Source: Faecalicoccus acidiformans (GTDB lineage: Bacteria > Bacillota_I > Bacilli_A > Erysipelotrichales > Erysipelotrichaceae). Taken from it: a stretch of 64,000 bases of DNA. Below, in pieces: positions 1-64,000 of this stretch. Below the pieces are notes generated by a model. It did no database searches and was not told the DNA's origin. It worked only from the letters and a program-made list of their open reading frames with translations. Numbering within the stretch: position 1 is the first letter of the stretch; each line of letters starts with the position of its first letter. The stretch lies in NCBI RefSeq assembly GCF_014202635.1, contig NZ_JACHHD010000001.1, positions 1-64,000 of the forward strand. The letters are read 5' to 3'. A program made the translations under genes and the position numbers.

Positions 1-66
1 TGCGAAATATTCAATGACCATCAATTGGTATATTTTATGCGAATCGGTGGTACACGCACAGCGAAA

Positions 67-462
67 TCATGGCCTAATTATAGGCGAAATATTCAAAAAG
101 GTCGCATTTGGTTCTTTCAGTTCTTTCAAAACATTCAGAATCGTTAAATTACTAATATTAACACCTTGATTTGAAAATGGATTATCTTCATAGAAAGTGA
201 TTCCGCCGTCAGAACAAATATAACGTCGAGCCTGGTAGTTAAGAATACAAGGATCCAGGCTCAAAAGAGAATGATGAATCTTTCGCAGCTTATATTCTTT
301 GATTCTGATAGAAAACGATCCACAATTTGGACAGGAACAAGTTTTTTTCTTTAGGCGAACGTTAATGACAAGGGTGTTATTGATTCGGCAAGAAGAGAGA
401 TGCTCAATGTCATCTTGAGAGAGGTTGAGAACATCTGATATCATTTCATTGGTAAGGGACAA
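67..462 (-). pseudogene. ISL3-family transposase, N-terminal fragment
   Basis: The minus-strand frame reads like the start of an ISL3-type DDE transposase: a C-x-C-x2-C zinc-ribbon (CSCPNCG, then a later Cys) followed by the helical DNA-binding region. It stops after about 130 residues, whereas family members are usually over 400, so the catalytic part is missing. The likely start is a TTG at 462 preceded by AAAGGAG at good spacing. A 13-bp direct repeat (GCGAAATATTCAA at 2-14 and 84-96) brackets the break point, which hints at a local rearrangement. The rest of the element, if it exists, lies outside the window. Not expected to be active. Confidence 0.7.
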
Positions 463-544
463 ATTACCACTCCTTTCGCATGAATGTGTGAGCAAGAACA
501 TTCTAATACGAAAGGACTTTTTCATGGAAAAAATGGGAATCAAT

Positions 545-626
545 TGACCCTACAATAATTTAAAGGTCGACATGATATCGACCCTATGATTTCTTAAAGC
601 GTTTAAAAACCCTACGATAATTTAAA
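545..626. repeat. Short direct repeats and inverted repeat next to ISL3 fragment
   Basis: A 17-bp sequence CCCTACAATAATTTAAA (548-564) recurs with one mismatch at 610-626. Between the copies lies an inverted repeat, GGTCGA (565-570) and TCGACC (578-583). It probably includes the terminal region of the ISL3 element. No gene is visible between 543 and 738. Confidence 0.4.
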
Positions 627-737
627 TACCCAAAATAAGCACATTTGATAAATAATATAGAGTAAATAACAAATATAAACTCGATTTATTAATATCTTTA
701 TGGTATTATTCTAGCGTTGATTTTAGGATTTGATATT

Positions 738-2102
738 ATGAAGAGAATTGCTCTGGTAAATTTTATTGTAGATATATTATTGATCATTCTTTTATTTGCG
801 ATATTTCAATTTAATTTAAACTATCATTGGCGATTAGTTGTGCTTTTTTCGTTTGTTCAGTTAATGTGTGGCCGTTATCGAGACAATGTATTATTGATAT
901 GGGAAGAAATCAAGGTGATATTGATTAGTCATGCTTGGTTTTTCATCATATCAATTTTGTTTTTTAGAATCACACAATGGCAAGAGATATTTTATCTATT
1001 GTTGATAACATTACTATCAGCATTTTTTTGCTTGCTTTTTTCTCGATATTCTCATATTTGGTTTAGATCTTATTTCAAGAAAAATGTATTAATTATCGGA
1101 ATGGGTCATACAGCTGAGAAATTAAGTGGAACAATTAAAAATAATAGATTTTCTTTGATGGATGTACGAGCATTTATCAATTGCAATAATTCTTCTTTAT
1201 TACCTCATGCATACCAACAAGTGAAAGTGGTTGAAGATTATCGCATTTTTCCGTTAGATGAAATTGAGAAAGTAATTCAAAAAGAGAAGATTACTACAGT
1301 TATTATTGCAGTTCCACAATTAATCAGCAGTGATATTGAAATCTTATTAAAGTTATTGAATGATAAAGTGAATGAAATTAAAGTGTTACCTAGAACGGAA
1401 ACGTTAGTTACTTTTGATTCTCGAATTGATGACTTTGATGGGTTATTGATGATTTCTACTGCTCAAAGTAAGATCACTTTTACCTCTCGATTCTTCAAAC
1501 GAATTTTAGATATTATAGGAGGAATCGTAGGGTTTATATTACTAATTCCTTTGTATTTCTTTGTCCGTCGTAAGAACCATAAAGAGGGGGATTATGGTCC
1601 TGTTATGTTTAGACAGATACGAATTGGTAAAGATGGAAAAGAATTTACTATCTATAAATTTAGAACCATGATTGAAAATGCTGAAGAGAAGTTAGAAGTA
1701 TTAATGAGAACAGATCCTGCAATTCGTGAAGAATATTTGACAAACAAAAAGTTAGTTAATGATCCTCGAATTACTAAAGCAGGTAAATTTTTACGTAGAA
1801 CAAGTCTTGATGAGTTTCCACAATTTATTAATGTAATTAAAGGGGAAATGTCATTAATCGGGCCTCGTCCATATCTTCCTAGAGAAAAAGAGGATATGGG
1901 GGATTTCTATCATACGATTATTCAAATGAAACCAGGGTTAACTGGTATGTGGCAAACGCATGGTAGAAGTGATACAGATTTTGTGACAAGACTTTCGTTA
2001 GATGACTATTATTTTAGAAACTATAGTTTATGGCTTGATATGACTATATTGATTCGTACCATCAAAACTATATTGGGCGGTAAAGATGCGAATGCTCGGT
2101 GA
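738..2102 (+). CDS. Polyprenyl-phosphate sugar-1-phosphate transferase (exopolysaccharide priming enzyme)
   Basis: Membrane enzyme that would start a polysaccharide repeat unit by moving a sugar-1-phosphate from a nucleotide sugar onto undecaprenyl phosphate. The N-terminus has several hydrophobic helices (about residues 1-115). A Rossmann-like segment follows (NVLIIGMGHTAEKL, about 120-235). The bacterial sugar transferase domain has its usual signatures: FRQIRIGKDGKEFTIYKFRT, SLDEFPQF, GEMSLIGPRPYLPRE and KPGLTGMWQ. This is the WbaP/CpsE type. The start chosen is ATG 738 with AGGA ahead; an in-frame TTG at 717 is possible. It is followed by acyltransferase genes of the same envelope-polymer theme. 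Confidence 0.88.
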   Translation: MKRIALVNFIVDILLIILLFAIFQFNLNYHWRLVVLFSFVQLMCGRYRDNVLLIWEEIKVILISHAWFFIISILFFRITQWQEIFYLLLITLLSAFFCLLFSRYSHIWFRSYFKKNVLIIGMGHTAEKLSGTIKNNRFSLMDVRAFINCNNSSLLPHAYQQVKVVEDYRIFPLDEIEKVIQKEKITTVIIAVPQLISSDIEILLKLLNDKVNEIKVLPRTETLVTFDSRIDDFDGLLMISTAQSKITFTSRFFKRILDIIGGIVGFILLIPLYFFVRRKNHKEGDYGPVMFRQIRIGKDGKEFTIYKFRTMIENAEEKLEVLMRTDPAIREEYLTNKKLVNDPRITKAGKFLRRTSLDEFPQFINVIKGEMSLIGPRPYLPREKEDMGDFYHTIIQMKPGLTGMWQTHGRSDTDFVTRLSLDDYYFRNYSLWLDMTILIRTIKTILGGKDANAR

Positions 2103-2210
2103 TAGGTATTGGCCATTATTTATTACATTTTGAAATATCATTTTAGATAACTTAAAAGCAAATAACTTAAACATCTTATAAATTTATTAAAACTAATTGA
2201 GGAAGAGACA

Positions 2211-3679
2211 ATGTCGCTGTTTGATTATTCGTTCATTTTAGCGTATTTACCTTTATCGGTAATGATGTATTATGTTTTGGGGAGATTCTACCCTAAGTTT
2301 TGTAATATTTATTTGTTGATTATCTCGTCTTTTTTTTACTTATTGATGAATTCGCAAATATCTATTATTATCTTTTTTAGTATATTGTTTAATTATTGTT
2401 ATTATCTACTGATTCAGAAAATTGAAACCAAAATTAATAGAAAAAAACTATTAATAGTATTTCTTGTCATCAATATTGGAACATTGATGATATTTAAATA
2501 TAATAATTTTTTTATAGAAAATATTAATGCGATTTTTAAAACAAAGTATTCCTTATTAAAACTTGCAGTTCCTTTAGGAATTAGTTTTTTTACATTTCAA
2601 CAGATTTCTTTTCTTGTTGATTTATACAGAAATGAAAACGTGATTCGGTATCCATTTATTGAATATGCACTGCACTTATTATTTTTTGGATGGGTAACTT
2701 CAGGACCGATTGTACGCCATAATCAGGTTATTAATCAATTTCTAGATGATTCAAATAAGAAAATCAATTATGAAAATCTAAGTGGAGCTTTTATAATATT
2801 TGTCCATGGATTATTTAAAAAAGTCATAATCGCAGACACATTAGGTAAGATTGTAAATACAATTTATTTAAACTTGTCTGATCTTAATTCTACAACAGCA
2901 TTTTTATTTGCCTTTTGTTACACATTACAGATTTATTTTGATTTTAGTGGATACTCAGAAATAGCTGCCGGAATAGCTAAGTTTTTATCATAGAAATACC
3001 TCTAAATTTTAATCTTCCTTATCAGTCATATTCATTTACAGAGTTTTGGAAAAAGTGGCATATTAGCCTGACTTCTTTTTTAACAAAATACATTTACATA
3101 CCTTTAGGTGGGAACCGAAGAGGAAAAGTTGTTATGTACACAAATACTATGATAGTTTTTTTTATTAGTGGTTTCTGGCATGGTGCAAATTACACCTTTA
3201 TTATTTGGGGATTAATTCATGGAACTATATTATGTATGAATAAATTATTGAATGAAAAATTCAATAGGATCACTCCTGCTTTGAGATGGATAATAACTTT
3301 TGGAATTGTAATGTTATGTTGGGTGTTTTTTAGGTCAAATAATATCAATGATGCTATATTTATAATTAAAAAGATTATGGTTTGTGATTTTCAACCATTA
3401 GATGTTTCCTTAACAAACCTTATACATTTTCCGGAGATTAATATGCTTTTATCATTTATTGGTTTATCGAAGATGATTGAACATACGGAACTAATGTTTG
3501 TAATAGCGATTTTGTTAATCTTTCTTTATGTTATGATTGAGAAAAATATAATCTTAGAAGTGAAAGAAAATTTTATAAAGTTTAAAAAATATAGATTTGT
3601 TTTTCTTTATTGTTTTATGGGGTTTTGGAGCTTATTAAATATGAATGAGGTTGTTACTTTTATTTATGAAATGTTTTAA
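2211..3679 (+). pseudogene. MBOAT-family membrane O-acyltransferase, frameshifted
   Basis: DltB/AlgI-type membrane O-acyltransferase, which would transfer acyl groups (for example acetyl) to an exported polymer. It is a multi-pass membrane protein; the MBOAT hallmark SGFWHGANYTF with the catalytic His lies in the second part. The reading frame from ATG 2211 (good GAGGAAGAG site) stops at 2993 just after GIAKFLS. The expected continuation IEIPLNFNLPYQSYS is in another frame and joins the frame ending at 3679. One missing base around 2980-2990 explains this exactly. It is either a true frameshift mutation or a sequencing error. The SGNH partner gene follows. Confidence 0.82.
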
Positions 3680-3708
3680 CTGATTGATTTTTGGGAGTAT
3701 ATCATTGT

Positions 3709-4743
3709 ATGAGCAATAAAAGATTTTTTATAACGATATTTGTTGTTTTTTTTATATTAAATTTTATTTGGTGTTTTATTGTATATGACTCAGATTATAT
3801 TTTTAAATTTAAATCACCAAAAGGAGAATACTCTATATCTAATGAAATTTATCAAAATAGTGGTATTGCTAATAATTTTACATATGATTCAGCTATTATT
3901 GGATCAAGCATGACTGAAAATTTTAAACCAAGTACCTTTGAATTATATTTTAAAACCTATCCAATTAAACTATCCTATAGTGGATCAAATTCTTATAATA
4001 TTGAATTATCACTCTCACAAATATTCAATTCAAAAAATGATGTAAAAAAGGTTTTTATTAGTTTAGATGATTATATGTTATTTAGTGCTACAGAAGATTT
4101 TTATCCATTTATACCCTCATATGTTTATGAAAAAAACTTGGAGTCAACTTTTCAATATTTATATAATAAGAATTTGTTTATGGAACTAAATTCATCTTTT
4201 AATGAGAATAAATCATTGTCTCCAATGGAATTTGCATATAATTGGAATGATGAATTTGAGTTTTCAAAAGAAAATTGTTTAGCGGGATATTCATACTATG
4301 AAGATACCAGCAATTATCAAATATTTAATGGTGATTCCCGTTTAATTGTGGATCAAAATTTAAGTAGAATAACTAAATATATATCAGATAATCCAAACTG
4401 TCAGTTCTATATTTTTTTTCCTCCATATAGCATGGCACAGTGGTTTACATATAGTGTTGGATCAGGAATCGATTATGAAATTGATCTTCAAAAATTTGCT
4501 TGTGAAAAACTATTAAAATTTGAAAATGTTAAATTATACTATTTTCAGGACAATTTGGATATAGTCACTAATTTAAATAATTATAAGGATCTAGGACACT
4601 ACTGTGAAGACATTAATGTAGAAATTGTAAAATTAATGGCAGATAATAATAGTCTATTAACTACGGACAATTATCAAGATATTCTTGATAATTGGAGGAT
4701 TACAGCCAAAAATTATGATTATAAAGAAATGTTTGAGGACTAA
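3709..4743 (+). CDS. SGNH/DltD-like exported acyltransfer partner protein
   Basis: A single N-terminal membrane anchor (about residues 5-25) is followed by an extracytoplasmic domain. A GSSM block at about residues 65-68 carries the likely nucleophilic Ser, and a D-L-G-H tetrad at about 294-297 gives the Asp and His of an SGNH hydrolase (DxxH). Such proteins (DltD, AlgJ/X, PatB families) work with MBOAT proteins to put acyl groups on polymers outside the cell, and it follows an MBOAT gene here. The start is set at ATG 3709 with GGGAG upstream; an in-frame TTG at 3691 is the alternative. If the MBOAT gene is truly broken, this protein may have no acyl donor. Confidence 0.72.
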   Translation: MSNKRFFITIFVVFFILNFIWCFIVYDSDYIFKFKSPKGEYSISNEIYQNSGIANNFTYDSAIIGSSMTENFKPSTFELYFKTYPIKLSYSGSNSYNIELSLSQIFNSKNDVKKVFISLDDYMLFSATEDFYPFIPSYVYEKNLESTFQYLYNKNLFMELNSSFNENKSLSPMEFAYNWNDEFEFSKENCLAGYSYYEDTSNYQIFNGDSRLIVDQNLSRITKYISDNPNCQFYIFFPPYSMAQWFTYSVGSGIDYEIDLQKFACEKLLKFENVKLYYFQDNLDIVTNLNNYKDLGHYCEDINVEIVKLMADNNSLLTTDNYQDILDNWRITAKNYDYKEMFED

Positions 4744-4807
4744 TGAGTATTCCATTTAACGAATCGTTATATCGTTTAGGAATGTACCGGATGATGTAGT
4801 TTTGGTG

Positions 4808-4850
4808 CTTTAAATTCTAGCGGGGCGTTTCCACCCCGCTCGATTTTAAA
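4808..4850. repeat. Repeated intergenic hairpin element, copy 1
   Basis: Contains CTTTAAATTCTAGCGGGG (4808-4825), found again exactly at 20152-20169. AGCGGGG (4819-4825) pairs with CCCCGCT (4834-4840). Outer arms CTTTAAA and TTTAAAG extend the pairing around a small mismatched stretch. It follows an envelope gene, so it could end transcription, but it lacks a clean T-run. Confidence 0.6.
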
Positions 4851-4868
4851 GGGTATCCAAAATAATTA

Positions 4869-5115
4869 GGGGTTTTCAATTTGGGGGAGAATCTGGGGGA
4901 CCAATTTAGGGGTCTGTGAATTGACCCCTTTTTTTCTTGTTGGCATATAATATTTCCGTTATGCTCCCTGCTGCACTAGTCAACAGAAAGTAGACACTTT
5001 CATAGGGTAACCAAAGTTAACCGGGGTTTTACAAAAGTAGTTGGGGTCAACAACCGGGGTCATTAACTGGGGGATGCCCATTATCCAAACTTAACCGGGG
5101 GTCAACAACTGGGGT
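4869..5115. repeat. G-run repeat tract
   Basis: Runs of four or five G recur on the plus strand at 4869, 4883, 4895, 4909, 5023, 5043, 5056, 5069, 5097 and 5111. GGGGTCAACAACCGGGGT (5043-5060) recurs with one change at 5098-5115, and TTAACCGGGG occurs at 5017 and 5091. The tract has no gene and lies next to the 3-prime end of an ISL3 remnant, so it may be part of that element's end region. Confidence 0.55.
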
Positions 5116-5127
5116 TTGATAAAAATT

Positions 5128-5176
5128 ACCTCTGGATTGATATCATCAAATCGTGATATCTTCCAGAGGTTTTTTA
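5128..5176. terminator. Bidirectional hairpin terminator of ISL3 remnant
   Basis: ACCTCTGGA (5128-5136) pairs with TCCAGAGGT (5162-5170). An inner GATATCA/TGATATC pairing lies in the loop, and there is a T-run on each strand outside the stem. Confidence 0.6.
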
Positions 5177-5562
5177 TTGCCGGCTCTTTTTAGTTTTCTT
5201 ATAGCTGCCTCTTTTCTTTCCTGGTTTATGAATCTCTTTATCCGGACGAGGAATCAATCGCATAGGAGCATCATCTCTAAGTGCCCATAAGATCCTATTT
5301 CGATTAAATTGAAAGTTTGATATTCCATGGGATTGAGCTCTAAGCGCAGATGGAAAATTGTTGAAAGATTCTAAAGGGCCGTTTGAAAGTCTTCGTAACG
5401 CCGCTTCAGTTATGTTCTTGTCCTTTACATAAATAAAAGAATTAACTATCGAGTCGTGATATCGAGTCAGCAGACAGCCGAACTCCGTGAAAATCGGGAT
5501 ATTACAATCCTTATAAATATCAATCAGTTCATCCAGTCTTTTTTCTGCGTTTTTCAGATCAT
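5174..5562 (-). pseudogene. ISL3-family transposase, C-terminal fragment
   Basis: The minus-strand frame encodes the end of an ISL3 DDE transposase: RLSNGPLESFNN carries the final catalytic Glu, then NFNRNRI-like FQFNRNRILWAL and a basic tail. Only about the last 130 residues remain. The gene is cut at 5563 by the left end of the IS21 element, and the few codons continuing to 5611 are IS21 sequence. The remaining N-terminal part is not found on the far side of the IS21, so the insertion was accompanied or followed by a deletion. Confidence 0.8.
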
Positions 5563-5787
5563 TGATTATTACGGAGTGAGAAGTCCACTCAATACGGCAA
5601 AATAAGTCCATGTATTACGGTGACGAAGTCCACTTAATCCGTTAGACAAGTCCATCAGAAATTAAATTTTTTATCATGATCATTTATAAGTGGCGTATCC
5701 TGGTTTTATTCTATCCTCTTGTTCTATAAGATATGTATGCGATGCTTATCTCATTTTAATATCTTGTGGAATCGGAGGTGTTTTTTT

Positions 5788-7332
5788 ATGCGAGATGTTA
5801 AAAGGGTTTTGGAAATGAGATCTCAAAACCATAGTCAGCGAGATATTGCGCGCGCCACAAAAGTATCAAGAGATACAGTTAGAAAAATATTCAATGCCGC
5901 TGACTCTAAAAAAATCTGTTGGTCATCTATTCAAGATCTTAGTGAATACGATGTCCAAAAATTATTGTTCGAAGAAGAGGTGAAAATCAATCTGTCAATC
6001 AAGCAGCCGGATTTCGACTATGTTCATAAGGAACTGTTGAAACCCGGCACGACGATCAAACTGTTGCGGGAAGAATATGCAGATGCTTGTCGGTCCATCA
6101 ATGTCCCTTTCTATCAGTACAGTTACTTTTGTGAAAGATATCGTGATCACGTGAAAAAGCACAACATGACCATCCATATCAATCACAAGCCAGGCGATAA
6201 GATGATGGTGGATTGGAATGGAACATGTATGTACATTTATGATCGGTACACCGGTGAAAGAATCACTGCTTATCTATTTGAAGCCACCCTTCCATTCAGT
6301 ATGTGCAGCTTTGTCCGTGCCTGTCCGAGCATGAAGATCGGCGACTGGATCGATTGCCATATCCACGCTTTCCGGTATTTTGAAGGTGTTACCCGATTAC
6401 TTGTCCCCGACAATCTGAAAACCGGGGTTATCTCCAACAGAAAATATGAAGATCCTGTTCTCAACAAGTCCTATCAGGAAATGGCAGATCACTATGATAC
6501 GACAATACTTCCTACCAGAGTACGTAGGCCGAAAGATAAAGCAGCGGTTGAGGGTGCGGTCGGAGATTGTACGATAGCTATCGTTGGAAAACTTAGAAAT
6601 CGAAAGTTTTTTTCATTCGAAGAACTGAATGAAGCGATACTCAAAGAATTGGATACGTTTAATTCAAAACCTTTTCAAAAGAAGGAAGGCTCTAGAAAAT
6701 CGGTCTACATGGATGAAGAATTTCCATTTATGAAACCTTTACCGAAATACCCTTTTGAATTGAGTGAATGGAAGCGTGCCAAAGTCCAGCTTAATTATCA
6801 TATATCGGTTGAAAAAATGAACTATTCCGTTCCCTATGAATATGTCGGTCATTATGTGGATGTGAAACTCACAAAACGTTCGGTGACCGTCTACTATAAG
6901 ATGAACCAGGTATGTTCCCATGATCGTCTTTATGGACGAATCAATCAATATTCAACCAATGAGAGCCATATGCCGGAAAAACATCAAAGATTCCTCTGGA
7001 ACAAGGACCGTTTTATACGATGGGCCGCTTCAATCGGTGAAAGTACAATGACAGTCGTCCAGAAATTATTCAACCGATATAAAGTGGAGGAACAGGCCTA
7101 TAAGGGGTGTATGTCCCTTCTGAAATTATCGGATAAATATGGAAAAACTAGACTGGAAGATGCGTGTCAATTGGCGTTGGAGCACATCAGCCAGCCTAGC
7201 TATAGAAATATTAGAATGATACTGCAGTCAAATCAAGACAGGAAGAAGAAAACCCAAACTTCTCAAAAAGAGACCGTCGAGTATGCCTTTGTGAGAGGGA
7301 AAGACTATTATGGAGGAAAACGGAATGGATAG
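5788..7332 (+). CDS. istA: IS21 transposase IstA
   Basis: Transposase of the IS21 element, which cuts and joins DNA with the help of IstB. An N-terminal helix-turn-helix (SQRDIARATKVSRDTVRKI, about residues 15-33) is followed by an integrase-type DDE core: Asp in MMVDWNG, Asp in LVPDNLKTG, Glu in KAAVEGAV. The C-terminal domain is typical. The start is set at ATG 5788, seven bases after a GGAGG site; longer in-frame starts lack one. The 514-residue length is normal for IstA. Its stop overlaps the istB start (ATGGATAG). The gene itself looks intact. Confidence 0.93.
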   Translation: MRDVKRVLEMRSQNHSQRDIARATKVSRDTVRKIFNAADSKKICWSSIQDLSEYDVQKLLFEEEVKINLSIKQPDFDYVHKELLKPGTTIKLLREEYADACRSINVPFYQYSYFCERYRDHVKKHNMTIHINHKPGDKMMVDWNGTCMYIYDRYTGERITAYLFEATLPFSMCSFVRACPSMKIGDWIDCHIHAFRYFEGVTRLLVPDNLKTGVISNRKYEDPVLNKSYQEMADHYDTTILPTRVRRPKDKAAVEGAVGDCTIAIVGKLRNRKFFSFEELNEAILKELDTFNSKPFQKKEGSRKSVYMDEEFPFMKPLPKYPFELSEWKRAKVQLNYHISVEKMNYSVPYEYVGHYVDVKLTKRSVTVYYKMNQVCSHDRLYGRINQYSTNESHMPEKHQRFLWNKDRFIRWAASIGESTMTVVQKLFNRYKVEEQAYKGCMSLLKLSDKYGKTRLEDACQLALEHISQPSYRNIRMILQSNQDRKKKTQTSQKETVEYAFVRGKDYYGGKRNG

Positions 7333-8074
7333 AAAAGAATTGATCATGAAACTCAAACAAATGAAGTTACCGGTCATAGCGGAACGATATGAAATGCAGT
7401 CATCCGATCCTGATTACAGCTAGCTATCGTTCGATGAAAGATTTGGCGAAATGATAGATATGGAATATGACAGTCGAATCAATCATACGATAGAGAAAAA
7501 TATCAGAAACGCTAAATTCTATGATTCTACAGCGAACTTAGAATCTATTGACTATAATCCTGAAAGACAATTGAACCGTTCCCAGATGGAAGAACTGGCA
7601 ACCAATAGATATATCGACAACGGATTAAATATAATATTCGTAGGTGCATCTGGATGCGGTAAGACCTGGTTATCCAACGCTCTGGGAGTACATGCATGTC
7701 GGAACAGAAAAACGGTATTGTATATCCGTTTACCAGAACTTTTCTCAAAATTTGAAGAAATGAGGATCCAGGGGAAATATAACGAGTATCTGAACAAACT
7801 CGGAAAGTATGATCTGGTTATACTGGATGAATTTTTATTGAAACCAACGAACGAAACAGAACGAAGTGACTTATTAGAGTTGATGGAAAAACGGTGTAAC
7901 AAAAAATCAACTATTTTCTGCAGCCAGTATTCATTTGATGGATGGCATCAATCATTGGATGGTGGTCCAATCGCAGATGCGATACTGGATCGCATCGTCA
8001 ATTCCTCCTATATGATCACACTTCATGGAAAGTCATTAAGAGAAACATATTCAAAATTGAATAGATCCAAATAG
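7325..8074 (+). pseudogene. istB: IS21 helper ATPase IstB, interrupted by a nonsense codon
   Basis: AAA+ ATPase that loads and regulates IstA at the target. The frame starts at 7325, overlapping istA by 8 bp. It reads MDRKELIMKLKQMKLPVIAE, meets a TAG at 7421-7423 (codon 33), then continues in the same frame as LSFDERFGEMIDMEYDSR to the normal end. Walker A is GASGCGKTW and Walker B is DLVILDEF. An internal ATG at 7451 could give a 207-residue product without the N-terminal helix, which normally contacts IstA. The element may therefore no longer move by itself. Confidence 0.82.
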
Positions 8075-8209
8075 TAAAAAAGCACGGTTTAAATAGCCGT
8101 GTTTTTATGTGGACTTCTTTACGTATTTATATTTATAAAATGGTGGACTTCATAAGCGGATTGAGTGGACTTCTCTATCGTACAGGATGGACTTCAGTTA
8201 ACGGAATAC

Positions 8210-8479
8210 TCATCTTAGAATTCTGGCTTTCAAACACCAGGCATGATCAGTATTATCCCATAATGTATAGTTTCCATCAAAACTTTCATTTTTAAATAGA
8301 TCGCATACCGATACAGCTTCGCTTTTATAATCATAAACATATAGCCATATTGCTAATTCAGTAATCAGCCCTGTATCTTTCGCAGATTTCATACTGCATT
8401 TTTTTAAGATTTTTTTACAGTTGCTTTGAACACCTTTTTTATTTACAGTATCCATAATATTTTGTATAGTTTCGTTCAT
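8210..8479 (-). pseudogene. Small protein of unknown function, 3-prime end cut by IS21
   Basis: Starts at ATG 8479 (minus strand) behind a strong GAAGGAGG ribosome site, so it was a real gene. It encodes a small helical, cytoplasmic-looking protein with no motif that I recognise. Its stop codon TGA (8210-8212) is supplied by the end of the IS21 inverted repeat, so the native C-terminus is missing. The 89-residue product is a truncated fusion. Confidence 0.6.
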
Positions 8480-8729
8480 GATTTTACCTCCTTCTCTTCA
8501 ATGCAACTGAAATAAATTGGCTTCTGATGTCCATTGTGCTTTTATTCGTTATGACAATGGTACTGTATATGGCGATTGAGTTAAAAGAAAAAAATATGTA
8601 GGAAAGGAATTTGATATACTATATTTGTCTTACAGGCTGCGCCGATTTTAAAATCCTTGTTAAGTTCTTTTCAAGTATGTTTATTTGTTCTTCCAGATGC
8701 ACAATTCGGATCCATATCATCAAACAGGA

Positions 8730-9488
8730 TCATTCTGAGAAGCGTTCCATAAAGTTGATATAATCATGTCTGAGTTTACGAAACTGGTCTTGCTGCTTTA
8801 ATTGTATATAATGCTCAATCTGCTGATTTAATTGTTCTTGCAGGAAGTGTGCTGTTACTTTCTGCTTTTTTTGTTCTTGAAATTGAATCAGTTTTTTAAA
8901 TAAGTAGAGTACGGATAATAAAAAGAGCACAGAGTAAAGAACGATTAAGTACAGATTGATTTCATAAACGATGCATGTACATAAAAGAAAACTTAGGATC
9001 TGTAGGGCCATCAATATGCTTTCTAAAATGATGGTCTGTGGATCTGAGGCTTCCTTTGGCCCAAAAAGAACAATAGCCAGAGAGTAAAAAATCAATAGGC
9101 AAATATATTGGACCACATAAAACCATAAAGTATATTGATGAAAAAAAGTGACTTGTTGTATTTCGGTATCGGATAGTAACAACATGGCCAACATGATGAT
9201 TTCACAAAAAAACATGATGAATTCCCATATGATGGTAGCCCATAAACAACGCATTTTTGATTCCTCACGAAATAAGATACGTAACATGATGTAGACCATG
9301 ATCATCCCTGTCGGAATCGTAATATAGCTGTTGTTGATGAGTTGAGATACAGGTCCCATGATAAGAACAAAGATCAACATCATGAGAATAAAGTTTCTTA
9401 TCTTATGTTCATTATGAAAAAAGAAAGTAAAAAAGTAAGCAAACGATGTAACTTGTATGCTGTAGATAAGTATTCCGAGTCCTAACAT
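8730..9488 (-). CDS. Membrane sensor/His-box subunit of a split histidine kinase (third copy)
   Basis: Six or so hydrophobic helices (about residues 1-200) as in AgrC-type sensors, then a helical linker and the phospho-acceptor box KLRHDYINF. The protein ends six residues later, so it has no ATP-binding domain. It resembles the two other sensors in this operon over the whole length (for example NNSYIT.P near residue 50 and EE.K/IRC near 75). The Shine-Dalgarno GGGAG lies inside the end of the preceding gene. It would sense a signal and be phosphorylated in trans by the separate GHKL subunit at 10259-11089; that is inference. Confidence 0.75.
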   Translation of the reverse strand: MLGLGILIYSIQVTSFAYFFTFFFHNEHKIRNFILMMLIFVLIMGPVSQLINNSYITIPTGMIMVYIMLRILFREESKMRCLWATIIWEFIMFFCEIIMLAMLLLSDTEIQQVTFFHQYTLWFYVVQYICLLIFYSLAIVLFGPKEASDPQTIILESILMALQILSFLLCTCIVYEINLYLIVLYSVLFLLSVLYLFKKLIQFQEQKKQKVTAHFLQEQLNQQIEHYIQLKQQDQFRKLRHDYINFMERFSE

Positions 9489-9491
9489 TCT

Positions 9492-10256
9492 TTATCTCCC
9501 ATTGTTTCTTTGTTCTATGAAGTTTATATAATCGTGGCGAAGCTTTCGAAATTGTTCTTCATTTTTTAGTTGGATATATTTTTGAGCTTGTTTATGAAGA
9601 CTGTCCTGAAGATACTGCAACGTGATTTCTTGTTTTTTTCTGTTCTGGTATTCTATATTTTTCTTAAATAGAAAAATCGCAGTGATTATAAACAAGCAAG
9701 AATAGATCAGTAAAGTCGAAATGCTCATCGTATAATAGAAAGATGTGGTGATGATACAAGTGAGAATTGCCATAGCCAATAAAATGGATTCCCAAGGCAT
9801 ATAGGCATCTTCTATTGTTCTGTTCGATTTAAAACGGTAAATGATGAATGTAAAGGAAACCATCATCAAGGTAAAATGAAGAATATAAAAACCTATCGCA
9901 TATTGATATGTGGAAATTGCCGGTGTTGGATTGATTCCTACTAATAATAAAAAGATCAGAGATATCATTTCGCAAAGAATCATACATCCTTCATAGAAAA
10001 ACACCGCTAAGATGCAGCGTTTTATGCTTTCTTCTTTAAATAACATTCGCAGCAATATAAAGGTCAAAACCATCGTAGTGGGCATCGTGATATAACTGTT
10101 ATTGATAAAAATTGCGATTGGTTCAAAGATCAAATTGAATGCCAATACGATCAAAATGCCATTTTTTAATCTGTTCTTTGCTCCTAAAAAGCCAGTAAAG
10201 AAATACGCAAATGCCAAGCTTTGAATTAGGAAGATTAAAAGACCTAGTAAAGACAT
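9492..10256 (-). CDS. Membrane sensor/His-box subunit of a split histidine kinase (second copy)
   Basis: Paralogue of the neighbouring sensor proteins. It has an AgrC-like multi-helix membrane part, then QFRKLRHDYINF with the acceptor His, and ends eight residues later without an ATPase domain. Only two bases separate it from the GHKL subunit gene upstream and three from the next sensor downstream, so all are one operon. The tail residues after the His box are encoded by the bases that form the ribosome site of the next gene, which helps explain the exact stop position. Signal unknown. Confidence 0.75.
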   Translation of the reverse strand: MSLLGLLIFLIQSLAFAYFFTGFLGAKNRLKNGILIVLAFNLIFEPIAIFINNSYITMPTTMVLTFILLRMLFKEESIKRCILAVFFYEGCMILCEMISLIFLLLVGINPTPAISTYQYAIGFYILHFTLMMVSFTFIIYRFKSNRTIEDAYMPWESILLAMAILTCIITTSFYYTMSISTLLIYSCLFIITAIFLFKKNIEYQNRKKQEITLQYLQDSLHKQAQKYIQLKNEEQFRKLRHDYINFIEQRNNGR

Positions 10257-10258
10257 AT

Positions 10259-11089
10259 CTATTCATTCTCCAGACGTAAAGTCGCCGTACAAGTAATCGC
10301 GTGTTCTTTTTCATTGATCTCAACAGTAAAACTGCCATGGTGTTTTTTACATTGTTGTTCAATGATCCCTAGACCTAAGCCATGTTCGCGGCGGTCTTTT
10401 TTTGTGCTTTTCTTAGGTAAGTCCGTCATTTCAGGAGATATTGGATTTTTTACTTGAATGATTAAGTAATTGGCTTGTGTGTGTATGGAAACATCGACAT
10501 ATGGTTTGGATATGTTGTGAGCAGTACATGCTTCCATCGCATTGTCAATCAAATTGTTTAAAACAGACAGAATCGCAAAATCCTCTAGAACGAGATCTTC
10601 TTTGACACTGGCTTTTACCAGATAGCGAATGTGATTTTTCTTCATTAAAAAGGATTTATGATATAAAATCGCATCTACGATCTTGTTGGGACAATAAGAA
10701 ATAAACAAATTGTCCATCTCCTCCTTAAATTGCGGATCAATCGTATCCGAAGAAGAATTCTTTAAGATTTCCAATTGTTTTGATAATTTTTCGATATCCT
10801 GATCTGCTTGCATCATAGCCAATAGATGTTCATCTTGGATCTTCTTTTGCTGGTAGAGCGTCTCTCGTTTAATCTCTTCTTCCGTTTGTTTTTTTAAATC
10901 CTGAAAGATCTTGATCAGCAGAAAAAAAGAAAAGCACTCTAAAGCAACAAGCATCAAGGTGATCATCGTTTTATAGGGCGTATCAGAATGAAAGCGTAAA
11001 AGAATCGTAATAGTAAAAATAATAAGGTTTACAAAAATAAAATAGACATTTAATGATCTTTGATGAAATAGTTTGATAATATAACTCAT
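10259..11089 (-). CDS. GHKL-type ATPase (catalytic) subunit of a split histidine kinase
   Basis: Two membrane helices (about residues 15-33 and 41-62), a long helical segment, then a GHKL ATP-binding domain. The N-box is VLNNLIDNAMEA, VKNPI is the G1 region, and REHGLGLGIIEQQCKKH is the G2 lid region. Where AgrC-like kinases carry an R-H-D acceptor motif, this protein reads MMQADQDIEKL, so the His is absent. It could phosphorylate the His boxes of the three neighbouring sensor proteins. It starts inside the end of the first sensor gene (ATGA overlap), so translation is coupled. Confidence 0.82.
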   Translation of the reverse strand: MSYIIKLFHQRSLNVYFIFVNLIIFTITILLRFHSDTPYKTMITLMLVALECFSFFLLIKIFQDLKKQTEEEIKRETLYQQKKIQDEHLLAMMQADQDIEKLSKQLEILKNSSSDTIDPQFKEEMDNLFISYCPNKIVDAILYHKSFLMKKNHIRYLVKASVKEDLVLEDFAILSVLNNLIDNAMEACTAHNISKPYVDVSIHTQANYLIIQVKNPISPEMTDLPKKSTKKDRREHGLGLGIIEQQCKKHHGSFTVEINEKEHAITCTATLRLENE

Positions 11090-11856
11090 AGCGAAGACTC
11101 CTTAGATTGTATAAAGTTTAGATAATCATGACGCAGTTTTGAATAGGTTTCTTTGTTCCAGGCTTTTGAAGAAAGCGCCATATCTGTATAAGAACTTTCC
11201 AGGGCTTGGATTGTTTTCTCCAGCTTTTCCTTTTTTTGTTGCTGGACCAAATAGGCAAATACCCCGAAGTTGAAGCCAAAAAAAAGAAGCAAGATACCCA
11301 GGCTGTAGAAAGTAAATAAAGTATCCGATTCTACAAAAATTGCCGACATCCAACAAAATATTTGTAAGACGAGGGCTAGACAAGATACGATAAACACGAT
11401 TTTATTTTTGAGTACATCCTTCTCATGAAAACAATAGAGAAGAGCTTTGTAGACGATAACTAGCAGCACACACTGCAATATTGAAAAAAATACAGGATAA
11501 GACTGTTGGTTTAAGAAAAAATCCGTGCCGTTTTGTGTCGAGAAAGAGAATAAAAACAGAATAAACAGAAATTCCATCAACAGGACTCCCAACTGGTAGA
11601 GCAAGACAGCGCCTAGTATTTTTGTTTTCTTTTCTTCTTTATAGACCAAACACAACATAGCAAAAACCAAAGCCATTAAAAGAACCACTTTAAAGGCATA
11701 ATGCGAAAATAAAGAGATCGCAATAGGATAGATAATGAGTAAATAAAAGAACCAAACGATCCAAAAAGCTTTTTTAGGATGCGTAGAAGTTAAATACTTT
11801 GAAAAGAACCACGCCCATGCAAGACTTTGGAATATATAGAAAAAATAATTGAACAT
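11086..11856 (-). CDS. Membrane sensor/His-box subunit of a split histidine kinase (first copy)
   Basis: First sensor after the response regulator gene (5 bp gap). It has multiple membrane helices (about residues 1-210), a helical linker, then YSKLRHDYLNF with the acceptor His and only eight more residues. The codons of the tail KESSL carry the AAGGAG ribosome site for the ATPase subunit, whose ATG overlaps this stop. It resembles the N-terminal half of an AgrC-like kinase. Together with the ATPase gene it would equal one full-length kinase split into two chains, but two more sensor copies follow. Confidence 0.78.
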   Translation of the reverse strand: MFNYFFYIFQSLAWAWFFSKYLTSTHPKKAFWIVWFFYLLIIYPIAISLFSHYAFKVVLLMALVFAMLCLVYKEEKKTKILGAVLLYQLGVLLMEFLFILFLFSFSTQNGTDFFLNQQSYPVFFSILQCVLLVIVYKALLYCFHEKDVLKNKIVFIVSCLALVLQIFCWMSAIFVESDTLFTFYSLGILLLFFGFNFGVFAYLVQQQKKEKLEKTIQALESSYTDMALSSKAWNKETYSKLRHDYLNFIQSKESSL

Positions 11857-11861
11857 AAAAC

Positions 11862-12569
11862 TTAGTAAAACTGATGAACCAGATAGTCTTGAAAAGCCTT
11901 CTGAATCTTTTTGGAGTATGTCCGGCTAATTGGAATCATGAATCCGGTATCGGTAATAAAATCGGTTCGGTTCAATTCTTTTACATGGTTAAAATTGATC
12001 AAAAAACTGCGATGGCACTGATGAAATTGAGAATTGATCTCAAGCCCTAGCTCATCGAAGTTTTCATTGACACGAATGGTTTCTTTGGACAAATAAATCA
12101 AGCTATAGCGCTTGATTCTTTCCACTGCGATAATGTCTTCTAAATGAATCAGCATTTGTCTGGTTCCTGAGTGAACACAAATCTGTTTATGCATGGACAC
12201 AACAATTGAGAAAGCCTTGTTCAAAGCTTTCTCAATGCGCATTTCTAATTCTGGTTTATAAATAAAATAACAGTGTTTTGTTTCATAAATATCCGTAACT
12301 TTTTCTAAATAGGCGCTGATAAAGATGACAACGGAATGATGAAATGATGTATGGAGTTTATTTGCCATCTCTATTCCGTCTTCCTGGTCCAACACGATAT
12401 CCATTAAAAAAATGGTAGGAATCGAAAGATCCAAGTCAGCTTCAAAGAGTTCTTTGGCCGATTCAAAAGAATAATACTGTATGTTTGTGTGAAGATTGAC
12501 ATTTTTAACGATTTTAATAATACGTTCCTTTTGTTTAGGATCATCTTCACAAAGAATGATCTGTAGCAT
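11862..12569 (-). CDS. LytTR-family response regulator (AgrA-like)
   Basis: The receiver domain (about residues 1-120) has acidic residues CEDD, the phospho-acceptor Asp in FLMDIVL, and Lys in FIYKP. A LytTR DNA-binding domain follows (about 135-235; EDIIAVERIKRYSLIYL, FHQCHRSFLINFNHV). It starts at ATG 12569 behind AAAGGAT. It is the first gene of the minus-strand operon encoding the split kinase. The likely target is the divergent promoter at 12647-12711, where LytTR-type direct repeats occur. No AgrB/AgrD-type peptide genes are seen nearby. Confidence 0.9.
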   Translation of the reverse strand: MLQIILCEDDPKQKERIIKIVKNVNLHTNIQYYSFESAKELFEADLDLSIPTIFLMDIVLDQEDGIEMANKLHTSFHHSVVIFISAYLEKVTDIYETKHCYFIYKPELEMRIEKALNKAFSIVVSMHKQICVHSGTRQMLIHLEDIIAVERIKRYSLIYLSKETIRVNENFDELGLEINSQFHQCHRSFLINFNHVKELNRTDFITDTGFMIPISRTYSKKIQKAFQDYLVHQFY

Positions 12570-12646
12570 TTGGGTTATCCTTTCTGCTTCTCTATTTTAT
12601 CATAGAATACGATTGTTGTATTTTGTGATTTTTGCCTCAATCTGCA

Positions 12647-12711
12647 TTTTGAGACAGTTCTTTTGCGTTTGGGGACAGCTAGCCCTATTCTTTTTTTGTT
12701 CTATGTATAAT
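12647..12711 (+). promoter_or_regulatory. LytTR-type direct repeats and promoter for the lipoprotein operon
   Basis: TTTTGAGACAG (12647-12657) and GTTTGGGGACAG (12667-12678) end 21 bp apart, the spacing of AgrA/ComE-type sites. A TATAAT box lies at 12706-12711 with no good -35, as is common for activator-dependent promoters. The site faces the lipoprotein genes and sits upstream of the divergent regulator gene. Confidence 0.6.
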
Positions 12712-12749
12712 GAAATCAATAAAGGAGAAAGAAAAGAAAGGGTGAATTT

Positions 12750-13490
12750 ATGAAGAAAACGATGATTCTTTTTTTGTCGGCTTTTTTGATGGCTGGCTGC
12801 GCTGCAGATTCTTCACAGACACTGGATAAAAAGGATGAAGACACGCAAATTGTGCAGACTGAATTAGAAAAGACACCAGAAGTTATTGTTCAAGATTCGA
12901 TAGAAAAACTAAAAGAAGCGGAAAGCTTTGATATGGACTTTGTTGAGGAAGATACACCCATGAATGAATTCTATAAGTATTCGAAAACTACGATTTCTGG
13001 TACATGGACCGATGTTCAAAACGAAGTGTTTGAGGGAAATTATGGTGATGTAAAAGTAGATAATGATGATCCGGATACGAAAAGAAATGAAATGGATATG
13101 GAAGGTCCAATCACAAAAAAGGCGGGAGAGGATGCTATTCTTCCAGCTGAGTACAATGACGGATATGAATTTTCAATTGGGTATATTGAAAAGTTTCCTA
13201 AAGATGTACCCAATCCCAATGAAGAGTATGTTGAGTATACTTCCCAGCAAGAAGAAACGGATAATGGGGTCCGGTATGTGTTCCATACGATAATGACGAT
13301 TGATCAAGGCAATGGTGCCGTTTATGACGAGACTAGAGACTATGAGTACGAATTAGACAATGAAGGAAATATCGTTTATTTCAAATCTACTTGGATTAGT
13401 CCTCTTTTCACAAATTCTGGTATCTTGACAGATCAAATTCGGACAGTCACAGAAGAATTCACATACAAAAATATTATTTATGCAGAATAG
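12750..13490 (+). CDS. Lipoprotein of unknown function
   Basis: The signal peptide ends in a lipobox (LMAGC, Cys about residue 16), so the protein would be acylated and tethered to the outer face of the membrane. The mature part is acidic, mostly beta-like in pattern, and matches no family I recognise. It is the first gene of a four-gene plus-strand run controlled by the LytTR-type site at 12647-12711. The next two genes also encode lipoproteins of similar organisation, which suggests three parts of one surface process or duplicated signal-binding proteins. Confidence 0.75.
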   Translation: MKKTMILFLSAFLMAGCAADSSQTLDKKDEDTQIVQTELEKTPEVIVQDSIEKLKEAESFDMDFVEEDTPMNEFYKYSKTTISGTWTDVQNEVFEGNYGDVKVDNDDPDTKRNEMDMEGPITKKAGEDAILPAEYNDGYEFSIGYIEKFPKDVPNPNEEYVEYTSQQEETDNGVRYVFHTIMTIDQGNGAVYDETRDYEYELDNEGNIVYFKSTWISPLFTNSGILTDQIRTVTEEFTYKNIIYAE

Positions 13491-13502
13491 GAGATTTAGA
13501 TT

Positions 13503-14522
13503 ATGAAGAATAAAATAATTGGTTTATTAATGGTTTTAGTTTTAGCAGGTTGTGCTACAAGCTCTAATACAGCTGTAGGAATTTCATCAGGAACATCTAT
13601 AGAAGATATTCAAACAAAATTTGAAGAAAGCACTTATTCTGCGCTTAGTGAATTAATTACAAATACCGTAGAAACCTATGAATATCAAGTTTGTGTAAAT
13701 ACTGAGTTATCGGGAACTTATATCTTGCCTTCGGCAGAATATAATAGCACTGGCGGTATTGGAGAGGTTGATCTTACGCCTAAAAACTGGGATGGAATGC
13801 AAGATACAAAAGATTGTTGGCTTGAAGATGGAACGGCATATTCGTATTCTGAAGATAGCTCTAGTTTGTATATGTCCGTTGATGATGGTTCTCTTTCTAA
13901 AGGATATCAAATGAATGGTCAAAAAGATTATAATGATCCAAATAAGATTACAGTTAGTTCTTTTTATAATACATATGAAGAGTATTTAGAGAATTCCGAG
14001 AATGATCCGGTCACAGATCCAGACGAGATGGAACAAAATGCTAAGAACACTGTAATAGGAAACGTTTCTTCAGAAGTGAATACTTATTTATATGTTAATG
14101 GAAATTATGAAGATCTTATTGATTTCAAAGTTACGGTTCAAGAAACTGAAAAAGGCCAAGATGCGATTGTATTAGAACCTAAAGATATGGATGAATTTAA
14201 CAAACTCTATATGGAAGATGATACTTTTGGAAGCCCGTTAGATGTTTATGGAGTTGAAGATTTAAAAATTGATTCTTTAACTTATGATCTGTATCAGATT
14301 ATTCTTGTTTTAGATGACAATAACTGTATAAATCAAGTGATTAAACATAGTAAACAAACTGCCGCTTATCAAGATAAAACAACATCTTCGGATGAAATGA
14401 TTACGAATACTTTTTCTAAAATGAAAAAAGATGAGATTAATACTGATTTAGTTAAGTCATTTTTTACAATGTATGAAAATGGTGAAATTGGAGAAGGCGA
14501 TACATTCCAAATCGATGAATAA
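13503..14522 (+). CDS. Lipoprotein of unknown function
   Basis: N-terminal signal with lipobox VLAGC (Cys about residue 17). The remaining 320 residues are acidic and extracellular in character, with many Asp, Glu, Tyr and Ser and no membrane segment. It starts 12 bp after the preceding lipoprotein gene, and its end overlaps the approach to the next. No catalytic motif is visible. Neighbours suggest a role at the cell surface alongside the large LRR protein at 15477-20033. Confidence 0.75.
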   Translation: MKNKIIGLLMVLVLAGCATSSNTAVGISSGTSIEDIQTKFEESTYSALSELITNTVETYEYQVCVNTELSGTYILPSAEYNSTGGIGEVDLTPKNWDGMQDTKDCWLEDGTAYSYSEDSSSLYMSVDDGSLSKGYQMNGQKDYNDPNKITVSSFYNTYEEYLENSENDPVTDPDEMEQNAKNTVIGNVSSEVNTYLYVNGNYEDLIDFKVTVQETEKGQDAIVLEPKDMDEFNKLYMEDDTFGSPLDVYGVEDLKIDSLTYDLYQIILVLDDNNCINQVIKHSKQTAAYQDKTTSSDEMITNTFSKMKKDEINTDLVKSFFTMYENGEIGEGDTFQIDE

Positions 14523-14535
14523 TAAGGTGTTAGAA

Positions 14536-15453
14536 ATGAAAAAGTTTATTCTATGTTGTTTATTAATCAGTTTAGGATTAAGCGCTTGTTCTTCTAGTGC
14601 ATCAGAAGATACTAGTGCAGGTAATACGAATAAAGAATCGACTGAAAGTATTACAATCGTTGATAAAAAAACCGAAGAAGATGAATTGATTGAAGAAATT
14701 CGGGAATTATCGTATCAAATCATGGATGAAGAGAAGATGACCTTTACGCATACCCAGGCCTTTAGTCGCCATATTTCTATACATTCTTCTACTGGTGGAA
14801 TGTTTGGTGATATGAGTTTAAAAACTGTGAAGGGGACAATTGACCCACAAGAAAAAACAGGACGTTTTGAAATCTATTCTTATCTTGATTTACGTGGGTT
14901 TGACACAGATTCTGGTGATACCGTTGATAAGTTTGATTCTTTAGATGCTTCACAAGGGACATTGGATACGATTTTTGTTTTAAATGGAGATAAGATTACT
15001 GTGGAAAATGGAACCTTTCATTGTGTTGGTTGTTTACCGGCTGAAGAAGATCCTGCAAATCCAGGAGTAGAGGTTTCGGAATTCACGTATGATCAAGCTC
15101 TACATGCATCAAATTTAAATACAGATTATTTTAATTATTCTGGAGTTTTGTCAAACTGGATTTTATATGGAACCTATGTAGAAAATGACAGCGTAAAAGT
15201 AGAGAAAAATGAAAATGAGGAGGGCGTTCAGTACATTGTTACCGCAACAGTAGAGGATGCTCAAGATTCCCCTACTGGAAGCAGCGCCTTCACTACAGGA
15301 GATCATACCTTTACAGAACATGTTACAAATACAATTCAGTTAGATAAAAAGGGACGTGTTATAAGTTGTAAGGTTCAATTTCCATATTCTTGTGATGATA
15401 CCGGAACAAGCATGCCAAACTTAAGTATATTCACAATTGAATATAGTGATTAA
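14536..15453 (+). CDS. Lipoprotein of unknown function
   Basis: Start set at ATG 14536 behind AAGGTG, because this gives a proper signal peptide with lipobox LSAC (Cys about residue 18). A longer in-frame reading from 14473 would bury the signal. The mature part is low in positive charge and has no recognised domain; a stretch with two Cys (FHCVGC) lies mid-protein. Third lipoprotein of the operon, directly upstream of the giant surface protein. Confidence 0.75.
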   Translation: MKKFILCCLLISLGLSACSSSASEDTSAGNTNKESTESITIVDKKTEEDELIEEIRELSYQIMDEEKMTFTHTQAFSRHISIHSSTGGMFGDMSLKTVKGTIDPQEKTGRFEIYSYLDLRGFDTDSGDTVDKFDSLDASQGTLDTIFVLNGDKITVENGTFHCVGCLPAEEDPANPGVEVSEFTYDQALHASNLNTDYFNYSGVLSNWILYGTYVENDSVKVEKNENEEGVQYIVTATVEDAQDSPTGSSAFTTGDHTFTEHVTNTIQLDKKGRVISCKVQFPYSCDDTGTSMPNLSIFTIEYSD

Positions 15454-15476
15454 TCTCCAAAAAATAGAGGTTCAAT

Positions 15477-18400
15477 ATGAAAAAAATTTTTGCATGTGCA
15501 TTGGTATTGATTCTTGCGCTCGCTCAAATCAATCCTGTGTTTTCTCTACAAATAGATTCAACACAGAGTGGCGAAACAAGTACAAATGTAGAAGATAATC
15601 CCAATCAAAATAAGGAGATAAACGAAGATTCATTGCAAAAAGAATCAACTGATCTCATCCAGAAAGACATAGAGTCTGAAGCAGATGCAGATGAACAAGA
15701 AAAAACGATTACAGAATATAGCCAGGATGATTTTGTGATAGAAGATGGTGTGTTAACGGCTTATAACGGTAATGATTCTCATGTTGTGATTCCTGAAGGA
15801 GTTACAAAAATCGATCGTGAAGTTTTTAAAAATAATGAAACTTTACAATCAGTCATTTTCCCAAATAGTTTGAAGGAAATTGGATACGAGGCATTTTCAA
15901 ATAGTGGTCTTCAAGGGAATCTGATTTTACCTAAGAATTTAGAAATAATTGATGGATCATTTAGAAATATTTCTTTAGAGTCAGTTGTTATTCCATCTTC
16001 TATACAAACGGCCTCAGGTGCCTTTTCAAATTCAACGATTGATAAAGTAATTATTGAATCCGGACTTATAGAAATACCAGCAGGTATGTTTATTTTTTCG
16101 AAAGTTATAGAAGTAGAACTACCTGAAACCATTACTAAAATAAATAGGGATGCTTTTTATTGTTGCGATACTTTAAAAGTGATTAATTTACCTTCAACTT
16201 TAAAAGAAATTGATAATCAAGCCTTTTTATCTTGTACTTCATTGACACAAGTAACTTTGCCCGAGGGATTGACTCATCTGGGAAGAGAAGCATTTGGTGA
16301 TTGTACAAGTATAAGAACAATAAATATTCCATCTACTTTAGTTCAAACAGGAGCTGATCCAGATTCAGATCTTTATTTTCAAGGCCCTTTCACAAACTGT
16401 AATTTTGAAAAAATAGTTTTCGGAGAAGGAATCAAAGAAATACCATCGACTCTCTTTAATTTAACGGGTATTAGAGAAATTACAATTCCTGATACTGTCA
16501 CAAAAATAGGTAAATCGGCTTTTAAACGCTGTTTTAACTTAGAATATATTTATATTCCTGAAAGTGTAACTACAATTGAAGATAATGTTTTTGAGCACAG
16601 TGATAATGTTACTATCTACTGTAAAGAGAATTCTGCTGCACATAAATATGCGGTGGAAAACAATATTCTTTATTCTTTTGAAGTTCATGAACATGAATAT
16701 GGAGATTGGGTTACTGTAAAAGAAGCTACTTGTATAAAAGACGGTTTGAAAAAACGTACTTGTTCTTGTGGAGTATTTGAAGAACAGGTGATTGATGCTT
16801 TAGGACATGACTTCTCTGAAGAATGGACTATTGATAAGGAACCAACTTGTACAGAAGAAGGTTGGCGTTCTCATCATTGTACTCGTTGTGATGAAACAAA
16901 GGATGGAGAAAAAATAGATAAGTTGGACCATTCCTATGGAGAATGGGTCATTGAAAAAGAGGCAACTTATTATAATGAAGGAAAACGATATCATATATGT
17001 GAACATTGTCAAAATAAAGAAGAAGAGATCATACCCATACTCAAACCGGACTTTGAGGCACATCCAGACTATTCGTTTGCTGAATTTGAAGTAGTCGATG
17101 CACAGAACTTGAATACAATTGAAGGAGCACTTATCAAGTTATCGAATGGGAAAGATACATTTCAGACTATGACCAACGATGAAGGAAAAGCGAAAGTTTT
17201 CGTTCCTCATGGTTCCTATGATATTGTCGTTTCCAAAGAAGGGTATATGGATCGCAGTTTTATATATACTTTAGAAACTGGAGAAGTGTCCGTACCTCAG
17301 ATTGGTATCAGTACAGGATCTGTCGTAACTGGGGAATTGACTGTTACCGAAATGACACGAGATGAGATTCTTGAGGCGGGAATCGATGTCAACGACCCGG
17401 ATAATGAACATGTGTTTAAATACGAAGTAACTCTGAAATTTAGTGACGGATTAGAAATCTATACGATCCCTTCGGTTATCTTTAAGAACAATAAGGGAGA
17501 GGGTATTAAATCCTATTTTGGGGATGAATCCAATACTGGAAATGTGTTTGTGATCGATGCTCCAGAAAAAATAACGATTACAAAAGTTTCTGAATATTTG
17601 TATATTGTAGTTCAGGGCCAAACCAAATGGCTGAAAGAAATGTTCCATGTACAGCTTGTCGTAGTTAATACATCTTTGACGGACAAATTAGTAGATTGTA
17701 CGGCCGAATTGCAGCTTCCAAGCGGACTTTCATTGGCAGATCTTTCAACTGGAGAACAATCCAATCAACAAATTATTGAATCGGTTGATCGCGGACAATC
17801 TGAATCATTAGACTGGTATATTCGCGGTGATCAAACTGGTGATTATGGAATTAGCGCTACTCTAAAAGGAGAATTTTCAAGTTTTCATGATCCCTTTGAA
17901 TATACATTCAAAACTCAAGATCCTTTGCATGTCTATGCGGGAACCGATATGCAACTGACGGTACATTGTTCGGATGCAGCTTATTATGGCGAACCATATA
18001 CAATGATCTTTGAATTGGAAAATGTTTCAGATCATACGATTTATGATGTTCGGCATCAGATCAAAAATGTCTCTCAATATCAGGTAAAAAAATACACCTG
18101 GGTTGAAGATGGAAAAGTGGTTGATGAAGAAGAGGCTTGGAATACTTTAGATTCTCAAGATCTCGGATTGGATGGAATTGTTTTAAAAGATGAGTTTAAA
18201 CCAGGTGAAAAATTAGCCGTTCTAGTGAAAACAGATGTTCTATGGAAATCACCTCTCCATCGATTTAAAGAATCCGCTTCCACTTTACAGACAATACTTA
18301 AATTAGGCGGATTGAGCGGAAATGCGATGAGCACTCTTTTCTCAGCTATTTCATTTGTTGATGTTCGGTATTATTTAACCGATACTTTGGTCTCCTATGC

Positions 18401-20033
18401 AGACGAAAACACAACACAGATTCCGATAACATTTGATATCGAACATCGTGCTGGTGTTTCCATTTATGATAAGTTGTTTGAAGAAGCGTTAGGGAAATAT
18501 TTTGGAAAACTTGAATCAGGTGCTGTTCATGTAATGACACAGGGAGGATTGGATAATTATTTCTCAATGATCAAGAAGATGCAGAAAAAAATTAAAGTCC
18601 AATCTTCTGATTCAAATACCGAATCCTTTGCGTGGGTGGAAGATGCCGACGGCAGTTCCAATGTCATAAGCATACAAGCAGATGGAGCAACATTGGATGA
18701 TCAAGGAAGACTAGTGCTCAAAGGCGATTCTGAGATTTCAGTGAATGCATTGAATACGGGACAAGCTTATTTATTGATTCAGGACAGCCAGGGAAATATC
18801 ACTAAACATCAATTCAATGTACATGAATCTTTCCCAGGGCAGGAAACAATTACTTCGGAAATTGAAGATCTTTTCTATCTTCCGTTTTTAGTGGTTCCAT
18901 ATGGCCAGACACTGTCTGAGGAAATGAGTACCTTCTTAAATGAATTAGGCTGTCAATTGATGTACGACAATGCACCTTTAAAGATTGGGGATTCTATTCC
19001 TACAGGTGCGGTGATTTTAGATGAAAATGGGAATGAAGTTTTATCGACTATGTTGCCCGGCGATTCCAACAGCGATACGCAAGTAAACTTGTTTGATGGT
19101 TATCATATTCTGAATATGAAGAATCAAAAGTCTTTAACGCAGATGCAGCTGGCTGCATCAAATTATAATGGGGATGGTGTAGCGGATGAAAAAGATACGA
19201 CATATCTCTTTAACTTTTTAACCCAACAAGATTTAACAACCTATAGTTTACCTGGTATTGAACAATCGGCGTATCAAGTGGATTTACAAAACTTGTTGCA
19301 AGGATTGGAGAATGTAAAGGGAATTCAACTGGACATTGATCATGCATCAAATTCGGGAATGGAAAATGCAGCAGTAAAAGTAAACGCAAAAGCCGATTTC
19401 AATCAGACTGCATACAATCAATCTCAAGATCGAATCCGTGCTATTGTGGCTAACTATGATTCATTGTTGCCTATTTCTAAAGCAAGTTTAGAAGTCCTGA
19501 TGAATTCTACACAGGATAAGGTGTCTATTCCTGCTCGAATATATATACAAACAGATACGGAAGAGATTACTCGGGATATCACCCTTACTTTAAATAAATT
19601 CACAGGTGATTCTGAAAATGATTTCCAACAAACTGTAGACCGATTTGAAGATACATTGAAAGAACTGGAGAATACGCTTGAAAGTCTGGAAGGCTATGAT
19701 TCAATCAAATCAGATTTCCTGACGATCATTGATCAAATCAAAGAAAAACTTCAAAAGGCACAAAGTGTGGAAGAAATCCAAGAGCTTCAGAAACAATTGG
19801 AGAATGCCTATGCTCAATTCCAGAAAAACCTAAAAGAACAACAAACCCAAGAATCTCAAAATTCTTCAGAATCTACTTCTGACAAAAAGAAAGACGAATC
19901 TGAGAGTCAAGATTCGAAAGAGAAGAAAAACTCGGAAAATACAGGCGTAAAAATTGGAGACACATTACTGTTTTTCGTACTTTCTACAGTTTCGTTACTG
20001 ATAATTATTTTGATACGAAAGAGAACGACTTAA
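15477..20033 (+). CDS. Large BspA-like LRR surface protein with dockerin-type repeats
   Basis: The 1518-residue exported protein has these parts: signal peptide (1-24), acidic linker, and a leucine-rich repeat region of the LRR_5/BspA type (about 85-395; units such as LKEIDNQAFLSCTSLTQVTL). Three H-x-Y-x2-W...C-x-C units follow (about 403-520); the third has lost one Cys (EATYYNEG). Then come a carboxypeptidase-regulatory-like beta domain (535-615), a dockerin-like pair of Ca-binding loops (DSNSDTQVNLFD and NYNGDGVADEKD, about 1195-1260), a long coiled coil (1385-1480), a membrane helix and the tail RKRTT. There is no LPxTG; ENTGVKIGD sits where a sorting motif would be. Likely an adhesin or scaffold. 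Confidence 0.85.
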   Translation: MKKIFACALVLILALAQINPVFSLQIDSTQSGETSTNVEDNPNQNKEINEDSLQKESTDLIQKDIESEADADEQEKTITEYSQDDFVIEDGVLTAYNGNDSHVVIPEGVTKIDREVFKNNETLQSVIFPNSLKEIGYEAFSNSGLQGNLILPKNLEIIDGSFRNISLESVVIPSSIQTASGAFSNSTIDKVIIESGLIEIPAGMFIFSKVIEVELPETITKINRDAFYCCDTLKVINLPSTLKEIDNQAFLSCTSLTQVTLPEGLTHLGREAFGDCTSIRTINIPSTLVQTGADPDSDLYFQGPFTNCNFEKIVFGEGIKEIPSTLFNLTGIREITIPDTVTKIGKSAFKRCFNLEYIYIPESVTTIEDNVFEHSDNVTIYCKENSAAHKYAVENNILYSFEVHEHEYGDWVTVKEATCIKDGLKKRTCSCGVFEEQVIDALGHDFSEEWTIDKEPTCTEEGWRSHHCTRCDETKDGEKIDKLDHSYGEWVIEKEATYYNEGKRYHICEHCQNKEEEIIPILKPDFEAHPDYSFAEFEVVDAQNLNTIEGALIKLSNGKDTFQTMTNDEGKAKVFVPHGSYDIVVSKEGYMDRSFIYTLETGEVSVPQIGISTGSVVTGELTVTEMTRDEILEAGIDVNDPDNEHVFKYEVTLKFSDGLEIYTIPSVIFKNNKGEGIKSYFGDESNTGNVFVIDAPEKITITKVSEYLYIVVQGQTKWLKEMFHVQLVVVNTSLTDKLVDCTAELQLPSGLSLADLSTGEQSNQQIIESVDRGQSESLDWYIRGDQTGDYGISATLKGEFSSFHDPFEYTFKTQDPLHVYAGTDMQLTVHCSDAAYYGEPYTMIFELENVSDHTIYDVRHQIKNVSQYQVKKYTWVEDGKVVDEEEAWNTLDSQDLGLDGIVLKDEFKPGEKLAVLVKTDVLWKSPLHRFKESASTLQTILKLGGLSGNAMSTLFSAISFVDVRYYLTDTLVSYADENTTQIPITFDIEHRAGVSIYDKLFEEALGKYFGKLESGAVHVMTQGGLDNYFSMIKKMQKKIKVQSSDSNTESFAWVEDADGSSNVISIQADGATLDDQGRLVLKGDSEISVNALNTGQAYLLIQDSQGNITKHQFNVHESFPGQETITSEIEDLFYLPFLVVPYGQTLSEEMSTFLNELGCQLMYDNAPLKIGDSIPTGAVILDENGNEVLSTMLPGDSNSDTQVNLFDGYHILNMKNQKSLTQMQLAASNYNGDGVADEKDTTYLFNFLTQQDLTTYSLPGIEQSAYQVDLQNLLQGLENVKGIQLDIDHASNSGMENAAVKVNAKADFNQTAYNQSQDRIRAIVANYDSLLPISKASLEVLMNSTQDKVSIPARIYIQTDTEEITRDITLTLNKFTGDSENDFQQTVDRFEDTLKELENTLESLEGYDSIKSDFLTIIDQIKEKLQKAQSVEEIQELQKQLENAYAQFQKNLKEQQTQESQNSSESTSDKKKDESESQDSKEKKNSENTGVKIGDTLLFFVLSTVSLLIIILIRKRTT

Positions 20034-20095
20034 TATAACTCTATCAAGAGCAGTATAATCGCTAATTTAACGTAGTGTGGTTTAAGGTTCGAAAA

Positions 20096-20134
20096 AGATG
20101 GTATAAATCTAAGGTAGATATACCATCTTTTCTT
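20096..20134 (+). terminator. Rho-independent terminator
   Basis: AGATGGTATA (20096-20105) pairs with TATACCATCT (20119-20128), followed by a T-rich run. It ends the lipoprotein and surface-protein operon. Confidence 0.8.
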
Positions 20135-20151
20135 GTGCAAAAAAAACGCCT

Positions 20152-20184
20152 CTTTAAATTCTAGCGGGGTGGAAAAACCCCGCT
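20152..20184. repeat. Repeated intergenic hairpin element, copy 2
   Basis: CTTTAAATTCTAGCGGGG (20152-20169) matches copy 1 at 4808-4825 exactly. AGCGGGG (20163-20169) pairs with CCCCGCT (20178-20184). The loop differs from copy 1. Confidence 0.6.
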
Positions 20185-20306
20185 GTGATTAAGGTTGTGG
20201 TCTCTTGACAAACCCTTCATATATATAATCCATTTCACACTATACTACACTAACCTCGGTTAACGATATGCTCCCTTTCAATCAAATCTTTAATTTTTTG
20301 TTTAAG

Positions 20307-20858
20307 TTACATATATTTACTTAAAATCGTTTCAATTTGTGATTTAATTTGTTCATATTCATGATTTGACGTATATCTTACCTCATAGCTATCATTCCAT
20401 ATATAAAACTCACTCAACCCTCCTCTTGGGGGAAACATACTTTTATATTGTTTTGCCACCTCACTAACTAATTCTTCATATCGTAAAGGATCATTAGTTA
20501 ATTCCGCTTCAAGGTATTGAACTATATTCTTTATGGTTCTCTTGGCATAATTGTTATCATTGTTAGGATTTGAAACAATAATACCGTACATTTCTTTAAA
20601 TAGTTTTATAAGTTTTATAATAAGTTTTCTTTCATTGTTTTTCATCGTTTTCTTATTGCTGAGAAAAAGTTCTAACGGCTCAAATTTACCATATTTCATG
20701 ATTTCAATATACTTTATAATCACATTAAATACCATTTTTTCTGCTGTCCCATCGGTTTCAATCTGTTTAACAGTCTGCTCATAAGAAGCGAATACATGAT
20801 TTAAAAAATTTTCAATGTATAAAATAGATTGGAACCATCTAAGAAGGAAAATCATCAT
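20307..20858 (-). CDS. Hypothetical protein, possibly truncated at its start
   Basis: A 183-residue, Lys/Glu-rich, largely helical protein without signal peptide or recognised motif. No ribosome site precedes the ATG at 20858 on the minus strand. The first residues look like the inside of a longer protein, so this may be a 5-prime truncated gene or use a later start (for example Met at about residue 42). It lies alone between the surface-protein operon and the VanZ-like gene. Confidence 0.45.
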   Translation of the reverse strand: MMIFLLRWFQSILYIENFLNHVFASYEQTVKQIETDGTAEKMVFNVIIKYIEIMKYGKFEPLELFLSNKKTMKNNERKLIIKLIKLFKEMYGIIVSNPNNDNNYAKRTIKNIVQYLEAELTNDPLRYEELVSEVAKQYKSMFPPRGGLSEFYIWNDSYEVRYTSNHEYEQIKSQIETILSKYM

Positions 20859-20975
20859 CCAGGTGGATAAATGATGCGATAAGATAATATGGTCATATTA
20901 TGTGAAATGGTGTCATTGGTTGAATTTATAGTGTTTTTGATTTATAGTAAAGCTCACTAAAGGAGTTTTAAAATC

Positions 20976-21524
20976 ATGAAAAAGAAGAATTGGCCCCTGC
21001 GCATACTATGTGCGTTATTGTTTGTGGCTTTAAGTGGCGTAATCATGTTATCGATATATACACTGTCTGCTGAGGATGGATTAGAGTCCGGCAGCCGAAG
21101 CGAACAAGTAACGGAAGTATTAAAAGAAGAAGTCCAGGAGCGCTTAGAAAGTACACCAGAAGGAGTGGCTCTCAGCGAGAGAATCAAAGCATTCATCATC
21201 CTTCATTCTCCCTACGGCAGTGATTGGAACATGAATGTTAGAAAGCTGGCGCATTTTACGATTTATTTTGCTCTTGCCACGATGTGTTATATCACACTGG
21301 CGATTCTTGGAGTAGGGAAGATCGGACGCATCCTAATCACAATGCTGATATGTGGTGTGTTTGCCATCTTTGATGAGCTTCATCAAGGAGACGTCATAGG
21401 ACGAACCATGTCCGAAAGAGATGTGATCATTGACTCTCTTGGAGCCTTGACAAGCGTGGGTATCCTAACCGTGATTTCTATTTTTTACAGCATTATCAGC
21501 TATCCGTTCAGAAAGAATCAATAG
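20976..21524 (+). CDS. VanZ-like membrane protein
   Basis: Has an N-terminal membrane helix, an extracytoplasmic loop of about 60 residues, and three further helices with the VanZ-family pattern: KLAHFTIYFAL, FDELHQGDVIGRTMSERDVIID and a final glycine-containing helix. VanZ proteins affect sensitivity to glycopeptides in some hosts, but the general role of the family is unclear. AAGGAG precedes the ATG at proper spacing, and a strong terminator follows, so it is probably a single-gene unit. Confidence 0.85.
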   Translation: MKKKNWPLRILCALLFVALSGVIMLSIYTLSAEDGLESGSRSEQVTEVLKEEVQERLESTPEGVALSERIKAFIILHSPYGSDWNMNVRKLAHFTIYFALATMCYITLAILGVGKIGRILITMLICGVFAIFDELHQGDVIGRTMSERDVIIDSLGALTSVGILTVISIFYSIISYPFRKNQ

Positions 21525-21529
21525 ATATT

Positions 21530-21570
21530 AAGACTCTTGAAAATGGCAGGTTCAAGAGTCTTTTCTTTTG
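21530..21570 (+). terminator. Rho-independent terminator
   Basis: AGACTCTTGAA (21531-21541) pairs with TTCAAGAGTCT (21551-21561), followed by a T-run. It ends the VanZ-like gene. Confidence 0.85.
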
Positions 21571-21613
21571 TATGAATCTATAGTGGGACTTATGCAATAA
21601 AAGTTTTTTTGAG

Positions 21614-21668
21614 TTGACATCTTCTTGTGGTTAGAATATACTAACTATGTAGTTAGCAATAACTAACC
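21614..21668 (+). promoter_or_regulatory. Promoter with DtxR-type operator for the flavodoxin operon
   Basis: TTGACA (21614-21619), 17 bp, TATACT (21637-21642). A perfect palindrome CTAACTATGTAGTTAG (21641-21656) overlaps the -10, and a further AACTAACC half-site follows. The same operator core occurs before feoA (23162-23177), and a DtxR-family gene lies between the two. Confidence 0.75.
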
Positions 21669-21684
21669 AAGGAGGTGCGTTTAT

Positions 21685-22038
21685 ATGAATTATGCATATG
21701 CTTCCCGCACGGGAAATGTTGAATCCATTATCCAGCAACTTGGTTTGGATGCGACATTCATTCAATCGGGGGATGAAACAGTCGATGGACCTTTTATTTT
21801 ATTTACATATACGGACGGATTAGGAGATGTTCCTATGGAAGTAGAAACGTTCTTAATGGCCAACGGCGCTCATTTAAAAGGTGTAATCGTCTCTGGGGAT
21901 ACCGGATATGGAGATGCCTATTGCCAAGCCGGGGACAAGATCGCTGCCGAATATGATGTAGAATGCCTCTACAAAGTAGAAAACGCGGGAGAGCCAAGCG
22001 ATATCGAGGAGATTTCAAAAATTTTGGAAAATGTCTAG
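21685..22038 (+). CDS. NrdI-like flavodoxin
   Basis: A 117-residue flavodoxin-fold protein of the NrdI size. The FMN phosphate loop is SRTGNV, and TYTDGLGDVP and SGDTGYGDAY are the flavin-contact loops. NrdI supplies oxidant to manganese ribonucleotide reductase, but no nrdEF genes are next to it. In this iron-regulated operon it may instead be an iron-sparing electron carrier. AGGAGG precedes the start, and the 3-prime end overlaps the next gene by 8 bp. The promoter carries a DtxR-type palindrome, so it should be induced when iron is low. Confidence 0.72.
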   Translation: MNYAYASRTGNVESIIQQLGLDATFIQSGDETVDGPFILFTYTDGLGDVPMEVETFLMANGAHLKGVIVSGDTGYGDAYCQAGDKIAAEYDVECLYKVENAGEPSDIEEISKILENV

Positions 22039-22588
22039 CGAAAAAAAGGCATTTGAAGAAATGCTGGCCTATCATTGCGCCCCTTGTTTAAAACAAGTCA
22101 AGATGGCCAATATGTTTCATGTGTCTAGAACATCGTTTCCACATGCCAAGGAAATGGTTCTGGAATATAATGATAAGCTCAAAAACAAGGGCTTAGAATT
22201 TCGAATCCTGCAGGCAGAAAAACCGCGCATCACATTCTATTTATTTTCAACGAAAGAAATAGAAAAAGTCCTCAACCAACCGGTGATTCAATCTTTTTTA
22301 CAGAATCTCGGCTATCCAACGGATTCTGTTTCTGCCTGTCTGGATCATTTGGAAACGAGAATGGAGGAAGCCTCCTATCCGCATGAGATCGGGATTTTCT
22401 TAGGCTATCCTTATGAAGATGTACTCGGATTCATTCATCATAAGCCTTGCTGCGGGGTAGGAGCCTGGAAAGTCTATGATGCAATGAATCTGGAGCGTTC
22501 CCAAGCTTTGTTCGCTCTCTTTGATCGAATTCGCAATCAATTTATATATGCCGTGGAAAACGGCGCTATGATTGAACAGCTTATTTAA
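22031..22588 (+). CDS. DUF3793-family protein
   Basis: A 185-residue cytoplasmic protein resembling DUF3793 proteins that often sit next to flavodoxin and feo genes in Bacillota. Visible features are the N-terminal HCAPCLKQVKMANMF segment, the central IGIFLGYPYEDVLGFI and the Cys pair in HKPCCGVGAWKVY. The Cys and His residues could bind a metal, but the function is not known. Translation is coupled to the flavodoxin gene by overlap. Confidence 0.75.
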   Translation: MSSEKKAFEEMLAYHCAPCLKQVKMANMFHVSRTSFPHAKEMVLEYNDKLKNKGLEFRILQAEKPRITFYLFSTKEIEKVLNQPVIQSFLQNLGYPTDSVSACLDHLETRMEEASYPHEIGIFLGYPYEDVLGFIHHKPCCGVGAWKVYDAMNLERSQALFALFDRIRNQFIYAVENGAMIEQLI

Positions 22589-22645
22589 CTCATCCTTATT
22601 TACTTTACCTATACCTAACCCTTAAATAATCGATCAAAGAATGTT

Positions 22646-22668
22646 AAAGCCCACTTAGGGCTTTTTGT
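22646..22668 (+). terminator. Rho-independent terminator
   Basis: AAGCCC (22647-22652) pairs with GGGCTT (22658-22663), followed by Ts. It lies between DUF3793 and the regulator gene, where it may reduce rather than stop read-through. Confidence 0.6.
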
Positions 22669-22685
22669 GCGATAGAAAGGATCAT

Positions 22686-23057
22686 ATGAAAGATTTAGGA
22701 CAATCAAGAGAAGACTATTTAGAAGCGATTCTTGTGCTTAGCCAACAAATATCTTCGGTACATAATATAGATATTGCCAGCTATTTAGGATTTACCAAAT
22801 CGAGTGTATCGACGGCCTTAAAGCACCTAAAAAAAGAAGGACTGATCGATATCTCTGAATCAAGGGCAATCACATTGACACAAACAGGCAAAGATATTGC
22901 CGCTTCCACATACAAGCGTCATCTCTTCTTTACAGAGATGCTGACAAAGATTGGAGTGAATCCCCAAGTTGCTTCAGAGGATGCTTGTCGCCTGGAACAT
23001 GTGATCAGCGAAGAGACATTTCGGGCAATTCAGGAATATTATAAAAAACATTCTTGA
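22686..23057 (+). CDS. DtxR/MntR-family metal-dependent repressor
   Basis: A 123-residue protein with an N-terminal winged helix-turn-helix (SREDYLEAIL, DIASYLGFTKSSVSTALKHL) and a short metal-binding and dimer domain with EDACRLEHVISEE, equivalent to the Cys/Glu/His ligands of DtxR and IdeR. It lacks a C-terminal SH3-like domain, like MntR. ATG 22686 follows GAAAGG. It lies between two promoters carrying the same CTAACT palindrome and most likely represses both when ferrous iron is plentiful. The Cys ligand favours iron over manganese. Confidence 0.88.
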   Translation: MKDLGQSREDYLEAILVLSQQISSVHNIDIASYLGFTKSSVSTALKHLKKEGLIDISESRAITLTQTGKDIAASTYKRHLFFTEMLTKIGVNPQVASEDACRLEHVISEETFRAIQEYYKKHS

Positions 23058-23070
23058 TTTTTCAGGATAG

Positions 23071-23102
23071 ACCAGATTGAAAGTGTACAATCTGGTTTTT
23101 TG
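23071..23102 (+). terminator. Rho-independent terminator
   Basis: ACCAGATTG (23071-23079) pairs with CAATCTGGT (23088-23096), followed by a T-run. It separates the regulator gene from the feo promoter. Confidence 0.85.
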
Positions 23103-23123
23103 ATTAAAGAGAAGTTAATCGAC

Positions 23124-23177
23124 ACTAATTAGTCTTGACTTATTATTTGAGTAAGAGTACACTAACTTTGTAGTTAG
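23124..23177 (+). promoter_or_regulatory. feo promoter with DtxR-type operator
   Basis: TTGACT (23135-23140), 17 bp, TACACT (23158-23163). The operator CTAACTTTGTAGTTAG (23162-23177) overlaps the -10, with the same geometry as at 21637-21656. A second palindrome, ACTAATTAGT (23124-23133), lies just upstream of the -35. Confidence 0.75.
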
Positions 23178-23216
23178 AGTCAACTAATTAGCTTCTTATA
23201 ACTTAGGAGGGATTCG

Positions 23217-23426
23217 ATGCCATTGACCTTTGCTGACTTGAACCGTCAATATGTAATTTTAAAGATTACAGGGCAAGATAAAGTCAGAGCCCATTTAAAA
23301 AATCTTGGCTTTATAGAAAATGAAACCGTTTCTGTGATCCAGAGCATTCAAGGAAATCTAATCGTGGAAATCAAAGGTGTTCGTATTGCCTTAGACAAGT
23401 CGTTGGCAAATCGAATCGTGGTTTGA
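23217..23426 (+). CDS. feoA: FeoA-family protein (first copy)
   Basis: A 69-residue SH3-like FeoA protein, the small cytoplasmic partner of the ferrous iron transporter FeoB. The pattern L.NLGF...E.V.V.....GN.IVEI.G.R.AL fits the family. AGGAGG precedes the start. First gene of feoA-feoA-feoB-Cys-rich peptide, under the DtxR-type operator. Confidence 0.85.
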   Translation: MPLTFADLNRQYVILKITGQDKVRAHLKNLGFIENETVSVIQSIQGNLIVEIKGVRIALDKSLANRIVV

Positions 23427-23448
23427 CAAAAGAGAAAGGAAAAAGAGT

Positions 23449-23670
23449 ATGAAGACGTTGAAAGATTGTAAACCGTCAGAAACTGTCGTAGTCAAAAAAA
23501 TCACTGGGACAGGGGCGACAAAAAGACGCATTATGGATATGGGAATCACAAAAGGTGTCGAGATTCATATTCGCAAAGTGGCACCATTGGGGGATCCCAT
23601 TGAACTGAACATTCGCGGATATGAATTATCGGTGCGCAAACAAGATGCACAAATGATCGAAGTAGAATAG
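23449..23670 (+). CDS. feoA: FeoA-family protein (second copy)
   Basis: A 73-residue SH3-like FeoA protein with the usual IMDMGITKGVEI.IRKVAPLGDPIE and ELSVRK..A segments. It is clearly diverged from the first copy, so the pair may form a heteromer at FeoB. It lies 12 bp upstream of feoB and is preceded by AAAGGAAAAAG. Confidence 0.9.
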   Translation: MKTLKDCKPSETVVVKKITGTGATKRRIMDMGITKGVEIHIRKVAPLGDPIELNIRGYELSVRKQDAQMIEVE

Positions 23671-23682
23671 GAAGGGAGATAT

Positions 23683-25869
23683 ATGGAAATAAAAATCGCA
23701 TTGGCAGGAAACCCAAACAGTGGGAAAACCACCTTGTTTAATAACTTGACAGGATCCAGACAACGTGTAGGAAACTGGCCAGGGGTTACTGTAGAAAAAA
23801 AAGAAGGTTCTTTAAAAGGGAGAAATGATGTTACGATTCAGGACTTGCCCGGAATCTATTCGTTGTCACCTTATTCTCTAGAAGAAGTTGTTTCAAGAAA
23901 CTATTTAGTGAATGAAAAACCAGATGCAATATTGAATATTGTCGATGGTACCAATATTGAACGAAATTTATATCTGACCACACAATTATTGGAGCTAGGC
24001 ATACCGGTCGTTGTTGCGGTCAATATGATCGATTTGGTAGAAAGAAATGGCGATAAGATCGATCTAGACAAACTATCAAAAGAACTGGATTGTCCGGTAA
24101 TTGCTATTTCAGCTTTAAAAGGAAAGGGAACAAAAGAGGCGGCACAAAAGGCCATAGAGGTCGCCGGCAGTCATCAAGTTGCTGCTATTCCTTCAATCTA
24201 TGACAAAACGGTATTATCCGCATTATCCAATATCGAATCGGTATTAGGCAGTCAGATCGATACTTCCATGGCTCGCTGGTATTCTGTCAAAGTTTTTGAA
24301 AGAGATGAACGAATCGATGAAATCTTAAAACTGAGTGCCGATCAGACTTCGAAAATAGAACCTATCATTAAAAAGGTCGAAGAGGCAATGGATGATGATG
24401 CCGAAAGTATCATCACTTCGCAGCGTTATGATTTTATTGGGAAGATCGTAAGTCATACAGTAAAGAAAAAAGGACCAAAACACGAACTCTCGATCTCAGA
24501 CAAGATCGATAAGATTGTGACCAACCGTATCCTGGCCTTGCCGATTTTTGTCTTGATTATGTATGTCGTGTATACGATTGCCATGGGAGGTACATCTATC
24601 TCGATTGGTACAATGGGTACCGATTGGGCCAACGATGTGCTGTTCGGGGAAATCGTACCCAATTTCTTTGATGGAATCTTGACATCTTTACAAGTCAACG
24701 GTGTTCTCTATAGCTTGATCATGGATGGTATTTTAGGCGGTGTAGGAGCTGTATTGGGATTTGTACCGCAAATCTTAGTATTATTCTTATTGTTGTCCAT
24801 TATGGAAGATGTGGGATATATGTCCCGTGTCGCCTTTATTATGGATAGAATCTTCCGTCGTTTTGGCCTGAGCGGAAAAAGCTTTATCCCCATGCTTGTC
24901 GCAACCGGATGCGGCGTACCAGGAATTATGGCCAGCCGCACGATTGAACAAGACCGTGATCGCAAGATGACCATAATGACAACCGGTTTCATTCCTTGCG
25001 GTGCCAAGATGCCTATCATCGGCCTTTTTGCCGGTGCGGTCTTTGGCGGAAGTTCCCTTGTCGCAACGAGTGCGTTTGTGATCGGAATTGCAGCGGTTGT
25101 CATCAGCGGCATCATTTTAAAGAAATTCAAATCCTTTGCCGGAGAACCCGCTCCCTTTGTAATGGAATTACCGGCATATCACTTGCCAAGTATCGGCAAT
25201 GTGCTGCGTGCTACCTGGGAAAGAGGATGGAGTTTTATCAAACGCGCCGGAACGATCATTCTTCTCAGTACGATCATTCTATGGTTCTTGCAGGGATTTG
25301 GTTTTACCAACGGACAATTTGGTATGGTGGAAGACAACAACACTTCATTGCTTGCTGCCATTGGAAATGCTATCGCTTGGATCTTTGCGCCCCTTGGCTG
25401 GGTGGGCGATATGGCATGGAAAGCCACAGTTGCCACTTTCACCGGTTTGATTGCCAAAGAAGAAGTCGTCAATACATTTGGTGTTCTGTACAACTATGCG
25501 GAAGTGAGTGAAGAAGGAAATGAAATCTGGACTTTGATTGCCCGAGACTTTACTCCGATTGCTGCATACAGTTTCATGATCTTCAACTTGTTATGTGCCC
25601 CATGCTTTGCGGCGATGGGTGCCATCAAGCGCGAGATGAACAACACCAAATGGACTTTGGCAGCTATTGGTTATATGTGCTTGTTTGCCTATGTTTCAAG
25701 CTTGATCGTTTATCAGCTGGGAGGACTTTTGTTAGGGGAAGTGACCTTCAGCATTTGGACAATCGTTGCGCTTGCACTTCTGGCACTTATCCTATATCTT
25801 TTAGTTAGACCCGGCTATAAGCCAAAATCCGAAGCCTTGGATCTGAAAGGAATGTCGGTTGCCAAATAA
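23683..25869 (+). CDS. feoB: Ferrous iron transporter FeoB
   Basis: Full-length (728 residues) ferrous iron uptake permease. The N-terminal G domain has GNPNSGKTT (G1), QDLPG (G3) and NMID (G4), followed by the helical regulatory domain (about 160-265). Gate and nucleoside-recognition membrane segments follow, including the conserved GCGVPGIMA and PCFAAMGAI motifs with Cys residues. AGGGAG precedes ATG. It sits in the iron-repressed operon with two FeoA proteins upstream and a Cys-rich membrane peptide downstream. Confidence 0.97.
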   Translation: MEIKIALAGNPNSGKTTLFNNLTGSRQRVGNWPGVTVEKKEGSLKGRNDVTIQDLPGIYSLSPYSLEEVVSRNYLVNEKPDAILNIVDGTNIERNLYLTTQLLELGIPVVVAVNMIDLVERNGDKIDLDKLSKELDCPVIAISALKGKGTKEAAQKAIEVAGSHQVAAIPSIYDKTVLSALSNIESVLGSQIDTSMARWYSVKVFERDERIDEILKLSADQTSKIEPIIKKVEEAMDDDAESIITSQRYDFIGKIVSHTVKKKGPKHELSISDKIDKIVTNRILALPIFVLIMYVVYTIAMGGTSISIGTMGTDWANDVLFGEIVPNFFDGILTSLQVNGVLYSLIMDGILGGVGAVLGFVPQILVLFLLLSIMEDVGYMSRVAFIMDRIFRRFGLSGKSFIPMLVATGCGVPGIMASRTIEQDRDRKMTIMTTGFIPCGAKMPIIGLFAGAVFGGSSLVATSAFVIGIAAVVISGIILKKFKSFAGEPAPFVMELPAYHLPSIGNVLRATWERGWSFIKRAGTIILLSTIILWFLQGFGFTNGQFGMVEDNNTSLLAAIGNAIAWIFAPLGWVGDMAWKATVATFTGLIAKEEVVNTFGVLYNYAEVSEEGNEIWTLIARDFTPIAAYSFMIFNLLCAPCFAAMGAIKREMNNTKWTLAAIGYMCLFAYVSSLIVYQLGGLLLGEVTFSIWTIVALALLALILYLLVRPGYKPKSEALDLKGMSVAK

Positions 25870-25886
25870 AAAGGAGGGAGGATCGT

Positions 25887-26063
25887 ATGGGAAATATCAT
25901 TGTACTCTTGATTCTTTCCATTCTTGTTGTTTTGATCCTTCGCTATCTATGGGCACAACATAAGAGCCCTAAACAATGTACTGGAGATTGCAGTTCTTGC
26001 GGATCACAGAGCTGCCATCTGGATTGGCAGAAGATTCGTCAGGAAATCAAAGAAACAAAATAA
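25887..26063 (+). CDS. FeoB-associated Cys-rich membrane peptide
   Basis: A 58-residue protein with one N-terminal membrane helix (MGNIIVLLILSILVVLIL), then a cytoplasmic C-x3-C-x2-C-x4-C cluster (CTGDCSSCGSQSC). This is the build of small Cys-rich proteins encoded after feoB in many Bacillota, sometimes called FeoC-like. It may bind iron or an iron-sulfur cluster near FeoB. A very strong AAGGAGGGAGG site precedes ATG 25887, 17 bp after feoB. Confidence 0.85.
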   Translation: MGNIIVLLILSILVVLILRYLWAQHKSPKQCTGDCSSCGSQSCHLDWQKIRQEIKETK

Positions 26064-26067
26064 TTCT

Positions 26068-26091
26068 TGAGCCCGAAAGGGCTCATTTTTT
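26068..26091 (+). terminator. Rho-independent terminator of the feo operon
   Basis: TGAGCCC (26068-26074), GAAA loop, GGGCTCA (26079-26085), then a T-run. Confidence 0.9.
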
Positions 26092-26142
26092 GATATTTAT
26101 CAAGTTCTTAAAAATCACGATAAGTACTGGTAAAATGAGGAT

Positions 26143-26172
26143 TTGACTAAGTTTGTCAAAAAAGTGTAATAT
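26143..26172 (+). promoter_or_regulatory. Promoter of the DUF2812 gene
   Basis: TTGACT (26143-26148) and TAATAT (26167-26172) are 18 bp apart, 28 bp before the start codon. The -35 is the left arm of a small inverted repeat (TTGAC/GTCAA). Confidence 0.5.
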
Positions 26173-26200
26173 AGAGTGGAATTGATTTGAGGTGAACGAA

Positions 26201-27544
26201 ATGGCCGATGAAACAAAGAACAGTCAAAGTGCACTTGAGCAGCTCAAGGCACTTCAGAAAAATGATTCAATTTCTTCATTAGACATCAGTGAACCGGCTT
26301 TAAAAGGTTTTGATGCTTCAAGTGTATTTAAAATTGATAATCAGTCCCAAGAAACAAAACATAAGATCTTTGGGAAACGTTCTGCTCGTCATGCGACAGT
26401 GACGATTCAGGAATCCGTGTTTGACAACGATGATGTAAAAGTTGAAGATATCTTTGTAGCAGACAAATTTAAACCGGATGCTAAAGAAGAGGCGTCAGCT
26501 CCTAAGATCTTGTCTCAGGAACCGATTGCGATAAAAGAAGAGCCTGCACAACCAGAGATCATTGAAGAAACTACAGAAGAAGTCAAAGAAGAACCGGTTG
26601 AAGAAGTGCAAGAGGAACAGATCGAAGAGATGGCGGAACAGCCAACGCAAGAGTCCGAATCCACTTCTGCTCCCGTTTTCGAAGCTACTTCGAAAGAACA
26701 GGAAAAAGCACAGCCAGAAGAAGAAATCGATGATTCAGAGATCGAAACATCTTTGGAAGATCAGACGGATTACGATGAAGAAGAACTCTATGTAGATAAA
26801 CGGCGGTTTTTACTTTCACAATACGATAAAGAAGAAGAGTATTTAGAAGAACAATCCCAAGAAGGATATCATTATGTCCGGAATGTGGGGAAAAGATACT
26901 ACTTTGTGAAAGAGGAACCAAAGGATTATTATTATTCAATCTGTTTCTTTGCGGTAGAACCTTCTGCCTACGAATGGCGAAAATGGGAAGCTGACGGTTG
27001 GAAACTGGTATCTCGTGTACCGGCTAAGCGAAAACAAGATGCTGGCTGGTTTGTCTTCCGAAACGAGTATGGGCAAGATGAACTGAAAAAAGAAATCCCG
27101 AACGAAGCGGAAAAATTCAAATTCTTCAAAAAATATTCGAACTCTTGTCGTTCGACCATGTTCTTGTTCTTTATCTGTATGGCGATTTGTGCCTGTGCCG
27201 CCTTCTTGCAGTACATGTTCAATGGATTTATCGCGGTCATGATCGGATGCGGTATATTATTTTTGATGTCTTTTATCTTCTTTTGCCTGTATGGAAGAAT
27301 GCTTGCCAGCTCCAGTAAGAAAGTTCGTCTTTTAAAAGCTCGCTTGCGTGTTCGAGAACGCCAGGAAGCTTTCAACCAGGAGGGTGAGCTCGATTTGAAT
27401 AAATCCGAAGAAGAATTAGATACGGAATGGAATTCTTTAGATAACGAAGAGCTGGATCTGGATGAAGAAATCGAGGAAGAGGAAGAAGACGAGGAAGTCG
27501 CAGAAGAAAAACCGAAAAAAAGACGCTTTGGCCGTCGTAAATAA
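26201..27544 (+). CDS. DUF2812-type membrane protein with acidic extensions
   Basis: The layout is a long, Glu-rich, probably disordered N-terminal part (about 1-205), then a DUF2812-like unit (about 206-300; YDKEEEYLEEQSQEGYHY and WEADGWKLVSRV), two membrane helices (about 318-368) and a very acidic C-terminal tail ending in a basic KKRRFGRRK. ATG 26201 follows GAGGTG. DUF2812 proteins are of unknown function and often work beside PadR regulators; none is seen here. A smaller relative lies at 28582-29127. The charged tails suggest cytoplasmic partner binding. Confidence 0.72.
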   Translation: MADETKNSQSALEQLKALQKNDSISSLDISEPALKGFDASSVFKIDNQSQETKHKIFGKRSARHATVTIQESVFDNDDVKVEDIFVADKFKPDAKEEASAPKILSQEPIAIKEEPAQPEIIEETTEEVKEEPVEEVQEEQIEEMAEQPTQESESTSAPVFEATSKEQEKAQPEEEIDDSEIETSLEDQTDYDEEELYVDKRRFLLSQYDKEEEYLEEQSQEGYHYVRNVGKRYYFVKEEPKDYYYSICFFAVEPSAYEWRKWEADGWKLVSRVPAKRKQDAGWFVFRNEYGQDELKKEIPNEAEKFKFFKKYSNSCRSTMFLFFICMAICACAAFLQYMFNGFIAVMIGCGILFLMSFIFFCLYGRMLASSSKKVRLLKARLRVRERQEAFNQEGELDLNKSEEELDTEWNSLDNEELDLDEEIEEEEEDEEVAEEKPKKRRFGRRK

Positions 27545-27560
27545 TGAATTTGTTAAGATA

Positions 27561-27593
27561 GGAAAGCTTATCAGTGCAAGCTTTCCTTTTTTT
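27561..27593 (+). terminator. Rho-independent terminator
   Basis: GGAAAGCTT (27561-27569) pairs with AAGCTTTCC (27578-27586), followed by a T-run. Confidence 0.88.
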
Positions 27594-27623
27594 ATTGGAA
27601 AAAGGGATGACAAGAGTCAAGTG

Positions 27624-27678
27624 TACAGATCAAAATATGATAGATATTTCCTAGGATGCACTGGGCCATAGATCTGTA
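27624..27678 (+). other. Inverted-repeat-bounded leader, possible structured RNA
   Basis: TACAGATC (27624-27631) and GATCTGTA (27671-27678) are exact complements enclosing 39 bases that contain GGATGCACTGGGCC. It lies 114 bp upstream of the flavodoxin gene and resembles no riboswitch that I know. Could be chance. Confidence 0.25.
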
Positions 27679-27791
27679 TCATTTAACATTGTTTTTACTG
27701 AAAACAGATAGCCGCTAGATATAAACCACTATATGATAAAAATGTCTAGTTAACCATTCATCTTTTAGGTGGTAACAATAGGAGAACCAAA

Positions 27792-28331
27792 ATGGAGCGG
27801 GTCATACTTTACGGAAGTCACTATGGTAGTACACTTCAGTATGCAAAAAAGCTGTCAGAACTAACCAATATCCCGGCAGTCCATTATAAAGATGCTTTTG
27901 ATCTATCCGGGATGCACACCATTATCTATATGGGTGGCCTATATGCAGGCGGCGTTCTTGGTCTTGCGAAAATCTTTCGTAAATTTACCCCTCAAGAAGG
28001 GCAAAAAATAATTCTTATAACCGTAGGGCTATCGGATCCAGATGAACCAGAAAACAGAGAGAATAGTCGAAAGGCAATTCAAAAACAGCTTCCATCAAAT
28101 CTATTGTATCAGGCAAAACTCTTTCATCTTCGCGGCGGGATCGATTATCAAAGACTTTCTTTAGGGCACCGTACAATTATGGCCCTATTATATCGTTCCT
28201 TACGAAAAATACCCCTTGACCAACAAACAGCCGAAAACCGTGCGCTCATAGAAACCTATGGGAAACAAGTGAATTATATAGATTTCGGCGCATTGGAAGC
28301 GATTATCCAGGAAATAGAAGAGATAAGTTGA
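27792..28331 (+). CDS. Flavodoxin-domain protein
   Basis: A 179-residue protein of the flavodoxin fold: the phosphate loop is YGSHYGSTLQYA, MGGLYAGGVLGLAKI is a second flavin-contact loop, and the C-terminal half reads FHLRGGIDYQRLSLGHR. This pattern resembles menaquinone-dependent protoporphyrinogen oxidase (HemG-like) flavodoxins, but no heme genes are nearby, so only a flavodoxin-type redox role is supported. GGAGAA precedes ATG. Confidence 0.75.
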   Translation: MERVILYGSHYGSTLQYAKKLSELTNIPAVHYKDAFDLSGMHTIIYMGGLYAGGVLGLAKIFRKFTPQEGQKIILITVGLSDPDEPENRENSRKAIQKQLPSNLLYQAKLFHLRGGIDYQRLSLGHRTIMALLYRSLRKIPLDQQTAENRALIETYGKQVNYIDFGALEAIIQEIEEIS

Positions 28332-28379
28332 ACAAGGTCCTGTTTTTTTAAAACTTATGGACAGAGGGAGGTGCATCCA

Positions 28380-28559
28380 ATGTACAAAACAGTGATCGTG
28401 AAATATTCCCCGAAGGCAAAAGAAATGGCTTCCAAAATTGAAGAAACGGCAAATGAAATGGAGAAAGAAGGATTTGAACTGATTTCCTGTTCCATCATGC
28501 CTTCTTCTAAAGGGATCCTGGTTTTTAAGAAAATTGGGACGGAAGAATCAACCGAATGA
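28380..28559 (+). CDS. Small DUF4177-like protein
   Basis: A 59-residue protein, MYKTVIVKYSPKAKEM and EMEKEGFELISCSIMPSSKG, with the beta-alpha-beta pattern of DUF4177-type small proteins. ATG 28380 follows a strong GAGGGAGGTG site; the GTG at 28371 is inside that site and is not the start. It lies 22 bp upstream of a DUF2812 gene and may be coexpressed with it. Function unknown. Confidence 0.6.
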   Translation: MYKTVIVKYSPKAKEMASKIEETANEMEKEGFELISCSIMPSSKGILVFKKIGTEESTE

Positions 28560-28581
28560 AATCCTTATGAGGTGAATTCAT

Positions 28582-29127
28582 ATGAAAGGCAAAAAAACGG
28601 AACTGCGTATTTTTACGATAGCAGATTGGGAAAAGGAAGAGCGCTATCTGCAAAAGCGACACCAGGAAGGCTGGAAATTTAAAAAATTGAGTTTTCCGGT
28701 CTTTTACAGTTTTGAAAAATGTGCTCCTGAAGATGTAGTTTACTTGCTCGATTACGATGAAGAAGGTCAAAAAAATAAAGATGAGTATATACAGAAGTTT
28801 AAGGACCATGGGTGGGAATATCTTCAGGATTTCTGCGGGTACAGCTACTTTCGCAAACCAATCGCTCAAATGCAAAGGAAAGAGGATATCTTTTGGAACG
28901 ACAAATCTAAGTTAGGCATGATGAGACGAGTTTTTGCGGGACGATATATACCCATTCTTATCATCTTAGCGATATTGATTTTGCCAAATCTTGTCGATCA
29001 ATTCCAGAATTCAGATGCAGATGTGCCCATACTGTTGGTGCTGTTTTTGATCTTGTTTGTAATTTATGTGTGGGCCGTCGTGTCTTTTGCTTATCGGTAC
29101 TGGAAGTGTAAAAAACGCCTGAAGTGA
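28582..29127 (+). CDS. DUF2812-family membrane protein
   Basis: A 181-residue protein: a DUF2812 unit (about 8-95; DWEKEERYLQKRHQEGWKF, FKDHGWEYLQDFCGYSYFR) followed by two membrane helices (about 122-140 and 150-172). It is a compact relative of the protein at 26201-27544. GAGGTG precedes ATG. Function unknown. Confidence 0.78.
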   Translation: MKGKKTELRIFTIADWEKEERYLQKRHQEGWKFKKLSFPVFYSFEKCAPEDVVYLLDYDEEGQKNKDEYIQKFKDHGWEYLQDFCGYSYFRKPIAQMQRKEDIFWNDKSKLGMMRRVFAGRYIPILIILAILILPNLVDQFQNSDADVPILLVLFLILFVIYVWAVVSFAYRYWKCKKRLK

Positions 29128-29140
29128 GCAGCTTGTTTTC

Positions 29141-29165
29141 AAAAAAAAGAGATCAACGATCTCTT
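29141..29165 (-). terminator. Terminator overlapping the stop of the minus-strand redox gene
   Basis: AAGAGATC (29147-29154) and GATCTCTT (29158-29165) form a stem; read on the minus strand it is followed by eight Ts. The stem includes the stop codon region of the 29164-29577 gene. Confidence 0.75.
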
Positions 29166-29577
29166 AATGGTCTAACTCCAATTCTTTCATGGTCTTTTCT
29201 AAAGCAGCACCAGCCAGCTTACAAGTCATAAGACATTTCTTTTCTTTGGTGTGATGAACAGGCTTTACATCCTTACAAGCCGTCGCACCTAATTCTTCTT
29301 TAAAATTGCGAACGCATTTTTGGATCTGAGGACGGAACGTATCCAGTTCCTCATGGGCCTTGGACTGGATCATCTTTTTAGATAGAGCCGCCACCGAACC
29401 AATGAGGGCCCCGCAAGTTTCTCCGACAAACATGCCGCCGCCAAATCCAGACATCATCTTCATGGACTCTTCATCCAGATTCAAGCCATAGTATTCGTTT
29501 GCCGCATGGATCAACGTCTCAGAACAGTTATAATTATAATCAATATAATACTTTTCGATACATTCATCGAATGTCAT
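29164..29577 (-). CDS. C_GCAxxG_C_C-type redox protein
   Basis: A 137-residue protein with the Cys pattern of the C_GCAxxG_C_C family: YNYNCSETL, GGGMFVGETCGALIGS, IQKCVRNF, ATACKDV and KKCLMTCKLA. Family members are believed to be redox-active or metal-binding, and their exact role is not known. The start at ATG 29577 has GGCGGGTG at a better distance than the two earlier in-frame ATGs. Single-gene unit on the minus strand. Confidence 0.82.
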   Translation of the reverse strand: MTFDECIEKYYIDYNYNCSETLIHAANEYYGLNLDEESMKMMSGFGGGMFVGETCGALIGSVAALSKKMIQSKAHEELDTFRPQIQKCVRNFKEELGATACKDVKPVHHTKEKKCLMTCKLAGAALEKTMKELELDH

Positions 29578-29662
29578 ATGCATCACCCGCCTGTATTTTT
29601 GCACAAAATCTTGATAAATTCAAACGAAAGACATAGACTAGTTGTGAAATGAGGAGGGTTTT

Positions 29663-30250
29663 ATGACAGTACTCGATCGAAGTATCCCTTTTGTCCGTGT
29701 TCTGATGGTCATGCCGCGAAACACGATCTATAAAGAAGTTCCATTACATGAAGATTATCATTATGTTTCTTACAGTGAAGATTTAAAAGATGCCTGGTGC
29801 AAACTGCAGACAGAGGTCGGCTTGTTTGAAGATTTAAAACAGGCACAAGAAAAGCTAAAGAGCATGTTAAAAGAAGATGCCCAAGGATTCCAACAGAACT
29901 TTCTCTTTGTCCAAGATCAAGAAGGAGATCTGGTCGGTTCTGCCGGCTTATGGCCCGGTCATGATTTTGACGGGGATCGCACTCGTATTCATTTTGTTGC
30001 GGTCAAAGAAAAAGCGCAACATAAACGAATCGCTCAAAGTCTTTTGACAAAGCTGTGTCTTCAATATGAAAAAAAGCCAAGTAAATATCCTTTGTATCTT
30101 GTCACACAGTCCCAAAGCTATGGAGCGATCGCTCTTTATTCCAGACTGGGCTTTGTCCCTTATCTGGGGGAATATCATGATCATACGGCTCAAGAATCTG
30201 AAAAAGACTGGGAGATCGTGACCGATATCTTAAGACAACACGCATATTAG
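29663..30250 (+). CDS. GNAT-family N-acetyltransferase
   Basis: A 195-residue GNAT-fold enzyme that would use acetyl-CoA. The core strand is RIHFVAVKEKAQHKRIAQSLLTKL, with the acyl-CoA loop where Q/R-x-x-G is expected changed to QHKRIA; SQSYGAIALYSRLGF is the final motif. The N-terminal 90 residues are less typical. Substrate unknown. GAGGAGG precedes ATG, and a terminator overlaps the end. Confidence 0.8.
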   Translation: MTVLDRSIPFVRVLMVMPRNTIYKEVPLHEDYHYVSYSEDLKDAWCKLQTEVGLFEDLKQAQEKLKSMLKEDAQGFQQNFLFVQDQEGDLVGSAGLWPGHDFDGDRTRIHFVAVKEKAQHKRIAQSLLTKLCLQYEKKPSKYPLYLVTQSQSYGAIALYSRLGFVPYLGEYHDHTAQESEKDWEIVTDILRQHAY

Positions 30251-30273
30251 ATCGGCTCTGCCGATTTTTTTTC
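30251..30273 (+). terminator. Rho-independent terminator
   Basis: ATCGGC (30251-30256), TCT loop, GCCGAT (30260-30265), then eight Ts. Confidence 0.85.
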
Positions 30274-30372
30274 TTATCTCGTCAGAAATTGTCATTATTT
30301 ACACTAGGGAAGTGAATCCGCATGAAAGGATATGCAGGGTGAGGTGTTCAATCATATGATGGGAGCACAAGA

Positions 30373-30408
30373 CAATGTATTGCTGATGTATGGACAATTG
30401 TGTACAAT
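30373..30408 (+). promoter_or_regulatory. Candidate operator of the toxin-antitoxin operon
   Basis: Two palindromic boxes of the same kind, CAATGTATTG (30373-30382) and ATTGTGTACAAT (30397-30408), lie before the antitoxin gene. Antitoxins of this class usually bind such sites to repress their own operon. Confidence 0.45.
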
Positions 30409-30445
30409 ATAGAAAAAGATATCCATAAAAAGGAGTGTTGTTCTT

Positions 30446-30751
30446 ATGGCAAAGTCAGCAAATTTATATGCGAGAATCGAGCCCGAAATCAAAGAGCAGG
30501 CTGAAAAAATACTCTCTACACTAGGTATTCCAGCTTCTAATGCGATCAATATGTTTTATAAACAGATTATCTTACAGCGGGGACTTCCTTTTGAAGTAAA
30601 AATCCCAGACAGAACGCCCACAGACATCAGTGTGTTGGAAACAGAAGAATTACACATAGAGCTGGAGAAAGGATATGCGGATAGGAAAGCCGGTCGAACT
30701 AAAGACGCAAAAACGGTTTTTTCTGATCTTCATAAAGATTATGGTCTATGA
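30446..30751 (+). CDS. RelB/DinJ-family antitoxin
   Basis: A 101-residue protein with an N-terminal ribbon-helix-helix (SANLYARIEPEIKEQAEKIL, then GIPASNAINMFYKQI), the DNA-binding part of RelB/DinJ antitoxins. The C-terminal tail is charged and would wrap the toxin. AAGGAG precedes ATG. Its end overlaps the toxin start (ATGA), the usual coupled arrangement that keeps antitoxin in excess. Confidence 0.9.
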   Translation: MAKSANLYARIEPEIKEQAEKILSTLGIPASNAINMFYKQIILQRGLPFEVKIPDRTPTDISVLETEELHIELEKGYADRKAGRTKDAKTVFSDLHKDYGL

Positions 30752-31077
30752 TTTTTGATGTGGTTATTTCCATTCAGGCTGAGAAAGATTTACGAGGAAT
30801 TTTCGAGTATATCGCTTTTGAACTTTTGTCTTTGGAAAATGCCAAAAAGCAACTGAGGCGTCTGGAAAGACAGATATTGAGTTTAGATAAAATGCCAGAA
30901 CGCTTTCCGAGATATGGAAAAGAACCATGGTATAGCCGAGGACTACGTTTTGTTGTGGTAGATCACTATATCGTGTTTTATATTCCAGATATTCAAGAAC
31001 AGGTAGTAACCATTCTTCGAGTCATGTACAGCGGACGCAATATTGAAAAACAGTTAAGCACTCATACAGAGCAATAA
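30748..31077 (+). CDS. ParE/RelE-superfamily toxin
   Basis: A 109-residue toxin of the RelE/ParE fold: SIQAEKDLRGIFEYIAFEL, ENAKKQLRRLERQI, LPERFPRYG-like MPERFPRY, and YIVFYIPDIQEQVVTILRVMYSGRNI. The C-terminal pattern and missing strong RelE catalytic set make a ParE-type target (gyrase) or a RelE-type target (ribosomal mRNA) both possible. It is coupled to the RelB-like antitoxin. Confidence 0.88.
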   Translation: MIFDVVISIQAEKDLRGIFEYIAFELLSLENAKKQLRRLERQILSLDKMPERFPRYGKEPWYSRGLRFVVVDHYIVFYIPDIQEQVVTILRVMYSGRNIEKQLSTHTEQ

Positions 31078-31230
31078 AAATTTCATATTACAATGAAGCG
31101 GCGATTCCATTGAAAATCAGCCGCTATTTCTATGCGCAAAACTCAGATTACAATGATTGATTGAAAGATATTTTGACCGATTGCAGACTAGCCAGTATCT
31201 CTATTATGGGCTCAAAAAACAACGAAATAT

Positions 31231-31303
31231 CTAGCACTCAAGTCTTGACTGTGCTAAAGAATTGCGTTACACTGTATTAGCAATAAAAAGAACAGAGTGC
31301 TAA
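31231..31303 (+). promoter_or_regulatory. htpG promoter with two CIRCE-like operators
   Basis: TTGACT (31245-31250), 17 bp, TACACT (31268-31273). The first operator CTAGCACTC-N9-CTGTGCTAA (31231-31257) covers the -35. The second, TTAGCAATA-N9-GAGTGCTAA (31277-31303), lies just after the -10. Both keep the 9-9-9 layout of HrcA sites with a few mismatches. Confidence 0.65.
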
Positions 31304-31318
31304 AAAGGAGATGTTTTT

Positions 31319-33229
31319 ATGGCAAGAAAAAAGCAGTTTAAAGCAGAATCAAAGCGCTTATTGGATTTGATGATCAACTCGATCTACACCCACAAAGAGA
31401 TCTTTTTACGAGAATTGATCTCAAATGCCAGTGATGCGATCGATAAATATTATTATGAACATGCTGGCCATGTCAGTCCAGATGAGTTTTCGATTCGAAT
31501 CGAGGCCAATAAAGAAGCTCGTACATTGACGATCACCGATAATGGAATCGGTATGAGCAAGGAAGAATTAGAGGAAAACTTAGGAACCATTGCGAAAAGT
31601 GGTTCATTGGCTTTTAAAGAACAAATCGAAGATGAATCAAAAAGCGATGTTGATATTATCGGACAATTTGGAGTCGGATTCTACTCGGCCTTTATGGTTG
31701 CCAAAGACGTTGTAGTGATCTCTAAGAAAGATGGAGAAGATATGGCGTATCGTTGGCAAAGTGATGGGGAGAGCGGTTATACCATTGAAGAAGCACAGAT
31801 GGATTCTCATGGATCTCAAATCATTTTGACGTTAAAAGAAGATACGGATAATGATAAGTATTCACAATACTTGGAGACCTATGAGCTTAAAGAACTTGTC
31901 CGCAAGTATTCAGATTATATTCGTTATCCGATCAAGATGAATGTTGAAACCTCTAAGATCAAAGAAGAGACGAAAGATTCCGATAAACCGGAATATGAAA
32001 CGGTCATCGAAGATCAGACGTTGAACTCTATGGTGCCGTTGTGGAAACGACAGAAATCACAGATCACTCAGGAAGAGTATAATCAATTTTACAAAGATCA
32101 CTTCTTTGACTATCAGGATCCGCAGCGTGTGATCCATTTCAGCGTAGAAGGCAATGTCAGCTTTACGGCCCTGTTATACATTCCAAGCCACGTACCGCAA
32201 GGATTCTATAACCAGGATTATAAAAAAGGTTTGCAGTTATATTGCAAGGGCGTGTTCATCATGGATCACGCAGAAGACTTGCTGCCGGACAGCTTGCGTT
32301 TTGTCAAAGGATTAGTGGATTCACAAGATCTCTCTTTGAATATTTCTCGTGAGATGCTTCAGCATGACCATCAGCTCAAAGCAATTGCGGGCCGTATTGA
32401 AAAGAAAGTATTATCTGAACTGGCATCGATGTTGACAAAAGAACGTGAAGAGTATGAGAAGTTCTGGAAAGAATTTGGAATCAACTTAAAATTTGGTGTC
32501 TACAACAATTACGGAATGGATAAAGATAAATTCCAGGATCTGTTATTGTTCTATTCTTCCAAAGAACAAAAGCTGGTTACTTTGAATGAATATGTCAATC
32601 GCATGAAAGAAGATCAAAAAGAGATCTATTACGTATCTGGAAAAGATGTTGAGCTGATCGATAAGTTGCCGATCGTACAGACTTTAAAGAATAAGGAATT
32701 TGAAGTTCTTTACTTGTGCGATGAGGTCGATGAGTTTGTGATGAACACCTTGATGAACTATCGTGAAAAGACATTTAAGAATGCGACCCAAGGAGATTTA
32801 GATCTAAATACTGAAGAAGAAAAGAAAGAACTGGAAAAAACAAAAGAAGAAAACAAAGATTTGTTAGAGTTCATGAAAGAAAGCTTGCAGGATAAAGTAA
32901 GCGAGGTTAAACTTTCTAATCGCCTGAGTGAAGACCCTGTTTGTTTGACGGCGGGCGAAGGCTTATCTTTTGAAATGGAAAAAGTCTTTGCGAATATGCC
33001 GGGCGATAATCCGATGGGAGAAATGAAGGCGACTCGAATCTTAGAAATCAACCCGGATCATCCAATCTTTGCGACTTTGAAAGATCTTTATGCAAAGGAT
33101 AAAGAGAAGGTCAAAGAAGTGGCGGATGTGCTCTATGATCAAGCTTTGTTGATTGAAGGATTCCCAATCGAAGATCCGATTGCTTACTCTCGCAAGATCT
33201 GTGAGCTTTTGGTCGATAATCATAAGTAG
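31319..33229 (+). CDS. htpG: Chaperone HtpG (Hsp90)
   Basis: Complete 636-residue bacterial Hsp90, an ATP-dependent homodimeric chaperone. The N-terminal ATP-binding motifs are LISNASDAIDK, DNGIGM and GQFGVGFYSAFM. The middle domain includes NISREMLQ with the catalytic Arg region, and the C-terminal dimerisation domain is of normal length. GGAG precedes ATG. Two CIRCE-like operators over the promoter suggest HrcA control, so heat shock or misfolded proteins should induce it. Confidence 0.97.
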   Translation: MARKKQFKAESKRLLDLMINSIYTHKEIFLRELISNASDAIDKYYYEHAGHVSPDEFSIRIEANKEARTLTITDNGIGMSKEELEENLGTIAKSGSLAFKEQIEDESKSDVDIIGQFGVGFYSAFMVAKDVVVISKKDGEDMAYRWQSDGESGYTIEEAQMDSHGSQIILTLKEDTDNDKYSQYLETYELKELVRKYSDYIRYPIKMNVETSKIKEETKDSDKPEYETVIEDQTLNSMVPLWKRQKSQITQEEYNQFYKDHFFDYQDPQRVIHFSVEGNVSFTALLYIPSHVPQGFYNQDYKKGLQLYCKGVFIMDHAEDLLPDSLRFVKGLVDSQDLSLNISREMLQHDHQLKAIAGRIEKKVLSELASMLTKEREEYEKFWKEFGINLKFGVYNNYGMDKDKFQDLLLFYSSKEQKLVTLNEYVNRMKEDQKEIYYVSGKDVELIDKLPIVQTLKNKEFEVLYLCDEVDEFVMNTLMNYREKTFKNATQGDLDLNTEEEKKELEKTKEENKDLLEFMKESLQDKVSEVKLSNRLSEDPVCLTAGEGLSFEMEKVFANMPGDNPMGEMKATRILEINPDHPIFATLKDLYAKDKEKVKEVADVLYDQALLIEGFPIEDPIAYSRKICELLVDNHK

Positions 33230-33250
33230 GACATAAGTTCCTACTTTTTT
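33224..33250 (+). terminator. Rho-independent terminator overlapping the htpG stop
   Basis: AAGTAGGA (33224-33231) pairs with TCCTACTT (33239-33246), followed by Ts. The stem contains the stop codon. Confidence 0.82.
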
Positions 33251-33261
33251 AATGGTAATTT

Positions 33262-33270
33262 TGATATACT
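33262..33270 (+). promoter_or_regulatory. Extended -10 promoter, possibly giving a leaderless message
   Basis: TG-A-TATACT (33262-33270) is an extended -10 whose end is only 6 bp from the ATG at 33277. No ribosome site precedes that ATG, so transcription would start at or very near the start codon. Confidence 0.5.
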
Positions 33271-33276
33271 GTCTTC

Positions 33277-33891
33277 ATGATAAAAAATGTAATTTTTGAT
33301 ATTGGAAATGTCTTGGCAACCTTTCAGCCCCAAGAATTTTTAATGGAATTTTTCCAAGATGAACAGATCGTTGAGGATCTTTATCATCTCTTTTTTAAAA
33401 CAGATCTATGGAATCAGTATGATCAAGGTCTGTTGAATGGAGATACGCTAAAACAAAAGGCGATTGCCCGAATGCCGCAGTACCAAAATGAAATTAAATC
33501 GATGATTCCGGCTTGGGCATCTTATGTCAGACCCATTGAATCGAGTGTAGACTTGGTGCGTTTTTGTCAAGAAAAGGGATTAAAGACGTTTATTCTTTCG
33601 AATATTCCCCAAGATTGTCATATTTATTTTCAGAAACATTACGGCTTTTTTGATCAGATGGATGGCGGAATCTGGTCTTATCAAGATCATCTGATCAAAC
33701 CCGATCCCAAAATCTATGAATTATTATTATCGCGGTATTCTTTAAAGGCGAATGAATGTCTATTTATTGATGATCATATCGAGAATCTTGATGAAGCCCG
33801 CAGACACGGAATCTATACGATCCATTGTACTCAGGCAGATAATCTGCCAGAACTAGTAAAGAGGTTTATCTATGAAATGCAATGTCAGTAA
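33277..33891 (+). CDS. HAD-superfamily phosphatase (YihX-like)
   Basis: A 204-residue HAD hydrolase: motif I is IFDIGNVL (nucleophile Asp 8), motif II is FILSNIP, motif III is the Lys in IKPDPKIYE, and motif IV is LFIDDHIENLDEA. A helical cap lies between I and II. The general build matches small HAD phosphatases such as YihX that act on sugar phosphates, but the substrate cannot be read from the sequence. The start appears leaderless. The 3-prime end overlaps the methyltransferase gene by 20 bp. Confidence 0.86.
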   Translation: MIKNVIFDIGNVLATFQPQEFLMEFFQDEQIVEDLYHLFFKTDLWNQYDQGLLNGDTLKQKAIARMPQYQNEIKSMIPAWASYVRPIESSVDLVRFCQEKGLKTFILSNIPQDCHIYFQKHYGFFDQMDGGIWSYQDHLIKPDPKIYELLLSRYSLKANECLFIDDHIENLDEARRHGIYTIHCTQADNLPELVKRFIYEMQCQ

Positions 33892-35020
33892 ACTATGTGG
33901 CGGCTGTCCTTATCTTGCACTGCCTTATGAAACACAACTGAGATTAAAACAAAAACAAGTGGAAGAGCTGTTAAAGGCAAATCATCTAAAGATGAAAGTC
34001 AACTCTGTAATCGGTGCTAAAAAGATTCAGGAGTACCGAAATAAGGTAATTGTTGGCTTTGCCAAACATAAAGGAAAGATCGTTTCTGGTTTATATGCCG
34101 CTCATTCTCATCGCGTCATTGCGACCAGACATTGTCTGATGCATCCCGAATTGATCAATCGCATCATTCAAAGAATCACGGAATACTTAGATTCGATGAA
34201 GATCGAGCTCTATAACGAGAGAACCGGGACTGGCTTGTTGCGACATGTGGTGATTCGTTATGCCCAGAATACCAAAGAAGTGCTGATTGTTTTCGTGACG
34301 GCGAAATCTCAATTTCCTTCTCGTCGAAATCTGGTCAACTTGCTTGTCAAAGAATTTCCGGAAATCAAAACGATCTTACAGTCTGTCAATGCGCGCCAGA
34401 CTTCTGTCGTAATGGAAAATGAAGCCTTCATCCTTTATGGCGAAGGAGTGATTACGGATGAACTCTGTGGTCTGGACTTTACGATGACGGCCAATTCGTT
34501 TTATCAGATCCATCATGATCAGTGCGAAAGACTATACCAGCTGGCTAAGAAAAAACTGCATCTTTCCGGTCGGGAAAAAGTCTTAGATACGTATTGTGGA
34601 ATCGGTACGATCGGTTTGACCTTGGCGGACCAATGTAAAAGAGTGACCGGTGTTGAGATCAACGAGGACTCGATTGCACTTGCCAAAGAAAATGCGAGAC
34701 AAAACCATATTCGCAATGCGGAGTTTGTGGCGATGGATTCCACCAAGTTCATGATGGAAGCCAAACACTTTCATCATAGTTTTGATGTACTCATCTTAGA
34801 TCCGCCGCGAGCTGGTACAACCAAGACCTTTATTGAAAGTGCCTGCAGCCTGCATCCTCAAAAGATCCTTTATATCTCTTGTGATCCGAAAACATTGGTT
34901 CGAGATCTAAAGACCTTTTTCCAATTGGGATATCAGAGCCGGTCACTCGATCTTGTCGACATGTTTCCGAATACGGAGCACGTCGAGACTATAGTGTTGC
35001 TACAAAAGTTGAACTCGTAG
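33872..35020 (+). CDS. rlmD: RlmD/RumA-type 23S rRNA uracil-C5 methyltransferase
   Basis: SAM-dependent rRNA methyltransferase of the RumA/TrmA group. An iron-sulfur cluster region lies at the N-terminus (CNVSKLCGGCPY, then Cys in TRHCLM), the SAM motif is VLDTYCGIGTIGLTLA, LDPPRAG is present, and the catalytic Cys is in YISCDPKTLVRDL. At 382 residues it lacks the N-terminal TRAM RNA-binding domain present in many relatives. GAGG precedes ATG. The mobile element begins directly after its stop, so the last codons (HVETIVLLQKLNS) are probably part of the attachment site. Confidence 0.9.
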   Translation: MKCNVSKLCGGCPYLALPYETQLRLKQKQVEELLKANHLKMKVNSVIGAKKIQEYRNKVIVGFAKHKGKIVSGLYAAHSHRVIATRHCLMHPELINRIIQRITEYLDSMKIELYNERTGTGLLRHVVIRYAQNTKEVLIVFVTAKSQFPSRRNLVNLLVKEFPEIKTILQSVNARQTSVVMENEAFILYGEGVITDELCGLDFTMTANSFYQIHHDQCERLYQLAKKKLHLSGREKVLDTYCGIGTIGLTLADQCKRVTGVEINEDSIALAKENARQNHIRNAEFVAMDSTKFMMEAKHFHHSFDVLILDPPRAGTTKTFIESACSLHPQKILYISCDPKTLVRDLKTFFQLGYQSRSLDLVDMFPNTEHVETIVLLQKLNS

Positions 35021-35025
35021 AAATC
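34978..35025 (+). other. Candidate attachment site (left junction) of the integrated element
   Basis: The 3-prime end of the methyltransferase gene (GCACGTCGAGACTATAGTG onward). This gene end is a known integration target for conjugative elements in Bacillota. Directly after it, gene content, G+C level and style change to mobile-element genes. The right end is outside the window, so the core repeat cannot be confirmed. Confidence 0.5.
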
Positions 35026-35053
35026 CTTTATTTTAAGCACTTTTACGAGCATT

Positions 35054-35236
35054 TCACCTTCGGTGAGACCGACTGGTCGAAACGCGGAAAACGCCTCGAA
35101 AAGTATGTCCGGGTGGCTATAGCAATAGAACTCGTCACTGTAGGCACAAAACTTGAGGACTTATAGACAATAGAATATCACGTTGATTATGGACGTTTAT
35201 TTTCTGCATTTCGCAGTAAGTAAGCGTCCTTTTTTT
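35054..35236 (+). other. Left-end region of the mobile element with hairpins and a terminator
   Basis: No gene. Contains TCACC-TTC-GGTGA (35054-35066). A terminator-like nested hairpin follows: GGACG (35191-35195) pairs with CGTCC (35225-35229), CTGC with GCAG inside, then a run of seven Ts. The latter may stop outside transcription from reaching the replication gene. Confidence 0.5.
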
Positions 35237-35268
35237 GTTGCAGAAAAATGAGGAAAGGAGGAGAGCAG

Positions 35269-35985
35269 ATGGAGTTTGACTATTTCTACGGACCGGAAGA
35301 TGCCGAGCAGTATCAGTTCTATCGGATCCCGAAGCTGCTGATCACCAGCGAGCAGTTTAAAGATGTCTCGGTCGAGTCAAAGCTTCTGTATGGTCTGATG
35401 CTGGACCGGCTCTCTTTATCGATAAAGAATGGATGGTTCGATTCGCTCAATCGGGCGTACATCATCTACACCGTCGAAGATGTTATGGAGGATATGCACT
35501 GCGGGAACCAGAAAGCTATCAAGCTGATCGCGGAGCTGGAGAAGCAAGCCGGGCTCATCAAGAAGAAGCGACAGGGACTTGGAAAGCCGTCTTTGATCTA
35601 TGTTCTGAAGTTTTCCACAGTCTGTCCACAGAAGGATTCAGAATCACATTTCAAGAAATGTGAAAATCACACTTCTGGAGATGTGAAAACTACACATCAA
35701 GAAATGTGGGAATCACACGGTAATAAAACTAATCAAAACCAGACTGAAAATAATGAGACTGATCTTATCCATCTGTCCGTGAATGTCGCCGGCATGGACC
35801 GGGAATCTGATGGGATGGATGGGATGAGAGAGGATCCTATCGAAAAAAGAAAATCGTACGGAATTCATCAGGGCGAAGCAGAATGCGGATGTGATCTTGA
35901 ACAGACAGGAAGCCGAAAGAGCAGATCAGGATCGAACAAAGTAGCAATTACGATGCTTTACAGGCGGAAGATAATAATATATTGA
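35269..35985 (+). CDS. RepA_N-type replication initiator
   Basis: The N-terminal 120 residues (FDYFYGPEDAEQYQFYRIP, LLYGLMLDRLSLSIKNGW, VEDVMEDMHCGNQKAIKLI) are typical of RepA_N winged-helix initiators carried by conjugative elements and plasmids of Bacillota. ATG 35269 follows AAAGGAGGAGAG. After about residue 170 the sequence turns into an unusual, Gly/Arg-rich tail that does not look like a normal RepA C-terminus, so a frameshift or recombination may have altered it. It marks the start of the mobile element's own genes. Confidence 0.8.
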   Translation: MEFDYFYGPEDAEQYQFYRIPKLLITSEQFKDVSVESKLLYGLMLDRLSLSIKNGWFDSLNRAYIIYTVEDVMEDMHCGNQKAIKLIAELEKQAGLIKKKRQGLGKPSLIYVLKFSTVCPQKDSESHFKKCENHTSGDVKTTHQEMWESHGNKTNQNQTENNETDLIHLSVNVAGMDRESDGMDGMREDPIEKRKSYGIHQGEAECGCDLEQTGSRKSRSGSNKVAITMLYRRKIIIY

Positions 35986-36010
35986 CAAATATATTGTCAT
36001 TGTATTATAG
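35982..36010 (+). promoter_or_regulatory. Promoter and operator of the XRE regulator gene
   Basis: TTGACA (35982-35987) with TTATAG (36005-36010) 17 bp further. The palindrome TGACAA-ATATA-TTGTCA (35983-35999) covers the -35 and spacer. This fits self-repression by the helix-turn-helix protein encoded at 36033. Confidence 0.6.
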
Positions 36011-36032
36011 TGGGGTCACGGAGGTAAATGCG

Positions 36033-36500
36033 ATGAATGAGATTGAGAGACTCCAGAAATATCTATTATTAGTCAGACGAACTGTTGGTTGGTCTGCAGA
36101 AGAGTTTGGCGAACGTATTGGTGTAACAAGACAGACGATCAATAACCTAGAAGCAGGAAGAAATAAACTAACTAAAACGCAATATATTGCCATGCGCAGT
36201 GTACTGGATGCAGAAGTCGCCGCATACCCTGATGAAACAGAGATGTTGCGGCTGATTCTTGATGTGTTTGTTGATAATCCTGACAAATACAAAGAGGAGG
36301 ACAGAGAAAAAATCCTAAATCAGGCTAATATGGTTACTCCATCAATTCTGGCAGGCTCTACTTCCAGAAAGGACGTTTCAAAGTCCATGATAACATTTGC
36401 CGCAGCAATGGGTGTTATGCTTGGGGCGCTTGGTCCCATTGCATCCGCTATTGGAAGCAGTGCATGGATCGCTAAAACCATTCTCGGCAAGAAGAGATGA
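36033..36500 (+). CDS. XRE-type regulator with a C-terminal hydrophobic segment
   Basis: The N-terminal helix-turn-helix (VGWSAEEFGERIGVTRQTINNLEAGR) is followed by a helical region and a Gly/Ala-rich hydrophobic segment (about 118-148; MITFAAAMGVMLGALGPIAS). The protein may therefore be membrane-bound or oligomeric. ATG 36033 follows GGAGG. Its own promoter carries a perfect palindrome. Its stop overlaps the first possible start of the next gene (ATGA), so the two are coupled. Confidence 0.75.
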   Translation: MNEIERLQKYLLLVRRTVGWSAEEFGERIGVTRQTINNLEAGRNKLTKTQYIAMRSVLDAEVAAYPDETEMLRLILDVFVDNPDKYKEEDREKILNQANMVTPSILAGSTSRKDVSKSMITFAAAMGVMLGALGPIASAIGSSAWIAKTILGKKR

Positions 36501-36541
36501 TTATGGACCTAACGTACGGATTAGGGGAGGAAATATACGGT

Positions 36542-37627
36542 ATGAGTGAAGTAAGTGCATCTATCATCCCCCGTGATGAGGTCCATATTCTTGTGACAGA
36601 AGCGGACAAAACGGGTCAAGATATTCTTGCAATGAGTGATTTCTTTGGCGGCTATGTACAGCAGCTGGCAGACTCCATACGGGTCAATGCTGTGAACACA
36701 TTTGTTCCTGACATTCCGATTGCAGATTTGGGGCTTATAGGAGAGGTTGTTCAAAGAGCAGAGGTAATCTCACAAGGAACAACGCAGCTGCTTCCTGATT
36801 TTGAGCATCTTCCTAAAGATATTCGACAGAAGCTCAAGGATGGGGTTTATAAGATCGGAGAATCAAAACAGGTAGATGGCAATATGCGGGCTGTCATCGT
36901 TGATGAAACCGGGACGAGAGTAAAAGATGTGACGCTTAAAGAGGTCAACATGAATCCTGGAACTCTTGAAGCATCGCGCTCGATTGCAAATCAGCTGCAG
37001 ATGCGTCAAATATATATGAAGCTGGAATCGATTCAGGATATGCAGTATTTCCAGATAGCTCGCGATCGTGATAGGGATATTAAAGTCCCGGTGCTTGATG
37101 CTAGATATTACATTTTAAAAGCACAGAGCGACAATTGCACAGACGAGGAGAGAAAAGAATACCTTGAAAAAGCTTCCGATAAACTTTTATCTGCGAGAAA
37201 CAGCTTATACTCGGACATGGAAACGTCAAATAATCATTTGATGAAATGGACGAGCCTGCCAATTATGCAACCAGGGTTTATTAAAAAGAGCTACATCGGA
37301 TATCTGACAGAAGACATCCAGATTGTTACAAAAGTGGTTGGCTTAAGAATGCAGGTGCTCGATTATTTGGGCGATACAGCTGGAGCTCAGATAGAGATGA
37401 ATCAGTATAAAAGTGTGATGAGGGATTTCTTTACAAAAGAACTTCCAGGCAGAGGATACTCAGCAGCGGAGATGATTCATCTTAACTACCCATATACTGT
37501 TGAAAACCGAGATTGTTGGCTTCAGTTATCTCAGGATTTGCAGCCGGCGCTAAGGTTAAGCCAGCCGGAGGAGAGTGAGCATATATATCTTGTATCAATA
37601 GAGGAGGAAGAGAATGGCGGAGAATAA
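36542..37627 (+). CDS. Unknown conserved-looking cytoplasmic protein
   Basis: About 361 residues from ATG 36542, which has a GGGGAGG site; an in-frame ATG at 36497 overlapping the previous stop would add 15 residues. There are no membrane helices or catalytic motif that I recognise. The first third is rich in Asp and Ile, and the rest is helical with a basic-acidic pattern (LDARYYILKAQSDNCTDEER). It sits in a three-gene overlapping set with the XRE protein upstream and a zinc-ribbon peptide downstream, so the three probably act together. Confidence 0.6.
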   Translation: MSEVSASIIPRDEVHILVTEADKTGQDILAMSDFFGGYVQQLADSIRVNAVNTFVPDIPIADLGLIGEVVQRAEVISQGTTQLLPDFEHLPKDIRQKLKDGVYKIGESKQVDGNMRAVIVDETGTRVKDVTLKEVNMNPGTLEASRSIANQLQMRQIYMKLESIQDMQYFQIARDRDRDIKVPVLDARYYILKAQSDNCTDEERKEYLEKASDKLLSARNSLYSDMETSNNHLMKWTSLPIMQPGFIKKSYIGYLTEDIQIVTKVVGLRMQVLDYLGDTAGAQIEMNQYKSVMRDFFTKELPGRGYSAAEMIHLNYPYTVENRDCWLQLSQDLQPALRLSQPEESEHIYLVSIEEEENGGE

Positions 37628-37814
37628 GAAATGCTGGGCGTGCAAAAGAACACTTGTTGGCGACTCAAAGCTTGGGCTGTGTCCTGACTGTCTGAATAAA
37701 TACGGTTCTCCGGCGGCTGCAGTTTTAGCTGTTGGAGCTACTGTTGGAGTTCGGCAGCTAGTGAAAAACGGTGGAAAGATAGTCAAGCTTGCAGCAAAAA
37801 TCGTGCGACATTAA
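37614..37814 (+). CDS. Small zinc-ribbon protein with a hydrophobic/cationic tail
   Basis: A 66-residue protein. C-x2-C ... C-x2-C (CWACKRTL and LCPDC) forms a probable zinc ribbon. An Ala/Val/Gly-rich hydrophobic stretch follows, then a Lys/Arg-rich end (VKNGGKIVKLAAKIVRH). AGGAGGAAG precedes ATG, which lies inside the end of the preceding gene. Unknown function; membrane contact is likely. Confidence 0.65.
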   Translation: MAENKKCWACKRTLVGDSKLGLCPDCLNKYGSPAAAVLAVGATVGVRQLVKNGGKIVKLAAKIVRH

Positions 37815-37996
37815 GTAAAAAACTGCTGGATAGTAACTCCTGCTTTTTAAAGCACGGTGAAATGGTTGCGTTTGGAAAGAGCTCAGACATTATTCGAGAT
37901 GATTTACTGCATGAAATCTATGGGAATTATGTCTCTTTGGATTACGGGGAGAAAGTTTCCTCAATCGTGTTTGATCTGGATCTGAACACAAAATAA
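37811..37996 (+). pseudogene. Remnant of an ABC transporter ATPase (C-terminal end)
   Basis: The frame reads LLDSNSCFLKHGEMVAFGK then DDLLHEIYGNYVSLDYG, the typical end of FecE/FhuC-like iron-siderophore ATPases (a GK..ev...ell.e.yg pattern). No start, Walker A or signature motif remains. The rest was probably lost when the surrounding genes were assembled in the mobile element. Confidence 0.5.
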
Positions 37997-38019
37997 TAGA
38001 AGTAGGCTGGTAGTAGGCT

Positions 38020-39165
38020 ATGAGCGAAAAGAAAGATCGAGGCTGGGATTATCTGAATTCCAATAGTGATGATGATTTTGATTATGATCCCGATGGCGAT
38101 GGCAGTTGGGGGTATCAAAACGAGGATGGCAGCGGAAGCTTTTATGGTGCTGACGGCAGTTGGGGCTATAAGAATTCTGATGGCAGTGCTTCTTACTACG
38201 GGAACGACGGTAGCTGGGGATATCGCAATTCTGATGGCAGTGGCTCATATTACGGGAATGATGGAAGCTGGGGCTATAGGAATTCTGATGGAAGCGGCTC
38301 ATTTTATGAAGCAGATGGAGATTCACATTACTATGATTCAAGTGATGAGGATGATTCAGATTCATCATCCTCATCTTCAGACTCAGGCGCAGAAGCACTT
38401 GGGACTCTGCTCGGCTTTGGTTTAGCCGCATTCATGGCCCATAAAAGCAAAAAGGACCAGGAACGGCGTGAAGAGGAAGAACGGCAGGAGCAAGCGAGAA
38501 TACAGCGGGAAATCCAAGAAGAGGCAAGAAGAAACAGGGCGAGAGAGAACAGAGCCAAGAGGATTTCTTTCTATGGACGGCACTGGAAAGCAATTTTGCT
38601 TCTTATAGTCATTCTTGCCGGCACAGGGTTCGGATATTACAAATACACGGAGTTTCAGAAGCTTATTGAGGTCAGCATCTCATCAGAGAATCTTGTTGGG
38701 CGCGACCATACTTCTGTAGAAAAGGCATTGCAATCTGCTGGCTTTAACAATATCCATGACGATATTCAGAATGACCTGGGAATTGACGATGCCAAAAAAG
38801 AAGGTGTTGTTACGGCTGTGAGCATCAGTGGCGAAACAGACTTCACTTCAACGTCCCGCTTTCCATACGATGCACGTGTTGAAATAACTTATCATGTGGT
38901 GAAAGAAATCACCGTACCGATGTCTGCTAAATCAGCAAAGAAGCTGGTCTATACAGATCTGGAAGAACAGTTTAAGGATGCCGGCTTTGTAAACATCACA
39001 TTAGAGGCTGAGTATGACTTGATTACGGGATGGATCACTAAGGACGGATCTATTGAATCTGTTTCTGTCAATGGGGAGACATCGTTTGATGAATATGCTT
39101 CCTATAGACCTGACGTTCCAGTAGTGATTACTTATCATACATTTTCAAAGAATAAGGACGACTAA
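38020..39165 (+). CDS. Membrane protein with WGY/DGS repeats inside and PASTA-like domains outside
   Basis: The first 100 residues carry four to five near-identical units of about 15-18 residues (DGSWGYRNSDGSGSYYGN). A Ser/Asp-rich linker, a Glu/Arg coiled coil (about 145-185) and one membrane helix (about 190-207, LLLIVILAGTGFGYY) follow. Two PASTA-like domains of about 80 residues come last. No kinase domain is present. The topology would place the aromatic repeats in the cytoplasm and the PASTA-like part outside. Function unknown; possibly cell-wall sensing. Confidence 0.65.
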   Translation: MSEKKDRGWDYLNSNSDDDFDYDPDGDGSWGYQNEDGSGSFYGADGSWGYKNSDGSASYYGNDGSWGYRNSDGSGSYYGNDGSWGYRNSDGSGSFYEADGDSHYYDSSDEDDSDSSSSSSDSGAEALGTLLGFGLAAFMAHKSKKDQERREEEERQEQARIQREIQEEARRNRARENRAKRISFYGRHWKAILLLIVILAGTGFGYYKYTEFQKLIEVSISSENLVGRDHTSVEKALQSAGFNNIHDDIQNDLGIDDAKKEGVVTAVSISGETDFTSTSRFPYDARVEITYHVVKEITVPMSAKSAKKLVYTDLEEQFKDAGFVNITLEAEYDLITGWITKDGSIESVSVNGETSFDEYASYRPDVPVVITYHTFSKNKDD

Positions 39166-39167
39166 TT

Positions 39168-39755
39168 ATGGAGCTATCAAGATTTGACTACTATCTTATA
39201 GCCATCAACGCTATCGGTTTTATACTGTACCTCGTGAATACATGGCTTTATTCACATACTGCGGAAGGGCAGATAGACAGGATCCTGACTATTACTTCTC
39301 TTCTTGGCGGCTCTTTGGGAATTGTAATTGCCATATTACTGTTCGACAGGAAGTCCGTTAAGGATAATATGATGTCGAGAGTATTTGTGATCTGTGTGCT
39401 GATCATACAGATCATCATATTTTTGATGGTGAAGGGGCATATTAAAACGGATCTGACCTTTGCGTTCTGGGAATTCTTTGGTGCACACAAAATAATCATC
39501 GTATATCTGTTGGCGATCAATATAGTCACGTTGATTGCATTTGCTGTCGATAAAATCGCTGCGATTGAACATAGGTCAAGAATAAGAATTGTGACACTTC
39601 TTGCCTTGGCTTTCATAGGAGGATCAATCGGTGCGCTGATTGCTATGTATGTTTTCCACCACAAGACGAAACAGGACTATTTTTCTGTGGGGGTTCCTTT
39701 GATTATGCTGATGCAGGCAGTGGTTATCTTTTTCCTGATGAACGGGAAAATATAA
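39168..39755 (+). CDS. DUF1294-type membrane protein
   Basis: A 195-residue membrane protein with about six helices. The C-terminal half has the DUF1294 features: DKIAAIEHRSRIRIVTLLAL, then FIGGSIGALIAMYVFHHKTKQ. The N-terminal half is extra compared with the usual short family members. It starts 2 bp after the PASTA-like gene, so it is probably cotranscribed. Function unknown. Confidence 0.72.
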   Translation: MELSRFDYYLIAINAIGFILYLVNTWLYSHTAEGQIDRILTITSLLGGSLGIVIAILLFDRKSVKDNMMSRVFVICVLIIQIIIFLMVKGHIKTDLTFAFWEFFGAHKIIIVYLLAINIVTLIAFAVDKIAAIEHRSRIRIVTLLALAFIGGSIGALIAMYVFHHKTKQDYFSVGVPLIMLMQAVVIFFLMNGKI

Positions 39756-39821
39756 GTCGCTTCACAGGCGACCATCAAAGTATACCGAATTGGTACACTG
39801 TAGCTGTGGAGGTGACGAACT

Positions 39822-40481
39822 ATGATGATCAGTCCAGAAGGGTATTATGAAGTCAGCCTGAAAGGAAAATCAAAGGCAGAAATTCTGAAAGAAATCAGAT
39901 CACTGAAAAGGGAAATCAACCAGTTAAAACGGTATATGGAGGAGCATTCTCTTGAACCGGAAGAGATGTTTCCGACCAGGCTCACCCGTCTGAAATGTAA
40001 TCGTGAATATCTTGTTCGTGCGATTCAGGCATATGTAGGAGCTGGCGGTATTTATAAACCGACGAAGGCAGAACAGAAGGATCAGGCATTCAATGAGTCT
40101 CTACGGGATATGAAAAGATTTGTATTTGATTACGGCGGATACTTCGGCGGTTATGAGAAGAGAACCTATACAGTAACAGGTGAGAAGGTTCTGTTCGACC
40201 TGGAGCATTCTCTGTATTTGAAGCCTTCAAATCTTCCGATCTATGAACCGTTTACAAAGGACGAATTCATTGAAGGAATTGCAGCGCTTCATATCGGTGA
40301 ATGGAAAAGAAGCTATGTCGATCCTATGATTTTGGACGGTACTCAGTGGAGTGTTGATATCGAGTATGAGGGAGACCACAAATCTGTTCATATCGATGGA
40401 AGCAATGCATTTCCATACAATTTCGATGATCTGTTGGAATTCCTGGGAGTGAATGAGGAAGGTGATGAAGATGAAGTATAA
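39822..40481 (+). CDS. Hypothetical protein
   Basis: A 219-residue protein with a helical, basic first 60 residues (KAEILKEIRSLKREINQLKR, coiled coil) and a mixed C-terminal half ending in an acidic tail. GGAGGTG precedes ATG 39822. It overlaps the next gene by 11 bp. No family recognised. A short hairpin GTCGC/GCGAC (39756-39772) lies before it. Confidence 0.6.
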   Translation: MMISPEGYYEVSLKGKSKAEILKEIRSLKREINQLKRYMEEHSLEPEEMFPTRLTRLKCNREYLVRAIQAYVGAGGIYKPTKAEQKDQAFNESLRDMKRFVFDYGGYFGGYEKRTYTVTGEKVLFDLEHSLYLKPSNLPIYEPFTKDEFIEGIAALHIGEWKRSYVDPMILDGTQWSVDIEYEGDHKSVHIDGSNAFPYNFDDLLEFLGVNEEGDEDEV

Positions 40482-41607
40482 GGACACAGGCTTTCGAGCG
40501 TTTTATCGTCATTTTATAGCGGTTCCTATGAAGGAAAATCTTAAGGTGGCACTGAAGGACTTTCCTGGAGCGGAAGATGCAAATTGTATTCTGACATATG
40601 GGTATATTGATCGAGAGGCCGGTCTGACACTTGAGATCTTGGCTGCAGGAAAAGAGACGAAGAAGGGCTTCAGCTTTGCTGAGGGAAATGACACTGTCAG
40701 CTCAAAAATACGTATCGGAAATGTTGCTGATGATGAGGTCGCATTCTTTGATGACGAAGATGGCAACCTTGCGGCAAGGTACACCGGTAAGCTTGAAATG
40801 CTTCACGGTTATGATGCACCGGAAGAGGTTGAGAAGACCCGAAGCATGACATTTCTTGATGCCAGCAGGGATGAAAGCTGTATTGATGATGTACTTGTCT
40901 ATCTGGTGAAAGACGGATTGAAACCGGAAGGCTGCTGGGTAAGAATCAGCGGACTCGGCGATCATTGGATCATGGGAACTCTATTAAATGAACCAGATCA
41001 GAACTTCGGTTACCACAACGGTGAAAAGATAGCTTTCTTCGTTCAGGAGACAGAAGACAAAAAAGTGATCTGTTATTCTGATATGAATCCGAGCCAAAAG
41101 ATCACAGCGGCTGATCTGGAAGATGGCAGTCTGCTGGAAGCTGCCGTGACAGCATTTAACAATGAACGGACAGAACCTCACTTGATCGATATTCTCGAGC
41201 TCCTTCGTGACAGCTATGTTTGGATTCCCTGTAATGCCGTTCTGAACGAGGAAGATCAGAAATACTGGGATGATATAGCTCGAAAACTGACAGATAATCC
41301 GGACGCAGATCCTACGGAACTGATCGGTACAGAATACAGGTCGAAAGGGGAAACAAGGATGATACCTGATATCCTGCAGAATGGTGATGCATACTTCTTT
41401 CCGGTGTTCTCTACAGTTGAAGCAATGGGAGAATACGGTGAGCACTTCTCTAAAGTTCAGCGGCATATGTTGCAGGCTATTACTCTTGCGAAAAACAATG
41501 AGAAGGAGCTGGCTGGAATTGTCTTGAATGCATTCACAGAACCATTCGTTTTGGATGCGAAGATCTGGGATGTCGTAGAGAACATGAAGTCTCGAATCGA
41601 AGAATAA
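40471..41607 (+). CDS. SseB-like domain protein
   Basis: About 378 residues. The first 230 are acidic and of unknown type. The C-terminal 150 resemble the SseB N-terminal domain: LLRDSYVWIPCNAV, DGTYFFPVFS-like NGDAYFFPVFSTVEAM, then a phrase on VLNAFTEPFVLD. The start at ATG 40471 has GGAAGG eight bases ahead; ATGs at 40453 and 40465 are alternatives. SseB-like proteins occur in many element- and toxin-related loci, but their role is unclear. Last gene of the G+C-richer block. Confidence 0.6.
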   Translation: MKYKDTGFRAFYRHFIAVPMKENLKVALKDFPGAEDANCILTYGYIDREAGLTLEILAAGKETKKGFSFAEGNDTVSSKIRIGNVADDEVAFFDDEDGNLAARYTGKLEMLHGYDAPEEVEKTRSMTFLDASRDESCIDDVLVYLVKDGLKPEGCWVRISGLGDHWIMGTLLNEPDQNFGYHNGEKIAFFVQETEDKKVICYSDMNPSQKITAADLEDGSLLEAAVTAFNNERTEPHLIDILELLRDSYVWIPCNAVLNEEDQKYWDDIARKLTDNPDADPTELIGTEYRSKGETRMIPDILQNGDAYFFPVFSTVEAMGEYGEHFSKVQRHMLQAITLAKNNEKELAGIVLNAFTEPFVLDAKIWDVVENMKSRIEE

Positions 41608-41870
41608 GATATAATCCTGTACTGGGGAGATAGAGCAAGCCTCTGTCTTCCCATTTTTTAAGTGGCATCGCCGCGCAGCTCATCGCCGGTCCCACCAGTG
41701 ATGTTCAAAGGGTTTGGGGCACTTCCCCAACGAGCACGCGGAGGCGTTTGTCTGGACACAGACACTGCTCGCACAGTTACTATTGGCTTGATTTGGCCTA
41801 CCTTTTCTCGTCTTTGATCATTTCTAGCCAAAAACAGGAAAAAACAAGATTGGAAAGATGAAAAAATAGT
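41608..41870. other. Conserved-looking noncoding mobile-element block with hairpins
   Basis: No convincing gene. It contains the hairpins TTGGGG/CCCCAA (41714-41719 with 41725-41730) and TGTCTG-GACA-CAGACA (41749-41764), in a G+C-rich stretch unlike its flanks. I have the impression that this stretch is shared by conjugative elements of Bacillota, where it could be a transfer origin or a structured RNA. That impression is from memory. Confidence 0.35.
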
Positions 41871-41874
41871 CACG

Positions 41875-41918
41875 ATCTCGACAAAACAGATGAAATCTCG
41901 ACGAATATATGGTATAGT
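41875..41918 (+). promoter_or_regulatory. Direct repeats and promoter of the small XRE gene
   Basis: ATCTCGAC occurs at 41875-41882 and 41895-41902 (20-bp period). A TATAGT box follows at 41913-41918. A dimeric helix-turn-helix protein could bind the two repeats on one face of the helix. Confidence 0.45.
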
Positions 41919-41973
41919 ATGTTACAAGTGGTTTTGTATCCATTATTGGGACTCATAATGAGAGGTATATGTT

Positions 41974-42216
41974 ATGGCAGTTTCTTACAAGAAGTTGTTC
42001 AAATTATTGATTGATCGCGACATGAAGAAGAAAGATTTCAAGGAAATTACCGGCATCAGCCAGGGGACTTTGAATAAGCTTCAGAACGGCGGCAACGTCA
42101 TGGTAGATGTACTTGAGAAGATCTGCCTGAACATGGATTGCAACGTTGAAGACATTATGGAGATCTATCCTGATCCGGTTGACAGTACCAAAAAACGTAC
42201 AGCTAGATCAGTATAA
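41974..42216 (+). CDS. Small XRE-family regulator at the head of the defence island
   Basis: An 80-residue Cro-like helix-turn-helix protein (KKKDFKEITGISQGTLNKLQNGG, then VLEKICLNMDCNVEDIMEI). Such small XRE proteins often control adjacent defence operons. It has the same orientation as the helicase run and lies 127 bp upstream of it. The spacer carries an inverted repeat at 42261-42295. Candidate repressor of itself and of the helicase genes. Confidence 0.85.
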   Translation: MAVSYKKLFKLLIDRDMKKKDFKEITGISQGTLNKLQNGGNVMVDVLEKICLNMDCNVEDIMEIYPDPVDSTKKRTARSV

Positions 42217-42260
42217 TAAAAATGGGGTTTTGGCATATTTGATATTTGCCTTTATTAATA

Positions 42261-42295
42261 ACTCTTTTCTAAGTAATTATTATTTGGAAAAGAGT
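42261..42295 (+). promoter_or_regulatory. Inverted repeat before the helicase operon
   Basis: ACTCTTTTC (42261-42269) and GAAAAGAGT (42287-42295) are exact complements separated by 17 bases. Not followed by a T-run, so an operator or RNA leader is more likely than a terminator. Confidence 0.4.
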
Positions 42296-42343
42296 CCATA
42301 TTGATGCTTATGCGAAATTAGATTATCAGGAGGGATTTTGAAT

Positions 42344-45300
42344 ATGGCTAAGATGATAGATCAGAAGCCTACTTTACATGGTGAGGCAAAACTATGGTCA
42401 TGTTTAGAATCATATTTACCAAATGATACGATTGTTTACCACAACCGCGAAGTAAATGGAAGAGAATTTGACTTTTGTTTGTTGATGGAAAACTATGGTG
42501 TCTTGGTTATAGAGGTGAAAGGTTGGCTGAGCGATAAAATCTGTGTCAACGGAATCGATGAGATAGTTGTTGAAGGCTATGACAAGCCTCAGCGTTCACC
42601 TAAAAAGCAGTCAAGAGCTTATCGTTTTGCACTCCTCAACAAGATAGTTGAGAAGCATAATGTGAGTCCTTTGGTATTTGATATGGTCTGCTATCCATTT
42701 ATTTCGGAGGCTGAGTATAAGAGCAAACGATTAGATATCGTTTCCGAAGAAAAATTTACGATTTTTAAAGAAGACTTAGATAATCAGGAACAACTCTTAA
42801 AGAAAATTTTTGATGCATATAATGCTTCAAAGAATATTCCGCATGCAGAATTAACAAGAGAATTAGTGCTTAAACTTCGTCGAGATTGGGAAGTTAATCT
42901 TGAAGAAGATAAACAGCCGATTTATCAGAAGAGTGTATACTCCATACTCTCTACTCACTTAGACTCGATTGATGAAAATGATATTGAGAGCATTATCAAT
43001 GAGTATTTTGCTGGGGTGAAAAGAATTCTCTTTATTAAAGAGTCTGATTCATACAAGAACCTTGTTGCAGCTTTTAACCAGGCCTTTAAAAAGAAAAATA
43101 TAGACCCACAAGGGAACTCGTTAGAGCTTGGATACCATGATGGCTTAAGGAGTAGTGATCATTTTGCAAGAGCTTTTAATCTAGAGCTTTATTATGTCCC
43201 TAAATTAGATGAAATCTGTCTTAAACCAATTTCGATCATTGAAGGAGAGTGTGGTGCTGATGATAAGCAGATGCTTTTAAAGTTGGCTTCAATGACTTCT
43301 TTCAATGCTCAGCAGTATTCTGTTGAACATGCCTCAACCTCAGAAAACGTCCTTGTTGAAGCGGGTGCAGGAACAGGTAAGACTTTTTCGATGGTTTCCA
43401 GGGTTGCTTATCTTTGCAACAAGAAAATTGAGTCGATCTCAAATCTTGAAGAAGAAATTGCGCTAGTCACATTCACCAACGATGCTGCCAACAATATGAA
43501 GGTTCGGCTAAAGCAAATGTTTGTGAACTATTTCATCCTTACTGGAGATCCGCGTTACTTAAAGTTCATAGAAGATACGGATCGGGCACATATTTCCACC
43601 ATACATAGTTTTGCTCTAGATATTATAAGGAAATCATCTTTATACACAGGACTTGGTACTAAGTTCAGAATAGCCTCAAATGAATATCTTCGCGGCAAGA
43701 TTTATGATTTGTATCTCAGTCAATTTCTTGCTGAAATGGAAGAAGAGAATAAGAATTTTGCAAATGAAATTCCGGTTCCAGTATATGACTTAAAGAAAAA
43801 GATAATTGGAATTGCAGATAAACTGCTAAACAAAAGCATCAATTTGAATGAAATTAGGCCTTCTGAGATGGGGGTTCCGGTAGAAAACTCTCTGCCATAT
43901 TTTAATCAGATAATTGAAAAAGTAATTGTTCCTTCAGAAAAAGAGTATATGGATTCCGTTCATCTGAATAATGATATTGACTTGAAGGAGTGCATTATTC
44001 TTCTTAATGAGATCCTGAAAAATCGGGATGGAAAGCTAGAGGATCTGAAGATTCGTTACCTATTCATTGACGAGTTTCAGGATACCGATGACGTTCAGAT
44101 TCGTGTTTTTCAGAAGCTTCAAAAAGCAATGAATTCTGAGTGCAGGCTGTTTGTTGTAGGAGATTTAAAACAAAGTATTTATCGGTTCCGCGGAGCTCGT
44201 TTAAGTGCATTTAAACAGTTACAAGATGATTGTCTATATGATTGGCAAGTGTTTCATTTGAATATTAATTATCGTACGGATGGAAGACTTCTCGAATTAT
44301 ATGATGATGTTTTTCAAGGGATGGGGGCCCAAGACTATCTACCATATTCTTCAGAAGACCAATTAACAAGCAATGTCAATACAGATATTGATGATAACGA
44401 ATTATTTGTGATGATTCCTTGCCATGGAAAAGAGGAAGACGCTTTATTTGATGCGTTTATAGGAATTCTACTGAAGCAAGAGTCTTTACTTAGACAGCAA
44501 CTTAAACAGAAAAAGCTAAGCAGAGCTGAAAGAACGATCGCTGTATTGGTGCGTAGTAACTGGCAGGTTGAGAAACTTGTTGAAGCTGGCCGCAAAAAGG
44601 GCATTAGGATAGATACTCGTTCTGGAGGAGCTCTCTTCCAGCTTGAGTCAACGCAGGATCTTTACAAGTTGGTACTCGCACTTTGCAATAACGATTCTTC
44701 AATTCACTTAGTGAATTTTATAGAGTCAAACTATGTGAATCTATCGTTGGATTATCAGTATTATCGAAGTGCTGAAAGCGAAATAATCAAAACAGATTTA
44801 ACCCGGATTTTAGATGAATTCTTTTCTGTGAGAATGGGCAAATCATGGCAGCAAATTGTTGATGAGGCATATACTCAACCGGTTTTGTATGTGCTTAAGC
44901 AGTTATATGATGCTCTTGAGCCGTGGAAGCACTACAGTAGGAATCCAGATGGGCAAAGATATTACATGGCTAATTATGAATACTTACTAGAACGCATTAT
45001 TAAATACTCACGCATTGACTCACTGGCTTTAAACCAAATAGCAGAGTATTTAAAGATTAATATCCTGACGCGTCAACAACAGCTTGCTAGAGAAATAAGT
45101 GTTGATGATGAGGATATTCAGTTCTTGTGCACTACTATTCATGGTTCGAAAGGCCTTGAGTATGGGACAGTTATTCTGCCTTATACAGATGATGATATAA
45201 GTGATATCAAAAAAGTAAAACTTGATGCTAATTATTCAGAATCAAAGTTGTCCTACACAGTGACATTTGAAAATAAAGTCAGAGAAAGGAATTCTTACTA

Positions 45301-45448
45301 TGATGAGATGCTCGAAGTTAAAGAGCAGATAGCGGAAGAATCAAGAATATTATATGTGGCTCTAACGAGAGCGATAAGAAATTGCGTGTGGATTAATAAT
45401 CTTGATAGCAACACAAGAATCAGTTGGAAGACACTGCTGGAGGGTTGA
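42344..45448 (+). CDS. NERD nuclease-UvrD helicase fusion (AddA-like)
   Basis: A 1034-residue protein. The N-terminal NERD nuclease-related domain (about 8-105) contains HGEAKLW, then REFDFCLL ... VLVIEVKGW with the Asp and E-x-K of a PD-(D/E)xK core. After a linker, a complete UvrD/AddA-type superfamily 1 helicase follows: Walker A AGAGTGKTFS (about 340), YLFIDEFQDTD (about 572), VGDLKQSIYRFRGA, STIHGSKGLEYGTVILP (about 935) and ILYVALTRA. AGGAGGG precedes ATG 42344. It ends 1 bp before the AddB-like gene, so the two proteins probably form a complex that unwinds and cuts DNA. First gene of a seven-gene run. Confidence 0.9.
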   Translation: MAKMIDQKPTLHGEAKLWSCLESYLPNDTIVYHNREVNGREFDFCLLMENYGVLVIEVKGWLSDKICVNGIDEIVVEGYDKPQRSPKKQSRAYRFALLNKIVEKHNVSPLVFDMVCYPFISEAEYKSKRLDIVSEEKFTIFKEDLDNQEQLLKKIFDAYNASKNIPHAELTRELVLKLRRDWEVNLEEDKQPIYQKSVYSILSTHLDSIDENDIESIINEYFAGVKRILFIKESDSYKNLVAAFNQAFKKKNIDPQGNSLELGYHDGLRSSDHFARAFNLELYYVPKLDEICLKPISIIEGECGADDKQMLLKLASMTSFNAQQYSVEHASTSENVLVEAGAGTGKTFSMVSRVAYLCNKKIESISNLEEEIALVTFTNDAANNMKVRLKQMFVNYFILTGDPRYLKFIEDTDRAHISTIHSFALDIIRKSSLYTGLGTKFRIASNEYLRGKIYDLYLSQFLAEMEEENKNFANEIPVPVYDLKKKIIGIADKLLNKSINLNEIRPSEMGVPVENSLPYFNQIIEKVIVPSEKEYMDSVHLNNDIDLKECIILLNEILKNRDGKLEDLKIRYLFIDEFQDTDDVQIRVFQKLQKAMNSECRLFVVGDLKQSIYRFRGARLSAFKQLQDDCLYDWQVFHLNINYRTDGRLLELYDDVFQGMGAQDYLPYSSEDQLTSNVNTDIDDNELFVMIPCHGKEEDALFDAFIGILLKQESLLRQQLKQKKLSRAERTIAVLVRSNWQVEKLVEAGRKKGIRIDTRSGGALFQLESTQDLYKLVLALCNNDSSIHLVNFIESNYVNLSLDYQYYRSAESEIIKTDLTRILDEFFSVRMGKSWQQIVDEAYTQPVLYVLKQLYDALEPWKHYSRNPDGQRYYMANYEYLLERIIKYSRIDSLALNQIAEYLKINILTRQQQLAREISVDDEDIQFLCTTIHGSKGLEYGTVILPYTDDDISDIKKVKLDANYSESKLSYTVTFENKVRERNSYYDEMLEVKEQIAEESRILYVALTRAIRNCVWINNLDSNTRISWKTLLEG

Positions 45449-45449
45449 T

Positions 45450-48113
45450 ATGTCATTAGCCATATATACGTATAAAGATCCATACAGACTGGAATCGGAA
45501 CCATACTGGAATGAAATAAAGACATGTCCATACTTTTGTGTATCTCAAACTCTGGTAAATGGTTTGAAATATGTCTATAAAAGTGACTTCCAGCAGGGAC
45601 GTGTTACAACGGTTCAAAATCTAATTGAAGCGTTGTATGAATATTGGACAAGTACAGCTTGTGCAGTTAAGCAGCATACAGATATAGACAACATTATTAC
45701 GCACAATATATCCACTTTGCTCAACGGTAGCTTACAACAAAACATGGCCAGCGCTTTCCTTTTCAATCGTGAAGAGGTTTTCGAAAGCCTCAGGATTATG
45801 TTTGAGTTGAACATAAACTTGCAGGACGTGGTAGAGGAAAAGCTGACTCCTGAGCAGAAATTTATCGTTGAAATATATAGAATAATTAGCAATTCAGGCG
45901 TAATTGCCGATTTTACTATTGATGAAAAACATAGTATTGAGGAAATAGATAAGTCGATCTCTTCGGCGATGGCAAAAGCGGCAGAATACGCTGGCAATGA
46001 AATTGACTTAAGTATAATTCAAAATGATCGGATTGTAATACATGGGGTACATCAATTCTCTCCCATTATGTTAAGAGCAATTGAAAAGATTGCAGAAAAC
46101 AAAAAAGTTATCCTTTTATTCAACTATCAGCCGCAATACAAAAATGCCTATCAAACATGGATAGACATATACTCAACTTTTGATTGCCCTATAGTTGAAT
46201 TTGACGGAGCAGAATTTCACCCCAACATGGAGTATCCAGCAAGCTTTCAAGGGAATCTGCTGGCAGATAATCTTGGAAAACTTATAAATGGGGATATTGA
46301 CAGTCTGAATTTCGGTAACTCTTTTGAGATCACTGAATTTGATAATACTACTGAGTTTGCAAATTATGTTGCAGATATATTTGCCAGGGCTGAAAAAACA
46401 GATCCTACAAATCCGATGGGAAATATGAGCGAGCAAATATATGCAGCTGATAGTTCGGCAAATAATATATTGAAAATATACTTCCCTGAACAGTTCGGAG
46501 AAAGGCAATTCTTAAACTATCCACTCGGACACTTCTTTATTGCGGTTGCCAACATGTGGGATTCTGCAAAGAACGAACTGGTAATTACAGATATTAATGA
46601 TATTAAAGAATGTTTAGATGCGGGCATTCTGAAAGAAAATCATTTGGGTCAATTGCCATCCATTTTTGAAAGCGTCGCTGCATTGTTCGAAGGCTGTACC
46701 TCGATAGATGAGATGACTGGCAGAATAAGAAGGGTTCGAAAAAACAAAAAGCACCTAACTGATCCTACGAAGAAGGAATATGTAAGCCATATTTCTTACT
46801 ATACCGTAACAAATGATGATCTGGAATTATTGGAATCTGCGCTTCAAGATCTAGACGAACTATCGGCATATTTCTATGAGGATTTTGAAAAACGGCCACA
46901 CAACTTTAAAGAGTTTTATAAGAAGCTGAAACGTTACCTGCAGGATGACGTATTAATTGGTCGAGATTTAGGTGAAGAATTCTCAGACATTATTAGGCGC
47001 GTATTGGCCAGATTAGAAGAAGTCGAAAGTATTGATGCATCAGCTTCCTTTGAGTGCCTAAAGGCGACTATGTCGATTTACCTTGTCCAGGAAACAAAAC
47101 CTGGAAAGAGCGCGAACTGGATAGTCAGAAATTTTGAGCAAATCGATGGCGATATAATTCGAAGTTTAGCTGAGAATAAAAACACTGTATACCACTTTGC
47201 GTGCCTTACAGATGAAGATATTGATTCTGTTAATAGATCTAACTTCCCTTGGCCGTTAGATGGGGATTTCTTTGAGGTCGCTCAAGAACCTGTTGATTGG
47301 AAATACCAGGCATTTGTCAGGTCAAGAAAAGAGTATAAGAACTTTAAACGGTATGCTCTATTATATGGGTTAGAATTTAATCGAGCAAAGTTTAAACTAA
47401 GCTATGTTAAACGTGATGGAGATAAAGAGCGAGAACCATATTATCTTCTAAAAATGTTAGGTGTAAAACGAGTAAAGCATGAAGATAAAAAAACAGGGAA
47501 GTATTTAGAAAGTTTACCTGAAATTAGTGTTAGCTTGAAAAGCCTCGGAAAATTTGATGAATATGATTATTATCGCTTTAAGATCTGTAAATATCGGTTT
47601 TTACTTGAGTCATTAATTGAGAATACGACAGTATATAGAGATGATTTCTTGTTGCTGAAGTATTTGGAAGTTCTACTTGAAAATCAGGTTAAAGAAGAAC
47701 TTCAAGGTGTTCCGATAAGCGAGACGATTCTAATTGAAAAGTTGAATGAAGCTTTTGATGAATTAAAGCGGTATTTCCCATATGTACAGAATGTTAATAG
47801 AATGGATGCCATAAGTAATATTCGAAGCCGAATAATAAATGGCAAACAGAAGAGCTTTCCTATCCTCAAAAATGAGGAGCGGAAGTATATGATGATTAGG
47901 GAACTATTTATACACAAGCAGCTTTCAGACCCAAGAACTTTTAGGAAGAACATTTTAGCAGATAAATTTCCGGATGTTTCAGAAGAAAAACTAAAAGAGG
48001 TTTTCTCGGAGGATTCATTGAAGAAAAATAGATATTCGAAAGAACCAGATCTTTGGTGTCAGTATTGTGCAAACCGCGAATATTGTGCGGCATATTATGC
48101 TGAGACAAATTAA
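45450..48113 (+). CDS. AddB-like iron-sulfur helicase partner, nuclease motif not visible
   Basis: An 887-residue protein. The C-terminus has C870-x2-C873-x5-C879 (WCQYCANREYC) and an upstream C713 (KICKYRFLLE). This is the four-Cys layout of the iron-sulfur domain of AddB and Cas4-type nucleases. Between them I see no clear D...E-x-K nuclease core. The middle part (IHGVHQFSPIMLRAIEKI, about 197) recalls the inactivated helicase fold of AddB, with no Walker A. It follows the NERD-UvrD gene by 1 bp. Likely role: structural DNA-grip partner of that helicase, with the NERD domain supplying nuclease activity (inference). The start at ATG 45450 has GAGGG. Confidence 0.68.
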   Translation: MSLAIYTYKDPYRLESEPYWNEIKTCPYFCVSQTLVNGLKYVYKSDFQQGRVTTVQNLIEALYEYWTSTACAVKQHTDIDNIITHNISTLLNGSLQQNMASAFLFNREEVFESLRIMFELNINLQDVVEEKLTPEQKFIVEIYRIISNSGVIADFTIDEKHSIEEIDKSISSAMAKAAEYAGNEIDLSIIQNDRIVIHGVHQFSPIMLRAIEKIAENKKVILLFNYQPQYKNAYQTWIDIYSTFDCPIVEFDGAEFHPNMEYPASFQGNLLADNLGKLINGDIDSLNFGNSFEITEFDNTTEFANYVADIFARAEKTDPTNPMGNMSEQIYAADSSANNILKIYFPEQFGERQFLNYPLGHFFIAVANMWDSAKNELVITDINDIKECLDAGILKENHLGQLPSIFESVAALFEGCTSIDEMTGRIRRVRKNKKHLTDPTKKEYVSHISYYTVTNDDLELLESALQDLDELSAYFYEDFEKRPHNFKEFYKKLKRYLQDDVLIGRDLGEEFSDIIRRVLARLEEVESIDASASFECLKATMSIYLVQETKPGKSANWIVRNFEQIDGDIIRSLAENKNTVYHFACLTDEDIDSVNRSNFPWPLDGDFFEVAQEPVDWKYQAFVRSRKEYKNFKRYALLYGLEFNRAKFKLSYVKRDGDKEREPYYLLKMLGVKRVKHEDKKTGKYLESLPEISVSLKSLGKFDEYDYYRFKICKYRFLLESLIENTTVYRDDFLLLKYLEVLLENQVKEELQGVPISETILIEKLNEAFDELKRYFPYVQNVNRMDAISNIRSRIINGKQKSFPILKNEERKYMMIRELFIHKQLSDPRTFRKNILADKFPDVSEEKLKEVFSEDSLKKNRYSKEPDLWCQYCANREYCAAYYAETN

Positions 48114-48125
48114 AGAGGGGTAATT

Positions 48126-51100
48126 ATGCTTGGCGAAAAAATGTATGTTAGATGTCCGGCAGATATAGAGAGCGCAACGGACCCTAGAGTCTTTGTGTGT
48201 GGGCAAGTGGTGAGAACAGATGAGTTTAAAAGAACGGTAACGGTGAAAGTCCATGATCCGTTTAACTATCGTATGTTCTTTTCAGACCTTCCCAAAGGAG
48301 TAATAGAATTTCCGGAGGATTCAGTTGTCCGTTGCAGTTTGTTTGTGGGGACTGATGTAGTATATGCGGGCAGAGTCTGTCAGATAACAGCCGAAAAGAA
48401 GGGCGATGACGGATACTATTACTATTATGTGCAGGATATTCAAAGCAAAGAAGTTTTTCGCGTATCAGAGAAGGAAATCATTGCCTCACTGACAAATGGT
48501 AAAGTTGATCCCTCTGTTCAACTTAAGAAGTATGAGCTTCAAAACCCGTGTTGGTTTTTGGGTCATGCGGTTGTTTCAAGAAGTATGAATATTCTTGATA
48601 ATTCCATTTACGGGTTTAAGGAGTTGGCAGGCTCAAAGATTTATTTACTTACGCATCAGATCAACACAATCATGCGATGCCTACAAGAATCTCCTTGCAG
48701 ATACATGCTGGCTGATGAGGTGGGTATGGGTAAGACCATAGAAGCTGTCTCCGTAATGAAGATTTTCATGCAGAGTCGCGCCAATCAAAATGCGCTAATT
48801 ATTGTTCCGGAAACCTTAAAAGAGCAGTGGAAATCAGAGTTGTTATTAAAATTCAATATTCCGTTGGGAAGCGGAAAAAACAATAATAGCATAATTGTTA
48901 AGAGCATCTCTGAATTATCTAACACAGATTGCAAAGCTAGTTGGGATTTTGTGATTGTAGATGAAGTGCATCGCTATCTTCAGATTAAGGATTATTACAG
49001 GTTTCTACACAGTATAAGTTCAAATGCAAAGAACATCTTATTATTAAGCGCAACGCCTGTCCAACAAAGAAAAGAAGAATATCTGGATTTGTTAAGACTG
49101 TTACAGCCAGAAAAATATGACGGTTATAGTATCGATAGATTTGGTGATTTGATTGAAAAGCAGGGGCGGATTATCCAAAAAACAGCTTTGGTTTTAGATG
49201 ACCTAAGTGATTTTGAGGAAGAATACCAAAATGTATTGGCTGATAATAAGGATCCGCATGGTTCAGAGGATTGTGAAGAGTTATTTGATGAAATCCATGA
49301 CGATTTGGAAGATATCTGTGATAGCTTAAATGATCCAAAGTTAGAACAACTACTCGAAGAGATTAAATATGAAGATCCTGATTTAGGGATTTACAAAACT
49401 AAAGTCCTGATTTCTTATATCTGCAGTAATTATCAAATCGAGAATAGCATTATTAGAAACAGGAGAAAAATACTAGAGAATAGTGATAGCGGTGAAAGGC
49501 TTCTTCCAACGCGAGAATTGACGTCTGTTAAATATGAGCTGAATGAAGAAAAAAATACATATGAATCTTATTGTTATCAGTTATTAACAGACTGGCTAAA
49601 CAGAAACGGCCAGCAAGTAGATATAGATACAGTTGTTCGTCCGCTTATGGGAGCTTTCTTTAGCTCGCCATGGGCTTTTAATGCTGTTTTGAAAAGGCTT
49701 GTCAAGAAGACGAAAATAGAAGATTTAAGGATACAAACTAATGCTGAGAATTGGGAGCAGTTTGAAGATGAAATATTAGGCAATATCTCTGATATTTTAG
49801 ATGATCCAGACAAATTTGAAGATTATTATTCGACGCGAATAATGTCAGTGATCAACCTTCTTTATGAAGAACTATACGAGGAAAAAATTGTACTTTTCAC
49901 AAATTATGCAGAGACCTTTAGTGCTTATCGGAATGTTTTAAAGAAGGTTTTTGGCGAAGAAGAATTAAGCTTTTTCGGTGCGGATATGTCCGCTGCAGAA
50001 ATAGAGCTGAATGCTTTTCGATTCCAAAACGAAAAAGCATGTAGAATTATGCTTTGTGATTATACCGGAGGTGAAGGCCGCAACTTCCAATGTGCTGATT
50101 ATATAGTGCATATAGATTTACCCTGGGATGCAAATATTATCGAACAACGAATCGGCCGTTTGGACCGTTTGGAAAGAGATATGTCTCGCCCTGTGGTTAA
50201 TTCCGTTGTCGTACATACTGAAGGAACCTTTGAGGAGGCACTATTTAGCTTTTGGAATGAAGGCCTAAAGATTTTCAACCAGTCATTAAGCGGTATGGAG
50301 ATAATCATGAAAGATATTAATCAGGAGATTATCTCTGCCGTAAAGAACGATTTTAAGTTTGGGCTATTTGATAGAATCCCAACAATAATAAAACTTGCGG
50401 ATGATATGAGAGAAACGGTTCGCAAAGAACAAAACTATGATGCTGCGAGTTTTATATTTCGTCCAATGTACGCAGAGCTTAAACGCTTGACGGACTACTA
50501 TGCGCAAAATGAAAATGAACTTTTTGCTGATACAATGACAAACTGGGCAAGTCTCGCAGGTTTTAGAGGGTTCAGTAATAAAGCCGGAGTATTAACATAT
50601 ACTGCTGCATCATTCTCACCTAAGTCAGCAATAAATTCTCAGCTGATTCCGCCCAGATGGAATGACTATTTAAGTAGTGAGCAAAACAAATTCCTAAACG
50701 GAGTGCAGGAAGCATACAACAAGAGTAAATCCATTAAAAATCAAGATCGATCAATTAAAGGTACTTTTATTCGGAAGGTGGCAATTGAAAATGATTATCT
50801 TCATTTCTTCGCTCCAGGTGATGAGATCTTTGATTGCATAGTTAATAATGCAATGCATTCCTGTAAAGGATGTTCGAGTGCATTTGTAACTCCTGCGGGA
50901 ATAAACTGGAGAGGTTTGATTTTTACATGGTCCTTAATGCCAGACGAATCATATCTTTTAGACAAAGGAGTATCTATTTATGCTCTAAGCCCATATAGAA
51001 GCTATTTGATGTCAGAACAGGTGATTATTCCTATAAGCATTGATAATAAGGGGTCACACAGTGATTCTAGTATCATCCGCGAATATCTACAAATAATCAA

Positions 51101-51494
51101 TTCCGGATTTAAAAAGGAACGAACCATCCATTTGGGAAAACGCAGTAGAGAAGCGAGGTATTTGAAAGAAATAATAACAGGAACAAACATTGATTGGTTC
51201 AAAAAGCAATACCAAGAAGAAAATTGGATTGAGTTAATTGAATCATCAAGAAAAGCTGCATATGAAAAAGCTTTTGAACAGTTTAAGCACCGGTCTAATA
51301 TTCGAGGCGCTAAAGAAGAGATGGAAAGAACTCTCTCAGCTCGGGTTGCAAACGGTGAGTTTTATGGAATTGACAATGAGCAGATTGACGAGTTGAAAAG
51401 GGAACAAGAGATTATCCTTGAGGCAATTAGACGCCCCAGGATAAGCCTTGATTCTGCCGCATTTGTTTGGATGGTGAAAGTAAGCAATGGATGA
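48126..51494 (+). CDS. SNF2-type ATPase/helicase, DpdE-like
   Basis: A 1122-residue superfamily 2 ATPase of the RapA/SNF2 kind. Motif I is ADEVGMGKTIEA (about 195-206), motif II is IVDEVHR, motif III is LLLSATPVQQRKEEYLDLL, and the C-terminal motifs VI are in YIVHIDLPWDANIIEQRIGR (about 655-678). About 180 residues precede the ATPase and 400 follow it. By size, motif style and its place before a RecQ-like gene it resembles DpdE of the 7-deazaguanine restriction system. It would translocate on duplex DNA. GAGGGG precedes ATG, and its end overlaps the next gene by 8 bp. Confidence 0.85.
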   Translation: MLGEKMYVRCPADIESATDPRVFVCGQVVRTDEFKRTVTVKVHDPFNYRMFFSDLPKGVIEFPEDSVVRCSLFVGTDVVYAGRVCQITAEKKGDDGYYYYYVQDIQSKEVFRVSEKEIIASLTNGKVDPSVQLKKYELQNPCWFLGHAVVSRSMNILDNSIYGFKELAGSKIYLLTHQINTIMRCLQESPCRYMLADEVGMGKTIEAVSVMKIFMQSRANQNALIIVPETLKEQWKSELLLKFNIPLGSGKNNNSIIVKSISELSNTDCKASWDFVIVDEVHRYLQIKDYYRFLHSISSNAKNILLLSATPVQQRKEEYLDLLRLLQPEKYDGYSIDRFGDLIEKQGRIIQKTALVLDDLSDFEEEYQNVLADNKDPHGSEDCEELFDEIHDDLEDICDSLNDPKLEQLLEEIKYEDPDLGIYKTKVLISYICSNYQIENSIIRNRRKILENSDSGERLLPTRELTSVKYELNEEKNTYESYCYQLLTDWLNRNGQQVDIDTVVRPLMGAFFSSPWAFNAVLKRLVKKTKIEDLRIQTNAENWEQFEDEILGNISDILDDPDKFEDYYSTRIMSVINLLYEELYEEKIVLFTNYAETFSAYRNVLKKVFGEEELSFFGADMSAAEIELNAFRFQNEKACRIMLCDYTGGEGRNFQCADYIVHIDLPWDANIIEQRIGRLDRLERDMSRPVVNSVVVHTEGTFEEALFSFWNEGLKIFNQSLSGMEIIMKDINQEIISAVKNDFKFGLFDRIPTIIKLADDMRETVRKEQNYDAASFIFRPMYAELKRLTDYYAQNENELFADTMTNWASLAGFRGFSNKAGVLTYTAASFSPKSAINSQLIPPRWNDYLSSEQNKFLNGVQEAYNKSKSIKNQDRSIKGTFIRKVAIENDYLHFFAPGDEIFDCIVNNAMHSCKGCSSAFVTPAGINWRGLIFTWSLMPDESYLLDKGVSIYALSPYRSYLMSEQVIIPISIDNKGSHSDSSIIREYLQIINSGFKKERTIHLGKRSREARYLKEIITGTNIDWFKKQYQEENWIELIESSRKAAYEKAFEQFKHRSNIRGAKEEMERTLSARVANGEFYGIDNEQIDELKREQEIILEAIRRPRISLDSAAFVWMVKVSNG

Positions 51495-53976
51495 GAATAC
51501 TCTTGTAAAACAAGTCGAAGAATATCTCAATAAAAGAAGAGAAGATCTTGTGGTTGATGTTGATATCGATTATTCATCACAAGATAGATTTAAGATGCGA
51601 ACAATCAAGCGGTTAAAATACATTTTTGATTTGTATGAAAAGCATCATAAATTCTATAACGATTTTCTGATTGCTTTAAGAGATTATCTTTTGATATTTA
51701 AGACAAGCATTCGTCTTGATGAGATTATTATTTCTCCTGATAATGCATTTTCGATTAACAAAGATGAATATTCTGGAAAGTACTTTGCTAGCTATCAGCT
51801 TCCCACATATGTAAATGAGACCTTTGTTAAGCAAGTTTATCTGGAAGGGTATCATGCTTCGCGACTGATTGACAAAGGGTATGATTTGTTGACAGACCCT
51901 CTTGTTTATTCAATAACCGGGTTTTCAAAGTTTAAAACAATGAACCAGAAATTGGCTGTTTATGGTGCTTTGAATACACCTGATGGATATACGACACTGG
52001 TTTCTCTACCTACAGGCGGGGGGAAAAGCTTAATAACTCAAACTTTGGCATATCAAAGTACTGGGCTAACAGTCGCAATCGTTCCGACTGTTTCATTGGC
52101 GCTGGATCAGGTTCGCGTAGCAAAAGAAATCATTCACACCCAGAATGCTGATGAAGAGATTTTTCATTATAGCAGTGGTGTAGATGCCTCACCGATTATT
52201 AATGCAATAAAGAATAAGACAGCCAGGCTACTATTCATTTCTCCGGAAGCACTTATAAAGAATCAAAGATTCTCCGATGCCATAAAGACTGCTAATCAGC
52301 AGCGATATTTGAAGAACATTATCATTGATGAGGCTCATATTGTAGTCGATTGGGGCGCATCGTTTCGTGTTGACTATCAATGCTTAGAATCATGGCGCAG
52401 GAAACTTATGATGACTAATCCTGGGCTCAGAACACTTCTCTTATCTGCAACATATGAACGTCGCTGTATAGATATTTTGAAGGATTTCTTCGCTACCGAT
52501 GATAAATGGATAGAGATCCGCTGTGATGCGCTTCGACATGAACCGCGTTATATGTTGATAAAAGCAAAGTCTTTCACTGATAAGAAAAGAAAAATGATTG
52601 AACTGGTTGAGAAACTACCTCATCCAATGATCATTTATGTAACCAGACCTTCTGATGCTGAGGAGATTAAAACGTATCTTTCGGAAAATGGAATTAACAA
52701 TACGAGGACATTTACGGGTTTAACCTCATCTGCGAAACGTGAACAATTAATTGATGAATGGGTCGATGATCAGTTTGAAATAATGATTGCAACTTCCGCA
52801 TTTGGTGTCGGGGTGGATAAAAGTGACGTTAGAACTGTACTCCATATGTATATTCCTCAGAATCCAAATGCCTATTATCAAGAGTTGGGACGTGGAGGTA
52901 GAGATAAACTACCATGTTTAAGTGTCATGTGCATTTGTCCGGAAGATACAACTATTACATTTAATAGGATCAACAAAAAAGTTCTGACAACGGAAAAAAT
53001 AATAGGCCGATGGGATAGCATGTATAATAGTCCTCTTTCGATCCGCGTTGGTAATTATACAAACATAAATACATCAATTAAACCTAAATACAATGTTGTT
53101 GATGAATTTGATGATGCGCCGGTTTCTGATACAGATATGAACTGGAACATTTATGTTCTGCTTCTTTTAAGAAGATATAACATGATCAGCATTATGGAAG
53201 TATTACCACAAAACGATAATTACATATTTGTGGTAAGCATAAATGACGATTTACTTAGAACGAATGATAATGCACTGCAACAGAAAATTGAATCTATTCG
53301 TACTCAAGAATGGGATTACTATAATGAGGCATTTAAACAAATTAAAAAGGCCATCTTGCAAAGCGGGAAGTCTTGCTGGTCGGAAATGTTCTATGAAACA
53401 TACGATAAAGTATCAGAATACTGCGCTGGCTGTGATGCACACAACGAGGCAATTGAAGGAGATTTTTATGAATTCTCATTAAAAAGACCAGTTACACAAC
53501 CTGTGAAGCAGCTTGCGATGGATCAGCTGGCATTATTTGGGCCGGCTTATGAAATGGTAGTATATGCGGATGAAAAGCAAAGAATGTTTTTGATAGAAGA
53601 GCTTCAGAAGAAGAGATTATCTGTTCTAATTACAGAATCGGATCTAAAGCTGAACGAGGGGGCTTCTGCCAGCCATTCGGGAAACAGTTTGTTGGTAATA
53701 GATTGCAGTGAATTAAGGGATCTTATGTCGAAGTCGTGCTACTATTACGTCTCAGGTTTAGTCGCAATTGTATATAGCGGCGAGGAGGGAGATGTCTATA
53801 ATCAATTAAAAATGGTGAGACAGTATCTTTCTAATAAATCATTCATTCGCTTGATTCACATTATTAAAGAAAACGTATACTTCGAATCACTAAATAAGGC
53901 TTTCACAGATTTAATTGATGGACCTGTAATGCCTATAAATGTAATATGCTCGAAAGAAGGTGGTCAGTATGTTTAA
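51487..53976 (+). CDS. RecQ-like DEAH helicase, DpdF-like
   Basis: An 829-residue superfamily 2 helicase: LPTGGGKSLITQTLA (motif I, about 174), IVPTVSLALDQ, LFISPEAL, IIDEAHIVVDWGASFR (motif II, DEAH), LLLSATYE, then FGVGVDKSDVRTVLH and YYQELGRGGRDKLPC (motif VI, about 460-475). This follows RecQ closely. A Cys pair (CAGCDAH) in the C-terminal part could bind zinc. Size and order match DpdF. The ATG overlaps the preceding gene by 8 bp, and the end overlaps the next gene, so production is tightly coupled. Confidence 0.85.
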   Translation: MDENTLVKQVEEYLNKRREDLVVDVDIDYSSQDRFKMRTIKRLKYIFDLYEKHHKFYNDFLIALRDYLLIFKTSIRLDEIIISPDNAFSINKDEYSGKYFASYQLPTYVNETFVKQVYLEGYHASRLIDKGYDLLTDPLVYSITGFSKFKTMNQKLAVYGALNTPDGYTTLVSLPTGGGKSLITQTLAYQSTGLTVAIVPTVSLALDQVRVAKEIIHTQNADEEIFHYSSGVDASPIINAIKNKTARLLFISPEALIKNQRFSDAIKTANQQRYLKNIIIDEAHIVVDWGASFRVDYQCLESWRRKLMMTNPGLRTLLLSATYERRCIDILKDFFATDDKWIEIRCDALRHEPRYMLIKAKSFTDKKRKMIELVEKLPHPMIIYVTRPSDAEEIKTYLSENGINNTRTFTGLTSSAKREQLIDEWVDDQFEIMIATSAFGVGVDKSDVRTVLHMYIPQNPNAYYQELGRGGRDKLPCLSVMCICPEDTTITFNRINKKVLTTEKIIGRWDSMYNSPLSIRVGNYTNINTSIKPKYNVVDEFDDAPVSDTDMNWNIYVLLLLRRYNMISIMEVLPQNDNYIFVVSINDDLLRTNDNALQQKIESIRTQEWDYYNEAFKQIKKAILQSGKSCWSEMFYETYDKVSEYCAGCDAHNEAIEGDFYEFSLKRPVTQPVKQLAMDQLALFGPAYEMVVYADEKQRMFLIEELQKKRLSVLITESDLKLNEGASASHSGNSLLVIDCSELRDLMSKSCYYYVSGLVAIVYSGEEGDVYNQLKMVRQYLSNKSFIRLIHIIKENVYFESLNKAFTDLIDGPVMPINVICSKEGGQYV

Positions 53977-54748
53977 TGATCGGATGGCAACACCTGCAAT
54001 ACCTGAAAGGGTATTTACACTTTGCAAAATTGTCGAAAAGAGGCCGATTTCTAGTTCCAATTTAAAGGAGAGAATGGAGCCGGAATTCCTGCACAATAGT
54101 TCTTCATATTACGCGGATTATAGAAATGCAGCTGAAGAATTAAGACTTATCTCAATTTCTGACAATATGATTTCGCTTGCGGTTAATCCGGAAGTAATAA
54201 AGTCGATTGAAAGCATGCGGAAATATATCAATGGACAGCTTGAGCAATTTAAAAACGGACAGTTTTATCAAGTTACCTCAGCTTATTATAGTTTGGGTAA
54301 TCAAGTCCTTAATGGTGAGAAAAATGTTGCTGCGATGGCGCCACAGATGAGTCAGTTGATAGGAAGGCCAGTAGATGCTATGGCAATGCGCGCCTGGAGG
54401 TTCTGGGTGTCTTTTTTGGGATTTGGCTATCTTCAAGACATGTTTCTAATACCTAATGCAGATGTATTTCTAAAGGATTTAATTGATAATGCGGGCTTTG
54501 AGAAGAAAAAACGTTATTCTTTCGGAGAGTTTATCGAGCGCTTACGTCCTTATTGCAACATTGTGATTGATACGAATCCATCGAATCGAAAGATTAACTA
54601 TGGCATATCCAATGGACTTCGTGCTCTTCATGATTCCGGTTGCATCAAATTAGAGCACATATTGGATCAAGAAGATATATGGAATTTATATCCGTTAAAA
54701 GCTCATGCGATTACAGGAACTGTTACAAACATTACCATTAGTAAATAG
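53969..54748 (+). CDS. Small DpdG-like protein with a probable winged helix
   Basis: About 259 residues. The first 80 residues (FTLCKIVEKRPISSSNLKERM, AEELRLISISDNMISL) have the helix-helix-strand pattern of a winged helix. The rest is helical with no catalytic motif. ATG 53969 follows GAAGGTGG. Placed between a RecQ-like helicase and a giant ATPase, as DpdG is between DpdF and DpdH. A DNA- or mark-reading adaptor would fit, but that is inference only. Confidence 0.6.
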   Translation: MFNDRMATPAIPERVFTLCKIVEKRPISSSNLKERMEPEFLHNSSSYYADYRNAAEELRLISISDNMISLAVNPEVIKSIESMRKYINGQLEQFKNGQFYQVTSAYYSLGNQVLNGEKNVAAMAPQMSQLIGRPVDAMAMRAWRFWVSFLGFGYLQDMFLIPNADVFLKDLIDNAGFEKKKRYSFGEFIERLRPYCNIVIDTNPSNRKINYGISNGLRALHDSGCIKLEHILDQEDIWNLYPLKAHAITGTVTNITISK

Positions 54749-54759
54749 GAGGCACCTTT

Positions 54760-57700
54760 ATGGATATAAATATTGCTAGAGATCGGATTTCATATGTTGT
54801 GAAACCCGACTCGATTACTGCTTCACAAGGTGATTTCCTTGCTACGCATGTCGCTATCAATAGATTGCATCTTCTTAATAAGTTTGACATCCTTCCGTCA
54901 GGTGGGAAAAACTATTCCGAAGAAGAAGTGTTTGATCAATATGTACTTAATCCGAATAATCAGCATCAGTTTATTGCTGTTTATGGCCAGAGCGGTACAG
55001 GAAAGTCTCATTTGATTCGATGGTTTGAAGCAAAGTTCGAACAAGTAAAGCCTGATAATGAAGTTGTTTTGTTTATTCGTAGAAGCGACAATACATTAAA
55101 AGGAACAATTCGACAGCTGTTAGAGAAACCAGAAGTCAAAGGAATTGCAAATAGAGAAATCTATGAGCGGTTAGTTAAGGCATCTGTCTTTGTGGATGAG
55201 AACAAACTCAAAGACATGATTTATCATAATTTCATAATTGAGTTGCACAATGACGATGACAGTCATCCAATTAAGATTACAAATGTCAAACGGAAGAGAT
55301 TAGAAGCGTTCTTGAACAATGAAGTCGTTCATGATCATTTAATGTCAGAGAAAGGTCCGATTGAACGGATGTATTCAAAGATCGCTGAACATACACTTGT
55401 TGACCGTGATACGATTGCTCAATTCCTTCCGGAAGACTTTTATGTTTCTGCAGATTTATTTGAGGATATTCATCGAGCTGGTGCTGATCCTAAAGCTGAA
55501 AAAATGGCAAGAGAACTTATGGCTGACGAAAGTGGTGCAGAGTCTGCTAGTGTACTTGCCTCATATTTGAACCAATTTGTGAATGATGTTATTCAGCGGT
55601 GTGCAGGAATTGAGCCAGGCGATTTTAGGCAAATATTCCAAGATATCAGGAAAGAATTGTATCGCCTTGAGAAGAACTTGACGCTGTTTATAGAAGACGT
55701 TACATCGTTTACAGGTGTTGATGATGCTCTTTTGGATGCGTTAATTGTTGAGCATACAGGAATGAATGCAGCAGATAATCTTTGTCGTATCTCTTCAATC
55801 GTAGGCACAACGAGCAACTATCTGCAGAATAACTTCCGTGATAATCACAAAGATAGAATTACACAGTACGTATATATCCCCAGTGATGTTTTTGACGACA
55901 ACGAATTATTTGAGTTTGTTGGCAGATATGTAAATACAATGTCATTAACAGAAGATGTTGTTAATACGTGGCTAAATAATCATGCTAATCCTGCAGACTA
56001 TCCTGTACATGAAGTGAAACAGGGATCCAAATGGGAATATGTATCAATCGGATTTGGGAAAAAACTGTGTTTGTACCCATTCACAAAGAATAGCATCAAG
56101 TATTTATATAACTATGGGCTGACAAAAGGACATCAAACACCTCGATATATCATTCGAGATATAATTGAACCTGTTGTAAACGACATAATCAATAATTCTG
56201 AAAATTTCCCAAGTGTGAAGTATAACTTGGTAAACGTGAATACCACTTTAAGTTATGGTATTCATAACCAGATAAAGGATGATGCTTTAGCGGATCGTTT
56301 ACTTAGGATTCTTTGCATATGGGGGAATGGGCAACCAGAACAATACACCAAAAAAGATATCACGTATGTTTCTGGTGTCCCAGAATCAATTCTTACAGAA
56401 TTAGGGCTTCCAACTCTCAAATTTAGTGAAGTAAAGGAGCCTGATCCAAATCAAGAAGAAAATAATTCGGGAGACGAGCAGGATAATCCGGACGTCACAA
56501 CGGGTGTATCTACTGTTCCTGTAGCAGTTCAAGAAAGGGTCAGCAAGGCCAATGCTATTTTAACTGAGTGGAGTAATGGAAAAGAAATTGATTACTCCGC
56601 TACAGGAGGTGTTACGGGACTCATAAGAAAAGCTGTTTTGGAGGATATGTGCTCATTCTTATTCTCGACTATTAATTGGCAAGTTGAAGGGATTTCTGAT
56701 GACAATATAAACAAAGTGAAATCTTCCAAAAAACTACTCTGTCTGGAAAGACAAACCAAAGGATCAGGCTTTTATCAAATGCCTGCTTCTTGGGAATCAA
56801 TGAATGTTATAACTGCTTTTATTAGATGGAGAGAATTTGGAAATCAGAGTTGGAATTATCCGGATTCAGATCTCGATGCTTTTTTGGTGACATCGTGGGC
56901 GTCAAAAATTAAAGATAGTGTTGTTAAAGCAGTAAGCGATAGAGTTGAAGAATCAAAAACACCATATATTGAAGCTGCTATTGCTGCAGAGATGTATAGA
57001 CTGATTCTCTGTGGAGAGTTTAGAGAGCATAGCCTAAAAAACTTGTCTACAAAGTATTTGTTTGAATCAACCACAAGTACTAAGACTAACAATTGCCATA
57101 GCAAGGAATGGAATGGACTGGTTTCACTTATTACCAGGAATGGAGCGGATACAAGGAATAAAGAAACAATCAGGCAGTATTTCAACATCACTCAAGGTTC
57201 CGGTTCAACAGTTGTTGTCTTAGATGAGCCAGAATTGTCAAAGATGGTCAGAAGAGTGAAAACTAACAGGCTTGAAGTAGCTGAAGAAACCATGCAGCTA
57301 CAAGATCCTGTAAAGCTTCGTCGTGATGTTTTCAATTATTTAAAGGATATATCTGACCGGATTAAAGATGTTTCAAGATCAGAAGTCGATAAGGCGAGAG
57401 ATGTGATCCAGATAATATATGATCACTTTGATAGCGATGAAATAGAAGAAGACGATATTCTTGAACTTGTTGATACGGCAAAGAGTTTTTATGGAGAAAT
57501 AAACTCAACCCAGATAAACATTGCAGTTGCGTCAACAGATGCAGTAAAAAAAGGTGTCAAGCAAATTGCGAAAGCCATTAATGATGTCGGGCTAATATTG
57601 CCTGAAGATGATGTGCTGAATATCCTGATGACATTCGCAGGGGATCCGATTTCGACAATGCAACCTCTTATTGATCTTCTTAAGACACTAGATGGGGATG

Positions 57701-57840
57701 TCAAGAAGTTGGATCAGCGTATTGCAGTAAGAAAAAGTGCACTTGGTGTTGTTGGCGAAAATTTAGGGACTGATAATCAATATAGTTCAGAATCAGAAAC
57801 TATTGAGTCAGATCTGAGTATAGTTGCCAGTTTGCGGTGA
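54760..57840 (+). CDS. Large P-loop ATPase, DpdH-like
   Basis: A 1026-residue protein with Walker A GQSGTGKSHL (about residues 76-85) and Walker B TLFIEDVTSF (about 307), followed by sensor-like GTTSNYLQNNF. After the ATPase core there are about 600 residues with an acidic linker (about 560-585) and helical repeats. This build recalls DpdH and, more loosely, the large ATPases of BREX-like systems. AGGAGGC precedes ATG. It could be the central switch that couples recognition of unmodified DNA to helicase or nuclease action. No nuclease motif is seen. Confidence 0.72.
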   Translation: MDINIARDRISYVVKPDSITASQGDFLATHVAINRLHLLNKFDILPSGGKNYSEEEVFDQYVLNPNNQHQFIAVYGQSGTGKSHLIRWFEAKFEQVKPDNEVVLFIRRSDNTLKGTIRQLLEKPEVKGIANREIYERLVKASVFVDENKLKDMIYHNFIIELHNDDDSHPIKITNVKRKRLEAFLNNEVVHDHLMSEKGPIERMYSKIAEHTLVDRDTIAQFLPEDFYVSADLFEDIHRAGADPKAEKMARELMADESGAESASVLASYLNQFVNDVIQRCAGIEPGDFRQIFQDIRKELYRLEKNLTLFIEDVTSFTGVDDALLDALIVEHTGMNAADNLCRISSIVGTTSNYLQNNFRDNHKDRITQYVYIPSDVFDDNELFEFVGRYVNTMSLTEDVVNTWLNNHANPADYPVHEVKQGSKWEYVSIGFGKKLCLYPFTKNSIKYLYNYGLTKGHQTPRYIIRDIIEPVVNDIINNSENFPSVKYNLVNVNTTLSYGIHNQIKDDALADRLLRILCIWGNGQPEQYTKKDITYVSGVPESILTELGLPTLKFSEVKEPDPNQEENNSGDEQDNPDVTTGVSTVPVAVQERVSKANAILTEWSNGKEIDYSATGGVTGLIRKAVLEDMCSFLFSTINWQVEGISDDNINKVKSSKKLLCLERQTKGSGFYQMPASWESMNVITAFIRWREFGNQSWNYPDSDLDAFLVTSWASKIKDSVVKAVSDRVEESKTPYIEAAIAAEMYRLILCGEFREHSLKNLSTKYLFESTTSTKTNNCHSKEWNGLVSLITRNGADTRNKETIRQYFNITQGSGSTVVVLDEPELSKMVRRVKTNRLEVAEETMQLQDPVKLRRDVFNYLKDISDRIKDVSRSEVDKARDVIQIIYDHFDSDEIEEDDILELVDTAKSFYGEINSTQINIAVASTDAVKKGVKQIAKAINDVGLILPEDDVLNILMTFAGDPISTMQPLIDLLKTLDGDVKKLDQRIAVRKSALGVVGENLGTDNQYSSESETIESDLSIVASLR

Positions 57841-57848
57841 GGTGAACC

Positions 57849-58499
57849 ATGATAGTTGATTTATTGAATCGAAAGATCAAAGAGATGAAGGAGCTTCGCC
57901 GCTTAGAATCGATAAAAGCGAACAAGGCTCAGCAAGAAGCAACAGATCTAAAATATCAGGCGTTTGTAAAAGAAATGCATCAAGCAATTGATGCCATATA
58001 CTATGCAGATAAAGAGCTTGGCTTTATTGTCAGCACAGGCACTAAAATACAAATAAATGGTATGCTGGCAGCAACGCAAGAAGTGACTAAGTCGGGTTTT
58101 GCAGACAAAGAGCTTTTGGCTTCTGCACAGACAGCTTTAAAAAATGTGCAGAATGCCATAAAGAAAGAGTGGAGTTCACATTTCACGCATATCACTTCTA
58201 CGACAACCAGTACATTAAAAGCTATTAATGCAATCGACACAGAAAAAGTAGGCAAATGTTTATCTAATATAAAATCTGCTGAAATATGGGGAGATGATAA
58301 AGATAGATTAAGTAATTTAAAAGATGCATTAAGTGAAGCAAAGACTTTGATTCAGAGCCTCAATCTAGATGATGGTATCATATCATTCTTAACAAAAATG
58401 AATACAGGACAAGCAACTATCGATGATTTGAATGAAGTAGTACTTGAATGGATAAGACAGGAAGGTTTGGAATCGCGTATTAGACTTAAATTTTCGTAA
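57849..58499 (+). CDS. Helical/coiled-coil protein, last gene of the helicase operon
   Basis: A 216-residue, almost entirely helical, soluble protein. Its N-terminal 40 residues (LNRKIKEMKELRRLESIKAN) are likely coiled coil. No motif recognised. GAGGTG precedes ATG, 8 bp after the ATPase gene. By position it could correspond to DpdI of the Dpd cluster, but I cannot show similarity. It may tether or regulate the large ATPase. Confidence 0.55.
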   Translation: MIVDLLNRKIKEMKELRRLESIKANKAQQEATDLKYQAFVKEMHQAIDAIYYADKELGFIVSTGTKIQINGMLAATQEVTKSGFADKELLASAQTALKNVQNAIKKEWSSHFTHITSTTTSTLKAINAIDTEKVGKCLSNIKSAEIWGDDKDRLSNLKDALSEAKTLIQSLNLDDGIISFLTKMNTGQATIDDLNEVVLEWIRQEGLESRIRLKFS

Positions 58500-58547
58500 T
58501 ATGAGTTGTTAGAGTTAACACCCGCTTCCCGCTACAATAGGATTCGG

Positions 58548-58606
58548 TTGACTTTCAGACAAGAACAAGATATACTTAAGTAGCACATACTTAAGTATAT
58601 CTTGTT
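58548..58606 (+). promoter_or_regulatory. dndB promoter overlapped by a long perfect palindrome
   Basis: TTGACT (58548-58553), exactly 17 bp, then TATACT (58571-58576). The -10 lies inside the left arm of an 18-bp perfect inverted repeat: arms 58564-58581 and 58589-58606 (left arm AACAAGATATACTTAAGT), loop 7 bases. The right arm ends in a T-run, so as RNA it could also end the upstream operon. As DNA it is an ideal operator for a dimeric repressor such as DndB. Confidence 0.75.
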
Positions 58607-58627
58607 TTTCGTTTATGGAGATAGATA

Positions 58628-59698
58628 ATGGACTTTGTATATAACTTCCCAGTAGTGAAGGGATCACAAGCAACAAGAGAATATTACATAGCAATGGTTC
58701 CGCTGAAAATGTTGCCAAGGCTCTTTCCGCCAGAAGAAGAATACGTTTCTCCAGAATATAGAGCCCAACGAAAGATTAATGAGTCAAGAATACCAATTAT
58801 TACAAAGTATATACTTGATAATCGTGACTCCTATGTCTTTTCCGCCCTTGCGTCCTCAATTGACGGTGCTTTTAGATATATTCCATTGTCTGAAGACTCT
58901 AGTATCGGTGTTCTTGAAATTTCAATGGATGCTAAATTTTTGATTAATGATGGACAGCATAGGAAGGCAGCCATTATAGAGGCGTTAAAAGAGGATGCTT
59001 CATTAGGTGACGAAACGATATCAATAGTCTTTTATGCGGATAAAGGTTTAGAGCGTAGTCAACAAATATTTACTGATTTAAACAAGAATGCAGTAAAAAC
59101 CTCCAATTCTATTTCAGAGCTTTATGATTCTAGGGATCAAGTTGCTGTGATTACAAGGAATGTCATAAAAAGAATAGACTTTCTTAATACATACACGGAT
59201 AAAGAAAAAGACATTCTAGGAAAGTTCTCCTCTAGTTTATTTACTCTGAATACTTTTTATTCAGCCAATAAGACAATTTTAGGAAATAGAGCTAACGATA
59301 ATGCAGAAGCATTTCTTTTTGAATTCTGGTCTTCAGTTACCAAGCATATGGTTCCATGGGCTGATTTAGTGAATAAAGAAGTAACAAAGAAGGATTTACG
59401 AGAAAAGTATATTGCTACTCAAGGTATAGTAATACAAGCCCTTGGAAGAGTAGGTGCGTATTTTTATCAACATCAAGATATTAATATACAAAAGTCTTTG
59501 AAAGAGCTGGAAACCATTAATTGGAGCAGAGATGCGAATAATTGGTACATGAGAGCGATCAATCAAAATGGAAGAATTATCTCAAATAAGAGAGCTGCAA
59601 CTTTAATTGGAAATGTGATTAAAAAGGCTATAAACCTTCCGTTAACTACAGATGAGGCTTTCGCAGAGGATCAGCTACAGAAAATGATAAAACTCTAG
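58628..59698 (+). CDS. dndB: DndB, DGQHR-domain phosphorothioation regulator
   Basis: A 356-residue protein with the diagnostic DGQHR motif (about residues 108-112, in LINDGQHRKAAIIEAL) and the following FTDLNKNAVKTSNS segment. DndB is not needed for the sulfur chemistry. In other species it represses the dnd operon and limits how often sites are modified. Here it is the first gene of dndB-C-D-E-A, right behind a palindrome over its own promoter, which fits self-control. GGAG precedes ATG; 11 bp to dndC. Confidence 0.93.
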   Translation: MDFVYNFPVVKGSQATREYYIAMVPLKMLPRLFPPEEEYVSPEYRAQRKINESRIPIITKYILDNRDSYVFSALASSIDGAFRYIPLSEDSSIGVLEISMDAKFLINDGQHRKAAIIEALKEDASLGDETISIVFYADKGLERSQQIFTDLNKNAVKTSNSISELYDSRDQVAVITRNVIKRIDFLNTYTDKEKDILGKFSSSLFTLNTFYSANKTILGNRANDNAEAFLFEFWSSVTKHMVPWADLVNKEVTKKDLREKYIATQGIVIQALGRVGAYFYQHQDINIQKSLKELETINWSRDANNWYMRAINQNGRIISNKRAATLIGNVIKKAINLPLTTDEAFAEDQLQKMIKL

Positions 59699-59709
59699 GA
59701 GATATATAC

Positions 59710-61224
59710 ATGAGTAACATAAATAGCGAAAACATAAACGGACTGCTGAAGACAATTCAAAATCTTTACCTATCTGATAATATTCCTTGGATGATTGGCT
59801 ATTCAGGAGGGAAAGATAGCACAGCAACTGTTCAATTGGTGTGGATGGCTATAGAGGATCTTCCTGCATATCAAAGAACAAAGCCTATTCACATTATGAA
59901 TACTGATACTTTGGTCGAATCCCCAGTAGTTTCTAAATGGGTTGAAAAGTCTTTGGAAGCTATGAAAGAAGCAGCTACAGCAAAGATGTTACCATTTATT
60001 CCGGAGAGATTAATGCCAGATTACAATAATACGTTCTGGGTAAATCTCATCGGTCGTGGTTATCCATTTCCACGGAGAAAGTATCGCTGGTGTACAGATC
60101 GCTTGAAAATACAACCGGTCAATTCATTTATTAAAAGTAAAATCGCCGAGCATGGAGAAATAATCCTGGTATTAGGAACAAGAAAGCAAGAAAGTTCAAG
60201 ACGTGCTCGAACAATGGCAAACCTTGAAAAGAGAAGGGTTAGAGAATTATTAAGTCCAAATCCTACATTGGCGAACGAATTAGTGTTTTCTCCACTTGAA
60301 TCGTGGTCAGATGATGACGTTTGGGTCTTCTTGATGCAGTACAAAAATCCATGGGGCTATTCTAATATGGATTTATTAACTATGTATCGTGGAGCAACAG
60401 CAGATAATGAATGCCCATTAATGGTAGACGACTCTCTTCCTTCATGCGGTAAAAGCAGATTCGGCTGCTGGGTTTGTACAATGGTCGAAAAGGATAAATC
60501 AATGGAGGCAATGATAGCGAACGATGATGAAAAGGAATGGATGACTCCATTGCTTGAATTTCGTAATGAATTTGGAGATGAAAAAGGGGATCGTGAAAGG
60601 CGTAGTTTCAGACGAATGCATGGTGATTTGCAGGGAAATTACGGAAGACTTTTTCACGGGCCATATAAGAAGGAAGTACGTGAACAATGGCTTAGAAGAC
60701 TATTGGAAATACAAAAAAATATCAGACTCTCCGGACCAGAGGAATTCCACAATATTGAGTTGATTCGCAAAGAGGAATTACAGGCAATAAGAAGAATATG
60801 GGTATTTGAAAAGCACGAGTTTGATGACTCTCTTCCATTGATTTATGAAGAAGTATTAGGGATACCCTTTGAGGATCCTAGCTGGATCCATGAAGAAAAC
60901 TTTGGAAGAGAAGAGTGGAATATTCTCAAATCTTTATGCGATGAGAGCTATGAAGATGAAGAGCTGGTTTTTGAGATGATGTACAAAATGATCGATATCG
61001 AAAACCATGCCACAGGGCTTAATCAAAGGAAAGGCATTATAGATTCGATAGAACGTGTCATTGGTCAAACTTTTTATAAGAATGAAGACGACGCCCAGAA
61101 CTACTATTTTGAGAAGATGACCCGAAAGAAAGAAATGGGTGGACGTTATAACGAAAAATTCTTGGACTATATTCCTGCTGACGCTGATGAAAACGATGAA
61201 GATGCTGTAGGTGAATCGGAATGA
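59710..61224 (+). CDS. dndC: DndC, PAPS-reductase-like sulfur transfer enzyme
   Basis: A 504-residue member of the PP-loop/PAPS reductase family. The ATP pyrophosphatase loop is GYSGGKDST (about residues 31-39). Cys residues for a 4Fe-4S cluster are in YRWCTDR and in NECPLM, LPSCGKSRFGCWVCTM. DndC activates DNA phosphate with ATP and receives sulfur from the cysteine desulfurase DndA, acting with DndD and DndE to replace a non-bridging oxygen by sulfur. The acidic tail ends in the dndD overlap (ATGA). Length is normal. Confidence 0.95.
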   Translation: MSNINSENINGLLKTIQNLYLSDNIPWMIGYSGGKDSTATVQLVWMAIEDLPAYQRTKPIHIMNTDTLVESPVVSKWVEKSLEAMKEAATAKMLPFIPERLMPDYNNTFWVNLIGRGYPFPRRKYRWCTDRLKIQPVNSFIKSKIAEHGEIILVLGTRKQESSRRARTMANLEKRRVRELLSPNPTLANELVFSPLESWSDDDVWVFLMQYKNPWGYSNMDLLTMYRGATADNECPLMVDDSLPSCGKSRFGCWVCTMVEKDKSMEAMIANDDEKEWMTPLLEFRNEFGDEKGDRERRSFRRMHGDLQGNYGRLFHGPYKKEVREQWLRRLLEIQKNIRLSGPEEFHNIELIRKEELQAIRRIWVFEKHEFDDSLPLIYEEVLGIPFEDPSWIHEENFGREEWNILKSLCDESYEDEELVFEMMYKMIDIENHATGLNQRKGIIDSIERVIGQTFYKNEDDAQNYYFEKMTRKKEMGGRYNEKFLDYIPADADENDEDAVGESE

Positions 61225-63167
61225 TTATCAAAAGACTAACCATGAACAATTTTGGCGTTTATGAAGGGGAAAACACTTTTGAGTTTTCTTATTCTTTGCC
61301 GGTGGTTTTAATAGGCGGCATGAATGGACGCGGGAAAACGACGTTCCTTGAAGCAATTCTCTTGGCGTTATATGGTGAAAATTCTAAAGCTTACAAGGAA
61401 AGCAAATATAAAACATATGGTCAGTATTTAAGATCGTACGTAAATAAAAATAGTTGGACTCAGCGCTGTTATGTTGAACTGGATTTTATCCTGAATGAAC
61501 GTGATTCCGAAGAATATCTAATAAGAAGAGAATGGAATGCACTATCAAAAAGAACCAGTGAAACCTTAAGTGTTAAGCAGAATGGGAAGATTAATACATT
61601 CTTGACTAAAAACTGGCAGATGTTTGTTGAAAATATTCTTCCGAGTGCATTGTCGAGCTTTTACTTTTTTGATGGTGAGAAAATAGCAGAGCTAGCCGTA
61701 GATGACACTGATTCACAAATGAAGGAGTCCATTCGTGCAATGCTGGGCATCACGGTTTTAGATGTTCTCAAGAACGATTTGCTTCGAAGTGTGAGAAGAA
61801 CAGAAAAAAACATCCAGGGAGACGATGTACCTGCTGAATTGAAAGAATGCAAAGCCGAGCAAGAAATGTTGACTGCGAAACTAACAGAGACAAAAAAAGA
61901 GGTTGAAGAATTAATCGAGTTAATAACCGACCAAATAGATAAAATAGAACTTCTTCATCAAGAATATGCGGTCAAAGGTGGAAATGCTCTTGAACAGCGA
62001 CAATCTCTTATTCAAAAAAGAGCGGAGTTAACTGCGGAACTAGAACAAAATAATGGTACATTAATTGAACTTGCATCTGGTGAGCTTCCTTTGTTATTGG
62101 TCGAAAACCTTATTCGAGATATTAAATTGACAGCGGAAGACGAGCATGACGATTTGATTATGCAGCAAGCCTTTGGCCAGCTTGAGACTCTTTTATGTGA
62201 GTATAATAAGTTACACACTGAAGATGTTTCTGCAAATCAGAAGTTCGTTGATTTTGTAAAGGAACATACTTTTGAAAGTCAAACCACTCCAGTTTATAAA
62301 CTGTCTGACCATGCGTTGTTCCAAGCAAACTCTTTGGCAGAAGATCTACTATCTCTAAAGAAGAAACAAACCATTGATGTGTTAGAAAGGAAACACATTT
62401 TAAAGCATCAGCTGGACGAAGTAGATAGTTATCTTTCACTGGATATTAATGAGAAAGAACTTAATGCAAAATTAGCTGAGATTAAAAAACAAGAGAAAGT
62501 TCTTGTAGAAATGCAGGTCAAAAAGACATCGCTTGATCAAAAGAGAGCTGAGCTTGAATCAAAATTAGCAATTAAGACATCTGAATACAATCGCATAGTT
62601 GAAAGATATTTGGCGGCGGTAGAGTTGACAGACGATGCTAAAAGACAATTAAAGTATTCAAGTATTGCACTTCAAATTATTGATAAATTCTCTGTTGAGC
62701 TTCAGAAAAGAAAAACCGGAGCTCTTGGAGAAACAATTACAGATTGCTATAAAAAGCTGGCAAATAAGAAAAATCTTATCAGCCAAATCAAAGTGGATCC
62801 TCAATCGCTTAGCCTAAGTTACATAGATAAACAGGGAAATCTCGTGGCAAAAGAGTCGTTATCGGCTGGAGAGAAGCAATTAATGGTTATCGCAATCTTG
62901 TGGGCATTGGCTATCTGTTCCGCAAAAAAACTTCCGGTGATCATTGATACACCATTGTCACGATTAGACTCGATGCACAGAAAGTCATTAGTCACAACAT
63001 ATTTTCCTAAGGCAAGTGATCAGACGATAATTCTCTCCACAGATTCTGAAATCGATAGATATTATTATGGCTTGATGAAAGATTATGTGGGTGATGAATT
63101 TACACTTGAGTACAATGAAGAAACTCAGAGTACGAAAATTTTAAAGGGGTATTTTCAAGGGAAATGA
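61221..63167 (+). CDS. dndD: DndD, SMC/Rad50-like ATPase
   Basis: A 648-residue ABC/SMC-type ATPase. Walker A is GGMNGRGKTTFLEA (about residues 31-44), a long central coiled coil spans about 195-500, the signature is SLSAGEKQLM (about 545), and Walker B is LPVIIDTPLSRLD. DndD is thought to open or nick DNA so that DndC can modify the backbone. Its start overlaps dndC by 4 bp and its end overlaps dndE by 4 bp. Length and motifs are typical. Confidence 0.95.
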   Translation: MIIKRLTMNNFGVYEGENTFEFSYSLPVVLIGGMNGRGKTTFLEAILLALYGENSKAYKESKYKTYGQYLRSYVNKNSWTQRCYVELDFILNERDSEEYLIRREWNALSKRTSETLSVKQNGKINTFLTKNWQMFVENILPSALSSFYFFDGEKIAELAVDDTDSQMKESIRAMLGITVLDVLKNDLLRSVRRTEKNIQGDDVPAELKECKAEQEMLTAKLTETKKEVEELIELITDQIDKIELLHQEYAVKGGNALEQRQSLIQKRAELTAELEQNNGTLIELASGELPLLLVENLIRDIKLTAEDEHDDLIMQQAFGQLETLLCEYNKLHTEDVSANQKFVDFVKEHTFESQTTPVYKLSDHALFQANSLAEDLLSLKKKQTIDVLERKHILKHQLDEVDSYLSLDINEKELNAKLAEIKKQEKVLVEMQVKKTSLDQKRAELESKLAIKTSEYNRIVERYLAAVELTDDAKRQLKYSSIALQIIDKFSVELQKRKTGALGETITDCYKKLANKKNLISQIKVDPQSLSLSYIDKQGNLVAKESLSAGEKQLMVIAILWALAICSAKKLPVIIDTPLSRLDSMHRKSLVTTYFPKASDQTIILSTDSEIDRYYYGLMKDYVGDEFTLEYNEETQSTKILKGYFQGK

Positions 63168-63550
63168 TTATTAAACAAGTTCGCCTTTCGCAACAGGCAA
63201 AAGATCAACTTGCCAGACTAAAAGGAAAGACTGGCATTAAAAACTGGAATATTTTATGCAGATGGGCTTTGACATATTCTCTCGCAGAAAAGACGGTACC
63301 CACGGATATTCCTATTGTTAATGATAGCAATTTGGAAATGTCCTGGTTCACTTTTGGTGGAGACTATTACGAAATCTATGAGGCATTGATTAAGTCGTGG
63401 TGCATAAATATGGGATTGCCAACAGATGATGATACTGTATCAAAGTATTTTCGCCTGAATTTGGAAAGAGGTATCTCACATTTGTGCGGGACAGGCTTTA
63501 TTAAAAACATTGAGGACTTAATCAATCTGGCTGTGAGGGAAAAGGTATGA
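63164..63550 (+). CDS. dndE: DndE, DNA-binding modification subunit
   Basis: A 128-residue small basic-helical protein with the DndE pattern: VRLSQQAKDQLARLKGKTGI..WNILCRWAL near the N-terminus and RLNLERGISHLCG at the C-terminus. DndE binds nicked duplex DNA in known systems and is needed for phosphorothioation. Coupled by 4-bp overlaps to dndD upstream and dndA downstream. Confidence 0.93.
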   Translation: MIIKQVRLSQQAKDQLARLKGKTGIKNWNILCRWALTYSLAEKTVPTDIPIVNDSNLEMSWFTFGGDYYEIYEALIKSWCINMGLPTDDDTVSKYFRLNLERGISHLCGTGFIKNIEDLINLAVREKV

Positions 63551-64000
63551 GTATTTATCTGGATTACAATGCATCTTCTCCAATCGATACACGAGTATTA
63601 GATACAATGATGGATATATACAAGAATCACATTGGAAATGCAGATAGCCGTACACATAATCATGGTGATCAAGCCAGAGTAATAGTTGAAAATGCCAGGA
63701 AAGCAGTTGCTGGTTTATTAGGCATTTCATCCTCTGAAGTGTTTTTTACAAGTGGAGCCACAGAGAGTAATAATATTGCGATTCAAGGCTTAGAAGAATA
63801 TGCGCTGAAAAGCGGAAAGAATCACATTATCACTACCTCTATAGAACATAAGGCAATTCTCGAAACTGTAAAATCAATGGTAAGAAGGGGATTTGAAATC
63901 GATATTGTTGATCCGGAGCCTACTGGTAGAGTAAGTATGGAGAAGATTATAGAGAGGGTTCGGGACAATACGCTTCTTGTAAGCGTAATGCATGTTAACA
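63547..64000 (+). CDS. dndA: DndA/IscS-type cysteine desulfurase (cut by window edge)
   Basis: The first 151 residues of a PLP-dependent class V aminotransferase fold. The N-terminal LDYNASSPID, the PLP-phosphate loop FTSGATESNN and the IEHKAIL motif with the His that stacks on PLP are all present. The catalytic Lys and active-site Cys lie beyond the window. It takes sulfur from L-cysteine and passes it to DndC. It starts inside the dndE stop (ATGA), so it is the fifth gene of the dnd operon, which makes the set self-sufficient. Confidence 0.93.
   Translation, partial: MSIYLDYNASSPIDTRVLDTMMDIYKNHIGNADSRTHNHGDQARVIVENARKAVAGLLGISSSEVFFTSGATESNNIAIQGLEEYALKSGKNHIITTSIEHKAILETVKSMVRRGFEIDIVDPEPTGRVSMEKIIERVRDNTLLVSVMHVN

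Follow-up and report, generated by a model that had tools for sequence, protein, structure and literature searches.

Histidine kinases are usually single-chain proteins, the best-studied exceptions being of the CheA type. The operon described here raises the question of whether a membrane-bound kinase can be divided as well, with acceptor histidines on several sensors and the ATPase on a protein of its own. It lies within a window of 64,000 nucleotides (the whole stretch of DNA analysed) and is transcribed from the minus strand in the order LytTR response regulator (RR), sensor A, GHKL ATPase, sensor B, sensor C (Table 1). We consider it highly probable that it encodes an AgrC-type (HPK10) kinase that is naturally split, the sensor His being phosphorylated in trans by the GHKL protein and one RR receiving the output of several sensors.

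Table 1. Features of the operon and the adjoining candidate operator, by position in the window
Feature	Position	Strand	Evidence
RR, REC and LytTR domains, 235 aa, acceptor Asp57	11862..12569	-	Pfam Response_reg 6e-8, LytTR 4e-15
Sensor A, multi-TM, C-terminus RHDYLNF+8, no ATPase domain	11086..11856	-	Translation, AgrC alignment
GHKL catalytic subunit, 276 aa, Gln97 at the former His site	10259..11089	-	HATPase_c_5 8e-21
GHKL catalytic subunit, two N-terminal TM helices, long helix, AgrC-like ATP-binding domain	10259..11089	-	AF2, fold search
Sensor B, multi-TM, long cytoplasmic helix, His241 on terminal helix	9492..10256	-	Translation, AF2
Sensor C, paralogue of B (41% overall), C-terminus RHDYINF+6	8730..9488	-	Translation
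Candidate LytTR-type operator, direct repeat TTTGAGACA-N12-TTTGGGGACA, 21-bp period	12648..12677	+	Genome motif scan

Sensors and catalytic subunit

The sequence-only reading held that the three sensors end 6-8 residues past an RHDY(I/L)NF box, and this is what the translations give: 8 residues in sensor A (KLRHDYLNF-IQSKESSL), 8 in sensor B (KLRHDYINF-IEQRNNGR) and 6 in sensor C (KLRHDYINF-MERFSE). Sensor A aligns with the N-terminal half of AgrC (residues 26-235; NF046015, E=1.9e-7), and weak matches to this model were found in 4 of 26 sensors of the group defined below as clade I, the best at 1.9e-7. By a simple hydropathy count the sensors have 4-9 hydrophobic segments; a sensor fold search against the PDB gave no confident match. 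In the AF2 model of sensor B (pLDDT 86, pTM 0.78) a membrane-helix bundle and a helix at 179-230 are followed by a break and a terminal helix (233-253), near the middle of which His241 is placed. In 25 of 28 within-operon pairs, similarity is higher over the last ~40 residues, around the box, than over the sensor body; the tails of the Floccifex porci sensors, for example, are 95% identical and their bodies 43%. Such a pattern is expected if the tails meet one common partner while the receptor parts diverge towards different signals. It had also been claimed that the tail codons supply the ribosome site of the next gene. This is true of sensors A and B, in which AAGGAG (8 nt before the GHKL ATG) and GGGAGA (6 nt before the ATG of sensor C) lie inside the tail codons, but not of sensor C, the last gene, whose tail codons contain no ribosome site. 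In relatives, sensors stop early even as the last gene of the operon, and in one genome, OPF54, the single sensor lies about 10 kb from the GHKL gene and still ends RHDLLNYMESRKR; the stop is therefore not a by-product of gene packing. No further sensors of this kind were found in the source genome, and no AgrB-like gene was noticed among the window ORFs adjoining the operon.

The GHKL subunit had been described as an ATPase that lacks an acceptor His, and the alignments bear this out. The region concerned reads LLAMMQADQDIEKLSKQL, with no His, and in a profile alignment (HMMER) the phospho-His of AgrC (PDB 6e52) falls opposite Gln97 and the next Asp opposite Asp98. A fold search returned the AgrC kinase module (6e95/6e52) as the top PDB matches, and the subunit aligns with the whole of this module, DHp alpha1 included. 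The AF2 model (pLDDT 80) predicts two TM helices, the second of which runs into a helix ending at residue 112, then a short helix (119-128) ahead of the ATP-binding domain; the prediction for alpha2, a short helix, is poor (pLDDT 52-80). Among split GHKLs, HATPase_c_5 is kept in 15 of 15, and SPOB_a, the Pfam acceptor domain for kinases of this class, is listed for 0 of 15. HD is absent from the aligned site in 20 of the 21 split GHKLs that reach it. The sole exception is OPF54 (an Erysipelotrichaceae bacterium whose genome is rated 10% contaminated), which has AEHDMEHL where the window GHKL has ADQDIEKL; its retained His is a point against the split-kinase reading, and a candidate at the aligned site for the cryptic acceptor of which the sequence-only reading had warned is confined to this one of the 21 proteins. 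One explanation for such residues is that the GHKL protein phosphorylates itself at a non-canonical position and the sensors merely regulate it, which the EHD of OPF54 and a His a few residues off the aligned site in some split GHKLs would fit. This is very unlikely, as the other proteins have Q, K, N, D, E or a further residue at the aligned position and no alternative His is conserved in the split GHKLs, the only invariant one being H236 in the ATP-binding domain (G2 box).

Distribution, gene order and cut points

A total of 294 Erysipelotrichales genomes were surveyed with a GHKL profile and a sensor profile. GHKL scores were bimodal: short GHKLs (270-320 codons, mostly >180 bits) were present in about 18 genomes, and the remaining matches were full-length kinases, usually of 400-470 aa and scoring <140 bits. 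Truncated sensors matched by the profile and the short GHKLs of clade I occur in the identical 16 of the 294 genomes and in no others. The 34 sensor-profile matches all lie in 16 genomes; 33 are in short open frames (147-303 codons), and the remaining one is in a 540-codon frame of G274 with an internal stop, where the sensor is 274 aa long and itself ends in RHDLIH. The 294 genomes yielded no fused homologue of the sensors, so that full-length fused kinases with local decay, the outcome that the sequence-only reading had set against itself, have no counterpart in this set. In a phylum sample of 392 genomes, matches outside the Erysipelotrichales were nearly all full-length (about 420-470 aa) and all scored <155 bits, as against >180 bits for nearly all split GHKLs. 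A search of genome contigs, with four close sequences as the query, gave an uncultured Erysipelotrichaceae MAG, a Faecalicoccus MAG and F. pleomorphus DSM 20574 as the nearest matches, which points to a Faecalicoccus-like Erysipelotrichaceae member as the source of the window.

At least 11 genera have the split. Each short GHKL is accompanied by between one and four or more sensors, and usually by a LytTR RR. A search for the gene order in relatives, as proposed with the sequence-only reading, shows that sensors and short GHKL recur together while their order varies: RR-sensor-GHKL-sensor-sensor in the window and G171; RR-GHKL-sensors in G003, G004, G006, G075 and G170; RR-sensor-GHKL in G043, G059, G079 and G098; sensors-RR-sensor-GHKL in G069; and RR-GHKL-4 sensors in G044. 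The operon genes are under purifying selection, with dN/dS about 0.05-0.08 against the close relative G002 (RR 0.06, sensor A 0.076 and, over its first 161 codons, GHKL 0.05), figures that are rough on account of the high dS (1.0-1.8). Pseudogene decay or an assembly error, with fused kinases broken by frameshifts, might be suspected from the IS21 element that adjoins the operon and from the broken GHKL frame in the Faecalitalea UBA4312 assembly. Given the conservation of the same split across these genera, with varied order and one to four or more intact sensors, the low dN/dS and the lack of a fused relative, this reading was rejected as having next to no probability, and on the evidence of genera, gene order and dN/dS the earlier claim that the sensors are not random truncations stands. 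Barely more credible is that sensor A and GHKL are joined into one kinase by programmed frameshifting at the ATGA in which the GHKL ATG overlaps the sensor A stop. This 4-nt overlap has similar counterparts in G171 and G059, but the GHKL gene has its own ribosome site and encodes two TM helices, GHKL stands ahead of the sensors in the five RR-GHKL-sensors genomes, and the OPF54 sensor is about 10 kb away; it was on the gene order in relatives that the fusion was rejected.

Three of these loci deserve separate mention. G171 may carry five sensors per GHKL, as its operon (L077) leaves contig C155 and sensor pieces open contig C27. In Faecalitalea UBA4312 (L078 4909-6479) the RR and GHKL frames are broken and four sensors remain, which could reflect decay or sequencing error. 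OPF54 has its GHKL at L117 6932-7762 and its sole family sensor at L121; together with the His at the former acceptor site, this could be an ancestral remnant or a reversion.

In a tree of 61 ATP-binding domain sequences, 16 short GHKLs form clade I (UFBoot 92), and a second group, clade II, has five members (G044a, G044b, G050, G059b and G098b). The conserved stop position proposed earlier proved to be so in part: stops are similar within an operon, but across clade I the sensors end 9-39 residues after the His (median 15.5). Clade II sensors end 32-46 residues after it (median 34), taking in the loop and the start of alpha2, and SPOB_a is matched by 4 of 8 of them, as against 2 of 26 clade I sensors. 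Tail length thus differs with the clade of the partner, and a cut point that tracks the partner is expected if the sensor tail and the GHKL helix complete one domain. Within the box, His and Asp are kept in 41 of 41 sensors and Asn in 40 (21 loci); the search string itself demanded HD and N/H, yet all CA-less sensors adjoining a split GHKL matched it. A second pair in G043 (L034 13089-14686), in which a 247-aa GHKL overlaps a divergent CA-less sensor of 285 aa with the box RHDQRNH, is possibly a third, independent split.

A proposed mechanism and its known counterparts

The anatomy of the split, comprising the division of domains, motif conservation, co-occurrence, operon linkage and selection, is strongly supported. 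We propose that each sensor corresponds to the receptor half of a kinase like AgrC, ending just past the phospho-accepting His helix, and that the GHKL protein would be the kinase half, with its own two-TM anchor, a DHp-like helix in which His is replaced by Gln and an intact ATP-binding domain. AgrC-type dimers are able to phosphorylate in trans. The two halves would form a complex at the membrane via parallel helices that allows trans-phosphorylation of the sensor His by the GHKL subunit. From this His the phosphate would move to Asp57 of the common LytTR RR, which probably acts on the candidate operator and so regulates its own operon, the divergent lipoprotein genes or both. Since the shortest sensors lack DHp alpha2, the docking surface for the RR would have to come partly from the GHKL subunit. 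Interchangeable sensors would in this way use one catalytic subunit and one regulator, and one RR may integrate three signals. About evenly balanced, in our estimation, is the further idea of a modular many-to-one design, in which the sensors would be phospho-accepting cartridges that can be swapped, either competing for one His-dead two-TM kinase or co-assembling with it, the regulator would compute the combination of several extracellular signals, and new sensors would arise by duplication of the receptor half alone.

Another possibility is that the His-box tails are not acceptors. They could be docking or allosteric elements or, given the HDxxN motif, RR phosphatases, with the GHKL protein as an ATP-dependent conformational partner and the RR phosphorylated elsewhere or working unphosphorylated. 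The incomplete DHp bundle of the sensors would fit this, as would the finding that CheA3, which bears the His in a known split kinase, acts as a phosphatase when free (PMC3591291). We regard it as unlikely, since without phosphotransfer it is difficult to account for the invariant His and Asp of the 41 sensors, together with the invariant RR Asp, in operons with a single short GHKL.

For the split-kinase reading the nearest known system is AgrC, the top relative in the PDB both by sequence and by fold, which likewise has an RHDY-type His box, a GHKL domain and a LytTR partner, and whose multi-TM receptor may have its counterpart in the multi-TM sensors. AgrC carries all its domains on a single chain, whereas here the chain is divided within DHp, so that His and ATPase are on separate polypeptides, alpha1 is represented in both halves, the His is confined to the sensor, and each kinase is served by several sensors. 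CheA-receptor arrays also have many sensors per kinase. In these arrays the common kinase bears its own His, whereas here every sensor brings its own. CheA3/CheA4 of Rhodobacter sphaeroides resemble the present system in having the acceptor His and the ATP-binding domain on different proteins, with His on one and the dimerization and kinase domains on the other, the two forming a kinase only together (PMC3591291). They differ from it in being a one-to-one cytoplasmic chemotaxis CheA with the His on an Hpt (P1) domain and no membrane sensor or sensor array, and no CheA domains (P1-P5 architecture) appeared among the Pfam matches of the split sensors, GHKLs and RR. In Synechocystis, Hik36/Hik43 (PilL-N/PilL-C) is a split CheA with His and catalytic domains on separate proteins and one RR (PMC7656254); being CheA-type, with distant loci and one His protein, it is unlike the multi-sensor operon. 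A search of open-access papers for split or CA-less AgrC-type kinases returned CheA-type cases only, and no earlier description of a membrane-receptor, many-to-one split kinase was found in that literature.

The operon would amount to a natural trans-complementation experiment, in which a His-dead, kinase-competent chain and a His-bearing, kinase-less chain have been kept across genera of gut bacteria. It offers a direct test of the minimal DHp residues needed for phosphotransfer and bears on how one regulator combines several inputs. It bears also on why splitting is selected; a published model of CheA3/A4 reportedly predicts ultrasensitivity from the split. The sensors would be annotated in databases as unknown membrane proteins, and such split systems are therefore overlooked.

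The regulator, its candidate operator and neighbouring genes

The acceptor Asp of the RR is kept in 19 of 19 RRs of split operons. The candidate operator separates the RR from the divergent lipoprotein genes, has the period typical of LytTR operators and is the sole match in the source genome with <3 mismatches; as the motif was first spotted by eye, the shuffle test is partly circular and we treat the repeat as a lead. The same arrangement is absent at three of nine tested loci (G004, G075 and G171) and present in five relatives (G002, G003, G274, G170 and OPF54), close to the genes for the RR or the kinase. The genes divergent from the RR (12750-20033, plus strand) encode three lipoprotein-like proteins with no Pfam matches and a 1518-aa BspA-type LRR surface protein. 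Secreted or surface proteins are frequent among the neighbours in relatives too, with fn3, Big_2 and CHAP proteins encoded nearby.

Just downstream of the operon are IS21-family istA/istB genes (5719-8074, plus strand), and beside them an 89-aa ORF (8210-8479, minus strand) with a partial DUF6707 match that may be a remnant. Further along the window (42338-63167, plus strand) is a defence-like cluster in which a UvrD/GajB-like helicase and DpdE-, DpdF- and DpdH-like proteins adjoin DndB, DndC and DndD. It may be an unusual hybrid, combining DNA phosphorothioation genes with helicases that are normally assigned to the 7-deazaguanine (Dpd) system.

Follow-up and report, generated by a model that had tools for sequence, protein, structure and literature searches.

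The window analysed here, the first 64,000 nucleotides of a contig of Faecalicoccus acidiformans (NZ_JACHHD010000001.1), carries a dnd phosphorothioation (PT) operon directly preceded by seven genes that we refer to as the effector module. We consider it probable that the locus is a PT-based restriction (anti-phage) system in which the seven-gene effector set would attack DNA without the sulfur mark. The open literature searched yielded no description of a set combining dnd genes, a Dpd-type effector and an AddAB-like pair, and the system is apparently not yet described. Many dnd operons are found without DndFGH, which raises the question of whether they have a restriction partner at all and, if so, which one (PMC10853773, PMC8569181). 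For such operons a conserved set of candidate effectors that includes a recognisable nuclease can now be proposed; if this reading is true, it would represent a novel class of restriction systems based on PT and would account for some of the dnd operons that lack DndFGH.

The dnd operon and its surroundings

From 42344 to the window edge, the effector and dnd genes are all on the + strand and tightly packed. The dnd genes form one operon that, as judged from its sequence, is intact with its catalytic motifs. DndB (58628..59698; TIGR03233, 422 bits, cut-off 328), DndC (59710..61224; TIGR03183, 621 bits, cut-off 290; SGGKD motif) and DndE (63164..63550; TIGR03184, 110 bits, cut-off 72) exceed the NCBIfam cut-offs, and DndD (61221..63167; 935 bits versus 511 for the best PbeC) and DndA (411 bits) match PADLOC models. 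The initial annotation had described dndB-C-D-E-A as complete to the edge; all five genes are present, and dndA, cut at the window edge (63547..64000), ends on the contig at 64698 and encodes a complete product of 383 aa.

A near-perfect inverted repeat (58563..58607, no strand) precedes dndB and lies at a candidate dnd promoter. The same dyad occurs 5' of dndB in 23 other loci and is missing from the six downstream-arranged loci without dndB; it is probably both the DndB operator and the module boundary. The module seems to be transcribed separately from the dnd operon, and the two also look cleanly delimited as recombining units; they can recombine at the probable operator yet remain paired. 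The window gave no match to Rfam families and none in a tRNA scan, and a search for tRNA-type end patterns was negative as well.

Immediately after dndA come CBASS type II and AbiE genes, and the 14 kb downstream, which also includes a recombinase, contains no DndFGH. No match to DndH was found anywhere in the window's own genome (the same model finds DndH in 5 of 50 relatives), so that DndFGH genes just outside the window, which would have spoken against the initial annotation, are excluded. DpdA has no match in this genome either, and PADLOC scans of the window genes detected no DpdJ, DpdK or DpdD.

The effector module

The first module gene (42344..45448) encodes an N-terminal NERD nuclease domain (PF08378) fused to an AddA-like UvrD SF1 helicase (PF00580/PF13361). 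Its closest solved structure is AddA (3u44_A, E 3e-39), and residues D45, E59 and K61 and the Walker A motif are invariant among 10 homologues. Side by side with this AddA-like helicase is encoded a protein with an AddB-like fold (45450..48113), which has no match in Pfam, NCBIfam, PADLOC or PDB sequences; its AddB identity is settled by fold, the best matches of the AF2 model (pLDDT 83.5) being AddB 3u44_B (E 1.8e-11) and 4cej_B (Z 16.5). Four cysteines in an Fe-S staple pattern (C729, C886, C889 and C895) are invariant in this protein (n=34); the intervening sequence has no conserved D/E/K nuclease set, and no nuclease motif was detected. Pfam recognises no RecB-type nuclease domain in either member of the pair. 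Two related loci (L045 and L087) lack UvrD/AddB and have a different NERD-helicase protein in the same place, an indication that the working nuclease is NERD. The nuclease of the system is most likely the NERD-UvrD/AddB-like pair. The probable starts at 42344, 45450 and 53969 were assigned from conserved Met positions; the AddB-like reading frame is open from 45402.

The genes that follow encode a DpdE-like SNF2/RapA-type helicase (48126..51494; GMGKT and DEVH motifs), a DpdF-like RecQ-type helicase (51487..53976; GGGKS and DEAH motifs), a divergent DpdG homologue (53969..54748), a DpdH-like AAA+ ATPase with an Orc/Cdc6-type core (54760..57840) and, in the DpdI position, a small protein of 216 aa (57849..58499). 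NCBIfam scores, each with E<1e-90, are 341 bits against an equivalog cut-off of 500 for DpdE (NF041062), 473 against 550 for DpdF (NF041063) and 315 against 450 for DpdH (NF041065); PADLOC gives 244 bits for DpdE and 364 for DpdF. By these scores the three are clear Dpd homologues and not equivalogs. DpdG matches its profile weakly as a single sequence (14 bits), and family-to-family comparison with Nostoc DpdG by hhalign gives 99.6% (E 2e-23). The same method relates the small protein to the Nostoc family of the gene that follows dpdH (97.3%, E 2e-11), and its gene sits after dpdH in most loci, of the dnd and Dpd classes alike. The packed + strand run of SNF2-type helicase, RecQ-like helicase and P-loop ATPase genes, and its proposed DpdE-DpdF-DpdG-DpdH order, are thereby borne out by profile matches.

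In DpdH the Walker A and ED motifs are invariant across 50 homologues. The N-terminal half of its AF2 model resembles Cdc6 (1fnn, Z 14.9) and BrxC (9zll, Z 11.8), a likeness seen by re-alignment only, as a Foldseek search with the whole model returned nothing under E 0.001; the alignment for this fold was built without two rows from plasmid records. A single-sequence DpdH query found no match in viral contigs. Directly 5' of the first effector gene, an 80-aa Cro/CI-type HTH protein (41974..42216, + strand; PF13443 HTH_26, 60 bits) is a possible regulator of the module, of which its membership is uncertain.

Association of the module with dnd genes

We surveyed 84,980 species genomes and kept 80 related loci, 48 of them dnd-class and 23 Dpd-class. 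Because two short peptides of DpdH were used to gather them, loci with a window-like DpdH are favoured in the sample. Related carriers are not independent. Carriers are gut and environmental bacteria, belonging to the Bacillota and sporadically to the Actinomycetota and Alphaproteobacteria; Hornefia butyriciproducens, Papillibacter cinnamivorans and Eubacterium ramulus are cultured examples. In 46 of the 48 dnd-class loci, dnd genes adjoin the module on one contig. Three arrangements occur: downstream on the same strand (28) or the opposite strand (6), or upstream (8), with four others. This recurrence of a DpdH-bearing module beside dnd genes in 46 loci excludes chance association, and the linkage holds in each of the three arrangements and with DndC proteins of at least two diverged types. 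Ruminococcaceae modules that had seemed to lack nearby dnd genes were rejected as exceptions, dndC-D-E-A lying upstream beyond the first 10-kb flank.

The two classes differ consistently in content. An AddB-like gene is present in 45 of 48 dnd-class loci and in none of the 23 of the Dpd class, whereas DpdJ is found in all 23 of the latter and in 0 of 48 of the former; DpdK, too, is absent from all 48. Strong DndC matches occur genome-wide in 45 of 50 module genomes versus 6 of 25 Dpd-class genomes, and in none of those six does the DndC lie in the Dpd locus. DpdA was found in 1 of 45 module genomes and in 5/5 Dpd-class control genomes. Among the 316 genomes of the order to which the window belongs, 5 have a strong DndC and three of these five carry the module; in a fourth module genome of the order, the contig is 3.6 kb long and includes dndB. 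On a pruned DpdH tree, one side of a single branch consists of the dnd loci (SH-aLRT 96). Informative loci without PT genes are few in this clade, namely L046 and two from Selenomonas (L059 and L083) on long, unsure branches.

On balance we favour a view of the DpdE-F-G-H-small-protein core as a modification-agnostic surveillance platform that underwent one ancestral switch between 7-deazaguanine and phosphorothioate, in either direction, with DpdJ/K/D exchanged for an AddAB-like pair bearing a NERD nuclease. The proposal in the initial annotation of a hybrid defence system, in which a Dpd-type effector set had been re-paired with sulfur modification, is largely supported: homology, dnd pairing and the single tree branch uphold it, but the set is larger than envisaged, comprising the AddAB-like NERD pair as well as DpdE-H and the small protein. 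Of 45 module genomes that bear dndC, 40 have no DndH, nor does the window's own genome, but DndFGH accompanies the module in five of the 50 genomes (those of L069, L071, L073, L074 and L076, where DndH was found), plus G019, in which DndF-G-H is flanked by the small protein and dndB. With DndFGH alongside it in this minority, the module is not a strict replacement.

Proposed mechanism and relation to known systems

We infer that module and dnd operon work as one defence system. DndA and DndCDE would place the sulfur mark on self DNA, with DndB regulating the modification enzymes. DpdH, the BrxC-like Orc/Cdc6-type ATPase, may form a sensing and licensing complex with DpdG and the small protein; DpdE and DpdF would then translocate along and unwind the target, which would be degraded by the NERD-UvrD protein and its AddB-like partner, an AddAB-like motor with its nuclease site in the NERD domain.

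The same genes could instead be defence-island neighbours, the DpdE-H/AddAB-like set being a stand-alone, mark-independent system that came to lie next to dnd through hitchhiking or linked transfer. The adjacent CBASS type II and AbiE genes, the carriers with DndFGH and the candidate promoter/operator of dndB all fit such an origin, and separate units that recombine at a clean boundary are equally expected of independent neighbours. We nevertheless judge it unlikely, given a linkage that survives rearrangement and DndC divergence, the rarity of informative clade loci without PT genes, and the pairing of the Dpd homologues in the sister class with another self-mark. An improbable variant keeps the dependence on PT and reverses its sense, so that PT on host DNA would arm or stimulate the effector complex instead of shielding sites. 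Published PT systems modify about 10-15% of available sites (PMC11931770), which is awkward for simple protection, and the PT-sensing SspE (PMC8092258) offers a precedent. Against this, profile searches (PADLOC, Pfam and NCBIfam) recognised no PT-binding domain in any module protein. The homologous Dpd effector core, moreover, restricts unmodified DNA. That the module is a back-up layer supplementing DndFGH by reading the same mark would suit G019 and the five DndH-bearing genomes, and is very improbable in view of the many carriers, the window's genome among them, in which DndH is missing. Restriction of unmarked DNA by the module is the reading we prefer.

On that reading, the mark-making part of a modification-dependent defence is separable from the part that acts on the mark, and attack genes are apparently switchable from one self-mark to another. 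The locus shares with Dpd systems the core genes and their order, and differs in having NERD-UvrD and AddB-like genes where Dpd has DpdJ/DpdK/DpdD, in lacking DpdA and in a mark that would be on the backbone as sulfur rather than on the base. Little is understood of the Dpd restriction genes, for which the dnd-paired loci provide a second, independent context; since the same core stands beside two chemically unrelated marks, comparison across the branch could reveal the mark-reading proteins.

Other known systems resemble the locus in part. Dnd-DndFGH systems share the full dndB-C-D-E-A, but the effector set here is different and larger. AddAB has the same helicase and AddB fold with an Fe-S Cys pattern, whereas here an N-terminal NERD domain is the predicted nuclease site, a C-terminal RecB-type nuclease domain was not recognised, and the AddB-like protein lacks conserved nuclease residues. 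BREX type 4/Ssp systems likewise combine a PT mark with an Orc/Cdc6-type ATPase; the window's PT enzymes, however, are Dnd-type and not SspD/BrxP-type, and no PglZ, BrxL, SspB or SspE was found among the neighbouring genes scanned. The BRIGADE systems, Dpd/ARMADA hybrids of halophilic archaea, provide a published example in which Dpd components have been built into a different defence system, but they are base-modifying, based on YprA helicases, confined to haloarchaea and without Dnd (PMC12458937). PbeABCD, which the initial annotation had suggested for comparison, belongs with CxC-ABC ATPase systems that are Dnd-linked in archaea and bacteria, and its PbeC is homologous to DndD. The comparison proved not to be apt: PbeA is an HKD-nuclease/SF2 fusion, no such protein or PLD domain is present among the window genes, and DndD scores as DndD and not as PbeC. 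DpdF does match PbeA in PADLOC, at 34 bits and in the helicase part only.

The dnd operon, its proposed effector module and their surroundings

The genome is 1.77 Mb in size and 99.7% complete, and the window covers 64 kb at the start of a 197-kb contig. All of the genes named in the initial annotation, which had proposed a Dnd operon paired with a Dpd-like effector set, are present on the + strand and closely spaced; the seven proteins checked contain no internal stops, and dndA, truncated by the window edge, is full-length on the contig. DndB, DndC and DndE exceed the NCBIfam cut-offs in profile searches, DndD and DndA give strong matches to PADLOC models, and DndC retains the SGGKD motif. 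A genome-wide search found no DndH in this genome.

The Dpd likeness of the module ahead of dndB-C-D-E-A (42344-58499) is borne out by NCBIfam matches for DpdE (341 bits), DpdF (473 bits) and DpdH (315 bits), all three under the equivalog cut-offs; they are diverged homologues of the Dpd proteins. DpdG, whose single-sequence score against the profile was just 14 bits, aligned family to family with Nostoc DpdG at 99.6% probability. The 216-amino-acid small protein matches no known family, and a family alignment relates it (97.3%) to the product of the gene that follows dpdH on a Nostoc plasmid; by position it would be DpdI. By these profile matches and Nostoc alignments, the core comprises five genes, E-F-G-H-small. 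The N-terminal half of DpdH has a predicted Orc/Cdc6-type AAA+ core (Z 14.9 against Cdc6, 11.8 against BrxC), reminiscent of the BREX and Ssp ATPases.

The first two genes of the module had been left unnamed. The first encodes a NERD nuclease domain together with a UvrD-type helicase, to which AddA is the best relative of solved structure, with nuclease residues D45, E59 and K61 invariant across ten homologues. The second has no family match in profile searches; the structure predicted for it (mean pLDDT 83.5) lies nearest AddB (Foldseek E 1.8e-11; by VIA-align, Z 16.5 and rmsd 6.0 over 660 residues). It carries four invariant cysteines in the pattern C...CxxCxxxxxC, that of the iron-sulfur staple of AddB, and the homologue alignment contains no conserved nuclease residues between them. 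We read the pair as an AddAB-like motor, resembling AddAB in its AddA-related helicase beside an AddB-like fold with the cysteine pattern, but with the NERD domain as its sole recognizable nuclease.

The region is a defence island, because a CBASS type II operon (cyclase, E1-E2, JAB and 2TM effector), AbiEi/AbiEii and a serine recombinase lie immediately 3' of dndA (locus L003, 6700-10733 and 14198-18769). A RepA_N replication initiator (35248-35985) approximately 7 kb upstream suggests that the element surrounding the island is mobile or plasmid-derived.

Distribution of the module and its accessory genes

Within the window's order, a DpdH homologue occurs in four of 316 genomes, with dnd genes adjoining in all four; strong DndC occurs in five, three of which carry the module. 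An alignment of four DpdH sequences, scanned against 84,980 species genomes, gave 169 relatives, of which 80 loci were kept; these stem from two short DpdH peptides, many are metagenome-assembled, and the sample is tilted toward window-like DpdH. Of these loci, 48 were assigned to a dnd class and 23 to a Dpd class, nine being unlabelled or too short. The proposed co-occurrence with dnd was found in 46 of the 48 dnd-class loci, in which dnd genes lie beside the module on the same contig: downstream on the same strand (28), downstream on the other strand (6, counting L036 via the overlapping contig L114), upstream as dndC-D-E-A (8), or in one of four remaining loci (L025, L065, L073 and L074). 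For L054 and L061, dndC is present on other contigs. Strong DndC was detected genome-wide in 45 of 50 module genomes versus 6 of 25 Dpd-class genomes, in none of which it lies inside the Dpd locus. The expected absence of dpdA held for all but one of 45 module genomes, where the DpdA query matched a fragment, versus matches in five of five Dpd-class genomes; Fisher p values on these counts are descriptive only, relatedness being ignored.

Accessory genes sort with class. AddB-like genes are found in 45/48 dnd-class and 0/23 Dpd-class loci, and DpdJ in 0/48 and 23/23, the latter partly by construction (DpdJ helped define the Dpd class), the former not. Three dnd loci lack the AddB-like gene. 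One of them, L025, is a fragment of 6 kb; in L045 (1-3422; Catonella morbi) and L087 (3-3390; an alphaproteobacterial MAG) the UvrD/AddB position is taken by an MZB-like protein together with a different NERD-helicase protein, whose D...ExK motif is intact.

In 18 of 48 dnd-class loci (e.g., L013:15865-17025), though not in the window, the gene after dndA encodes an HNH endonuclease; in genome G019 a full DndF-G-H set separates the small gene from dndB (L013:1085-9659); and in G218 (L015:1626-2208) dndB is seemingly broken across frames, with dndC-D-E-A intact.

Exchange at the boundary before dndB

In the full DpdH tree, one dnd/dpd label change suffices if unlabelled rows are ignored, and in the pruned tree the dnd rows form one side of a single branch (SH-aLRT 96); both trees used the simpler model, carry a long-branch warning and fit a switch in either direction. 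Within the dnd class, the DndC tree conflicts with the DpdH tree. The dnd DNA of L037 and L042 is 91.5% identical over 7.7 kb (about 13790-21500), versus effector modules that for the most part cannot be aligned as DNA and match at 65-77% in patches; the identity begins at an inverted repeat preceding dndB, a clean swap point. The tree conflict and this starting point show that module and operon have been swapped as units but remain paired.

In the window, a near-perfect inverted repeat (58563-58607) lies between the small gene and dndB and overlaps a promoter-like TTGACT-17-TATACT. A matching dyad with ATATACTTAAGTA arms precedes dndB in 23 other loci (24 with the window) and is missing from all six downstream-arranged loci without dndB. 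The literature describes DndB as regulating the dnd operon, and this distribution fits the repeat as a probable DndB operator.

Proposed mechanism and variant loci

Beyond gene content and homology, we infer that DpdH, DpdG and the small protein would check DNA for the mark, that DpdE and DpdF would travel along DNA or open it, and that the NERD-UvrD/AddB-like pair would break down unmarked DNA. The main alternatives to this restriction of unmarked DNA are that module and dnd operon are independent neighbours, or that the module is an effector activated by phosphorothioate. A reappraisal of Dnd names other nucleases near dnd, and its main text mentions neither Dpd, RecQ nor UvrD (PMC10853773). 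The dnd and Dpd-core combination is undescribed in the searched passages of a BREX survey (PMC12839542), a YprA-helicase preprint that includes BRIGADE Dpd hybrids (PMC12458937), GATOR-GC on dpd islands (PMC11888242), a paper on Dnd origin (PMC8569181) and two gut phosphorothioate papers. The combination is provisionally new, since the search covered open-licence text only.

Two Selenomonas loci (L059:13858-21919 and L083:13835-21677) have DpdE-F-G-H followed by an SF2 helicase, to which L059 adds an MZB protein and a UvrD helicase; genome-wide queries found neither DndC nor DpdA in these genomes. The Dpd-class locus on Paenibacillus plasmid pART37 (L017:28704-32275) has duplicated DpdJ, DpdK and DpdD-like genes and, further along, a gene with weak AddB likeness as well as a UvrD helicase; it is perhaps an intermediate form. 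An unverified 'Bacteriophage sp.' record with a Dpd locus (MT835580) encodes a DpdH identical to that of Sphingomonas parapaucimobilis and is probably not a phage. A Gastranaerophilales MAG includes a contig of 3.2 kb with a 100% match to the DpdH of the window, reflecting either recent transfer or a misplaced contig.
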